A DNA stretch of 43,865 nt from Anaerolineales bacterium. Its GTDB lineage: Bacteria > Chloroflexota > Anaerolineae > Anaerolineales > Villigracilaceae. A program made the position numbers and the translations under genes. Numbering within the stretch: the stretch's first letter is position 1; every line of letters starts with the position of its first letter. The stretch spans positions 1-43,865 of the forward strand of contig JABFSL010000070.1 of NCBI GenBank assembly GCA_013140605.1, read 5' to 3'. The notes under the pieces were generated by a model. That model saw only the letters and a list, made by a program, of their open reading frames with translations. It was not told the DNA's origin and made no database searches. This document shows positions 1 through 43,865 of the stretch, piece after piece.

Positions 1-19
1 TCCAAGTACGATAGGTCTC

Positions 20-94
20 GTTGATCGGCATCCGAACCTCCAGGCAAAGTGGTTTGTGGTAAAACAACTTTACCCGGTTTCCTTGCCGATCAAC
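20..94. repeat. Long inverted repeat / structured element
   Basis: GTTGATCGGCA at 20-30 is repeated as its exact reverse complement at 84-94. Inside it, AAAGTGGTTT (about 46-55) can pair with AAACAACTTT (about 62-71) with one mismatch, and GAACC with GGTTT. The whole could therefore fold as one long interrupted stem. No U-run follows, so it is not a classical terminator. It may be the 3' end of something left of the window or a mobile palindrome. Confidence 0.4.
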
Positions 95-167
95 TTCTTA
101 TTTGTTAAAGTGTCAGGTGACTAGAAAGATCCAACTGTTTTTATTTGGAGACAGTCCCATTTTCACT

Positions 168-196
168 TTGAAATGCCAGGCTTAAAATAGTATTAG
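168..196 (+). promoter_or_regulatory. Putative sigma70-type promoter of the ferredoxin gene
   Basis: TTGAAA (168-173) and TATTAG (191-196) are separated by 17 nt. The transcript would have a leader of about 65 nt, in which GTTTTTGG (198-205) and CCAAAAAC (247-254) form an 8-bp inverted repeat ending just before the ribosome binding site AAAGGAG (256-262). The -10 matches the consensus only partly. Confidence 0.35.
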
Positions 197-267
197 TGTT
201 TTTGGATTGCGTAACTTTTCCTGCGTGAAGTCGACTTGTAGATATACCAAAAACCAAAGGAGATAAT

Positions 268-639
268 ATGACCCACATAATTACCAGCCTGTGCCTGAGA
301 GATAATGGATGTTTGGCAGTCTGCCCTGTCGAATGTATTCAACCCGGTGAGACGGCATCGCAATGGCCCACATTTTACATTGACGCAGGTACTTGTATCG
401 ATTGCGGCGCATGCGTGCCTGAATGTCCATTCCACGCGATTTTCCCATTGGACGAAGTACCTGGCGCTTATAAAGCCAAAGGCGGGGAGTTCATCAACCA
501 GATCGGATTGACAGGTCATTATGAAGCAACCAATCATCATGGAGAAAGCATAGTATTGGAAACCACCCGCGCGTTAACTGCTGGAGAACTTGTAGATTTG
601 CGTCCCAGCATCAAAGACAACGAAAACTTCTACAAATAG
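268..639 (+). CDS. Dicluster ferredoxin with an Asp in the first cluster motif
   Basis: A 123-residue electron-transfer protein of the bacterial ferredoxin type. The second motif (C43, C46, C49, C53-P) is a standard CxxCxxCxxxCP [4Fe-4S] site. The first reads C9-xx-D12-xx-C15-xxx-C19-P, with Asp where the second Cys is normally found, and an extra C23 follows. In other ferredoxins, for example that of Pyrococcus furiosus, this Asp gives a [4Fe-4S] cluster that easily converts to [3Fe-4S]. A tail of about 65 residues after the second motif has no recognisable domain. The start is fixed by AAAGGAG five bases upstream of ATG. The gene stands alone and ends at a strong terminator. Its redox partner is not evident from its neighbours. 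Confidence 0.9.
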   Translation: MTHIITSLCLRDNGCLAVCPVECIQPGETASQWPTFYIDAGTCIDCGACVPECPFHAIFPLDEVPGAYKAKGGEFINQIGLTGHYEATNHHGESIVLETTRALTAGELVDLRPSIKDNENFYK

Positions 640-663
640 TTCATCCCTTCCAAAGTTGAAAAT

Positions 664-700
664 AAAAAGGCATCCCATTTTACGAGATGCCTTTTTATTT
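664..700. terminator. Bidirectional rho-independent terminator
   Basis: AAAAAGGCATC (664-674) pairs perfectly with GATGCCTTTTT (686-696) around an 11-nt loop, giving T-runs on both strands. It lies between the convergent ferredoxin and kinase genes and can serve both. Confidence 0.85.
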
Positions 701-740
701 AGCGACTCGTCTGCGTAAGGCGAGTTGGTGAATTCTGAAT

Positions 741-2492
741 TTATGGAATATAAATTTCGCAGACGCTGTCACTGATTTTACAGTGGGCTACTTCTTCATC
801 CAGCCACAGCACGCGGAATTCATCGGAACCTTCTTTTGAAGTCCAGAAGATCCTTTCCTGTTCCCTCTCAAAGTGGGCCAAGGCGATGATCGTGTAACCG
901 TTTATGCAATCCAATGAACGGATGTATGGGTGCTCTTCATCTCCATACAGTTCTATCGTCAGGCAGGCCCTTGACGGCAGGTATTTTATATTTGCATCAA
1001 ACCAGTAATAACCATAATAGTGGTCTGTCGGCAGTCCGCTGTTATTATTCAGCCGCTCGAATGTAAAACCTGAATAACTGCGGCGGGCGCGTGAACGATT
1101 TAATATCATAAAACTTGTTTCGTTCCAGAATAGCGTGAAGTTATTTCCATTTGGATATTTAATGGTGGGAATGGCGATCACATCCACGGTTGGAGATGAC
1201 TCGGTCACTGTAGCAACGACTGTCGCTGTTGGTTGATCAGTTGCGGTGTGGGTGGGTTGAACCAATGTCTGTGACGGTTGTGGTGTCGCTGTGGCGATCT
1301 TTTGAGTTGAAGTCGCTGAAGGCTTGGGCAATGTCTGGGTCGGCAGAGCAGGCACATCGGTCAGGGTGGGAGGCGGGGATGTAAATGTTGGAGTGGCTGT
1401 CGCTGCGATCAAGAAGGGAGTGCTATTCGCAAAGTACCAGCCTCCGATCCCCAAAAGCAGGATCAAAAATATATACGCCCATTTATTTTTCTTCCTTGGC
1501 TGGGCTGCTGGCGGCGCTTCAAGCGCGGGCTTGCGCGCGCTACCGCCTTTTCCTTTTGGCGCTTCACGTTTTGCGATCTGTTCGATGGAAATATCGCTTC
1601 GCCTTATGGTGGGCACGCCGACAGGCAGTGGAGGCAGTGAAAGTTTTGGCGGTATGTTTGCCGAATTAAAAGCTTCGCTTAGCGCGGCCATAAGTTTTGC
1701 GCCAGATTGAAATCGGTTTTGCGGATTTTTTTCAAGCGCCTTTAGCAGAACAGATTCAACTGCAGGGCTGATCTCTGGATTAATGCTGCGCGGTGAGGGG
1801 GGTGTTTCGGTAATATGTTGAAGCGCAATGCTTGCGGGCGATGGGTCATTGAATGGCACTGAGCCCGTCAGGATCTCATAGAGTACGATGCCGAGTGAAT
1901 ACAGGTCTGATTGTGGAACCGCATCGGCCGACCTTCGGGCCTGCTCTGGCGATATGTAGTGGGGCGTCCCGAAAATGCTTCCCAACGATCCGTCGCGCAC
2001 TTCGAGCGCCATGCCAAAATCGCCAATCAACACACGGCCGTCTTTTGCGATCAGCACATTCGACGGCTTGATGTCGCGGTGTACCACTCCCTGCCGATGG
2101 GCATAATCCAATCCACTGGCAATGGCGTTGCCGATGCGCAGAACATCCGCGATGGGCATTAGTTCCCCGTCATCTGTATAAGCAGACATTACCGTCGATA
2201 GGTCTTGTCCGTCCACATATTCCATCACGTAATAGGAATAGCCTTGCGCATCGTCGGCGTAATAGATCTGAATGATATTTTCATTGCGCCACTTTGCCAT
2301 CATGCGCGCTTCATTCACAAAGCGGCTGGCATAGGCGGGTTCGTTCTTGTAGCGTTTATCGATGACCTTGATGGCAACAGGGCGTTGGAGCTTAACATCA
2401 AGCCCAAAATAAACAGTGGCCATACCGCCCTGCCCAAGCAGGCGTTCCACTCGAAAGTTTGCAAGTTGCTGGCCGATCAATGGATCTTTCAT
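741..2492 (-). CDS. Transmembrane serine/threonine protein kinase
   Basis: A 583-residue Hanks-type kinase that should phosphorylate proteins on Ser/Thr in the cytoplasm. Residues 1 to about 275 hold the kinase domain: glycine loop GQGGMATVY (20-28), Lys42, Glu61, HRD (138-140), DFG (158-160) and GTPHYISPEQ (175-184), so all catalytic residues are present. A basic linker leads to one membrane helix (about 338-356) and an outside stalk very rich in Thr/Pro (about 364-435). An outside domain of about 145 residues ending in a pair of cysteines follows; it is neither PASTA nor another domain I recognise and could sense a ligand or the envelope. The start ATG overlaps the stop of the upstream acyltransferase-like gene (ATGA), so the two are translationally coupled. 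Confidence 0.93.
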   Translation of the reverse strand: MKDPLIGQQLANFRVERLLGQGGMATVYFGLDVKLQRPVAIKVIDKRYKNEPAYASRFVNEARMMAKWRNENIIQIYYADDAQGYSYYVMEYVDGQDLSTVMSAYTDDGELMPIADVLRIGNAIASGLDYAHRQGVVHRDIKPSNVLIAKDGRVLIGDFGMALEVRDGSLGSIFGTPHYISPEQARRSADAVPQSDLYSLGIVLYEILTGSVPFNDPSPASIALQHITETPPSPRSINPEISPAVESVLLKALEKNPQNRFQSGAKLMAALSEAFNSANIPPKLSLPPLPVGVPTIRRSDISIEQIAKREAPKGKGGSARKPALEAPPAAQPRKKNKWAYIFLILLLGIGGWYFANSTPFLIAATATPTFTSPPPTLTDVPALPTQTLPKPSATSTQKIATATPQPSQTLVQPTHTATDQPTATVVATVTESSPTVDVIAIPTIKYPNGNNFTLFWNETSFMILNRSRARRSYSGFTFERLNNNSGLPTDHYYGYYWFDANIKYLPSRACLTIELYGDEEHPYIRSLDCINGYTIIALAHFEREQERIFWTSKEGSDEFRVLWLDEEVAHCKISDSVCEIYIP

Positions 2493-4915
2493 GTTTCGTT
2501 TGGATTCTGCTTTCTGGTTTTGGATGTGGGCATGGCTTCCTGGCTTGCGAGTGTGATGCGGGAAAGATCATGGATATAGGCGTTCAGTCCTTCGGCATAA
2601 GCATCGAGGTAATCCTGGGTGATCGTGTTCGCAAGGTCCTTTCGGCCAATTGCCAATAACGTTGCCACATGCGGGCGGAAATCACGCAGATGAATGCGCA
2701 TGACTGAATTGGAGTCCGTCATCACACCCCAGGCAAGCTGCTTTTGGGTATTGTCATCCTTGGCGGTCATAAAGCGCGTCAACGTGCTGGTCGGCACAAC
2801 TGCGCCGACATTTGAAAATACTTCACGCCCTTTCAGGATGTTGTTCAGCAATTCAAACTGTTCGGGAATTTTATCCAACAGGCGCTGGAGCGGAAGCGGC
2901 AGGTGCGCCAGTAATTTTATCGCACCGACACTTGCGCTTTGTCCCTGTGTCGCGATCTCTTTTACACGGAACAAAAACGCGCCGAAGCCCGCCAGCGACG
3001 CAAGATACAGCCTTTGCAAATGGTCAAAGCCTGAATACATGGCGGGGCGATCTTCCGTGGAAGCTTCATACGCATCTAACATTTGGATGGTCTGCCCATG
3101 CAGCCCAAGCAGATTAAGTTCCATGAGCGGTACTTCCATGTTAAGCGGATAGATCCGTTCACGCGGGACCTTGAGGCTGGCATCCATCGGAATCAGGATC
3201 GCAGGGTTGGTGCGGCTCGCCTCATCCACCAGTTGATGGAGATTCGCCGCGATCTCAGGTTTGGTTGCGGCGAGTTTATTGATCTCATCCAGAAGTCTTT
3301 GTGACGGTTTATAGGTTGCGGCATGAATGGCGCGATACAAGACAAGCAGATCGTTAATGGTTAGCTGGATCGTGTCATTTCTCTGTTTGAAATGTTTACG
3401 CAAGGAGAGGCACGCCCTCAGGTTTACCTTGTCGGTTTCCGCGCCTGCCTCAGTGGATATATGAGCAGCTTGTCGTATAAGATCCGCGTCTGCGGGTTTT
3501 ATCTGCAGTGTAAGGGATGTAAATACACGGGTCTGCGCAGGGGCAGGGGAGGGCAGTAGACTCAAATATCTTGCCCACGATAATGCTTCATTCGTCATGA
3601 TCTCAGATAGGGCCGTGCCCCAAGCGCCATCAAAAAAGATGTGCGATTGATCGAATACAAAAGTTTCGCCCGTATCGAATATTGTCAGCGCGTGGGAGCC
3701 AATTCCACGCTCAGCCTGGCGCAGTTCAGAAAGCGGTAGTGAACGTGAGCGCGCATCCGCAGAGAGAATGATCGGCGCAAAGCGCAGGTTATCAAGATCA
3801 TTGACCAGCATCGGGTTCAGCTTGTTTCTCAGCCCCGGCAGCGCAGAACGTTTTATCTGTGCAAGTGATGATAGTTTCGACGGCGCTAAAATTGAGGATT
3901 CCAGCATGGCAGCGATTTGCGCCCGCGCATTCATCACGTCGATCGGCTTGCTGGAGCCCTGCTCGCAGATGGGTAAGAGGTAATAACTGCCGCGATGGAT
4001 GATTCCTATCTGCGCATTTTCCAAGCTGAATGGAATGCGGGTCTCGCCGTAAGGGCCTGGGTCTAGGTAGGCCAGAATGGACATTTGATGCTGATACGCG
4101 CCCATATCCTGTTTCGTGGATGCCTTTAGTTTTGATTCCCAATTGTTGTAGGCCAAAGCCGGCAGGGAATTCAAATTGCTCTTTAGGAATTGCTCGAATT
4201 TAAATCTGCGATAGGCGGGGTAATCGTAATGGGCGGCATCTTCCTCGCGGCGGAAGGGACGTTGTATTTCCCACTCACGAAACAGGTGCTTGGCTCGTGT
4301 AATATCTGAATCTTCCAGCAGTGAAATGGAAACGCGCTCCATCCATTCGTTTTCCAGCAGGGGATTATATTGATGCAGGCACATAACAGAAGCCATGAAC
4401 CACGCCGTCAAGCGGTCTACTGCGCTTAGGTGGATATTGTGCTGATTGAGCAGAGTATCAAATCCGTGGGTTTCGTTTGTGTGGCGGGCTGTATCTTCCC
4501 GCAATGCGTACCCCGCATAGAATTGCCAGGCGCCTTCAGGGAATGCGGAGTCAGGATCTTTCCCCGCAAGTTTCAGTAAGTTTTGATATCCCCAAATAAT
4601 GGCGGCGGGACCCGCAAAGAATGCGCCATACATGGCTGAATCTAAAATTTGTTCCACGCCACTGAACAGGGCGTTCACATCCTGCTGCATCTTTTGAATG
4701 GGGATGCGGCGCCCGGGCAGGCGGGCTAGTCCGCTTAGGATCATGCCTGGAACATTGCCAGCCGGCACAACCTTTGAGATCAGGTCGACAACCGCGTCCA
4801 CCTCGGGCAATGAAAGGCGCGACAACTGATGAACCGAGACGGTCTTGGCAACTGTCCGCAGGTCTTTAGCGGTGAGTTGGGTGGCTTGCTGGTAACTTGG
4901 TTTTTTGTCGATCAT
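2489..4915 (-). CDS. Distant choline/carnitine O-acyltransferase-like protein
   Basis: An 808-residue protein without signal peptide. The middle resembles the choline/carnitine acyltransferase family in order and spacing: a strand plus Gly-Tyr segment IIHRGSYYLLP (305-315), a helix like the family's 'eleaqLq' region (about 325-340), then TIFDTGETFVFDQSHIFFDG, which ends in H425-xxx-D429-G430. HxxxDG is the catalytic signature of CoA-dependent acyltransferases. Near the C-terminus NVGAVVPTS and a Thr/Asp-rich stretch recall the family's substrate-binding end. The Glu that usually precedes the catalytic His is Ser here, and overall similarity is low, so substrate and activity are open. It is first in an operon with the kinase. 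A minus-strand TATAAT lies at 4943-4948. The ribosome binding site is weak. Confidence 0.6.
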   Translation of the reverse strand: MIDKKPSYQQATQLTAKDLRTVAKTVSVHQLSRLSLPEVDAVVDLISKVVPAGNVPGMILSGLARLPGRRIPIQKMQQDVNALFSGVEQILDSAMYGAFFAGPAAIIWGYQNLLKLAGKDPDSAFPEGAWQFYAGYALREDTARHTNETHGFDTLLNQHNIHLSAVDRLTAWFMASVMCLHQYNPLLENEWMERVSISLLEDSDITRAKHLFREWEIQRPFRREEDAAHYDYPAYRRFKFEQFLKSNLNSLPALAYNNWESKLKASTKQDMGAYQHQMSILAYLDPGPYGETRIPFSLENAQIGIIHRGSYYLLPICEQGSSKPIDVMNARAQIAAMLESSILAPSKLSSLAQIKRSALPGLRNKLNPMLVNDLDNLRFAPIILSADARSRSLPLSELRQAERGIGSHALTIFDTGETFVFDQSHIFFDGAWGTALSEIMTNEALSWARYLSLLPSPAPAQTRVFTSLTLQIKPADADLIRQAAHISTEAGAETDKVNLRACLSLRKHFKQRNDTIQLTINDLLVLYRAIHAATYKPSQRLLDEINKLAATKPEIAANLHQLVDEASRTNPAILIPMDASLKVPRERIYPLNMEVPLMELNLLGLHGQTIQMLDAYEASTEDRPAMYSGFDHLQRLYLASLAGFGAFLFRVKEIATQGQSASVGAIKLLAHLPLPLQRLLDKIPEQFELLNNILKGREVFSNVGAVVPTSTLTRFMTAKDDNTQKQLAWGVMTDSNSVMRIHLRDFRPHVATLLAIGRKDLANTITQDYLDAYAEGLNAYIHDLSRITLASQEAMPTSKTRKQNPNET

Positions 4916-4942
4916 CTTTTTTGAATTACCTGCTCTTTTCGA

Positions 4943-4948
4943 ATTATA
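4943..4948 (-). promoter_or_regulatory. Putative -10 box of the acyltransferase-kinase operon
   Basis: The minus strand reads TATAAT here, giving transcription from about 4936, some 20 nt before the ATG at 4915. No good -35 is visible 16-18 nt upstream. The 67-nt region is shared with the divergent aminotransferase gene. Confidence 0.35.
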
Positions 4949-4970
4949 CGGTAAATGCCATATAACCGTG

Positions 4971-4976
4971 TAGAAT
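4971..4976 (+). promoter_or_regulatory. Putative -10 box giving a leaderless aminotransferase mRNA
   Basis: TAGAAT ends six bases before the ATG at 4983, so transcription would begin at or next to the start codon. There is no usable Shine-Dalgarno: AAAGG lies directly against the ATG. The -35 is not convincing. The radical SAM gene at 14956 shows the same -10 to ATG spacing. Confidence 0.35.
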
Positions 4977-4982
4977 CAAAGG

Positions 4983-5807
4983 ATGGATATATTCTTATTT
5001 CAGATCACATTGGCAGGAAACATTCCATGCCAAATACAGGCCAGCACGCTTGATGAAATGACGCGAGGATTGCCGCAAGGTTTTTACACCACATTCAGCA
5101 CAAGTTCAAACGGGACAAAGGTGATGGGTCTGCGTGCTCATCTGCAAAGATTATTTGTTCCTGCGGCAGAACAGGGAATTTCCCCGTCTGTTACTGTGGG
5201 AGTTTTACGTGCCAGAGTTGCCGAGCTTGTAAAACTAAACCTGCCAATGGAATCGCGAGTGCGGGTGATACTCACCAAAAATGACGGCATGATCTATGTC
5301 GGCATCCAGCCGTTTTTACCGCTTTCAAAACAGGTTTATGAAAGCGGAATAAAAGTGATCACTGCGGAATTGGCGCGAAATTCTCCACGCATAAAAGATA
5401 CGGGATTTATTTCAGCGAGTGTTGAAGAGCGCAAGCGGGTGGGCAGGAATATTTTTGAGATACTGCTAACGAAAGACGGAAATATTCTGGAAGGAATGAC
5501 ATCCAATTTCTACGCGATAATAGGCAATACGCTGATAACCGCCCGCCGCGGAATATTGCTTGGGGTGACAAGGCGCGCGATCCTGAGGCTTGCGAGAGGG
5601 CAGGGGATGTCCATTATTTATCGTTCACCACGTGTGGATGAAAAATTTCACGAAGCTTTTCTCACATCCAGTTCGCGCGGTGTGGTACCGATCGTATCCA
5701 TTGACAATAAGCCTGTGGGGCAGGGGAGGGTTGGGAAATGGTCAGGAATGCTTTCGAAGGCGTATCAGGCCTACGTCGAGGAACGAAGCGAGCGGATCGT
5801 TCATTAA
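4983..5807 (+). CDS. PLP-dependent class IV aminotransferase
   Basis: A 274-residue member of the branched-chain aminotransferase / D-amino-acid aminotransferase / aminodeoxychorismate lyase fold. The Schiff-base Lys is probably K138 in NSPRIKDTG. E170-G and TSN (173-175) match the family's 'E..tSN' cofactor site, followed by GVTRRAIL and a C-terminal FLTSSSRGVVPI that matches the phosphate-binding 'TsT...v.Pi' loop. Which of the three activities it has cannot be told from sequence alone. Standing alone next to an unrelated operon, it gets no help from context. Length is normal for the family. Confidence 0.85.
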   Translation: MDIFLFQITLAGNIPCQIQASTLDEMTRGLPQGFYTTFSTSSNGTKVMGLRAHLQRLFVPAAEQGISPSVTVGVLRARVAELVKLNLPMESRVRVILTKNDGMIYVGIQPFLPLSKQVYESGIKVITAELARNSPRIKDTGFISASVEERKRVGRNIFEILLTKDGNILEGMTSNFYAIIGNTLITARRGILLGVTRRAILRLARGQGMSIIYRSPRVDEKFHEAFLTSSSRGVVPIVSIDNKPVGQGRVGKWSGMLSKAYQAYVEERSERIVH

Positions 5808-5901
5808 TCTGCTCACGCAACTTTAATCAGATGGGGGCGTAACCTTTCCCTTTTGAAAGCGACTAATAATATAAGGATTTTTCATTCAAAAGGAGCTTTT
5901 A

Positions 5902-6084
5902 ATGGTGTACAGTTCTGACAAAATATGTGTGCAGGAAAATGAAAGAACCAACGTGATATGTGCTGAATGTGAGACAGATCAGCTTGGCGAAGAGACAGCT
6001 TTATTGGCAGTCAACTTGGATGACCAGTTAGTGGTAACGGAAATGCAGGATATCATTAAGTCGTTTGTGATGTTTATAAAATAA
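5902..6084 (+). CDS. Small hypothetical protein (60 aa)
   Basis: Not recognised. An AAAGGAG ribosome binding site seven bases upstream supports translation of this 60-residue, acidic protein. It has a CAEC motif at about 20-23 that could bind metal or form a disulphide, and no signal peptide or membrane helix. It ends one base before the stop of the convergent recombinase gene, at the edge of the recombinase island, and could be either host or island DNA. Confidence 0.45.
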   Translation: MVYSSDKICVQENERTNVICAECETDQLGEETALLAVNLDDQLVVTEMQDIIKSFVMFIK

Positions 6085-6085
6085 G

Positions 6086-7072
6086 CTATCCCGTTTCTTT
6101 CCCTTCAAAGATTTCATAATAGCCTTTGTCCAATTCGTCGTCACTTAGGTGTGCGTATCGCTGTGTAATTTGAATGTTGCTGTGGCGCGCTAGTTCCTGT
6201 GCCAGTTTCAAATTCCCAGATGCGCGTAGAATTGTTGTAACAAAATAATGTCGGAAGGAATGGGGGGTAATTTTGCCGACCGCTTCTTTTCCCAGAATTT
6301 GCTCCACACGCTCTGCAACGATATTACGGCCGGTTGTCGGTGTGATTGACTTTATTTTTTTGCCTGCGCCTTTATCGTGGCGGGCAAAAAGGGGAAGGGC
6401 TGCGAGTTGTTTTCCAGATCCGCCATCCAGTTGGGCGCGAAGCGAAAGATAGTCCTTGATCGCTCGCATGGAACGATTCGAAGACCGGATTACAGCTTGT
6501 TTTTCATTTCCACTAATAATGATTGTAGAGCTTTCCCAATTAATATCGGCACAACGTAGATTACAGGCTTCATGTACATGCAATCCTGTATCTGCCAAGA
6601 TTAGCAAAAAAGCACGATCTCTAGCAGCACGAAGTGTTTCGTTTTCTTCGCCTGAAGCTTGGAGGTTCTGTTCGTTAGCAACAAATTCCAATAAGCGTTC
6701 AATGTCATTAACCGCAAGTTTTGGAATACGCTTAGGAGAATGCCTTGCTCGTTGACGAATAACATTACGAAGACGTAACACATTGATCTCAGCAAACCCT
6801 TCCGCGTTCACGTATTCGTAAAACCCTTTTAAAGCCTGTAAATATAGTTTCTCTGTTGCTGGCGCTAATTCGTTTAAATATATAACAAATGGCAATATGT
6901 CACTCTCGGTTAATTTCTCAATGGGTGTATTTTGAGGGACTTTCAATTCCTTGATCAACAGATTGCGAAAAACATTGAGCGCATTCTTGTAAGCACGGAC
7001 AGTATGCTCACTTCTATCTAGTTTTATCGAATCTAAATATTTGGTTATGACAAAGTCGATGCTTGAGATCAA
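6086..7072 (-). CDS. Tyrosine recombinase homologue lacking two catalytic residues
   Basis: A 328-residue XerC/D-like protein with a SAM-like core-binding N-terminal domain (about 1-110) and a catalytic-type domain (about 115-320). His271 and Arg274 (HSFRH), His297 (ARHSN) and the nucleophile Tyr306 (QRYAH) are present. The first catalytic Arg of 'TGLR..E' is His165 (TGLHVHE, codon CAT), and the beta-hairpin Lys of 'GKG.K' is Gly188 (SGNEKQ). The paralogue at 7667 keeps both (R136, K160). It is therefore probably inactive or a non-catalytic partner. Translation starts at TTG with an AAAGG ribosome binding site at about 7081-7086. It is last of three genes read from the promoter at 8574. Confidence 0.85.
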   Translation of the reverse strand: MISSIDFVITKYLDSIKLDRSEHTVRAYKNALNVFRNLLIKELKVPQNTPIEKLTESDILPFVIYLNELAPATEKLYLQALKGFYEYVNAEGFAEINVLRLRNVIRQRARHSPKRIPKLAVNDIERLLEFVANEQNLQASGEENETLRAARDRAFLLILADTGLHVHEACNLRCADINWESSTIIISGNEKQAVIRSSNRSMRAIKDYLSLRAQLDGGSGKQLAALPLFARHDKGAGKKIKSITPTTGRNIVAERVEQILGKEAVGKITPHSFRHYFVTTILRASGNLKLAQELARHSNIQITQRYAHLSDDELDKGYYEIFEGKETG

Positions 7073-7122
7073 TTTAAATTCCTTTTTTTGAATTCATTTT
7101 GTCAAGAATGAATTTTCATACC

Positions 7123-7578
7123 TTACTCAAATATCTTTTTATATGCATCGTCTAGCCGTTTCGTAGTCAAAGGGTCTTCGTGACCTCCGCCACCATGCAT
7201 AACATTATATATAGGCATAAACTCTTTTATCATAAAAGGCTCTATAATTCCAATATTAATTCTTTTTGTGTTTCTCCCTTCTAATATTTTGCCTAACTCA
7301 GTCAGACAATCTTCTTTTGTCCACAATTCAATCATCCAGTCCCATGAATCTGGAAAACGTCTTTCGATTACCTGACCAATAACGCTTGTTCCGAACAGAT
7401 TACCGCTTGCATTGGTATCCATATGGCTAGCGCCTTCCCCAAACCATCGATGCCAAATCGAATTTAGAGAGATGCCGATGTACATTGGTTTATTGTCTGT
7501 ATCTTTTACAAAATATAATTCGTAACCTATATCCTCGAAATTGCCTTCATAGAATTCGGAAAACTTTAATGCGTTCAT
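7123..7578 (-). CDS. GIY-YIG nuclease-like protein
   Basis: A 151-residue protein whose first part reads ELYFVKD (20-26) then YIGIS (33-37), the two strands of the GIY-YIG fold, followed by an Arg (R44) in the first helix. Downstream, E113 in IIEPFMIKEFMPIYN and N125 fit the metal-binding Glu and the conserved 'P.yN' end. The first tyrosine motif is degenerate (ELY instead of GIY). GIY-YIG domains cut DNA in repair, restriction and homing enzymes; no target-recognition domain is visible here. ATG is preceded by GGAG. It is more AT-rich than the core genes and lies between two recombinase genes, so it is probably cargo of the island. Confidence 0.6.
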   Translation of the reverse strand: MNALKFSEFYEGNFEDIGYELYFVKDTDNKPMYIGISLNSIWHRWFGEGASHMDTNASGNLFGTSVIGQVIERRFPDSWDWMIELWTKEDCLTELGKILEGRNTKRINIGIIEPFMIKEFMPIYNVMHGGGGHEDPLTTKRLDDAYKKIFE

Positions 7579-7666
7579 TTTATCTCCATTATTTTTTACA
7601 ATTCCACGCGGGTAAAAAAGGGGAGGGGAGTTTGTGCTTGTAAATTAAGCCTATGATAATTCCCTC

Positions 7667-8554
7667 TTATTTTTTCTTGTTGAATATTTCATCATAAGCA
7701 ATATCGGCTTCTCCACCAAAGTGGGCATAACGATTAGTGGTGGAGATGCTTTCATGTCGGGCAAGTTCCTGAGAGAGTTTCAAGTTTCCTTTGGCAAGAT
7801 AGGTCATTGTTACAAAATAATGTCGAAAATCATGAATTCTAACGAGTTGACGATCAACACCTGCCTCTGTCATCCTGTCCTTGATTGCCTTCCACATTCC
7901 GCCTGCGCTGATTGATTTGACGCTTTTGCTTGCAGTTATATCGTGCCGAGCAAAAAGGGGCTGAGAAGCCAGGGGTTTGCGTGAATTCGGATCTACGTTT
8001 GCTCTTGCGTGTAGATAATCTTTCAGCGCCTGAATGGAACGATCAGAGAAACGAATCACGGCCTGTTTATCGCCTTTTCCAATAATAATTGCGCGACATT
8101 CCTGCCAATCAATATCTCCGCGTTTTAGCGCACAGGCTTCCGAGATGCGCAAACCTGTATCTACTAGTGTTAGGACAAAGGCGCGATCGCGCAAAGCGAA
8201 CAAATCTCCACGCAACATGTCACAATGAGCAATGACTTGCTCAAGTGCCTCACGATTGAAGTTGACGATCCGTTTTCCAGACTTGCGCGTGTAATGTTCT
8301 GTAGCTTCTTTCAACTCGGCCCAATTGCCAGCTTTGCAAAATGCGTAGAATTTCAAGACAGCGGTTCTGTAAACCCTTTGTGTGGAAGGGGACTTATGCT
8401 TGAGTGAAATTAAAAACTTGATATATGTTTCTGTGTTCAATTCCGCATCTTCACCTACAACCTTGGTAAATTGAACGAGGCTATTTCGATATGCGAAAAT
8501 AGTCTTTGGAGAGCGGTCAAACGTGTCCAGGAAGTGGTTTATCTCTGTTTTCAT
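7667..8554 (-). CDS. Tyrosine recombinase, catalytically complete
   Basis: A 295-residue phage-integrase/XerCD-type recombinase. The core-binding domain is about 1-90 and the catalytic domain about 95-290. All six active-site positions are seen: R136 (TGLRISE), K160 (GKGDKQ), H241 and R244 (HDFRH), H267 (ARHES) and Tyr276 (NRYAH). It cuts and rejoins DNA at specific sites through a 3'-phosphotyrosine. It lacks the large arm-binding domain of lambda-type integrases. It is a clear paralogue of the recombinase at 6086. It is the first gene after a strong promoter. No Shine-Dalgarno is evident and the 5' leader would be only about 13 nt. Confidence 0.92.
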   Translation of the reverse strand: MKTEINHFLDTFDRSPKTIFAYRNSLVQFTKVVGEDAELNTETYIKFLISLKHKSPSTQRVYRTAVLKFYAFCKAGNWAELKEATEHYTRKSGKRIVNFNREALEQVIAHCDMLRGDLFALRDRAFVLTLVDTGLRISEACALKRGDIDWQECRAIIIGKGDKQAVIRFSDRSIQALKDYLHARANVDPNSRKPLASQPLFARHDITASKSVKSISAGGMWKAIKDRMTEAGVDRQLVRIHDFRHYFVTMTYLAKGNLKLSQELARHESISTTNRYAHFGGEADIAYDEIFNKKK

Positions 8555-8561
8555 GTCATTC

Positions 8562-8602
8562 TATCTACTAGAAATTATATCGAATGATGTAGATAAAGTC
8601 AA
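8562..8602 (-). promoter_or_regulatory. Strong sigma70-type promoter with flanking palindrome
   Basis: On the minus strand TTGACT (8602-8597) and TATAAT (8579-8574) have the ideal 17-nt spacer. TATCTAC (8562-8568) and GTAGATA (8589-8595) form an inverted repeat around the -10, where a repressor could block polymerase. It drives the three-gene recombinase unit. Confidence 0.7.
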
Positions 8603-8841
8603 GAGTGTAGGAGTTTGATTTGGAAAAACCGCTCTCCCCCATTGGGTGATTTGCATAATGAAGCCAGAATAAATGATGGGTAAAAAAGGAAGTAAGGTAT
8701 CTATTAAAGCTGGCTTTTATTAAATGTACTTTCATGCGGCCAAAAAACTACCTCCCCTACCCCGACAGCTGATCCAGAAGAAATATACAATCACGATGGG
8801 CTTGTGTAGATAAATTGATTTTTTCGTGAGATGTTTTTATA
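8603..8841. other. Intergenic stretch without a gene
   Basis: This stretch separates the recombinase promoter from the lysine-rich mini-gene region. Short open frames here lack ribosome binding sites. I see no direct repeats that would mark attachment sites and no RNA gene. Confidence 0.4.
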
Positions 8842-8878
8842 ATACATCCCCCAGTCTATACTGATCTGGGGGATGTAT
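8842..8878. repeat. 13-bp perfect palindromic hairpin
   Basis: ATACATCCCCCAG (8842-8854) and CTGGGGGATGTAT (8866-8878) pair perfectly around an 11-nt loop. T-runs lie on the 5' side and A-runs on the 3' side for both strands, so the U-tail of a normal terminator is missing. It lies just after the mini-gene on the minus strand and may stabilise its mRNA or end transcription weakly. Confidence 0.55.
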
Positions 8879-8901
8879 AAAAATCAACTTAAACGATTGG
8901 G

Positions 8902-8979
8902 TTACTTCTTGGGAGGCGCCGGCTTTTCCTTCTTCTTCTTTTTCTTTTCCTTGTTCTTGCCTTGCTCTTTATTTGCCAT
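8902..8979 (-). CDS. Lysine-rich mini-protein (25 aa)
   Basis: A 25-codon frame, too short for most gene finders, starting MANKEQGKNKEK, continuing with a lysine run and ending EKPAPPKK. Support comes from an ideal AAAGGAG six bases before the ATG, an extended -10 promoter 64 nt upstream and a strong hairpin just after the stop. The peptide is about half Lys and has no hydrophobic segment, so it is probably cytoplasmic and may bind nucleic acid or ribosomes. Function unknown. The lysine run is encoded mostly by AAG, which argues against simple poly-A slippage. Confidence 0.6.
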   Translation of the reverse strand: MANKEQGKNKEKKKKKKEKPAPPKK

Positions 8980-9042
8980 GGTTATCTCCTTTCCAAAAAC
9001 CAACAGGGTTGATTCTTGAATAAAATGTTGTGGGCAAAGCAA

Positions 9043-9051
9043 ATTATATCA
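9043..9051 (-). promoter_or_regulatory. Extended -10 promoter of the lysine-rich mini-gene
   Basis: The minus strand reads TGATATAAT, an extended -10 (TGN-TATAAT). Transcription would start near 9036, leaving a leader of about 55 nt before the mini-gene. Confidence 0.45.
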
Positions 9052-9062
9052 CCAGCATTTCA

Positions 9063-11507
9063 TCATATCACTTTAAATACTTTTGCAATGGCTCTGCCTG
9101 CCTTGATCCCTTCAAGCGCACAATGATCGGCCGTCTCCACACCGCGCAATAAATTTCCCGCTACAAACACACCTGTGACAGAGGAATGAAACTCAGTATC
9201 AATTTTCGGGCCGCGTGTGATCGGGTCAATTGTCAACCCGCCGAGCCGCGCCATCTCATTTTCGGGAATCCAATTACCAGTAAAGATGACCGTGTCACAT
9301 TCCACATTTTCGATTTGACCATTCCCGTGGGTCAGTTCAATTCCTTCAACACGTTTATGTCCAAAAATGTTTGTGATGCGGGTGTTTGTTATGATCGGCG
9401 TGTGCGTGAAAATATCCGCTACCGCCCATTTCATAACCACATAAGGGAATTCAATTTGATGCTTTGACTCTTCTGTTGTCATCATCACGCACTTGATATT
9501 CGCATGGTTGAGTGTCATCAAAGCGGACAAACTCACCAACTCTGCGCCGACAATGACCGCATGTTTCCCAACCGGCAAATGTTCCTGATACACAAAGCGC
9601 TGCAACGAACCCGTTGTATAAACCCCTTGTGGACGTGTTCCCGGAACCATCCTCGCCGCGCGCGGACGTTCACGCACACCTGTTGCCAGCAAAACAGTCT
9701 GAGCTTCGATTTCGCCTAGTCCGTTTGGAGAAGTGAACGCAAGTTTAAAAGAATTATTCTCTCTCTTCTCTGTGCTCTCTGTGGCTAAATCCTTCCATCC
9801 CAAAATCGTCGTGGATGTTTGAATCTCCACATTATGTTTCTCTGCCAGGTCGCGGTAATACTGCGTATAACGCGGACCAGAATACATGCGCCACAAATCC
9901 GCACGCCCAAAGCCAGTGTGATGACACATGCGCGGCATCCCGCCAGCCTCGGGTTCGCGGTCAACAACAAGGATATTTTTAATTCCCTGCTTCTTCAATT
10001 CGATGGCAGTCGAAAGCCCGGCAGGCCCCGCGCCGACAATTAACACATCACATGTCGTAGTAGCGACTTTATCATCCCCGAAGGGGGCAGTCGCTAAACG
10101 ACTAAAGCCGTTACTCTGACGAGTCTCCAAAGTCTTTACCAGCGCCGCATGACAATTAAATCCCTGGCATCTTCCCTGTGATGCGCGCGTCCGTCTTCGC
10201 AAGCCATCCAAATTCGTGGCAGGGATCGTAGCGTTCATTGCATCCATCAACTCACCGCGCGAGACTCTTTCGCAATGACAGACAATTTCCGCATACAAGG
10301 CATTGCGCGCGATCATCTCCGCATCCTGATGCGGCCTCACATCCGCCTGTCCGATGGTCGGCATCTTCACGGATTTAAAATCAGCTTTCAGTTTAAATTC
10401 CAGACCCGCACCCTTCAGCAGTTCAAACGCATACTCGGCAATTCCCATCGCCGCCGAAACTCCCGTTGATCGAATCCCGCCCACACACAAATAATTTTGT
10501 TCCGCGTGCATCTCGATCTGATAATCGCTGTGTTCCGTTGCCGCGCGTAAACCTGAATAGGTCGCTGTCACTTCTTCATCCAGCAGTTGCGGCAGGATCT
10601 CGCGTCCCTTGCCGATCAACATTTCAAGCCCATCCGCGGTTGTTTGTGTGGCGGTCTTATCGGGCAAATCTTCCGCAGTCGGCCCAAGCAAAATATTTCC
10701 ATAGACAGTCGGGCTGATCAACACACCTTTTGTTTTGGATGTTGGCACTGGCAGCAGGACGTGATTTACGAGAGGTCTCGCCAATTTGTCATAAACAATT
10801 AACTGTCCGCGTCGCGGCGTGACTGTGAAGTTGGTGTGGCCAAATTGGGCATTGATCTCGTCTGAAAACAATCCCGCTGCGTTGATAACCCAGTAAGCTT
10901 GGATCTCGGCTTGTTCAGACGGTAGACCGTTGACGATGGACCATAACGGCCGACCGTCTACCGTCAATGGTCGGATTTGCTTCACCCGAAAATTCAAGAA
11001 CAACTCCATGCCATTCAATACGGCCTGATACGCAAACGCGAGCGGGACCCCGAATGTGCAAAGGATCCCCTCCCCTGGCACAAACAAACCACCCAGAGCA
11101 CCCTTGTTGATATGCGGCTCGCGCTCATAAATTTCATCCGCTGAAATTATTTTCACGTCAAACTCACCATTATCATGAGCCTGTTTTAGTAACTTTGGCA
11201 AAGTGTCAAACTGTTCCTGATTCCAGGCGATCAAAAGCCCGCCGAGTCTTTCATGAGCAATATTGGCTTCAGGTAAAAATTTATCCATCAAGGCATAACT
11301 TCGCTTTAAAAGTTTAGCCTCGAGCGAGCCTGGTTTGGCATCGTAGCCTGTGTGCCAAATGGCTGTACTGGCCTTCGATGTCCCCATCCCCACATCGGGA
11401 TTCGACTCTACCAATGCAACCTTGAGTTGGTAGCGGGAAAGTTCGCGCGCAATAGCCGACCCCACCACCCCTGCGCCAATCACTGCAATGTCAAATGTTT
11501 GTGTCAT
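9063..11507 (-). CDS. Fused glycerol-3-phosphate dehydrogenase-type flavoprotein, BFD [2Fe-2S] and NAD(P)/FAD oxidoreductase
   Basis: An 814-residue three-part enzyme. Residues 1 to about 375 form a DAO-fold FAD domain like GlpA (GAGVVG at 11-16). About 405-460 is a BFD-like domain with C410-x-C412 and C447-xxxx-C452, which should hold a [2Fe-2S] cluster. From about 485 on comes a pyridine-nucleotide-disulphide-type oxidoreductase (GAGPAG at 492-497). Together with the neighbouring glycerol kinase this points to oxidation of glycerol-3-phosphate to dihydroxyacetone phosphate, with electrons passed internally. In Thermotoga and clostridia the two flavoproteins are separate genes beside glpK; here they are one. 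The linker (10054-10122) and a loop (9751-9796) look like repeat-derived inserts. ATG is preceded by AGGA. Assignment as L-2-hydroxyglutarate-type oxidase is less likely. Confidence 0.85.
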   Translation of the reverse strand: MTQTFDIAVIGAGVVGSAIARELSRYQLKVALVESNPDVGMGTSKASTAIWHTGYDAKPGSLEAKLLKRSYALMDKFLPEANIAHERLGGLLIAWNQEQFDTLPKLLKQAHDNGEFDVKIISADEIYEREPHINKGALGGLFVPGEGILCTFGVPLAFAYQAVLNGMELFLNFRVKQIRPLTVDGRPLWSIVNGLPSEQAEIQAYWVINAAGLFSDEINAQFGHTNFTVTPRRGQLIVYDKLARPLVNHVLLPVPTSKTKGVLISPTVYGNILLGPTAEDLPDKTATQTTADGLEMLIGKGREILPQLLDEEVTATYSGLRAATEHSDYQIEMHAEQNYLCVGGIRSTGVSAAMGIAEYAFELLKGAGLEFKLKADFKSVKMPTIGQADVRPHQDAEMIARNALYAEIVCHCERVSRGELMDAMNATIPATNLDGLRRRTRASQGRCQGFNCHAALVKTLETRQSNGFSRLATAPFGDDKVATTTCDVLIVGAGPAGLSTAIELKKQGIKNILVVDREPEAGGMPRMCHHTGFGRADLWRMYSGPRYTQYYRDLAEKHNVEIQTSTTILGWKDLATESTEKRENNSFKLAFTSPNGLGEIEAQTVLLATGVRERPRAARMVPGTRPQGVYTTGSLQRFVYQEHLPVGKHAVIVGAELVSLSALMTLNHANIKCVMMTTEESKHQIEFPYVVMKWAVADIFTHTPIITNTRITNIFGHKRVEGIELTHGNGQIENVECDTVIFTGNWIPENEMARLGGLTIDPITRGPKIDTEFHSSVTGVFVAGNLLRGVETADHCALEGIKAGRAIAKVFKVI
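9751..9796. repeat. In-frame insert resembling an interspersed 'CACAGAG' repeat
   Basis: On the minus strand this reads as tandem CACAGAG-like units and encodes LATESTEKRE inside the second oxidoreductase domain. Such CACAGAG-rich tracts occur scattered in other genomes. Inside a gene it would form a surface loop. Confidence 0.4.
10054..10122. repeat. Palindrome-rich linker inside the fusion gene
   Basis: The stretch holds AGTCGTTTAGCGACT (minus strand), the related AGTCGCTAC, and a CCCC-TTCG-GGG hairpin. It encodes the low-complexity linker between the BFD-like and oxidoreductase domains. It resembles short palindromic intergenic repeats more than protein-coding sequence. Confidence 0.4.
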
Positions 11508-11520
11508 AGAGTCCTATTTC

Positions 11521-11638
11521 GTCATTGCGAGGAGGGCGCTTTTCCCGATACCATCCCGAATGCTCTTATTGGGACGAAGCAATCTCTGTAAGCATCAAGA
11601 TTGCTTCGGGCTAAAAACAAGAGCGCCCTCTCAATGAC
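11521..11638. repeat. Dispersed palindromic element, copy 1
   Basis: A 118-bp element with near-matching inverted ends (GTCATTGCGAGGAGGGCGCT and, inverted, GTCATTGAGAGGGCGCTC). Inside, CGAAGCAATCT (11575-11585) pairs perfectly with AGATTGCTTCG (11598-11608). It fills the gap between glpK and the dehydrogenase fusion gene. A related copy lies at 16118. Non-coding; probably a MITE- or REP-like repeat. Confidence 0.7.
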
Positions 11639-11639
11639 A

Positions 11640-13103
11640 TCAACCATGAAATCCCTTCACAGCATTCACTGCCTTATTCCACTGCGACAGTTTCTTTCCT
11701 CTTTCTTCTCCACCCATCTTCGGCGAGTAACTGGTTTCAGATTTCCAATTAGCAGACAGCTCATCAAAAGATGTTCCCAACGCAGAAACGCCCGCGAGAT
11801 TTGCAATTCCAATAGCCGTGGCTTCCAATGCCGCAGAGACACGCACTTCGAGATTAAGTAAATCTGCGATCATTTGCATCAGGTATGGATTCCCCGAAGG
11901 GCCGCCATCCACTTTCAGGTGCGGAGGCGTTTTCCCCAAATCTTGTGACATGGCCGTGACCACTTCATAGACTCGGCACGCAATCCCATCCAACGTAGCG
12001 CGGACAATATCATCGGAGCTGGTGCTGCGGTTCAGGCCGAACATCGCGCCGCGCACATCTGTCCGCCAGTGCGGAGCGGCAAGTCCCTGCAAGGCTGGGA
12101 CAATGACCACGCCCGAATCTGTAGAGCGATTTGCGGCATCATTGCTTGAGGCAGAATCGGTAATCAATTTCAAGTTATCTCTCAGCCATTGCACCGCCGA
12201 GCCTGTGACGAAGATTCCGCCATCGAATGCGTAAGCTGTATATCCATTGAAATTCCATCCGACCGTGGTGAGCAATCCGTTATTGGATAGCTTTGGTTTA
12301 TCGCCAATATTCATCAATAAAAAACTGCCTGTGCCAAAGGAACACTTCATTTCACCCGCATTAAAACAGGCCTGACCGAATAACGCGGCCTGCTGATCAA
12401 CTAATAATGCATGTAATGGCAGCGGCTTTCCATTTCCAAAATCCACATCGCCTATATATCCTGCGGACGGTTTCACTTCCGGCAGCATACTGAGCGGCAC
12501 ATCGAATAGTTTCAGCAGGTCTTCATCCCATTCAAACTTGTTCATATCAAATAATAAAGTGCGCGAAGCAGTGGATGGATCGGTGATATGTAATCTGCCT
12601 TTTGTCAAAGACCAGATGACCCAGGTTTCAGTGGTGCCGAATTTTAGTTTGCCTTCATGCGCTTGTTTGCGAATCTCGGGATAATTTTCAAATACCCACT
12701 TGAGTTTCGGTGCGGAGAAATAACTGTCGAGCAGAAGCCCTGTCTTGTGGCGAAGCAGCTCCGGGTCCACGCGCGAAGCGAGTGCTTTACAGATTGATTC
12801 TCCTCTCGTGTCCTGCCAAACTATGGCGGGAGTCACAGGTTCGCCCGTGTCCTTATCCCAAACCACAAAGGTCTCACCCTGATTGTCAAACCCCACTGCG
12901 GAAATATCATACTTATCGAGCAAGGGTGCGCAGGCCTCTTTCACGGTGCGGATAATGTCGGCAGGTTCCTGCTCCACCCAGCCCGCTTGCGGAAACCGCG
13001 CCGGCAGTTGCGCCGAATTCTTTTCGATCATCTCGCCGTTTTCGTTAACGATGACTGCTGTAGTTTGCGTTGTGCCTTGATCAATGCCGAGCAGATATTT
13101 CAT
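11640..13103 (-). CDS. glpK: Glycerol kinase (FGGY family)
   Basis: A 487-residue sugar-kinase-fold enzyme that phosphorylates glycerol with ATP to glycerol-3-phosphate. Glycerol-kinase landmarks are in order: GIDQGTT near the start, GWVEQEP, WQDTR, DSYFSAPKLKW, the FGTTETWVIW segment, DQQAALFGQ, FGTGSFLLMN and GLAAPHW. Length is normal. GAGGAG lies six bases before the ATG. It lies between an APC permease and the dehydrogenase fusion, so the two glycerol genes would act in sequence. No glycerol facilitator is in the window. Replacement of the usual 'APYW' by APHW and a variable C-terminus are unusual; another FGGY substrate cannot be fully excluded. Confidence 0.85.
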   Translation of the reverse strand: MKYLLGIDQGTTQTTAVIVNENGEMIEKNSAQLPARFPQAGWVEQEPADIIRTVKEACAPLLDKYDISAVGFDNQGETFVVWDKDTGEPVTPAIVWQDTRGESICKALASRVDPELLRHKTGLLLDSYFSAPKLKWVFENYPEIRKQAHEGKLKFGTTETWVIWSLTKGRLHITDPSTASRTLLFDMNKFEWDEDLLKLFDVPLSMLPEVKPSAGYIGDVDFGNGKPLPLHALLVDQQAALFGQACFNAGEMKCSFGTGSFLLMNIGDKPKLSNNGLLTTVGWNFNGYTAYAFDGGIFVTGSAVQWLRDNLKLITDSASSNDAANRSTDSGVVIVPALQGLAAPHWRTDVRGAMFGLNRSTSSDDIVRATLDGIACRVYEVVTAMSQDLGKTPPHLKVDGGPSGNPYLMQMIADLLNLEVRVSAALEATAIGIANLAGVSALGTSFDELSANWKSETSYSPKMGGEERGKKLSQWNKAVNAVKGFHG

Positions 13104-13126
13104 ATGAGGCTCCTCGATATTTGAAT

Positions 13127-13158
13127 AAGAGCGGTATCCCTTGCGAGATACCGCTCTT
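13127..13158. terminator. Intercistronic hairpin between permease and glpK
   Basis: AAGAGCGGTATC (13127-13138) pairs perfectly with GATACCGCTCTT (13147-13158) around an 8-nt loop. The T-tail is weak on both strands (TTATT on the minus strand), so it may be a partial terminator or a processing stem separating permease and glpK expression. Confidence 0.5.
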
Positions 13159-13179
13159 AATTTTACTTTACAAAGGCTG

Positions 13180-14715
13180 TTAACTTTCGCCGTATTTCTT
13201 TTCGATGTCGGCGATCAACTTTTGGCGTTGGGCGATCTTATCGCCTTCGGGAACGCCCTCAAAGCGATTGCGCTCAAAGCCGTACCAGACGATCGGCATC
13301 ACAACGATCATGCCGATGGTGAAGTAGAACACCTTCTCATTGGGCGGGAAGAAACCGCTGATCGCCAACACGAGACCAAATATGATGGCAAGAACTGCGT
13401 TGATCTTTGAAAATCCGCCAAGATGGAACGGTCCTTTTTCTTTCCACTTCGGTCCGCCTTCGGCAAGGAGACCTGCCGCAATAGGCATAACCATGGAAAT
13501 ATAAAGGAATACCGCGCAAGCCACAGCAAGCACAAGGTAGTATGGCGCATATACGGTGCTCAACAATGCAAGTATTGCAGATACCCAAACCGCAGTACCG
13601 GGTGTGCGGTAGGTGGTGCTGACATTGGAAAGAGCCTTGGAGCCGGGCAGACCACCGTCACGAGCAAAAGCATACATCATGCGGGATGTAGAGGTAAGAC
13701 CTGCCAAAGCACAAACATAATTCACGAGCACCATGCCAACAGCAAGGAACAGGCTTAGTGCAAACGGCATTCGGGATGCGCCCCACATATAGAAGAACGA
13801 ACCCCAGCCGGCCGCGCCAGCCTCGTCAATATTTGGCATTGTCAAAACGTAAGCCGCAACTGCCACGAGACCAAAAGTCCAGGACCAGAACACTGCAGTC
13901 CACATACCCTTGGGTACGTTTACCTGTGCATCCTGTGTCTCTTCGGATGTGTGGGCGGAAGCATCAAAGCCTGTAATGGTGTAACAAACATAAGAGAGGC
14001 CGAGCAGGAAGGCAAAGGCCACGTTCTCTGTGCGGAACGGAACCACAGCGCCGCCTACATCGCCTGTAAAGTTCTTGAAGGTCCAAAGACGGGTGATATC
14101 GATCGCAACAGGGCTGAAGGCAAATAATGTAATGATCAGAATGACTGTTAGCCCAAGGATCACATAACCGCTCAGGTCAGTGAGCTTTGTGGTGATATCA
14201 ATATAGTAATGATTGAGTGCGGCTTGAGAGATCAACACAACAGCCACAAAGATGAACTGGTGCCAGTAACCGAATGTGGAAACATCCACGCCAAGTACTG
14301 TGCCAAGCAGGAGGTCTTTGAAGAATACTGTGTACAAAAGCACATCCACGGAAGATACGACGCAGATCAAACCGACGAGGTTAAACCAGGCAGTCGCCCA
14401 ACCCCAGAATTTCCCGCCGAGGTGTGAACTCCAGTGATACAGCCCACCCGCTGTTGGGAAAGACGAAGCGATCTGGCCCATGCCGACCGCAACACTCATT
14501 GCGAGTGCTCCGCCGACCAGCCAGATCATAAATGCGCCGCCAGACCCGAGGGCATTAAATGCCGCAGGGAAGGCAGAGATGCCACCCGCGAGAATACAAA
14601 TGATCGAGAAAGAAATTGCAAAATTCGAGAAACCGCTCATGCGACGTGAAAGTTCCTGGGCATACCCCAATTTATGCAGAACTTGTTTGTCGTGGGCTTG
14701 ACTTTTATCAGCCAT
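13180..14715 (-). CDS. APC-superfamily amino acid permease (ACT-like)
   Basis: A 511-residue integral membrane transporter with about 12 predicted helices. The N-terminal motif SRRMSGFSNFAISFSIIC and the later GFDASAHTSEE are typical of the amino acid/choline transporter branch of the APC superfamily, whose members take up GABA, choline or other amino compounds with cations. Substrate cannot be named. An in-frame ATG 15 codons further upstream exists, but AAGGAG (14726-14731) favours the start at 14715. It precedes glpK on the same strand with a hairpin between. Confidence 0.88.
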   Translation of the reverse strand: MADKSQAHDKQVLHKLGYAQELSRRMSGFSNFAISFSIICILAGGISAFPAAFNALGSGGAFMIWLVGGALAMSVAVGMGQIASSFPTAGGLYHWSSHLGGKFWGWATAWFNLVGLICVVSSVDVLLYTVFFKDLLLGTVLGVDVSTFGYWHQFIFVAVVLISQAALNHYYIDITTKLTDLSGYVILGLTVILIITLFAFSPVAIDITRLWTFKNFTGDVGGAVVPFRTENVAFAFLLGLSYVCYTITGFDASAHTSEETQDAQVNVPKGMWTAVFWSWTFGLVAVAAYVLTMPNIDEAGAAGWGSFFYMWGASRMPFALSLFLAVGMVLVNYVCALAGLTSTSRMMYAFARDGGLPGSKALSNVSTTYRTPGTAVWVSAILALLSTVYAPYYLVLAVACAVFLYISMVMPIAAGLLAEGGPKWKEKGPFHLGGFSKINAVLAIIFGLVLAISGFFPPNEKVFYFTIGMIVVMPIVWYGFERNRFEGVPEGDKIAQRQKLIADIEKKYGES

Positions 14716-14854
14716 TTTCGTAATTCTCCTTGAACTTGAATTTATTATTTTTGAACTCAAGAAACCGAACTTACGAAGAGCGAATAATGATTATCAGCTA
14801 TACACATCCTCCTCACTCCCTCGCGGAAGTACTTATATCCTCTGATTGGTATGC

Positions 14855-14860
14855 ATTATA
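14855..14860 (-). promoter_or_regulatory. Possible -10 box of the permease gene
   Basis: The minus strand reads TATAAT. It would give a leader of about 130 nt before the permease start. No good -35 is seen, and no known riboswitch fold was recognised in the leader. Confidence 0.3.
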
Positions 14861-14920
14861 AACACTGACAATAGCCCAAAGGTACGGGGTAATTCCTGCC
14901 ATTATTCCACAGAATTCCCC

Positions 14921-14949
14921 TTGCCGTAATAGACCAAATGTTCTAAAAT
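14921..14949 (+). promoter_or_regulatory. Promoter giving a leaderless radical SAM mRNA
   Basis: TTGCCG (14921-14926), a 17-nt spacer and TAAAAT (14944-14949) are followed by the ATG only six bases later, so transcription should begin at the start codon. There is no Shine-Dalgarno. Confidence 0.5.
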
Positions 14950-14955
14950 AGATTT

Positions 14956-16113
14956 ATGGACTCAATGGATACGCTCAAGCTGTTGTCTGATCAAATGGCC
15001 CTTGAACCTGATGGAGAACCGCGCATCAGTTCCTCCGCCCCGGCCTGCTTCAGTCCGAAGGAGAAGGATCAAGCTTTTGTGCATCCCGCCCAACTCCCCA
15101 ACGGACAGAAGATCATGCTCCTCAAAACTTTGCTCTCATCGGCGTGTGAGCGTGATTGCTTCTACTGTCCATTCCGCGCAGGGCGTGACTTTCGCCGCGC
15201 CACCTTCAACCCCGATGAATTTGCGGGCTTGTTCAGCAAACTCAATCAGAGTGGAGCGGCTGAAGGTGTATTCCTCAGCTCCGGGCTGGCAGGAGGCGGA
15301 GTCCGCACGATGGATAAACTCCTCGACACCGCAGACATCCTGCGCAAGAAACATCAATATAAAGGCTATCTTCATCTAAAGATCATGCCCGGCTCGGAAA
15401 AAGATCAGGTTTATCGCGCCATGCAGCTGGCCGACCGTGTCTCCATAAATCTCGAGGCCCCAAATACAGAACGTCTCGCAAAACTTGCGCCTCATAAAGT
15501 TTTTATGGAAGAATTATTGCGTCCGCTGAAATGGGTGGAAGAAATTCGGCGGACAGTGCCAGCCTATAAATTTTGGAACGGGCGCTGGCCTTCCTCGGTC
15601 ACGCAATTTGTAGCGGGCGGCTCCGATGAAAGCGACCTCGAATTGCTGACCACTACCAATTGGTTAAATAAAAACGTGCGCTTGAAACGCGCTTATTTTT
15701 CCGCATTCCATCCCATAAGAAACACTCCGCTTGAAAACAAACCCGCCGTTGACCCTATGCGCGAACATCGTTTATATCAGGCGTCCTTCCTGCTGCGTGA
15801 TTACGGCTTTGACCTCGAAGATTTGCCATTTACAGATTCCAGTAATCTCCCGCTCAACGCTGACCCCAAACAAGCCTGGGCGCAGCTATATCTGGTGAAC
15901 CGACCAATTGAAATTAACAAGGCTGAGAAGCGGGAATTGATCCGCATCCCAGGCATTGGCCTAAAAGGTGCAGATGCAATTCTCAATGCAAGAAGGCTAA
16001 ATAAACTGCGCGATCTGTCCTCGTTGAAAAAGCTCGGCATCATCGCCGAACGCGCCGCCCCGTATGTTTTGTTGGATGGAAGAAAATCTGATCAGCAATT
16101 GGTGTTGTTTTAG
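14956..16113 (+). CDS. Putative DNA modification/repair radical SAM protein
   Basis: A 385-residue radical S-adenosylmethionine protein. C64-xxx-C68-xx-C71 (CERDCFYC) binds the [4Fe-4S] cluster that cleaves SAM. The C-terminus (about 328-345, LIRIPGIGLKGADAIL) is a helix-hairpin-helix DNA-binding motif. This pairing matches the family usually encoded next to a uracil-DNA-glycosylase-like protein and named putative DNA modification/repair; the reaction is unknown. The glycosylase-like partner is not adjacent here: a palindromic repeat starts four bases after the stop codon. Confidence 0.85.
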   Translation: MDSMDTLKLLSDQMALEPDGEPRISSSAPACFSPKEKDQAFVHPAQLPNGQKIMLLKTLLSSACERDCFYCPFRAGRDFRRATFNPDEFAGLFSKLNQSGAAEGVFLSSGLAGGGVRTMDKLLDTADILRKKHQYKGYLHLKIMPGSEKDQVYRAMQLADRVSINLEAPNTERLAKLAPHKVFMEELLRPLKWVEEIRRTVPAYKFWNGRWPSSVTQFVAGGSDESDLELLTTTNWLNKNVRLKRAYFSAFHPIRNTPLENKPAVDPMREHRLYQASFLLRDYGFDLEDLPFTDSSNLPLNADPKQAWAQLYLVNRPIEINKAEKRELIRIPGIGLKGADAILNARRLNKLRDLSSLKKLGIIAERAAPYVLLDGRKSDQQLVLF

Positions 16114-16117
16114 ATAT

Positions 16118-16263
16118 GTCGTTGCGAGGACGTTCCTGTACTTTGTCCGACACTTGCGCCGCACTGCGTTCCCTGGCACCGCCCGCCAGGGCAGGTGTGT
16201 TGCAGTGCAGGCGAGCAATCTCTGATAACAGGGGATTGCTTCGCGAAGTGCGCTCGCAACGAC
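16118..16263. repeat. Dispersed palindromic element, copy 2
   Basis: A 146-bp element bounded by GTCGTTGCGAG (16118-16128) and its exact complement CTCGCAACGAC (16253-16263). It contains GCGAGCAATC...GATTGCTTCGC (16211-16244), the same core as copy 1 at 11521, plus an inner CCCTGGC/GCCAGGG stem. It sits between two convergent genes. Confidence 0.7.
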
Positions 16264-16278
16264 ATTGCTCATTTCTTT

Positions 16279-17511
16279 TCACGCACCCATGGTTACAGCC
16301 AACACATCGTAGTAAGTGCCTGCTCCAAAGCCGTCAAAGAGAACGTTATCGCCCGCCTTGATCTTTGGCAGCTGGCGCAGGAAGACGATCATATTGCTTG
16401 CCGCGCTTACATTTCCAAAATCACTCATCAGCCACGGCATGGGGAATTCAATACCAGTGCCTTGCAGTTGTTTTGCTTTAAGTTGATTGATCTTGTAATT
16501 GGCATGATGCACAATTCCCACCGAGATCTTCTTCTCTGGCGTTCCCAATTTATTCATCAATTCGGCGTACTCGTTAAACACATCAGTGACTACTTTTACG
16601 CCTGTGCGAACAAACAACTTGACCATACCCATCGGTCCCGCCATCGCGATCGGTCCGCCATCCTCAGGCTCGTGCATTAATCCTGCCACACGGATATGTG
16701 TGGCGTCCGATTGTGTGATCTCCAAATTGGATCCGTTCCCGATTTGCCGCGAGTGTGGATAATACATATGCACTGCCAGTACACCTTCATCGTCAAAAGC
16801 TTCGTAATCCTTGCCTACCAGAAATTTGAAAGTTTCACCGGGCACCACACCAATGATGCCTGCCGCATTCCCAAATAATTGCAGGGCGTACTTGTCGCGT
16901 GAAGTGCTTGTGAAGCGGCTCAATCCTTCGATACCGCCGACCAATACCTTTTTACCCAGTAATTCTTCGGCAATATTCATTTGACCTTTGCGCGCCAGAC
17001 CAGGATTTAACGCGAGGTTCAAACCACCGACCGAGCCATCACATGCCTTATGAACACTGACTTTCAATGTTTTGCTCGAAATTCCCGCGCGCTCGCAGAT
17101 CAGTGAAACATAATCATGCGAGACTGGGCCGCTCATGCCAATCAGCACAGCGTCAACATCAGCTGCATCCCAGCCATTTGCGCGCGCCGCTTCGAACAGC
17201 ATACGCGCGCCAACCTGCACTTCAAGCTCAAGATGATCAGCATTGCTCATGTCCAGGATGTGATGACGGCTGAGAAATCCCAATTCTGAGAGATTCATCA
17301 CATCTTCATCTTTCAGGAATTCACCGCGGCGAAGCGATACCAGGTCGCGCAGTCTGGTGTTATCGTAACTTTCACCCCATGTGCCGTACGCGCCGCCAAT
17401 TCCAAGCGCTGAATTTGTAACACTCTCAAATCCAAACGGAATGCCTGTCCCAACTTGAATGGTTTCCTTCTTCACATTGGGACGCTCAAAGAACGAATGG
17501 TTTTCAGTCAA
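16279..17511 (-). CDS. 3-oxoacyl-ACP synthase III-like thiolase-fold enzyme
   Basis: A 410-residue KAS III-type condensing enzyme. Cys157 (HKACDGS) is the likely acyl-carrying nucleophile; H335 in HHAN and N367 in GNVSAAS complete the Cys-His-Asn triad. It is longer than housekeeping FabH (about 320 residues), with an N-terminal extension and extra loops, so it probably makes or primes a special acyl chain rather than general fatty acids. The start was chosen at TTG (17509-17511), because AAGGAG (17517-17522) lies at ideal distance; a longer frame reaching 17601 has no ribosome binding site. The lipase-like gene lies 99 nt upstream on the same strand. Confidence 0.8.
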   Translation of the reverse strand: MTENHSFFERPNVKKETIQVGTGIPFGFESVTNSALGIGGAYGTWGESYDNTRLRDLVSLRRGEFLKDEDVMNLSELGFLSRHHILDMSNADHLELEVQVGARMLFEAARANGWDAADVDAVLIGMSGPVSHDYVSLICERAGISSKTLKVSVHKACDGSVGGLNLALNPGLARKGQMNIAEELLGKKVLVGGIEGLSRFTSTSRDKYALQLFGNAAGIIGVVPGETFKFLVGKDYEAFDDEGVLAVHMYYPHSRQIGNGSNLEITQSDATHIRVAGLMHEPEDGGPIAMAGPMGMVKLFVRTGVKVVTDVFNEYAELMNKLGTPEKKISVGIVHHANYKINQLKAKQLQGTGIEFPMPWLMSDFGNVSAASNMIVFLRQLPKIKAGDNVLFDGFGAGTYYDVLAVTMGA

Positions 17512-17610
17512 TTTGATCTCCTTTTTTGTATGCCTTTGCCAATAAATCAACACTACTTCAAGGAAGTGTAACACCGCTATCCCATTCACGTTTCTGTCCA
17601 ATTCTGACTA

Positions 17611-19503
17611 TTAACCAACTTTTCGGCGCGCTACTCTTCGAACAAACCAGATCACCGCAAACAACAGAAGGCCCAGAACGAAAATAACCAGCGCGATAAC
17701 CAAAATCAAGTTCCCTGTAATCTGCAATTTACTTGGATTCGGTTGCACATCCACTGAAAGGAAGGCGGTTCTTTCGATACTCGCACCGTCCGGACCAGCC
17801 CCAGTCACCACGATATCTACCCCATATACCCCCGGAATCCGGGGTGTCCATTGTGCGGAAACTTGTGTCCCTGCGGGGATATCCAATATCTCAACTCCTC
17901 CATCCGGCGCGCGGAGTATGGCATGCGCCTGCTTAATTTCAAGCAACTGACCATCCAGCGAAACTTCTGCGGTCAATTGAACCTGCTCGCCCAGCCTTGG
18001 GATCAACGTGCTCGATTGAGCGCTGAGCATTGCCCCACCTATGAAATAAACTGAAACAGAAAAATCCGCGCCGGCTGCGGGAGTTGTTTCGGAAGTCAAT
18101 ACAGTTACCTTCCATAAACCCGGCTTGGGATTCGCAAATCCATAGCCAAGATAGATCATCGATTCAGGATCTTCCACCTGAATGAATCCGTTTTTCTCCG
18201 CATCCAGTGGAATCGTGTTGCCGCTTGCGCCAGTCACGCTGACCTTCACTGAGCGGGTCGGATCGAAAAGCGCAAAAGAAGCAACCGTCACATTTGGGTC
18301 AATATTGATCGTTAATTCCGTTGAACCGCCGGCATTGACATGCCCCGTATACACCCTTGTAAATTGCAGCGATTTTGACGTGACTGCGGCAGGCTCCGGG
18401 TCAGCGCTGATCGTGAAAGTCCCAGCACTTTTTTGTAACAACGGCACAACGAACTCTTCAAACACCACAGGTGAAAAAGTCAATTCGCTATGAATGATAT
18501 CTATTTTCTCAGACTGGAGCTTAATGGCGTTGATACTATCAAACGAAACAACTGTATCATTCGGCACATTGGTGCATGGCGACTTGAACTCATCAAGGAT
18601 CGGCGTACCGCCCAGGTCATAAAACTCCACACCTTGCCGCTTCACAATTTGGTTATTGAAAACGCCCAGCATATAACTCTGGCGGATCTCAATTGAGGCA
18701 GGTAGGTAAAATCCCAGCGCCGCTGGAAGCACAGAACAATCCGAGCCGCCCATCGGAGAGCCAAGCATGATCAACTGAGCCACATCGCGCTCTTTCATCA
18801 CACGGTCAATATAGTAACGCGAGATCATTCCGCCCATGCTATGCACAACGAGATCAACCATCTCTGCCCCAGTCACTTTTTTTACACCCGCGATATACAG
18901 TCCCTCGATCTCGGCATTTTGCGCCATCGTATTCGTCCGCCCAGTCGGATTGGTTAGTGATCCAGTGTTCATCACACCTTCAACCTGACCATCGCCCAAA
19001 GCAAAACCCTGCAAGCCAATGGATGCCAAAAATCCATTCGGGCCGAGATAAGTTTTCCACGCGTCCCATGAAGATATAAATCCGTGTACCATCACCACTG
19101 GTCTCGGGAGGACTTCAAGCGGCTCAGACTGACCGAGCAAGCTGTTTCCATTACTATAAGCATTCACCACCCGACTGTTTTGCGCCACACCGCCCGCATC
19201 CCAATGCCATCCCAGCGAAAGAATTGACTCAGTCTGACAGGTATCGCTCCCAACCGGAATAATACAACCACCGATAACGACGCTTTGATTACCAAGCGTG
19301 AATGTTATTTGTTCCTGCTCTGTCAATGTTTGTGAAAGTTTTACTTGCAATCGGATCGTATCCCCATCTGTGATCCGCGAGGTTGTCTGGCCGGAGCGAT
19401 TGATTATCGAAACAGTTGCATTGGTTATTTGCAGATTCGCGCCAAATGCATATTGGGATAATAGAATCAACAATGTCGTCAGTATCAATAAAAATCGGCG
19501 CAT
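17611..19503 (-). CDS. Secreted, membrane-anchored lipase/esterase-like alpha/beta hydrolase
   Basis: A 630-residue surface protein. Residues 1-21 are a signal peptide ending AFG-A. An Ig-like stretch (about 22-130) is followed by an alpha/beta-hydrolase domain: VVMVHGF (136-142) gives the oxyanion site and HSMGG (221-225) the nucleophile S222, as in triacylglycerol lipases and PGAP1-like esterases. The segment from about 370 to 590 looks like beta-sandwich domains with a pre-peptidase-like part. One membrane helix (about 598-620) and a basic tail anchor it. GAGGA lies nine bases before ATG. The substrate is presumably an ester or lipid outside the cell. Confidence 0.8.
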   Translation of the reverse strand: MRRFLLILTTLLILLSQYAFGANLQITNATVSIINRSGQTTSRITDGDTIRLQVKLSQTLTEQEQITFTLGNQSVVIGGCIIPVGSDTCQTESILSLGWHWDAGGVAQNSRVVNAYSNGNSLLGQSEPLEVLPRPVVMVHGFISSWDAWKTYLGPNGFLASIGLQGFALGDGQVEGVMNTGSLTNPTGRTNTMAQNAEIEGLYIAGVKKVTGAEMVDLVVHSMGGMISRYYIDRVMKERDVAQLIMLGSPMGGSDCSVLPAALGFYLPASIEIRQSYMLGVFNNQIVKRQGVEFYDLGGTPILDEFKSPCTNVPNDTVVSFDSINAIKLQSEKIDIIHSELTFSPVVFEEFVVPLLQKSAGTFTISADPEPAAVTSKSLQFTRVYTGHVNAGGSTELTINIDPNVTVASFALFDPTRSVKVSVTGASGNTIPLDAEKNGFIQVEDPESMIYLGYGFANPKPGLWKVTVLTSETTPAAGADFSVSVYFIGGAMLSAQSSTLIPRLGEQVQLTAEVSLDGQLLEIKQAHAILRAPDGGVEILDIPAGTQVSAQWTPRIPGVYGVDIVVTGAGPDGASIERTAFLSVDVQPNPSKLQITGNLILVIALVIFVLGLLLFAVIWFVRRVARRKVG

Positions 19504-19762
19504 AGCATATTTTCCTCACTTCAAAGATATGACCATGATTATTAAATTGAACAAATTTATTATAACGTAAATCCAATGACTGATTTAATTGCTTCACGGC
19601 TTGTTATTAAATAAAACTCAACCTTAAAATATTTCAATATCACCCATTCAACCCTTGTAATATATTTTATTATCGCTATACTACAAAGTGTCGTGTATGT
19701 TAAAGCGGTAAACAAATATAAAATATATTTAATAATATTTTTTGCTAAAGGAGAACTATAAA
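19504..19762. other. AT-rich divergent intergenic region
   Basis: The 259 nt between the divergent lipase and SET genes are unusually AT-rich. They contain a plus-strand promoter (19655-19682) and a minus-strand TATAAT (19559-19564) that could serve the lipase gene. No coding frame here is convincing. Confidence 0.5.
19655..19682 (+). promoter_or_regulatory. Putative sigma70-type promoter of the SET-domain gene
   Basis: TTGTAA (19655-19660) and TATACT (19677-19682) are separated by 16 nt. The leader to the ATG at 19763 would be about 75 nt. Confidence 0.5.
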
Positions 19763-20251
19763 ATGACAACAACAATGGAAACACTTGCGATAAAAACAGA
19801 AAATAAATTTCGAACACTCATCACAAAACAGGCGTACAAAAAAGGTGAAGTGATTTGCAGCATGCCAAGCGAAAACATCATGGACAAACCCAATCGCTTC
19901 ACAGTGCAAATTGGAAGAACAGTTCACACGCATGTCGGCAAACTTGCCGCACTGAATCATTCCTGCGACCCGAACGTTGTGCTCGATACCGAGCGTATGC
20001 TCATGATCGCCCGCCGCGATATTGAAAAGGGTGAGGAGCTTTCCTTCTTCTATCCATCCACTGAATGGGAAATGCAGGCGCCGTTCATTTGTTTATGCGG
20101 TTCCGCGAATTGCATCCACGTGGTGGCTGGCGCGCGTTTCCTTCCGCTCTCCACACTGGAGACCCAATATCTCAGCAAGCACATCCGTGAGATGATGATC
20201 GAGCTGCTCAACAACACCAAGCAGCATTTAAAGAATTTGCAAAAAGCATAG
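19763..20251 (+). CDS. SET-domain protein (putative lysine methyltransferase)
   Basis: A 162-residue protein with the catalytic half of a SET domain: NHSCDPNV (65-72) matches the SAM-binding 'NHsc.pN' motif, EELSFFYPST (91-100) the 'GeEl.f.Y' motif, and C110-x-C112-xxxx-C117 a post-SET-like zinc site. SET enzymes methylate lysines of proteins; bacterial targets are mostly unknown. It is short, as bacterial SET proteins often are. AAAGGAG (19747-19753) supports this ATG rather than one seven codons upstream, which overlaps the ribosome binding site. Monocistronic, ending at a strong terminator. Confidence 0.85.
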   Translation: MTTTMETLAIKTENKFRTLITKQAYKKGEVICSMPSENIMDKPNRFTVQIGRTVHTHVGKLAALNHSCDPNVVLDTERMLMIARRDIEKGEELSFFYPSTEWEMQAPFICLCGSANCIHVVAGARFLPLSTLETQYLSKHIREMMIELLNNTKQHLKNLQKA

Positions 20252-20268
20252 AATACCAATTACGAAAT

Positions 20269-20310
20269 AAAAAATCTCCGAGTCCAATTTTTAGGACTCG
20301 GAGATTTTTT
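20269..20310. terminator. Bidirectional rho-independent terminator
   Basis: AAAATCTCCGAGTCC (20271-20285) pairs perfectly with GGACTCGGAGATTTT (20294-20308) around an 8-nt loop, with T-runs on both strands. It serves the convergent SET gene and the hypothetical gene. Confidence 0.88.
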
Positions 20311-20326
20311 GCGAAAATTATTACGA

Positions 20327-20749
20327 TCACAATTTTCGGTGCAATGCCAAAAGCGTATAAGCCCCAACCCACGGTTTCCCCAAGCGATGATTATCTGAAA
20401 CAATCACCTTTCCAAAACGGGATGCGATCTGAGGTATCAGCATTGCAATCGCCGCCCAATCGTCCGAAAGGACCGCACTCTTCATCTTTTGGGCAAGCTG
20501 CCCCGCCCACATCCACTCCATGCGAAATTTATCGGCCTTCACCCAATAGTCGCGCTTTTCCCACGCAACAACTGAAACATCAATTCCTTCCGAAATGGAT
20601 TGCAAGGCCAGCGCAATATAAGCGGTCATATCTTTTGCATCCGGCGTAACCGCAGTTTGTTTTGCCAATTCACGGATGCACAAGACAATACCTTTTGTTA
20701 ATCGGGTTCTTTCTTTTCCAACAGAATCAGGGTTGATCACACGGCTCAA
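20327..20749 (-). CDS. Conserved-looking hypothetical protein (140 aa)
   Basis: Not assigned to a family. A soluble, mainly helical protein of 140 residues beginning MSRVINPDSVGKERTRL, with no signal peptide or membrane helix and no catalytic motif. The charged N-terminus followed by regular helices suggests a structural or binding role. Codon use is like its neighbours, and it ends at the shared terminator, which supports a real gene. Confidence 0.65.
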   Translation of the reverse strand: MSRVINPDSVGKERTRLTKGIVLCIRELAKQTAVTPDAKDMTAYIALALQSISEGIDVSVVAWEKRDYWVKADKFRMEWMWAGQLAQKMKSAVLSDDWAAIAMLIPQIASRFGKVIVSDNHRLGKPWVGAYTLLALHRKL

Positions 20750-20853
20750 GGGAACTTCTCCAAAATTGAATGTCAGGTATCAAATACCAGGTGCGGGATT
20801 ATACCGCTTCTATCCTAATCGGATAAAATAAAGTCTGGAGACCAAATTTTTTG

Positions 20854-21474
20854 ATGAACCATCCGATCACAGCCATTATCTTTGACTTTGGAAATGTTTT
20901 TGTTAATTGGGATCCGCACGGAGTTTACAAGCGCTTCTTCCCCACCCCGGAAGCTGTTGACTCTTTTCTGGAAGAGATTCATTTCGCTGAGTGGAATGCC
21001 CACCAGGATGCAGGCCGTTCCTTTAAAGAAGGTGTTGCTGAACTCACAAAACAGTTCCCACAATATGCAGAACTTATACAAGCGTATCATGTCTATTGGG
21101 AGGAAAGCATCACAGAAATACTTTATGACACAATAGATGTCGCGCGCAAATTAAAATCAGCGGGCTGGGATATTTTTTTATTAAGCAACTTCTCTGCTGA
21201 AACATTCCCGCTTATGCAAAAACATTATGATTTCGCACATCTATTTAACGATATGATCATTTCAGGTGAACATAAACTTATCAAGCCAGACCCCGCAATT
21301 TATGAGCTGACACTAAAAAGGATCAACCGTGAAGCGCATGAATGTCTGTTCATTGACGACTCGCTTCCCAACATTGAGACCGCACAAAAATTAGGCTTTC
21401 ACACCATCCAATTCCATTCCCCCGAGCAACTGGATAAGGATTTGGAGAGTTTGTTGGGACAATACCAAATATAA
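20854..21474 (+). CDS. HAD-superfamily phosphatase (subfamily IA)
   Basis: A 206-residue haloacid-dehalogenase-fold hydrolase. D11 in FDFGNV is the nucleophile; the usual second Asp is Gly, as in YihX-like sugar-phosphate phosphatases. LLSNFS gives motif II Ser/Asn, KLIKPDP motif III Lys and FIDDSLPNI the motif IV acids. It probably dephosphorylates a small phosphorylated metabolite. The TTG just before the ATG is less likely as start. It is followed 11 nt later by the polyprenyl synthetase gene, so the two are probably co-transcribed. Confidence 0.85.
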   Translation: MNHPITAIIFDFGNVFVNWDPHGVYKRFFPTPEAVDSFLEEIHFAEWNAHQDAGRSFKEGVAELTKQFPQYAELIQAYHVYWEESITEILYDTIDVARKLKSAGWDIFLLSNFSAETFPLMQKHYDFAHLFNDMIISGEHKLIKPDPAIYELTLKRINREAHECLFIDDSLPNIETAQKLGFHTIQFHSPEQLDKDLESLLGQYQI

Positions 21475-21485
21475 GGGAAATAAAG

Positions 21486-22526
21486 ATGAATATTCAGAAA
21501 AGAATGCTTGAAGCGATTGAAGAAGAACTTCAAAGGCAGGTTGCGCGGCTCGATCAGCCGCGTACCAAACGATTTCACGAGATGCTCACCTATCACATGG
21601 GGTGGACAGGCGAGGGTGCTGGAGCGGAAGCAACAGGCAAGCGGATTCGCCCATTACTTGTTTTGCTTTCTGCTGCTTCTTTTGGTTTAGTAGATGAAGG
21701 AGAAGTGGGAAAAGAAATTGGTTATTATTGGCTACACGCAAAATCAGCGGCTGCGGCAATTGAGTTGATCCACAACTTCTCGCTTGTGCATGATGATATT
21801 CAGGATAATTCGGACAAGCGCCGAGGCCGTAATACAGTTTGGGTCAACTGGGGTGCGCCAATGGCAATCAATGTTGGTGATGCATTGTTTGTTATTGCCA
21901 ATCAAGCCATTCTGGATTTGGCGGAATATTATCCATCTGAAGTTGTTGTTAAAGTTGCCGGCATATTAAATAACAGTTGCCTTGACCTGACTCGCGGACA
22001 ATTTCTAGATATGTCTTATGAAGAAAGAAACAATCTCGGCATTGATGATTACTGGCCGATGGTCGGAGGGAAAACCTCCGCCCTGCTTGCGGCGTGTACA
22101 CAAATTGGCGCATTGCTTGGGAACGCAGGAGAGGCTGAACGGGAAGCCTGCCGTTTGTTTGGCTGGCATCTTGGGCTGGCATTTCAAGTACAGGATGATA
22201 TCCTGGGGATTTGGGGCGACGAAGCCATCACAGGAAAATCTGCCGCAAGCGATCTGGTGGAGGGGAAAAATTCCCTGCCAGTGCTTTACGGGCTGGGAAA
22301 GCAGGGAAAATTTGCAGAGAGATGGGCTCAAGGACCGATCAAATCCGATGAGGTTAAAACAGTTGCGAAATTATTAGAGGATGAAGGTGGAAAAAAATAC
22401 GCGGAGGAAATATCCATAAAAGAGACACAAAAAGCGCTTGAGTATCTTGATAGGGCAAATCTTCGCGGAGAAGCTGGCGAGTCCATTCGTCAGCTGGCGA
22501 ACATGCTCCTTAAACGGAAGCAGTAA
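21486..22526 (+). CDS. Polyprenyl (isoprenyl) diphosphate synthase
   Basis: A 346-residue trans-prenyltransferase that joins isopentenyl diphosphate to an allylic diphosphate. KRIRP (52-56) binds the substrate phosphate. The first Asp-rich motif is DDIQD (103-107). The second reads FQVQDDILG (233-241), with Gly in place of the last Asp, followed by IWGD. The residues before the first motif, which set chain length, do not allow me to name the product (C15, C20 or longer). It follows the HAD gene closely, and that phosphatase could act on a prenyl phosphate, but this is only inferred from position. Confidence 0.9.
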   Translation: MNIQKRMLEAIEEELQRQVARLDQPRTKRFHEMLTYHMGWTGEGAGAEATGKRIRPLLVLLSAASFGLVDEGEVGKEIGYYWLHAKSAAAAIELIHNFSLVHDDIQDNSDKRRGRNTVWVNWGAPMAINVGDALFVIANQAILDLAEYYPSEVVVKVAGILNNSCLDLTRGQFLDMSYEERNNLGIDDYWPMVGGKTSALLAACTQIGALLGNAGEAEREACRLFGWHLGLAFQVQDDILGIWGDEAITGKSAASDLVEGKNSLPVLYGLGKQGKFAERWAQGPIKSDEVKTVAKLLEDEGGKKYAEEISIKETQKALEYLDRANLRGEAGESIRQLANMLLKRKQ

Positions 22527-22560
22527 ACGGGTCAGAAATGACGCGTGACTTTCATCAGGC

Positions 22561-22590
22561 TTGACACGCCTTTCCGGCGTGGCGTATAAT
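22561..22590 (+). promoter_or_regulatory. Consensus tRNA promoter with palindromic spacer
   Basis: TTGACA (22561-22566) and TATAAT (22585-22590) are both perfect, with an 18-nt spacer. The spacer region holds the inverted repeat CACGCC (22565-22570) / GGCGTG (22576-22581). Transcription would begin about 10 nt before the tRNA. Confidence 0.8.
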
Positions 22591-22606
22591 CCTTTTATCC
22601 ATATAC

Positions 22607-22678
22607 GCGGGTGTAGTTCAGTGGTAGAACGCTTGCTTCCCAAGCAAGATATCGTGGGTTCGAGTCCCATCACCCGCT
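22607..22678 (+). tRNA. tRNA-Gly (CCC anticodon)
   Basis: The acceptor arms GCGGGTG (22607-22613) and CACCCGC (22671-22677) pair. The anticodon arm is CTTGC-TTCCCAA-GCAAG with anticodon CCC, and the T arm contains GGTTCGAGTCC. The 3' CCA is not encoded (TCAA follows). Confidence 0.95.
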
Positions 22679-22686
22679 CAAATCTA

Positions 22687-22714
22687 AATCGAGGCGAGAC
22701 GGCCTCGATTTTTT
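22687..22714 (+). terminator. Rho-independent terminator after tRNA-Gly
   Basis: AATCGAGGC (22687-22695) and GCCTCGATT (22702-22710) form a perfect stem, followed by a run of six T. Confidence 0.85.
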
Positions 22715-22790
22715 GTAAGACTATCTGTAAGGTTGCTGTTATGTGGGTATTTTGGCCTTGCGAGTAAAATTCAACTTGGAGAAAACCCGT

Positions 22791-23180
22791 ATGATGCCAG
22801 AGCCTGAAAAAGGTAATATCTTGTATGTGGAAGATAATCCGGATAATAGAAGCTTGATACGCAGAGTGTTGAACGCGGAAGGGTATTCGGTTATTGAGGC
22901 TATTAATGCAGGGCAGGCGATGGAAAAACTCGAGACTGGCCTCGTTGATTTAATATTAATGGATATCAATATGCCAGATATGGACGGCTATACATTGACA
23001 TCCAAGATCAAGGCGATTCAAAAGTTTTCGAAAATACCCATTATTGCGGTAACCGCAAACGTTATGCGCGGTGATCGTGAAAAATCACTTGAGGCAGGCT
23101 GCGATGGGTATATTCAAAAGCCGATCGATATTGATACGCTCGCCCAGCAGATCGAAAGATTTATTCCAAGGAGTAATTAA
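22791..23180 (+). CDS. Stand-alone receiver (CheY/DivK-like response regulator)
   Basis: A 129-residue single REC domain with no output domain. The acidic pair is E14-D15, the phosphoacceptor D58 (LILMDINMP), with the conserved Thr (AVTAN) and Lys (QKP) near the end. Such proteins pass phosphoryl groups on or act by binding a partner. GGAG nine bases upstream supports the ATG at 22791; a frame running back to 22743 has no ribosome binding site. It is the first gene of the sensor array, and its stop overlaps the next start by one base (TAATG). No clear promoter was found after the tRNA terminator. Confidence 0.9.
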   Translation: MMPEPEKGNILYVEDNPDNRSLIRRVLNAEGYSVIEAINAGQAMEKLETGLVDLILMDINMPDMDGYTLTSKIKAIQKFSKIPIIAVTANVMRGDREKSLEAGCDGYIQKPIDIDTLAQQIERFIPRSN

Positions 23181-23632
23181 TGTCCAACGAAACACCCGCT
23201 GTTTCTGATACGCAACCCATTCGCAAACCTAATATCCCAAACGATGCAGCAGTATTGGTTGTTGAAGATAATGTGTCCAATTTTGTATTGATCGCGCGCA
23301 TGCTTGGGTATTTGGGAATCCATTGCGAGTGGAAAACTTCGGGCTACGAGGTTGTCGAATATGCGGACACCCTTCCACGCCTTGATCTGATCCTTATGGA
23401 TATTCGCCTTCCATATGAGGATGGCTATGGCGCGCTGAAGAAAATCCGCGCTTCAGAGCGATTTAAAGCGGTGCCGATTATTGCCGTAACAGCCGAAGCC
23501 AGCCTTGAGCAAATGAAGAAAGCGAAAGATTCGGGGTTTGACGGTTTTTTGGGCAAGCCGCTTGACCCAGACCGCTTCCCCGACCAGATACGCCGCATTT
23601 TGGGTGGAGAACCAGTCTGGGAATATAGTTAA
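23180..23632 (+). CDS. Second stand-alone receiver
   Basis: A 150-residue single REC domain after a 20-residue leader. Acidic pair E29-D30, phosphoacceptor D74 (LILMDIRLP), Thr in AVTAE and Lys in GKPLDP. It has no DNA-binding or enzymatic part. AAGGAG precedes the ATG, which overlaps the stop of the first receiver. It resembles its neighbour in fold but is clearly diverged, so the two probably have different partners or serve as successive relay steps. Confidence 0.9.
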   Translation: MSNETPAVSDTQPIRKPNIPNDAAVLVVEDNVSNFVLIARMLGYLGIHCEWKTSGYEVVEYADTLPRLDLILMDIRLPYEDGYGALKKIRASERFKAVPIIAVTAEASLEQMKKAKDSGFDGFLGKPLDPDRFPDQIRRILGGEPVWEYS

Positions 23633-23639
23633 CCTTTCG

Positions 23640-26600
23640 ATGACACCGATTCCAGTGACGCCCAGCCTTGAACCCAAACAAAAAAGATTTAAGGGCAGTC
23701 TGACAGGTACGCTTGTAAGCTGGCTCCTTATCTTTACTTTCATTCCCCTTGCCATAATGGCGGGGGCTGCTTACCTTCGCGCGCGCTCTCTTTTACGGGA
23801 ACAGGTGGCCACACAATCACAGAATCTATTAACCAATCAACTCAAAATAATTGAGCGGGAAATTAAACAAAAAGAAAGCCTGCTGGCGCACCAGGTTGAA
23901 AACGATGATTTTAGGGTTCTGGTTGAGCTTGGGTTACACGCGAATCCAATCAGTGATCAGTTTCGCAACATCCAAAATAATTTCATCAAGGAATTCCAAA
24001 AAATAAACCAACAGGAAGGCACGCCTGTATTTGATCAATTCTTTTTACTGGACACAAAGGGAAACATCAAACTCGCCAGTAACGCAGACTGGCAGGGAAA
24101 ATCATTGGATTTGGATATTCTAAATCCGACATCAGAAGAATATCATTCGATCGCTCTCTACGGAATCGCGCCAATTTACGAGAATCAATTTATTCTTGTT
24201 ACCAGGCTGGATTACAAAACTGCGAGCGGTGATTCCGTGCTTGGGTCGCTTGTAGGGGTTACAGAAAAAAACAATCTGCAAGAGCTTATTCAACCGCTTA
24301 ACGGCATATCTCCACTCGCAAGCACTTATTTCCTTCTTTCAACCGATCAGTTCGTATACAGCGACCCAAATACGCAGGAATTCTCACTTGTCAATTCCTC
24401 TTCTCAAAATGAACTGGCATCCAAACTGACCGAGTTAATGAATGCGCAGGACCCAAAGCCTGAATCGCTGGATATTACAGCGCCAAACGGCGAAGCTGTG
24501 CTGGCCCAACTTCAATGGTTCCCAACAATACAGGCTGGAATTGTTCTTGAAGTGAACGCGACTGATATTTACGGTCAAATAGCAAGCCTCGCACCATTTA
24601 CCATCATCCTTGTTTTGGGAACATTAACCGCTACTGGTCTCGTGTTAAGTCTCGGCATTAACCGAATTATCAAACCGCTGCGATCGTTATCAGAGATCAC
24701 CCGCAAGTTTGCCGAGGGTGATTGGAATCAACGAGCAGAGGTTTTGAGTGATGATGAAGTAGGCCTGCTTGCCAATTCATTCAACAACATGGCAGACGAT
24801 CTAGGCGGTACCTATCGCTCACTGGAAGAAAAGGTGGATGAACGCACACGGCAGATCCGCACTGCGGCCGAGGTTGCCCAAAACATCACCACCATTTCTG
24901 ACCTTGATGAGATGCTCGATAAAACAGTGGAATTGCTCGTCCAACAGTTTGATTTTTATCAGGCAAGTATTTTCCTGATGGATCGAGGCGGAAAATATAT
25001 CGAGTTCAAGACAGGATTCGGCACAGCTACAAAAGGTTTGGCTGACAAGAAATACCGACTGGAAGTTGGTTCAGCATCCATTATTGGGTGGGTCAGCGCA
25101 AATAACCAACCGCGTATCGCAACTGATGTTTTAGTGGATCCGCTCCACCTAAAGAATGAACTGCTTTCGGAAACCCGCTCCGAAGCCTGTGTTCCAATTT
25201 CAATTGGGAATTTGGTACTGGGCGTATTGGATGTGCAAAGCGCAAAAGCAGGAACATTCACCGGGTCTGAAACTCTCGTCATGCTGAGAACTTTGGCAAG
25301 TCAGATTGCGGCATCAATTCAAACGATCGGATTGGTGGAAACAAGCCACGTCAATTTTGAAGAACTGGAACGCCTCTACCGCTCGAGTCGCTTGATCGCA
25401 AAAGCGAATAGCGAATCAGAAATATTAAAAATAAGCGGGGAAATTCTGGAGCAAGCCCCCTACCCTGTTGTTGTTTTTCGAATAGCAGACAATCAATTGA
25501 ACATAGCCTCGTCGGCCGATTCGACAAGAGGGTTATCCACCATCCCCAGCCTGCCAAAAAGCATCAGTGTAAACATCGAAGACCTGAATAGTTTTCTGCT
25601 TCGCGGCCCCATAATCACAGTTGCCAACAATCCGGATACTCCCGCGGTGTTCAATGAACTTGTTCAAAAAGTTGAACTGGACAGCATAGCATTTCTTCCA
25701 ATAAGAAAACTAGACGAGTTGACAGCAATTATCATGATCGGATCGAGGAAACAAACCATTACCAGCGCGTCGATCCAACCGTATGTTAATTTCGCAGATT
25801 TGATGTCAATTACAATGGAAAAAACAGATGCGATCCAGCAAACAGAGCGACACCTGCGCGAAGTGGAATCGCTGGCATCCATTAACGAATTGATCTCCGC
25901 GACATCAGACCTGCAAAGTTTTTTTCAAGCGCTGCTCATCAAAATCCATCAAATCATCGGCAAGTTCAACATGACCGTTGCGCTTTATGACGAAAAAAAT
26001 AATACCATCAGCATTCCCTTTAGCTATGAAGATGAGCAGGTCAGATCAATTGAATCCTTTCCGCTTGGAGAAGGGCTGACATCTGTTTTACTGAACACAA
26101 AACAACCGTTGATGCTTGTGGAGGATGTGGAACGTAAAGCCATTGAACTTGGGGCAAAGGTATCTGGAAAAACTCCGCGCTCCTGGATGGGCGCGCCCAT
26201 GTTCGTGCAAAACAAGCCCATTGGCGCATTGATCATTCAAGACACTGAAAACGAACACGCCTTTGATAAATCGGACTTAAAGTTTTTCACAACCATTGCC
26301 GGTCAAGTAGCGGGAGTAATCCACAATGTGCGCCTCCTGGATGAAAGTCAGCGAAAAGCGCTTCAATTGGAAACAGCGGCTGAAATTGCACGCGATATTA
26401 GCGGCTCGCTCAACCTTGACGAGTTATTGATCAAATCAGTTAATTTTATTCGCGAACGCTTTGAGTTTTATCATGCCGCAATTTTTTTGCGTGACCTGTC
26501 GGGAGAGTTCGCCATCATTCGAGAAGCCACCGGCGAAGCCGGTGCGCAGATGAAACGCTCCGGGTATAAAATAGGAATCGGCTCAAAATCAATTGTCGGT

Positions 26601-27524
26601 TTTGTGAGCGGCCGGGGCGAACAGCTTGTAGTCAATGATACAGCCAAAGACGCGACCTATTACGCCAATCCACTGCTCCCAGATACACGAGCCGAAGCGG
26701 CCATTCCACTAAAAGTTGGCGAACGCATTCTTGGCGCCCTGGATATTCAAAGCACCACGCCCTATGCTTTTTCTGATGACAACCTGCGAAGTTTGCAGAT
26801 CCTGGCTGACCAACTGGCTGTCGCCGTGGTCAATACGGAACTCTTTGCCGAGACTCAGGAACATCTTTCCCAGCACAGACTTTTGCACCATATTACAACA
26901 ACTGCCGCGTCTGGAACCACACTTGAAGAAGCCTTGGAAAGCGCGGTAAATGGATTGCAAGTTACACTTGGCGGTGACCGTGTTACCATCCTTTTGGCAG
27001 ATCGCGATAAAAAGATGTTGGATGTAAAAGCATCCATGGGATATGCTGAAGATATTACAACAGTACAGGTTCCCATAGGAAGCGGAATTACAGGCTGGGT
27101 CGCCGCACACAGGCGGTCACTGCGCGTGCCAAACGTAAACGAAGATCCGCGCTATATTCAAATTAGCTCAAACACACGATCCGAGCTGGCAATCCCTCTT
27201 ATTTACCGCAATGAATTACTTGGCGTCCTGAATGTTGAAAGCGAACAATTTGATGCCTATACTGAGAACGATGAAGAAATGCTGGGCACGCTAGGAGGAA
27301 GTTTAGCGGCCATTATTGCGAATGCGCGTTTGTTGGAACAGCTCCGCATGCAGGCTGAACGTGAGCGTGTAGTTTATGAAGTAACCAGCAATATCCGCCG
27401 ATCAACCGACATACAATCCATTTTGATGACCACAGCCAGTGAGCTGGCAAGAGTCACCGGCGCGCGTTATGCAAAAATACAGGTTAAGCCTTTAAGCGAC
27501 GCCGAACAGGAAGATGAACAATGA
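23640..27524 (+). CDS. Receptor 1: dCache-like sensor, HAMP, about five GAF domains
   Basis: A 1294-residue membrane sensor, by far the largest of the array. TM1 is about 21-47, an outside dCache-like domain about 48-310, TM2 about 317-340 and HAMP about 341-395. A coiled coil ending DERTRQI leads to GAF domains at about 415-575, 590-745 (degenerate), 760-930, 940-1090 and 1100-1240, then the array's common half-GAF tail. I see no histidine-kinase H, N or G boxes and no cyclase or GGDEF motif. The start at 23640 has no good ribosome binding site, and reinitiation after the receiver stop eight bases before is plausible. An earlier start inside the receiver gene is possible. Its stop overlaps the next start (ATGA). 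Confidence 0.88.
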   Translation: MTPIPVTPSLEPKQKRFKGSLTGTLVSWLLIFTFIPLAIMAGAAYLRARSLLREQVATQSQNLLTNQLKIIEREIKQKESLLAHQVENDDFRVLVELGLHANPISDQFRNIQNNFIKEFQKINQQEGTPVFDQFFLLDTKGNIKLASNADWQGKSLDLDILNPTSEEYHSIALYGIAPIYENQFILVTRLDYKTASGDSVLGSLVGVTEKNNLQELIQPLNGISPLASTYFLLSTDQFVYSDPNTQEFSLVNSSSQNELASKLTELMNAQDPKPESLDITAPNGEAVLAQLQWFPTIQAGIVLEVNATDIYGQIASLAPFTIILVLGTLTATGLVLSLGINRIIKPLRSLSEITRKFAEGDWNQRAEVLSDDEVGLLANSFNNMADDLGGTYRSLEEKVDERTRQIRTAAEVAQNITTISDLDEMLDKTVELLVQQFDFYQASIFLMDRGGKYIEFKTGFGTATKGLADKKYRLEVGSASIIGWVSANNQPRIATDVLVDPLHLKNELLSETRSEACVPISIGNLVLGVLDVQSAKAGTFTGSETLVMLRTLASQIAASIQTIGLVETSHVNFEELERLYRSSRLIAKANSESEILKISGEILEQAPYPVVVFRIADNQLNIASSADSTRGLSTIPSLPKSISVNIEDLNSFLLRGPIITVANNPDTPAVFNELVQKVELDSIAFLPIRKLDELTAIIMIGSRKQTITSASIQPYVNFADLMSITMEKTDAIQQTERHLREVESLASINELISATSDLQSFFQALLIKIHQIIGKFNMTVALYDEKNNTISIPFSYEDEQVRSIESFPLGEGLTSVLLNTKQPLMLVEDVERKAIELGAKVSGKTPRSWMGAPMFVQNKPIGALIIQDTENEHAFDKSDLKFFTTIAGQVAGVIHNVRLLDESQRKALQLETAAEIARDISGSLNLDELLIKSVNFIRERFEFYHAAIFLRDLSGEFAIIREATGEAGAQMKRSGYKIGIGSKSIVGFVSGRGEQLVVNDTAKDATYYANPLLPDTRAEAAIPLKVGERILGALDIQSTTPYAFSDDNLRSLQILADQLAVAVVNTELFAETQEHLSQHRLLHHITTTAASGTTLEEALESAVNGLQVTLGGDRVTILLADRDKKMLDVKASMGYAEDITTVQVPIGSGITGWVAAHRRSLRVPNVNEDPRYIQISSNTRSELAIPLIYRNELLGVLNVESEQFDAYTENDEEMLGTLGGSLAAIIANARLLEQLRMQAERERVVYEVTSNIRRSTDIQSILMTTASELARVTGARYAKIQVKPLSDAEQEDEQ

Positions 27525-29116
27525 CGGAAAGTGATCTTTCCAAAGAACAGCCAATAAATCCAGTTGAAACGACACGCCAATTTTACAAGAACTGGCGTGA
27601 ACGGTTTGCTGTTCCCCTATTGGTCGGTGTGTTGATATTGGGAAGTGTCGCGTTGATTCCCGCGCTTAATGGTTCAGCCAGCCCGATCATTGATACGATC
27701 TTTATTACAGTTTACATAATCACCGGAATAGTTACTGTCATCCGCTTTCCATACACGGTTCGAATGAGCGTATTTCTGCTTAGCATTTATGTGCTTGGGA
27801 TTAGCGAACTAATTACACATGGAATTCTGGGCGACAGTCTATTCTTCTTCCTCAGCCTGATCATTTTTTCCACCATACTAATATCCCCGCGAATAGGAAT
27901 TGCAGCGTTAATTGTAGATATACTAACCTTTGCAATATTTGGATGGTTAATGTTAAGCGGCCAAATCATTCCACTTAATCCCAACGCACCTCCTGCGGAC
28001 CTCAATGATTGGATAAGCGCAGGGGTGGCAATGGCCATGTTCGGGTCGGTAATTATTATTGGCTTTCAACGCCTGGAAAAAGAATTCTTTGACGCGCAAA
28101 AACAGATCGACTCAACTTTGAATGCTCTCAGAGACGAACGCAATAATCTGGAAAATAAAGTTCTTGAACGTACCGTCCAGCTTGGAAAAGTCAACAAAAT
28201 TGGCCGCGTGGTTACCGCCATTCTTGACCCAGACGATCTCCTCAAACAGGCGGCGCAATTAATTGAATCTGAGTTCGATTGCTATTACACAGCCTTCTTC
28301 CTGCTCGACGTGACAGAGCAATGGGCAGATCTGAAAGAAGGAACCGGAGAAGCTGGCAGAATCCTGCGGGAGAACAGGCATCGCCTCGATATAAATGGAA
28401 AAGCAGCGATCAGTATCGCCATACGCACAAAACAGGCCTACATCGTACAGGAAGCTGGAACAAAATCCTTCCGCCCTGATAATCCTCTTTTACCGTATTC
28501 CCGTTCACAGATCGCGCTTCCCCTCATTGTCGGCAAGTCCATCCTCGGCGCTTTGGAAATGCACTCAACAAAAATAAACGCTTTCGTTCAGCAGGATGTG
28601 GAAACATACCAGAACATGGCCAATGAAATTGCCATTTCACTTGAAAACTCGCGCTTATTCCTGAACGCGCAGCAAAGCCTGTCTGAAATGCGCGCGACGC
28701 AGAGGCAATATCTACAGGGAGCATGGCAATCGCTGACCGCTCACCGCAATCTGGATTATGCACTTGGCGATAACGATCTGGCGAATAGCATGGGAATTGA
28801 AATTCCACTAGTACTAAGAGATCAGGTTATTGGTCAGATCCATCTTGAAAATTCCACAGAGTGGACACCTGAGCAAAAAGACCTGATTGAATCCATTACA
28901 GCACAAGCCACTTTGGCGTTGGAAAATGCCCGCCTCGTCGAGGAAAGTCAATCTGTTGCGGCGCGCGAAAAGCTGGCGAACGAACTCATCACCAAAATCT
29001 GGGCATCGACAAATATGGACAGCATCCTGCAAACCACCGTCCGTGAATTGGGACGCTCACTGGAAGCTTCAGAAGTAGTGATCGAAGTTTCAATGAATGA
29101 AGAAGAAAATGAATAA
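27521..29116 (+). CDS. Receptor 2: 6-TM input plus two GAF domains
   Basis: A 531-residue membrane protein. Six hydrophobic helices (about 30-200) form an integral-membrane input of MASE-like type with very short outside loops, so it may sense something in the membrane. A coiled coil (about 205-235, ending LERTVQL) enters a GAF domain (about 245-390), then a degenerate second GAF (about 400-485) and the common tail (about 487-525). The first GAF has PDNPLLPYSRSQIALPL, a weaker form of the motif in receptors 4-9. No output domain. Start codon overlaps the stop of receptor 1. Confidence 0.87.
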   Translation: MTESDLSKEQPINPVETTRQFYKNWRERFAVPLLVGVLILGSVALIPALNGSASPIIDTIFITVYIITGIVTVIRFPYTVRMSVFLLSIYVLGISELITHGILGDSLFFFLSLIIFSTILISPRIGIAALIVDILTFAIFGWLMLSGQIIPLNPNAPPADLNDWISAGVAMAMFGSVIIIGFQRLEKEFFDAQKQIDSTLNALRDERNNLENKVLERTVQLGKVNKIGRVVTAILDPDDLLKQAAQLIESEFDCYYTAFFLLDVTEQWADLKEGTGEAGRILRENRHRLDINGKAAISIAIRTKQAYIVQEAGTKSFRPDNPLLPYSRSQIALPLIVGKSILGALEMHSTKINAFVQQDVETYQNMANEIAISLENSRLFLNAQQSLSEMRATQRQYLQGAWQSLTAHRNLDYALGDNDLANSMGIEIPLVLRDQVIGQIHLENSTEWTPEQKDLIESITAQATLALENARLVEESQSVAAREKLANELITKIWASTNMDSILQTTVRELGRSLEASEVVIEVSMNEEENE

Positions 29117-30794
29117 CAACTTCCCCTTCTCGAACTCAAGCAGGCAGAAAGATATTGAGCCGACAGTTTTTGATTATAAGAGCTGGCGCAGCGGATTTAT
29201 TTTAATCATTCTGCGCCTCGCCTGCGTGTTGGGTATTGGCTTGCTGGTCTTCTCGTTACCAAATGCAACATCAAGTGACCGCATTTTATTTTTTAGTCTT
29301 TATTCAGTTTTGTTGTTGGTCACTCTCCTGCCAGTACCCTATTTTGCACGCGCATCCATTTTACTGGTTATGATCTACGCCATCGGCACAAACTCAATCT
29401 TGGCCTGGGGGCCCTGGCTGGATGGAAGTGTCTTCTTTATAGCGTTTATCTTGTTAGCCGCCCTGTTGTTTGATCAGCGTGTTGATGTTTTTGCCCTGCT
29501 GTTAAGCATTCTTACATTTTCAGTCGTGGGAATTTTACAGCAACAGGGAATATATAAATTCAGCGCACCAAATGTACCTGCCACAGCGCCTTTGGATTGG
29601 GTGGCCTACACGGTGGATTTCTCCATTCTCTCTGCAATTTTGATTATTGCAATTGCCCGATTTAAAGAGGAGTTCGCCCGAGTTGTCAACCAAATGCAAA
29701 ACGCATTCCAGGCACTCATTGTTGAACGTACCCAGCTGGAAGACAAGGTTCGCGAACGCACCGAAGAGTTGGAAGCAAAAACAAATCAGCTGCGAGCGTC
29801 GACTAATATCGCCAGAAATGTCGCTGAGATCCAGGATATTTCCATATTGCTGGAAACTGTGACAAAACTGATTTCTGAAAAATTCGAATACTATCATGTT
29901 GGGCTATACATTTTAGATGACCAGAAAAAGACTGCATTCCTACAGTCCGCCTCGTCAGAAACAGGCAAACAGCTTATCGGTCAGGGGTTCCGCGTGGAAT
30001 CAGACCGACGAAACGCCATCAACAAAGTCATCGAAAAGAATGGCGCATATATTACATCCGACACCGAAGATCCAAATTTTATTCGCGATATAAATTTTCC
30101 GATCACTCGTTCAAGAATGCTGCTGCCTCTCACAGTTCGCGGTAATGTGCTCGGAGTGCTGGATATGCACTCGGATCAAACAAAGGCATTCGATGGGCAG
30201 GATGCAGAGATCCTGCAAACACTCTCCGACCTGGTTGCTATTTCTTTTGATAACGTCCGTTTGATCAATGAAACAAAGAGTCTTGTCAGTCAGTTGGAAA
30301 TTAATACATCCTTCCAGGCGCGCAGAACGTGGTCAAAACTCACGACCCGCCAAAAACCAGCTTATCAATACACTCCCGCCGGTGTACGCCCTCTCTTTTC
30401 TGTTGACAGTGATGATGTAACAGAAGGACTGCGCGTGCCGCTCATCTTATATGGTCAGACCATCGGTACGATAAAACTAAAAAGAAAAGGCGGGATCGCA
30501 GAATGGTCGGACCGTGAGCGGGTTTTGGTTGAGAAAATTGCCGATCAGGTGGCGCTCGCCCTTGAAAACAGCCGACTTGTAGATGAAGCTCAAAAAAGCG
30601 CACTGCGCGACCAAATGATCGCAAATATTTCCTCCCGTGTTCGCGAAACTCTGGACGTGGAATCAGTCATCCGCACCGCCACCACCGAATTGCGAAGAGT
30701 GTTTGATCTGAAAGAAGCAGAGATCAATATTGGCTCCCCTCAAACCGAAGCCGCACCAGCAAGAAAAAATACGAGTTCACTTCGGTTGAAGTGA
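29097..30794 (+). CDS. Receptor 3: 6-TM input plus two GAF domains
   Basis: A 565-residue relative of receptor 2: six membrane helices (about 30-195), a coiled coil ending RERTEEL, a GAF domain (about 240-395), a degenerate GAF and the common tail (about 500-545). The GAF region that is ALDVG..AVYFNNPDLP in later receptors reads DPNFIRDINFP here, so its ligand pocket must differ. It overlaps receptor 2 by 20 nt; an ATG at 29109 would cut the overlap to 8 nt and is equally likely. A gap of 119 nt follows, the largest in the array. Confidence 0.86.
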   Translation: MKKKMNNNFPFSNSSRQKDIEPTVFDYKSWRSGFILIILRLACVLGIGLLVFSLPNATSSDRILFFSLYSVLLLVTLLPVPYFARASILLVMIYAIGTNSILAWGPWLDGSVFFIAFILLAALLFDQRVDVFALLLSILTFSVVGILQQQGIYKFSAPNVPATAPLDWVAYTVDFSILSAILIIAIARFKEEFARVVNQMQNAFQALIVERTQLEDKVRERTEELEAKTNQLRASTNIARNVAEIQDISILLETVTKLISEKFEYYHVGLYILDDQKKTAFLQSASSETGKQLIGQGFRVESDRRNAINKVIEKNGAYITSDTEDPNFIRDINFPITRSRMLLPLTVRGNVLGVLDMHSDQTKAFDGQDAEILQTLSDLVAISFDNVRLINETKSLVSQLEINTSFQARRTWSKLTTRQKPAYQYTPAGVRPLFSVDSDDVTEGLRVPLILYGQTIGTIKLKRKGGIAEWSDRERVLVEKIADQVALALENSRLVDEAQKSALRDQMIANISSRVRETLDVESVIRTATTELRRVFDLKEAEINIGSPQTEAAPARKNTSSLRLK

Positions 30795-30913
30795 AAATTA
30801 ATTATTATCATAAGGAAAAAACCTTGCAAAGAAAATGGACGATAATGGAAGTTGAAGCAATCTTGATTCGATCTGTGCCAGAGCGAATCATTTCGCACTA
30901 AGAGGTAATTGAA
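30795..30913 (+). other. Largest internal gap of the sensor array
   Basis: The 119 nt hold a small inverted repeat, GATTCG (30864-30869) / CGAATC (30883-30888), and an AGAGG ribosome binding site before receptor 4. No consensus promoter stands out. It may split the array into two transcription units. Confidence 0.4.
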
Positions 30914-33295
30914 ATGCGCACTGCTACTTCTACTCCACCTGCTATCTCTGAGTCAACAATTCAACCTCCAACAAGAGGGCTTTTTAGCCGTCGCTTAAGT
31001 TTGAAGATCAAACTGCCCTTAATAGTGTTGCTCTTATTATTGCTTGCTTTTCTGGTCTCAACCATCTTGAGTATCAGGGCAACTCAAGCTGCTTTAATCG
31101 ACACATTAAAAGGTGAATTAACTGCTCAAACAAATTCAAAAGCAGAACTTATTCGCTCCAACCTGATCTGGACAAGAACGACTGCAATAGATTTGGCTGC
31201 CTCCGCCGAGGCTATTAATTACGACGAGCAGACCATCCTTAAAACCATCCATAATACTTTGACTCATAATGAACAGATATTTGGTTCCACCATTGCTTAC
31301 GAGCCTTATCTGTTTCAGCCTGATATTTTATACTGGTCGCCTTATTACAGCCGTACGCCCAGTGGCGGATTGCGATTTACCCAACTCGGAAACCCAGACT
31401 ATAACTATTTCCGTTGGGAATGGTACACACTGCCAAAAGCAAAGGGACTGCCAGTTTTATCCCCTCCTTATTTTGACGAAGGAGGCGGCGAAATTTGGAT
31501 GGTCACCTGGAGCGCGCCATTTTTCGATAGTGCTGGAAATTTCAAAGGCGTGGCAACAGCCGATATCGCCTTCTCGCAAACACAGGATATTGTAAATAAA
31601 ATTTCAGTTGGCACAAATGGCTATGCCTTTTTATTGGATCCCCAGGGAGTAATACTGGGGATTGGCAACAACGGGGGCGAGCACAATGCCATGGTGGATT
31701 CCATGGTGAACACCGCGCAGGCTTCACACTCAAAAGAGTGGACAGACATGGTTTTCAACATGATAGCCGGAGAAACAGGATTCGCCGAAGCAGTGGATGC
31801 GCAGGGGCAATCCATGTATGTCGCCTATACACCCATTGGACTGGATACTGGCTGGTCACTGGGTTTGGCATTTCCTCAAGCGGAACTTTTTAAGAAGGCT
31901 TCACAACTGCAAAACACACTTATTATTTATGCGTTCATAGTAGTATTGGTCTTTGGCACCGTTTTATTCCTTTATACCCGAACCTTTACCGAACCACTCC
32001 GCCGCTTAACCGCGCATGTCAGCCGTTTCTCGTCAGAACAATTACGCGCCACAAAGGGTCAACTGATAGAACCAATTCAGATACAGACCCGCGATGAATT
32101 GGAAGATCTCGCCATAGTCTTTCACCAAATAACCACGGATTTGGCACACACCTTTGATGTTTTTGAAGAACGCATTGCCGAACGTACATACGAACTTGAG
32201 CATCGCAATAATCTACTGAAAGCCGTGGCGGATGTTGGAAGATCCATTACCTCGTTCCGCAATCTCTCTGAACTATTACAACAAACCACCCAGCTCATTC
32301 GCGAGAATTTTGGATATTACCATATCGGCATCTTTTTGCTTGACGACCGCAAGGAATACGCCGTATTGGTGGCTTCGAACAGTGAAGGCGGTCAACGCAT
32401 GTTGGAAAGGAAACATCAGCTCAAAGTGGGCGAGACTGGCATTGTGGGATACGTAACCGAATATCTAAAAGCACGCATCGCGCTGGACGTTGGGCAGGAT
32501 GCTGTTTACTTCAACAATCCCGACCTTCCATTGACTCGCTCTGAAATGGCGCTCCCATTGATCGCGGGCGGCCAAATCCTCGGAGCCTTGGATGTGCAAA
32601 GTACAGAATCGCAGGCTTTCACAGAAGAGGATATTTCCACCCTGCAAATTCTGGCCGAACAGCTTGCGGTAGCCATTCAGAACGCAAATTTATTCAACGA
32701 GTCTGAAAAGGCACTTGAATCTTCCAAGGTCTTATACGGCGAATTAAGCCGTGAAGCATGGAGCAAAATCCTGCACAATCAGCCGCGCATTGGGTACATC
32801 GCAACACCGCCAACTACGATTCAAATAAACGCCGAAACCCTTGAAACAAATATCGCCAAGGCTTTTGAAACGGGCGACATAATCATTGGAAGCGATAATC
32901 TAACCATTACAGTACCAGTCAAAGTGCGCGGACTTTCGATTGGGGCAATTCGCTTAAAGAAAAATGAAATTGCAGAGGCCTGGACACAGGAAGAAACCAA
33001 CCTCGCCATCGCATTATCAGAACAACTAAGCGGAGCCCTGGAAAGCGCTCGTTTATACAGGGAATCTCAGCAGCGCGCTGCACGCGAATCGCTGGTCTCG
33101 GATATTTCCGCGCGGATCAGCGCCCACTCCAACATGGAAAACATTATGCGCGAAACAGTGCAGGAACTTGGTCAATCCATTGGAAACGCCTCAGTCACAT
33201 TTCAATTATTGGAAAGTTTTGAAGGGCAGCAACAGACAGCCAGTAAAAATAATGGCGATACAAAACCTGATGTAAACAGAAAGGCGAGGGCATAA
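30914..33295 (+). CDS. Receptor 4: dCache, HAMP and two GAF domains
   Basis: A 793-residue transmembrane receptor. TM1 is about 33-55; the outside part (about 56-330) has dCache features (WSPYYSRT, and DEGGGEIWMVTWSAPF as in 'g..v.t.s.Pi'), a fold that commonly binds amino acids and other small molecules. TM2 is about 333-356 and HAMP about 357-415. A coiled coil ending AERTYEL leads to GAF 1 (about 440-590), a degenerate GAF 2 and the common tail. GAF 1 carries RIALDVGQDAVYFNNPDLP. No output domain. AGAGG precedes ATG. Confidence 0.9.
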   Translation: MRTATSTPPAISESTIQPPTRGLFSRRLSLKIKLPLIVLLLLLLAFLVSTILSIRATQAALIDTLKGELTAQTNSKAELIRSNLIWTRTTAIDLAASAEAINYDEQTILKTIHNTLTHNEQIFGSTIAYEPYLFQPDILYWSPYYSRTPSGGLRFTQLGNPDYNYFRWEWYTLPKAKGLPVLSPPYFDEGGGEIWMVTWSAPFFDSAGNFKGVATADIAFSQTQDIVNKISVGTNGYAFLLDPQGVILGIGNNGGEHNAMVDSMVNTAQASHSKEWTDMVFNMIAGETGFAEAVDAQGQSMYVAYTPIGLDTGWSLGLAFPQAELFKKASQLQNTLIIYAFIVVLVFGTVLFLYTRTFTEPLRRLTAHVSRFSSEQLRATKGQLIEPIQIQTRDELEDLAIVFHQITTDLAHTFDVFEERIAERTYELEHRNNLLKAVADVGRSITSFRNLSELLQQTTQLIRENFGYYHIGIFLLDDRKEYAVLVASNSEGGQRMLERKHQLKVGETGIVGYVTEYLKARIALDVGQDAVYFNNPDLPLTRSEMALPLIAGGQILGALDVQSTESQAFTEEDISTLQILAEQLAVAIQNANLFNESEKALESSKVLYGELSREAWSKILHNQPRIGYIATPPTTIQINAETLETNIAKAFETGDIIIGSDNLTITVPVKVRGLSIGAIRLKKNEIAEAWTQEETNLAIALSEQLSGALESARLYRESQQRAARESLVSDISARISAHSNMENIMRETVQELGQSIGNASVTFQLLESFEGQQQTASKNNGDTKPDVNRKARA

Positions 33296-33297
33296 AA

Positions 33298-35046
33298 ATG
33301 TCAATATCGCAAACGCCTTTAAACGATAAAAAAAATTCCTTTGCGGAAACTGTAAAACAGACCGCGCAAAGATTGATCGCCCCTCACCCATCCGTACAGG
33401 GTTTGGATTATGTAAGGCGTGTTCAATTACTCAATGTGATCACCCTCACTTTGATAACAGCATTCTCACTCGGCTTGCTTGCCCGCCCTCAATCTGTTTT
33501 TATCTTTGAGTATATGCTGGCTGTATCAATCCTTTCATATACGCTGGGAAAAACCAGGTATCCAAGAATTGGCACATTCATCTTTTCTTTTGGCTTTCTC
33601 TCCACATCTTTCCTGTCATTATTCCTTGGCATTGCGCCAAACTTTTCAACAATCATATATACGATCGTTCCCATCGCCCTGATCGTTGCCAGTGCGCTTT
33701 CCGGCCTAAGGACTTTTGCCCTGCTTGTGATCTATGCAACAATTGCGGCCTCTCTCGCTCCAATATATTCAAAAACACCGGCTTCAACAAGTGACATTAC
33801 CCAGACTGGCGGAATCATCTTCTTTACCGGCGCGATCTTATATGGCATCCTTGTATTTCGGACAAACCTTGAAAATTCCCGTTTGGCTGAGATCCGCACA
33901 ACAAATCAGGAATTACAAGAAATCAAAACAAGTCTGGAAAAACGAGTGGAAGAACGCACCCACGAACTCATAGCGGCGAGCCAGCAAATCCAATCTCGAG
34001 CGATGCGTCTTCAGATCATTTCAGAAGTATCGCAGGAAGTCTCGGCCAATCTCGATCAAAAGCCAAAGGAATTGCTTACACTCATCACTAATTCCATCAG
34101 TGAAAAACTCGGATACTACCATGTTGGTATTTTCCTGCTTGATGAAAACCGTGAATACGCGGTACTGCGCGCCGCAAACAGTCAGGGCGGCCAAAAAATG
34201 TTAGAGCGCCGTCATCAACTCAAAGTTGGCGGAGCAGGCATCGTGGGGTATGTTTCGCAGAGCGGCCGTCCGCGCATTGTCCTCGACACCGGTTCTGACG
34301 CGGTTTTCTTCAACAATCCCAACCTTCCAAAAACACGCTCTGAAATAGCTTTGCCGCTTAAATATGGCAAAACTGTAATCGGCGTACTGGATGTGCAAAG
34401 CACCTTATCATCAGCTTTTAAAGACGAAGACGCAAATCTCTTAAGCACACTTGCCAACCAGATCGCAATCGTCATCAATAATGTATTGTCCAACCAGCGT
34501 TCTGAATTTGCGCTGCCCACTCAGAAATCGAACAAGGTTTATGATCGCTTAAACCAAAAGCAAAATCAAAGTGGATACTCCTATCTTCCAGATGGAACGA
34601 TTTCAATTGCGCAAACCCAAAATAACGCAACTTTGGAAAAAGCCCTCGCATCAGGCGAGACCTCGATCCTGTCTCGGCCTTCGAAAGGCAATCCTGCCAC
34701 CCTGGCAGTTCCCGTTAAATTCCGAGACCAAACCATCGGCGTAATTCACATTCAAGCCGCGGACGATAAACGAAGATGGACGGAAGATGAAGTCATGATG
34801 GTTCAATCCATATCAGACCGTGCGGCGCTGGCGCTGGAAAATGCGCGCCTGTTTGAAGAAACTGTCCGCCGCGCTGACCAGGAAGAGTCCATCGCGCGAG
34901 TCACTTCACAGATCAGCGCATCCACCGATTTCAAACGCATCCTGCAAACAACCGTTCAGGAACTTGGCCAGGCCCTGGGTACGTCACGCTCGTTTATTCA
35001 ACTCGGTACTCCGCTTGAAAATGAAAACAACGATGAAATTAATTAA
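33298..35046 (+). CDS. Receptor 5: 6-TM input plus two GAF domains
   Basis: A 582-residue receptor. About six membrane helices lie at 40-200, then a coiled coil (EKRVEERTHEL), GAF 1 (about 245-395) with RIVLDTGSDAVFFNNPNLP, a degenerate GAF 2 and the common tail (ISASTDFKRILQTTVQELG). Like its neighbours it has no kinase, cyclase or DNA-binding part. It begins two bases after the stop of receptor 4. Confidence 0.87.
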   Translation: MSISQTPLNDKKNSFAETVKQTAQRLIAPHPSVQGLDYVRRVQLLNVITLTLITAFSLGLLARPQSVFIFEYMLAVSILSYTLGKTRYPRIGTFIFSFGFLSTSFLSLFLGIAPNFSTIIYTIVPIALIVASALSGLRTFALLVIYATIAASLAPIYSKTPASTSDITQTGGIIFFTGAILYGILVFRTNLENSRLAEIRTTNQELQEIKTSLEKRVEERTHELIAASQQIQSRAMRLQIISEVSQEVSANLDQKPKELLTLITNSISEKLGYYHVGIFLLDENREYAVLRAANSQGGQKMLERRHQLKVGGAGIVGYVSQSGRPRIVLDTGSDAVFFNNPNLPKTRSEIALPLKYGKTVIGVLDVQSTLSSAFKDEDANLLSTLANQIAIVINNVLSNQRSEFALPTQKSNKVYDRLNQKQNQSGYSYLPDGTISIAQTQNNATLEKALASGETSILSRPSKGNPATLAVPVKFRDQTIGVIHIQAADDKRRWTEDEVMMVQSISDRAALALENARLFEETVRRADQEESIARVTSQISASTDFKRILQTTVQELGQALGTSRSFIQLGTPLENENNDEIN

Positions 35047-35054
35047 AGGTTGAC

Positions 35055-37364
35055 ATGAGTCAGACAAGATCAGAACCAAGACTAACCATTATAGACAGAA
35101 TAAATAACGCCATCTCGCTCCAAACGCGACTGGTGTTATCCTTGTTGTTCATTGCTCTGGTTCCTCTCATTGCGGTCTCCACACGTAATATTAATCAAAC
35201 CCAGCAGGCGTTAACCAATGGCGCTGAAATCTCGCTAAGAGCAAGCGCACTACAGACCGCCAACAGCCTGGATACCTTTATTGAAGAAACTCTAATTTCA
35301 CTCCAGATCGAAGCGCAATTTTCCGACTTTTCTGCTTATTTAACGCTGCCTTCCTCTGAGCGGCCCGGAAGTGTGGAACAGTCCAAAGCTCGCGATCTTC
35401 TCAAACAACTAAGCGGAAAAGATACAGTCAACATTATCTCCTATGCGCTCGTAGACGCTGACGGAAGAGTACTGCTGGATACGGTCAAGGAAAATATTCA
35501 AAAAAACGAATCGGGAGAATCGTATTTCTCGCAGGTGCGATTCTCTGAAAAGCCGATCGTCACAGATGTAACATATTCCGACAAAACAACAACCGTTATT
35601 CATTTTGCCGGCAAAGTATTAAGCGCTGACGGCGAATATGCCGGGGTCCTGCGGGTGAAATACAAATCAGCCATCCTGCAATCGGTGATCACTGAAAGCG
35701 TAGGTACATCCTCCAACACCTCTGTTGTACTTCTGGATCAGCTCAATATCCGCATGGCAGATACTCAAAACCCCGGCCTTATTCTGAAGTCAATCGTTCC
35801 TCTTGATTTTCCCAGTTACCTGCTTGCTGTGGATACCAAGCGCTTTCTGGATATTCCCCGCGAGGAGCAAACCACCAACTATATCGATTTTGATGTGGCT
35901 CTTGAAACTGCGGTGGAAAAACCATTTTTCCGAGCTGAAATTTCCCCGAACACCCCAGGCGATGATAGTATCGCGATAGCGTTTTTGAAAACGCAGCCCT
36001 GGATTATCGCCTACAGTCGTCCAACCTCAATTTTTCTGGCTGATGTTCAAAGGCAAATTAATACGAATATTCTCTTTGTGATTGGCACATCAATTATCGT
36101 GGCTATTATTGCCACATTGATCGCAAGGGCGCTAACAAATCCGATCATCGCTCTCGCTAAGGTCTCCAATTTAATTTCGCAAGGCGATTTTAACGCCCGC
36201 GCCCAGGTGAAAACTACAGACGAAATTGGGTCGCTGGCATCAGCATTCAACTCGATGACAGATCAACTCCAATCCACACTGCAGGGATTGGAACAACGCA
36301 TTCAAGAACGCACCGCCGACCTGCAAAAGAATACTGTGCAACTGGAGACCATTGCTGATGTGGCCCGTGAGATCGCCATTATTCGAAACATGGACACACT
36401 TCTCAATGTTTCCGTAAACCTGATTCAGGAGAGATTGAAATATTATCATGTTGGTATTTTCCTCGTGGATGAGCGTAATGAATATGCGGTTTTGCAGGCC
36501 GCCAGCAGTATTGCCGCGGAAAAAATGCTGGAAAATAAATATAAATTAAAAGTAGGTCAAACAGGGCAGGTCGGCAATGTGACCAAAACAGGACAGGCAT
36601 ATATTGCACTGGACGTTGGAAAAGATGCCATCCATTTTGAAAATCCGTATCTGCCTGAAACACGGTCCGAGATCACACTGCCATTGCGGAGTCATAGCCT
36701 CATAATCGGAGCATTGGATATTCAGGCAAACATTCCCAACGCATTTGGCGAGCGCGATATTCAAACCCTGCAAATTCTTGCCGACCAGTTATCTGCCGCG
36801 ATTGAAAACGCCCAGCTGGCCCAGCAAGTTGAAGGGACATTAGGTGAGTTGACCAGGTCAAACCGCCTGCAAACGCAAAGCGCGTGGCAGTCCGCCATCG
36901 GCCAAAGGGAATATCCAGCTTATGAATACAATGGCCTGCAAGTGGTATCCATACCCAACGATCTTCCGCCTGAATTGTTAAAGCTATTGGAAAGTGGAAA
37001 ACCCATTGTCATTGACCAGGGTGAAGGCAAGGTTAAAAATTCATTGCTGATTCCATTGATGCTGCTCAATCAGGTAATTGGCGTGATTGGACTGGAACAG
37101 GAAGACCCAAATCATACATGGACGAATGAAGAGATCGCTGTGGCACAAGCCGCCGCAAACCGCGCCGCCCTCACATTGGAAAACGCCCGCCTGCTCGAAG
37201 AATCGCAAAGGCGCGCCGCGCGCGAACAGGCCATCGGTCAGATCTCCGCAAAGATCGGCGCGGGAACTGAAATTGAGATGATCTTAAAAACCGCCATCAG
37301 AGAGTTGGGCGCTCAAATTGGCGGAACCCAGATCACGGTCGAGATTGGTAACGAGAATGAATGA
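35055..37364 (+). CDS. Receptor 6: dCache, HAMP and two GAF domains
   Basis: A 769-residue receptor. TM1 is about 17-40, the outside dCache-like domain about 41-330, TM2 about 334-358 and HAMP about 359-412. A coiled coil ending QERTADL leads to GAF 1 (about 435-590) with IALDVGKDAIHFENPYLP, a degenerate GAF 2 and the common tail. The outside domain has the 'G.VLLDT' and 'VTYSDKTTTVIHFAGKV' strands of double-Cache folds. AAAGG lies before the ATG, eight bases after receptor 5. Confidence 0.89.
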   Translation: MSQTRSEPRLTIIDRINNAISLQTRLVLSLLFIALVPLIAVSTRNINQTQQALTNGAEISLRASALQTANSLDTFIEETLISLQIEAQFSDFSAYLTLPSSERPGSVEQSKARDLLKQLSGKDTVNIISYALVDADGRVLLDTVKENIQKNESGESYFSQVRFSEKPIVTDVTYSDKTTTVIHFAGKVLSADGEYAGVLRVKYKSAILQSVITESVGTSSNTSVVLLDQLNIRMADTQNPGLILKSIVPLDFPSYLLAVDTKRFLDIPREEQTTNYIDFDVALETAVEKPFFRAEISPNTPGDDSIAIAFLKTQPWIIAYSRPTSIFLADVQRQINTNILFVIGTSIIVAIIATLIARALTNPIIALAKVSNLISQGDFNARAQVKTTDEIGSLASAFNSMTDQLQSTLQGLEQRIQERTADLQKNTVQLETIADVAREIAIIRNMDTLLNVSVNLIQERLKYYHVGIFLVDERNEYAVLQAASSIAAEKMLENKYKLKVGQTGQVGNVTKTGQAYIALDVGKDAIHFENPYLPETRSEITLPLRSHSLIIGALDIQANIPNAFGERDIQTLQILADQLSAAIENAQLAQQVEGTLGELTRSNRLQTQSAWQSAIGQREYPAYEYNGLQVVSIPNDLPPELLKLLESGKPIVIDQGEGKVKNSLLIPLMLLNQVIGVIGLEQEDPNHTWTNEEIAVAQAAANRAALTLENARLLEESQRRAAREQAIGQISAKIGAGTEIEMILKTAIRELGAQIGGTQITVEIGNENE

Positions 37365-37386
37365 TCTCACAGGTCAGGGAGCAGGA

Positions 37387-38697
37387 ATGTCAAAAAGCAA
37401 CAATAAAAGCGTCTCTCCTAATCGTGCGCTGATCATACTGATCCTTTCGATTTTCTTCGTCGAAGTATCCATTATGGTAGTCTTTCTTGTACTGCCTCCG
37501 CTCCCGCCAGTTATAGAGACCTTGGTCGATGCAACAGGATTGATCCTGCTCGTTTCTCCCATTGTTTATCGCTTTGCCATCCTTCCGCTTCACGAACAGA
37601 TGGCAAAAACAACCAACGCCGTTGATCAATTGGAAACTTTAAACCTTGAACTTGAAAAGCGCGTATCTGATCGCACACAGGAACTTGAAAAAGCCAATGA
37701 AGGAAACATTCGTCGCACCGCACAATTCGAATCCATTGCCCGCATAGCTCGTATTATCAGCTCCACCCAAACGATGGAAGAGCTGCTTTTACAGATCACA
37801 GAGGCCATTTCAGAGAAATTTGGTTTTTACCATGTTGGCGTTTTTCTTTTGGATGGCAGCAGGGAATACGCTGTGCTCGTTGCCGCGAACAGTGCGGGCG
37901 GACAAAGAATGCTCGAGAGGAATCATCGCCTGCCCATTGGCGGAACAAGCATCGTGGGATTTGTGACCGATTACGGGCAGCCACGCGTCGCTCTGGACGT
38001 GGGGCTGGATGCGGTTTACTTCAACAATCCCGACCTCCCTGAAACCCATTCTGAGATCGCCCTTCCTCTTCGCGTTGGCGCCAATGTGTTTGGCGCATTG
38101 GATGTGCAAAGTGTGGAAACAAACGCCTTCGCGCAGGAAGATATAACCATCCTTTCCACACTTGCAGATCAAGTCGGTATTGCCATCCAAAACGCGCGGT
38201 CATATCAGCAATCCAGTGAAGCGCTCGCGCAAGCAGAAGCCGCCTCACGGCAAATGGGTGAACAACAGTGGCAGCAGTTCCTGGTCAGAAGGCCCGTGGA
38301 AGGATACTACTTTGACGGCATAGAGGCAAAGGCAATAGGCCCGCATGACAGGCAACGGAATCATGGCTTAACCATTCCGCTCACATTGCGAGGCACACAC
38401 ATTGGCACGATCAAGCTGAGTGCGCCAGACCCAAATCGCACATGGACAGAAGATGAGATCGCCATCGCGCAGGCAACAGCAGAGCGAACATCTCTGGCGC
38501 TTGAGAGCGCGCGCCTGCTTCAGGAAGCGCAAAAACGAGCCGCAAAGGAACGTACGATAGGTCAGATATCTGCAAAGATAGGCAGCTTGGTTAATCTTGA
38601 AAACATCGTTCAAACCGCCATCCAAGAATTGGGCAGCACACTGCCAGGCACGGAAGTTGCCATTCAATTCACACCCGACGACTCACCCAAGAAATAA
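37387..38697 (+). CDS. Receptor 7: short two-helix input plus two GAF domains
   Basis: The smallest receptor, 436 residues. Two hydrophobic helices (about 12-35 and 40-65) replace the large input domains; no outside sensor is present. A coiled coil (KRVSDRTQELEKA) leads to GAF 1 with RVALDVGLDAVYFNNPDLP, a degenerate GAF 2 and the common tail. AGGGAG (37376-37381) five bases before the ATG at 37387 decides the start; ATG 37357, overlapping receptor 6, has no ribosome binding site. With so little outside the membrane it could be an adaptor inside a mixed complex. Confidence 0.85.
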   Translation: MSKSNNKSVSPNRALIILILSIFFVEVSIMVVFLVLPPLPPVIETLVDATGLILLVSPIVYRFAILPLHEQMAKTTNAVDQLETLNLELEKRVSDRTQELEKANEGNIRRTAQFESIARIARIISSTQTMEELLLQITEAISEKFGFYHVGVFLLDGSREYAVLVAANSAGGQRMLERNHRLPIGGTSIVGFVTDYGQPRVALDVGLDAVYFNNPDLPETHSEIALPLRVGANVFGALDVQSVETNAFAQEDITILSTLADQVGIAIQNARSYQQSSEALAQAEAASRQMGEQQWQQFLVRRPVEGYYFDGIEAKAIGPHDRQRNHGLTIPLTLRGTHIGTIKLSAPDPNRTWTEDEIAIAQATAERTSLALESARLLQEAQKRAAKERTIGQISAKIGSLVNLENIVQTAIQELGSTLPGTEVAIQFTPDDSPKK

Positions 38698-38714
38698 GCA
38701 CCAGGAGACACAAT

Positions 38715-40442
38715 ATGCTTTCCAGGTTCCTGAATTATTTTAGAGACGAAGAAGATAAAAACCCGTCATTCATTCAAATGACAAGGAATATTCTTATACT
38801 TGTTATTCTTATTAATATTTTCCTGCTGCCTTTGGTGATGGGCTTATTTGGCGAAGAATCACGCAACCCACCAGCCTTGATCGCATTGAGTATTACCCTG
38901 GGTCTCGAAATCATCTCACTCTATTACGCAATTCGCGGCAAAGTGAGCATGGCAAAGTTGATCGTACCGCTGGCGCTCATCACAGCGGTCGCGATCATTG
39001 CAGTCAATACAAATGGCCTGCGGGATATTTCCATTGTCGGCCTTCCACTTGTTCTTGTAATTGCGGCACTACTGCTGGGCAAACGCGCAATTTGGACTGT
39101 TGCGCCAATTGCCGTTATTACCGCTCTTGTAATCGCAATTATGGATCTAAGGACAGGCAGGACCGCCACAAAAGTTGGAGTTGACGATGCGATTATTATC
39201 ATCGTTCTACTTGTTGGATGCTCCGCAATTATTCAAGCGTTGATCAACCGCCTGAATGAAAACATTAATAAATTACAGAAAAATGAAAAGATCCAGTTGG
39301 AGGAAAATCGCGAACTAAACGAATTGCGGCAGTCTCTTGAGGAGCGTGTAAACCAGCGCACAGCGGAGTTGGACACCGCAAACCAATTCAACCTGCGCCG
39401 CGCGCGACAATTTGAGGCCATCTCTCAAGTGGTAAAAACGATCTCATCCATTCAAGATCTGGATACGCTTATGCCGCGAATTACCCAAGTGATCAGTGAA
39501 CAATTTAATACCTATCACACTGGAATATTCCTGCTGGATAATGAACGGGAGTTTGCCGTGCTTCGGGCCGCAAATAGCACGGGCGGGCAAAAAATGCTGG
39601 AACGAGGACACAAGCTGCAGGTCGGACAGACCGGTATCGTCGGCTTTGTCACAGCTACAGGGCGGGCACGCATCGCACTGGACGTTGGAGCTGATGCGGC
39701 TTACTTTGACAATCCCGACCTTCCAGATACCCGCTCAGAAATCGCACTGCCGCTTCGTTATTCCGGGCAGATCATCGGCGCACTCGACGTGCAAAGCATG
39801 GATGCGAATGCCTTTGGCCAGGATGATGTTGAAGCGTTGATCACACTCGCCGATCAGGTGGCCGTTACCATAAACAACACGCTTATCCTTGAAGAAGCGC
39901 GTAAATCGCTTACTGAATCACAAAGCGCATTCGGAAATTTTACGCGTGAGTCCTGGAAGATCATGCAGCCAAAATCTTTGGGGTTGGGTTTTCAATTAAA
40001 AGAGTCGGTCATCACCCCCCTTGACCAGCCTCTCACTGGAAAGCATATTCAAGAAGCTGTCACACGCGGCACTCCGGTTATATCAGACAAGGATAGCGGA
40101 GGCTCAAATCTTACGATTCCAATCCGCTTGCGCGGAAGAACCATTGGCATCATAAACCTGCGCACAACCAACCAGAAATTGACAAGTGACGATGCGGATA
40201 TTGCTGAATCCGTAACGGAACGTCTCTCACTTGCCATCGAAACAGCTCTGCTGATCCAGACTACGCAACATCGCGCAGATGTGGAACGAATCACATCCGA
40301 TATTTCATCCAGAATCAACTCATCCACACGGTTTGAAACCATTTTACAAACCGCCGCACAGGAACTCAGCCGCGCACTTGGCGGCTCCGATGTGCTTGTA
40401 CAGATCGAGCCGGCATCCATTGAATTGGGCATGGCAGGATAA
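38715..40442 (+). CDS. Receptor 8: 6-TM input plus two GAF domains
   Basis: A 575-residue receptor with six membrane helices (about 20-180), a coiled coil (EERVNQRTAEL), GAF 1 (about 235-390) containing RIALDVGADAAYFDNPDLP, a degenerate GAF 2 and the common tail (INSSTRFETILQTAAQEL). AGGAGA precedes ATG. It is followed 16 nt later by the substrate-binding lipoprotein, so both are very likely made together. Confidence 0.88.
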   Translation: MLSRFLNYFRDEEDKNPSFIQMTRNILILVILINIFLLPLVMGLFGEESRNPPALIALSITLGLEIISLYYAIRGKVSMAKLIVPLALITAVAIIAVNTNGLRDISIVGLPLVLVIAALLLGKRAIWTVAPIAVITALVIAIMDLRTGRTATKVGVDDAIIIIVLLVGCSAIIQALINRLNENINKLQKNEKIQLEENRELNELRQSLEERVNQRTAELDTANQFNLRRARQFEAISQVVKTISSIQDLDTLMPRITQVISEQFNTYHTGIFLLDNEREFAVLRAANSTGGQKMLERGHKLQVGQTGIVGFVTATGRARIALDVGADAAYFDNPDLPDTRSEIALPLRYSGQIIGALDVQSMDANAFGQDDVEALITLADQVAVTINNTLILEEARKSLTESQSAFGNFTRESWKIMQPKSLGLGFQLKESVITPLDQPLTGKHIQEAVTRGTPVISDKDSGGSNLTIPIRLRGRTIGIINLRTTNQKLTSDDADIAESVTERLSLAIETALLIQTTQHRADVERITSDISSRINSSTRFETILQTAAQELSRALGGSDVLVQIEPASIELGMAG

Positions 40443-40458
40443 AACATAGGCATCCACG

Positions 40459-41427
40459 ATGAACAGAAAACTTTTCTTAAAAGCCATTCTTTTGGCAGCG
40501 ATTGCCAACTCTCTTGTGGCCTGTACGATACTACGAACAGAAGAACCCGTCAGGTCTCCCCTGCGTGTGGAATATGCACAATGGTGGGGCGACTACACAC
40601 TTCTGGTCGCACAGGAGAAGGGCCTGTTTGAAAAATATGGCGTGGAAGTGGAGCCTGTTTATTACGAAATTTTTTCTAAAACATATCCGGATCTGGCTTC
40701 AGGGCAAATTGACGGCGCACTGATAGCCATTGGAGACACCATTAACATCAATCGTAACGCCCTCATGAAAGTAGTGGCAGTCTACGACAACGGTGGCAAT
40801 GATGCTGTTCTTGTTGGCCCGGAAATTAATTCCATACAGGATTTAAGAGGAAAAACAATCGGCTTGCAGATGGGCTCACAATATGAGTTAACTGTTGTCA
40901 AAATGTTACAAAGCGCAAACATGGGTATTGGCGATGTTACTATTGTTGCCATAAACCCTGAAGAGGCATTGGCAGCCCTTGAAGGCGGTCAAGTTCAAGC
41001 GGCCTCCACCTGGGAGCCATATTCGTCTGAGGCGCTTTCAAATGGCTACAAAATCATTTATCCGCAAGAACAACTTTACCTGTTTCCAGACCTGATCGTA
41101 TTTCGAAAATCGATCGTGGATGAAAGACCTGAGGATGTTCAAGCGTTCCTAAAAGCATGGTTTGAAGCGGTGGAATATCGCCTGCAAAACCCGGAAGAAA
41201 CACGAGCCATTGCCGCCAAGTATCTTGGTCTAAGCGTTGAAGAAGTGCAGCCTGACGACAATCTGGCCATCCTTACCCTTGAAGATAATAAAACGTTATT
41301 CGATGTACAGCAGAAAAATTCCATTTACTCCACCACAAGAGTCACTTCGGATTATTTGATTTCAATTGGAGCGTTAGCGCAACAAATAGACCTGCTCGAA
41401 TTGATCGATCCAGATTATCTTCCTTAG
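40459..41427 (+). CDS. NMT1/THI5-type substrate-binding lipoprotein
   Basis: A 322-residue solute-binding protein. The signal peptide ends in the lipobox LVAC with Cys22 to be lipid-anchored. The mature part begins with LRVEYAQWWGDYTLLVAQEK, continues with GLFEKYGVEVE and has LRGKTIGLQMGS, all typical of the family that binds nitrate, sulphonates, taurine or thiamine precursors. The ligand cannot be told. No ABC permease or ATPase gene is adjacent: receptor genes lie on both sides. It may therefore present its ligand to a receptor rather than to a transporter. The ribosome binding site is weak. Confidence 0.85.
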   Translation: MNRKLFLKAILLAAIANSLVACTILRTEEPVRSPLRVEYAQWWGDYTLLVAQEKGLFEKYGVEVEPVYYEIFSKTYPDLASGQIDGALIAIGDTININRNALMKVVAVYDNGGNDAVLVGPEINSIQDLRGKTIGLQMGSQYELTVVKMLQSANMGIGDVTIVAINPEEALAALEGGQVQAASTWEPYSSEALSNGYKIIYPQEQLYLFPDLIVFRKSIVDERPEDVQAFLKAWFEAVEYRLQNPEETRAIAAKYLGLSVEEVQPDDNLAILTLEDNKTLFDVQQKNSIYSTTRVTSDYLISIGALAQQIDLLELIDPDYLP

Positions 41428-41456
41428 CAACTACAATATCTGACAAGAGAGTTTTT

Positions 41457-43865
41457 ATGAACAACCCGTCCAATCAACCCATACAAGAAGAACGCCGTCG
41501 AAGGAATATCCTGACGATCAGTCTGATCACAGGGATTATATTCACAGTCGTTGCGGCGATCTCCGGGTATGTTGGGTATTCTGACAACGGCATCAAAGGA
41601 TTATTTGGCCTTGGGATCACAGGCGCGGTGGCGATTGCTGCTTTTATCAGCACGTATCGAAGCCGTCAGGGTCGTCCATATCAGGGAATTGCAATTTTAA
41701 TTGGGACTATATTCGTACTGGGGCTTACGATCCCATTTATAGTACATGGACAGGGTCTGGCGCTTGGGTTGATGGTTGGAATTGTTGTCGCCGGAATTTC
41801 GTCTGCCACACTGCCGCCCACATGGGCAACACGGGCAATCATCGGTGGTTTTATTATTACCACTATTATTACAGCCACCGATCTGTTCCTGCCAGATTTG
41901 GGGTTACCCACCAATCCCGCCACAACAAACTCGATCGCTGTTGTCACATCGCTCTTGTACGTTTTCTTCATCCTCAGACGGTTTAACTCCTACGCACTTC
42001 GAACAAAAATTATTATTGCCTTCATCCTTGTGACCATCATCCCCCTGATTGCGCTTGGTTTTTTTAACACCAGATCCTCTTCTCAATCTCTCCAAAACCA
42101 AAATAAGGCTCAACTAACAACACTCGCACATGTTGTCGCAGACACCGTTGACGGTTTTATTATTAATCAACTTGATTCCATACGGGCCGATTCAAAACAA
42201 TTGGCGTTGAGTTCCTATTTGGATCTACCATCGCGATCACGCGCCAATAGCACAGAAGAAAACAATGCCCGCCTTGTACTGCTCGCCCTAACACGCAAAG
42301 ACCCCGTTTTTATTCACTCCATTGGAATACTGGATAAAAACGGGGTAAATATCCTTGACACGCTCGATGAACACAACGGCCAAAACGAGGGGACCCAAAC
42401 GTATTTCAAGCGACCATTCCAAAATGGTCTTCCATATGCGTCGAATGTTGTTTTTCATGATGATACAGATATCTACTTTAGCTCACCCATTTTTAGTCAA
42501 AACGGCACCATTGTCGGCGTTTTGCGGGTCGAGTACTACACAACAGTTATCCAATCCATTGTTCGATCCATAGATACTGGAAATTCCGGTACGATCATCT
42601 TGCTGGCAGATTCAAAAACGTATTTACGAGTAGGCTACACCGGCAATCGCGATGAATTATTAAAGTCATTCAAAAATTTCAATGATTTGGAATTAAGCGT
42701 TATGCAATTGGAGGAACGTCTGCCCCCAGGGTCAAGAGATATTGCCGTGGAAGGCGCAAATGACATAATGGTTGAAGGTATTGATAATTTACAACAACAA
42801 TCGTTTTTTGAAGCCTTTTCAGATTCGCTCGGTTCCAACACCATCAATACCGGGGCGTTCCTTAAAACACAACCATGGGTTGCAATCATACGTCAATCCA
42901 CAAATTTATATTTGAAGCCGGTTTCAGAACAAAACAGAACGAATATTTTGATCTCAATGGCGCTGATCGTTCTTAGCGTTGGGGCTGGTTTTTTCGCCTC
43001 ACAAATTTTGACATCCCCGCTTGTTTCGCTTTCCAAAGTGGCCGAAAAAATCGCAACCGGCGATCTGACCGCCCGCGCAAACGCAACTTCAGAGGACGAG
43101 ATCGGCACGCTCTCGACATCCTTCAACCGCATGACGGAAGAACTGTATCAAACCGTAAACAGTCTGGAACTACGCGTAGTGGAACGCACAACAGATCTTG
43201 AAGTGGCTCGCCAACAAAGCGAAAAGCGAGCCAATGAACTTCAATCAATCGGTGAAATCTCAAAAATCATTGCCAGCGAACAAAAGCTTATAACACTGCT
43301 CCCATTAATTACGCGGCTTGTCAGTGAAAACTTTGGCTTCTATCACACTGGAATTTTTCTGATCAATGAGACAAAGCAATTCGCCGTGCTGCAAGCCGCA
43401 AATAGTGAAGGCGGGAAGGTCATGCTGGCGCGCGAACATAAACTCGAAGTTGGCGCGACCGGTATTGTGGGCTACGTCGCTAAATTTGGAACCCCCCGCA
43501 TCGCGCTGGACGTTGGGCTGGATGCTGTTTACTTCAACAATCCCGACCTGCCAAATACACGCTCCGAAATGGCCCTGCCTCTCAAAGTTCACGATGAAAC
43601 CATTGGCATACTTGATGTACAAAGCGAAAGACCCGGCGCCTTCAACGACAATAATGTAAAAACGCTCAGCATTCTGGCAGACCAGATATCCATTGCAATC
43701 GAAAACGCGCGACTGTTTACGCAGACCCAGCAAGCGTTGATGGAAGCCCAGTCCCTTTATCGCCAAAATTTACAGGACAGCTGGCTGACTTTCAGCCGCG
43801 ATGAAACTTCGATTGGATATCAGCAAAGCCTCAGCGGCGGCAGGAAATTAACCGCGCCAATAGAC
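41457..43865 (+). CDS. Receptor 9 (cut by window end): membrane domain, dCache, HAMP and GAF
   Basis: The frame stays open for 803 codons to the last base, so the gene continues outside. It starts MNNPSNQPIQEE and has about six membrane helices in residues 20-180. A further helix (about 184-205) leads to an outside dCache-like domain, a second membrane helix (about 495-515) and a HAMP domain. A coiled coil (LRVVERTTDLEVA) enters GAF 1 with RIALDVGLDAVYFNNPDLP, and the degenerate GAF 2 has just begun at the window end. It thus joins both input types of the array in one chain. The output end is unknown and is the natural place to look for a kinase. Confidence 0.85.
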   Translation, partial: MNNPSNQPIQEERRRRNILTISLITGIIFTVVAAISGYVGYSDNGIKGLFGLGITGAVAIAAFISTYRSRQGRPYQGIAILIGTIFVLGLTIPFIVHGQGLALGLMVGIVVAGISSATLPPTWATRAIIGGFIITTIITATDLFLPDLGLPTNPATTNSIAVVTSLLYVFFILRRFNSYALRTKIIIAFILVTIIPLIALGFFNTRSSSQSLQNQNKAQLTTLAHVVADTVDGFIINQLDSIRADSKQLALSSYLDLPSRSRANSTEENNARLVLLALTRKDPVFIHSIGILDKNGVNILDTLDEHNGQNEGTQTYFKRPFQNGLPYASNVVFHDDTDIYFSSPIFSQNGTIVGVLRVEYYTTVIQSIVRSIDTGNSGTIILLADSKTYLRVGYTGNRDELLKSFKNFNDLELSVMQLEERLPPGSRDIAVEGANDIMVEGIDNLQQQSFFEAFSDSLGSNTINTGAFLKTQPWVAIIRQSTNLYLKPVSEQNRTNILISMALIVLSVGAGFFASQILTSPLVSLSKVAEKIATGDLTARANATSEDEIGTLSTSFNRMTEELYQTVNSLELRVVERTTDLEVARQQSEKRANELQSIGEISKIIASEQKLITLLPLITRLVSENFGFYHTGIFLINETKQFAVLQAANSEGGKVMLAREHKLEVGATGIVGYVAKFGTPRIALDVGLDAVYFNNPDLPNTRSEMALPLKVHDETIGILDVQSERPGAFNDNNVKTLSILADQISIAIENARLFTQTQQALMEAQSLYRQNLQDSWLTFSRDETSIGYQQSLSGGRKLTAPID

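Follow-up and report, generated by a model that had tools for sequence, protein, structure and literature searches.

The window analyzed here is the whole of contig JABFSL010000070.1 (43,865 nucleotides) of an Anaerolineales bacterium (assembly GCA_013140605.1), and its second half is taken up by an array of signaling genes, all on the forward strand. In agreement with the initial annotation of this DNA, the array opens with two single-domain receivers of the PF00072 family, namely RR1 (22791-23180; E 1.8e-30), whose orthologs also stand first in the arrays of relatives, and RR2 (23180-23632; E 9.2e-21), the start of which overlaps RR1 by 1 nt. These are followed by R1 (23640-27524), a membrane receptor with HAMP and four GAF domains; two multi-transmembrane (TM) receptors of the MASE11 type, R2 (27521-29116) and R3 (29109-30794); R4 (30914-33295), a dCache/PDC receptor whose HAMP match narrowly misses the cut-off; the multi-TM receptor R5 (33298-35046); R6 (35055-37364), with a weakly matching periplasmic sensor and HAMP; R7 (37357-38697), with about two TM helices; and R8 (38715-40442), with about six. 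Pfam places a GAF1-GAF2 pair in each of R2 to R8, and all eight complete receptors end in a partial GAF domain. These tails are related to each other and were located by alignment at 27351-27491 (R1), 28955-29095 (R2), 30597-30737 (R3), 33074-33214 (R4), 34870-35010 (R5), 37212-37352 (R6), 38536-38676 (R7), and 40272-40412 (R8).

Nine GAF membrane receptors, extending from 23640 to 43865, are thus present as originally described, but they are not consecutive: R8 and R9 are separated by the gene of an NMT1/SsuA-type substrate-binding protein (40459-41427; Pfam NMT1, E 7e-22; TIGR01728 over the cut-off), which, like the partial GAF tails, the initial annotation had missed. By eye this protein is lipoprotein-like, and its orthologs occupy the equivalent place in some relatives. 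R9 (41457-43865) combines multiple TM helices, a dCache-like region (dCache under the cut-off), HAMP, GAF1, and part of GAF2, at which point the contig ends, so that the remainder of R9 and everything beyond it are cut off; the R9 ortholog in a related genome (G016) is 942 aa long. The description of tight spacing or overlap almost throughout holds, with -8 to +29 nt between neighbors and a sole exception of 119 nt between R3 and R4.

Pfam searches detected no HisKA, HATPase, GGDEF, EAL, cyclase, phosphatase, or DNA-binding family over the cut-off in R1 to R8, as had been claimed for the eight complete receptors, or in the truncated R9. A kinase hidden within a receptor is ruled out by these searches, together with the lack of any HATPase match on the contig, whereas the window's own genome contains 65 such matches. 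Moreover, the gene order of the array is found again in dozens of genomes, mostly labeled Chloroflexi or Anaerolineales, a recurrence beyond chance, and the genes are conserved together. Neither outcome that the initial annotation named as refuting was obtained, as no receptor contains a kinase domain and the genes do not behave as independent. The designations "kinase-less" and "missing output," however, describe the end of the contig and not the system, since they arose because the contig stops inside R9. In relatives, the last receptors are followed by a ParA-family ATPase, a soluble hybrid histidine kinase, and a threonine-synthase-like enzyme fused to a receiver, all of which lie outside the reach of the window; a kinase encoded just downstream, one of the options initially considered, is accordingly what these genomes contain. 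The window probably holds the receptor block of a signaling array in which many receptors share one kinase.

The array ParA matches AAA_31 (E 1.2e-50) and CbiA (E 1.7e-19), both over the cut-off, and none of the NCBIfam ParA/MinD equivalogs reaches its cut-off for this protein. The two downstream kinases that were scanned, both from relatives, carry HisKA, HATPase_c, and REC on one chain, all over the cut-off, along with GAF and PAS domains; neither has a CheW-like or Hpt family. The enzyme of the enzyme-receiver fusion belongs to the PALP family (over the cut-off), and the NCBIfam threonine-synthase models match it yet stay below their cut-offs. We surveyed 80 ParA loci, a sample that favors close relatives because it was chosen by similarity to one ParA. 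A tail-bearing receptor lies directly upstream of ParA in 76 of these; in the other four, a receptor is found about 2 kb away (L200), the frames are broken (L202), or ParA occurs without an array (L223 and L240). The start of a kinase gene lies downstream of ParA in 75 of the 80 loci, in 73 by a count of head-bearing genes directly after ParA (the head is defined below) and in L231 and L243 by inspection, a few of these contigs stopping before the kinase domain. L231 and L243 are among five loci that the count had scored as lacking a kinase, the others being L259, with a gene call on the opposite strand, and again L223 and L240; two further loci stop at ParA. Similarly, L245 was counted as lacking the enzyme fusion, which is present on inspection, and the kinases of L202, L214, and L237 are split into broken frames. 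The overlap between the ParA and kinase genes is 35 nt in 52 of the 66 cases measured.

None of the three downstream genes was found in the window's own assembly, which is 96% complete. The best ParA elsewhere in it has 36% identity, and the best kinase (43%) and enzyme-receiver fusion (47%) both lie on contig C82. The C82 genes are ruled out as the missing pieces, given that they form a second, smaller array with its own kinase and three weak tail matches. HATPase matches near the starts of contigs C34 and C88 were also checked as candidate continuations and do not continue the array. Taken at face value, the absence of all three genes from so complete an assembly would fit an array that in this species truly lacks a kinase and an output of its own. 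We regard this as very improbable, in view of the contig end inside R9 and of the uncut arrays of relatives, in which ParA, kinase, and enzyme fusion come after the last receptor; in this species, the three genes are assumed.

The unexpected observation concerns the two ends at which receptors and kinase could meet. In profile alignments, the receptor tail corresponds to positions 1-42 of the 159 positions of the GAF profile (E 8.6e-5, probability 60%, a weak match), that is, two helices and the first strand, whereas a segment near the kinase N-terminus, here termed the head, corresponds to positions 105-159 (E 1.5e-9, probability 96%), that is, two strands and the last helix. By these alignments, the two chains carry non-overlapping parts of one GAF fold, a complementary truncation. 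The kinase begins with a basic peptide, followed by a flexible, proline-rich linker and then by the head. Conservation of the head (0.71) stands out between that of the linker (0.32) and the next domain (0.39) and is close to that of the basic N-terminus (0.74); tail identity exceeds that of GAF1 in only two of four genome comparisons. The profile HMMs for tail, head, and other parts were made from the array genes themselves; with them, the distance from tail match to C-terminus is at most 53 residues in 323 of 325 matches, with a median of 9. Across the four genomes checked, the tail is almost confined to arrays of this kind: all matches fall within the array in two single-contig genomes (10 of 10 in G021 and 12 of 12 in G026), 11 of 12 lie in one cluster in G104, and those of the window's own genome (G000) are divided between the window's array (8) and the second, small one (3).

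Matches to the kinase-head profile also occur in the receptors themselves, in the C-terminal part of GAF2. Gene fission may thus have left the head behind as a relic, or the head may pair side by side with GAF2. Under the latter alternative, receptor and kinase would have in common a stretch made of the GAF2 C-terminal part, the last helix, and the N-terminal part of GAF3, and would align in parallel along this helical spine, as in GAF dimers, without forming a composite domain. Besides the head match, this is consistent with the extension of the receptor GAF2-plus-tail profile into the kinase's next GAF domain and with the situation in family f4 (G039), where a complete GAF3 links kinase and receptor in one fused chain while two other receptors keep their tails. 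Such pairing leaves unexplained why the tails stop just after the first strand, as seen in 323 of 325 matches, and why the start of the domain is missing in the kinases of outgroups. In nine outgroup kinases, the match to the receptor GAF2 profile sets in only at position 24-73, in seven of them at position 37 or later, and the G037 kinase, included in the same comparison, gave no match; among three kinases of the genus, two matches start at 83 and 92, and one, in which the linker is aligned, at 43. We therefore consider side-by-side pairing unlikely. Besides the fused kinase of G039, the pattern of tails and heads has further exceptions: the kinase of G041 (family f6) shows no such head, and no tail match was obtained for at least two receptors of outgroups (G048 at 8189 and G060 at 22583). 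The G054 kinase is cut at a contig start and so does not bear on the presence of a head.

Two lineages have natural fusions in which a tail precedes a GAF C-terminal part. In a structural model of one of these (pTM 0.46), residues 137-270, which include both parts, align with GAF domains of solved structure, among them 5m85 (Z 8.1, middling by the tool's scale; rmsd 4.1 over 112 of 159). Tail and receptor GAF C-terminal part joined in cis are modeled here as GAF-like, in a model whose internal-tail portion is weak because the alignment hardly covers it, most of the rows having gone to the second tail. A GAF domain is named in 20 of the 50 structure matches listed; the top four are DosP entries without GAF in the title, and some others are unrelated coiled-coil machines. 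The kinase head alone, modeled as a control, gave two strands and a helix.

These fusions join receptor to receptor, not receptor to kinase, and every complete receptor in the window's array has a related tail. Both facts are consistent with tails that serve to link receptors with each other, in mixed clusters or by domain swapping, while the kinase reads these clusters elsewhere or uses GAF and PAS domains of its own for sensing. This explanation seems to us quite improbable, given that the missing GAF part sits on the kinase head, where it is conserved nearly as strongly as the basic N-terminus, and that 75 of 80 loci have a head-bearing gene after the receptors and ParA. It is plausible, in more general terms, that the receptors pass their signal to the downstream kinase or form a mixed complex.

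We favor, with a probability of about 60%, an array positioned by ParA in which many receptors share one kinase and connect to it by way of a split GAF domain. Each receptor would sense through its own membrane or periplasmic part, and the resulting change would travel down the helical spine of GAF1-GAF2. Receptor tail and kinase head would then join into a single composite GAF domain, re-creating across two chains the usual GAF-to-GAF spine, such that one kinase could be driven by any receptor of the set. From there, phosphate would reach the receivers of the kinase itself as well as RR1 and RR2, with the receiver on the threonine-synthase-like enzyme as a further possible target. The basic N-terminus of the kinase might act on ParA in the way that ParB-type activators act on ParA proteins, and ParA would thereby spread or position the clusters. 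The kinase N-terminal peptide contains a median of 6 lysines and arginines in its first 14 residues (n=60), and M1, K4, R10, L14, and F15 are kept in all 60 aligned kinases. ParA/MinD ATPases are reported to be activated by basic N-terminal peptides, among them those of ParB, MinE, and PomX, and the same has been suggested for TlpT and McdB (PMC7993993). The array resembles these systems in that its ParA gene directly precedes and overlaps the gene of a protein with a Lys/Arg-rich start, and differs from them in having a histidine kinase as the putative activator.

In most two-component systems, sensor and kinase reside on one chain, and the best-known way of sharing one kinase among many receptors is the chemoreceptor array (MCP-CheW-CheA). 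The array described here is similar in its many receptors of varied input per kinase gene, its stand-alone receivers, and the ParA homolog in the gene set. However, it has no MCP signaling domain (PF00015 was not detected in R1 to R9 or in R9 and R10 of G016) and no CheA-type kinase, its kinase being an ordinary HisKA hybrid, and coupling would be by GAF parts. In the stressosome (RsbR/RsbS/RsbT), paralogous sensors also pool their signals on one kinase, whereas the present receptors are membrane GAF proteins, and no STAS match was found for R1 to R9 at E <= 0.1 in Pfam. The downstream kinase shares HisKA, HATPase, and REC with hybrid histidine kinases that have GAF/PAS input; here, in contrast, the membrane inputs are on about ten separate proteins and the first GAF domain of the kinase is truncated. 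In the GacS/RetS/LadS multikinase networks of Pseudomonas, several membrane sensors are reported to act on one kinase, but these inputs are themselves kinases, unlike the receptors of the array, which lack a kinase domain. A ParA homolog, PpfA, is reported to position the chemoreceptor cluster of Rhodobacter sphaeroides (TlpT/PpfA) (PMC6829392). The literature searched, mostly without subscription journals, yielded no description of such an array, of a split GAF domain, or of a threonine-synthase-receiver fusion.

We tentatively propose, at somewhat less than even odds, a new class of sensory array in which up to a dozen receptors complete a split GAF domain in trans on one kinase, whose N-terminal peptide drives ParA-dependent spacing or partitioning. 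If so, bacteria mostly without chemoreceptors (PF00015 has no match at all in 33 of 41 sampled genomes of the genus, the window's own included) would have their own counterpart of the chemoreceptor array, built on GAF domains, and a second, unrelated solution to kinase sharing would show signal integration evolving by domain splitting. The proposal predicts that the tail is needed for docking and that the kinase N-terminus activates ParA. A working split would furthermore offer an exchangeable receptor-kinase plug for engineering, and the adjoining enzyme-receiver fusion hints at a metabolic output.

As for the distribution of the array, 9-12 tail-bearing receptors were counted in each of 11 arrays of the genus in which one stretch includes both receivers as well as ParA. 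An automatic count gives 0-4 in eight arrays of other families, including 0 for G039, around whose ParA three receptors with tails are seen. Beyond the genus, array-type ParA reaches at least 216 bits in 13 of 24 genomes from other families of the order. Across the phylum, it was detected at E <= 1e-55 in 24 of 350 genomes, of which 23 belong to the order and one to another part of the class, and none was found in six sampled genomes of family f13 of the order; rarer, more distant forms may be missed. Most of the 80 ParA loci are titled Chloroflexi or Anaerolineales, but one of 3.4 kb (L261) is titled Gammaproteobacteria and another (L205) is titled Herpetosiphon.

The array opens with two stand-alone, single-domain receivers (PF00072), RR1 (22791-23180) and RR2 (23180-23632), after which Pfam identifies nine GAF-domain membrane receptors in the window, R1 to R9. 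R1 combines HAMP with four GAF stretches, MASE11 is present in both R2 and R3 and a dCache/PDC sensor in R4, R5 and R8 belong to the multi-transmembrane type, R6 joins HAMP to a weak periplasmic-sensor match, R7 has about two helices, and R9 unites a multi-transmembrane stretch, a dCache-like part and HAMP. The initial annotation described nine consecutive receptors; all nine are present but they are not strictly consecutive, because R8 and R9 are separated by a gene (40459-41427) for an NMT1/SsuA-type binding protein. This gene, which occupies the same position in only some relatives, may encode a periplasmic ligand carrier for one receptor. The tight spacing holds for neighbours that overlap or lie within 29 nt of each other, but not for R3-R4, which are 119 nt apart, and the reported lack of output domains is borne out by Pfam, which finds none in any receptor. 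Immediately upstream of the array, at 22561-22679, lies a tRNA-Gly (ccc) gene preceded by a perfect TTGACA-18-TATAAT promoter.

The kinase-less look of the array, however, is best explained by its being cut: the window is an entire contig, R9 is broken off by its end at 43865, and in relatives a kinase follows the array. In G016, the genome whose R8 is closest to that of the window (78% identity), the order is RR1, RR2, R1-R8, the binding protein, R9, a further receptor (R10), a ParA-family ATPase, a soluble kinase, an enzyme-receiver fusion and a transporter-like gene; the kinase consists of partial GAF, GAF, PAS, GAF, HisKA, HATPase and REC domains. This plan is repeated across the genus and also outside it, in further families of the order, so that the genes are conserved together; a kinase just downstream was one of the possibilities suggested earlier. 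The receptors characteristically end in the N-terminal part of a GAF domain (the tail), and the C-terminal part of one lies near the start of the kinase (the head). Both receivers and ParA occur on one stretch in 19 arrays; the 11 from the genus have 9-12 tail-bearing receptors each and the 8 from other families 0-4, by an automatic count that undercounts one genome (G039). Among 80 ParA loci from named records, with titles mostly of Chloroflexi or Anaerolineales (an order within Chloroflexota), a tail-bearing receptor lies directly upstream of ParA in 76 and a head-bearing gene directly downstream in 73, with two more identified separately; a few of these downstream genes meet a contig edge before the kinase domain. 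The enzyme fusion comes next in 61 of the 73, and a contig end intervenes in 8. An overlap of 35 nt between the end of ParA and the start of the kinase, present in 52 of the 66 cases, suggests that their translation is coupled. Among 24 genomes representing other families of the order, 13 have array-type ParA (at least 216 bits). It was also detected in 24 of 350 sampled genomes of the phylum (E <= 1e-55), of which 23 belong to the order and the remaining one to another part of the class. ParA is also present at two loci showing no array (L223 and L240); at L240 (8668-10795), the array-type ParA follows a polyprenyl-synthase-like gene resembling one that flanks the window's array.

The array's own ParA, kinase and enzyme-receiver fusion were not found in the 132 contigs of the window's assembly (96.2% complete), where the best matches show 36%, 43% and 47% identity, respectively, the latter two on contig C82. 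The C82 genes were rejected as the missing pieces, since this contig carries a different, smaller array (locus L177, about 3838-16645) that comprises three receptors with weak tail matches, a kinase of its own, a receiver and a gene resembling threonine synthase.

We propose, with a probability of roughly 0.85, that the receptors feed the downstream kinase; what is demonstrated of the array is gene content, gene order and sequence relations only. The signal would probably pass through tail and head. The approximately 47 C-terminal residues of the window's eight complete receptors match the start of the GAF domain, and tail-profile matches in the fetched arrays lie at most 53 residues from the C-terminus in 323 of 325 cases (median 9). 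At the start of the kinase, a Lys/Arg-rich peptide (consensus of 60 aligned kinases, MPKKPKIxKRLDKLF) is followed by a variable linker and a stretch matching the GAF-domain end. In profile-profile comparisons, the tail covers positions 1-42 of the 159 of the GAF profile (E 8.6e-5, probability 60%), whereas positions 105-159 are covered by the head (E 1.5e-9, probability 96%). That the two parts would form a composite GAF domain is a more tentative idea, at slightly under even odds; the resulting domain would be a GAF of reduced form, because the middle of the fold is absent from tail plus head in the genus. Alternatively, receptor and kinase might pair side by side, which is possible because the head profile also matches the end of the receptors' own GAF2. 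Against the proposed reading, a complete GAF3 joins kinase to receptor in a single fusion in one family (f4), and no head match was seen in the kinase of another (f6, genome G041); the two loci with ParA but no array also count against it. The tail profile had no match in at least two outgroup receptors. In nine outgroup kinases, the match to the receptor GAF2 profile does not set in before position 24-73 (in seven, not before 37), so that they too fall short of the domain start.

Natural fusions of adjacent receptors in two lineages (loci L189 and L190; L194), e.g., L189:6742-9990 and L194:7038-9983, place a tail before a GAF C-part. In a model of an L189 fragment (pLDDT 76, pTM 0.46), the internal tail contributes one strand, after which the C-part supplies two strands and a helix; the free tail at the end has no strand. 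Residues 137-270 align with solved structures (VIA): the top four rows are DosP (9cmf_A: Z 9.1, rmsd 2.5, 95 aligned), and GAF-titled entries include 5m85 (Z 8.1, rmsd 4.1, 112/159), 4fof (Z 8.1, 113/168) and 2qyb (Z 8.0, 100/151). A GAF domain is named in 20 of the 50 rows. Many of the remaining rows are GAF-bearing chains of the phytochrome-like, cyanobacteriochrome or CodY kind, and at least three (9cpb, 6xby, 7nyw) represent unrelated machines. For the idea that tail and C-part can form a GAF-like domain, the model is supportive only, because the Z values are middling by VIA's own scale and the underlying alignment gave little information on the internal tail. The kinase head modeled alone yields two strands and a long helix (pLDDT about 86-93) and resembles GAF pieces of 50-60 residues (e.g., 3ci6_A: 54 columns, rmsd 1.4), with no match at E 0.001.

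The seven ortholog pairs shared by the window genome and G016 have identities of 0.83 for the tail, 0.78 for GAF1, 0.73 for GAF2, 0.59 for the sensor part and 0.34 for the stretch beyond the tail. Tail and GAF1 values are 0.83 and 0.77 against G022 (seven pairs), about level at 0.72 and 0.73 against G026 (five pairs), and 0.68, below 0.75, against G031 (five pairs). In the kinase, the majority-residue share is high for the basic peptide (0.74) and the partial GAF (0.71) and lower for the linker (0.32) and the domain that follows the partial GAF (0.39). Genome searches with the tail profile (E <= 0.001) gave 10 and 12 matches in the single-contig genomes G021 and G026, all within the array; 8 in the window's array and 3 in the C82 array of its own genome; and, in G104, 11 in one cluster and one elsewhere.

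As for ParA, a role in positioning the assembly is modestly favored. Short, positively charged N-terminal extensions are reported to be common to activators of ParA/MinD ATPases and present also in TlpT, the suggested activator of PpfA (PMC7993993). PpfA is a ParA homologue reported to take part in placing the chemoreceptor cluster of R. sphaeroides (PMC6829392). Like these activators, the array kinase has a basic N-terminus, and its gene directly follows ParA; by analogy, the candidate role of this N-terminus as a ParA activator is a lead. Of 41 genomes of the genus, 33 gave no match to MCP signalling domains, and the window's genome is one of these; thus, the array is not accessory to chemotaxis in most sampled members.

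The enzyme-receiver fusion, a PALP/threonine-synthase-like enzyme with a C-terminal receiver, adjoins the kinase in G016 (L098:13272-14924) and in many genomes of the order, and is possibly a metabolic output controlled by phosphorylation. Just past the G016 array (L098:15963-20000), an opposite-strand block retained in many relatives encodes an OmpR-like regulator and two more histidine kinases. Elsewhere in the window (6086-8554), a small GIY-YIG-like gene lies, by eye, between two tyrosine-recombinase-like genes, perhaps forming a mobile element.
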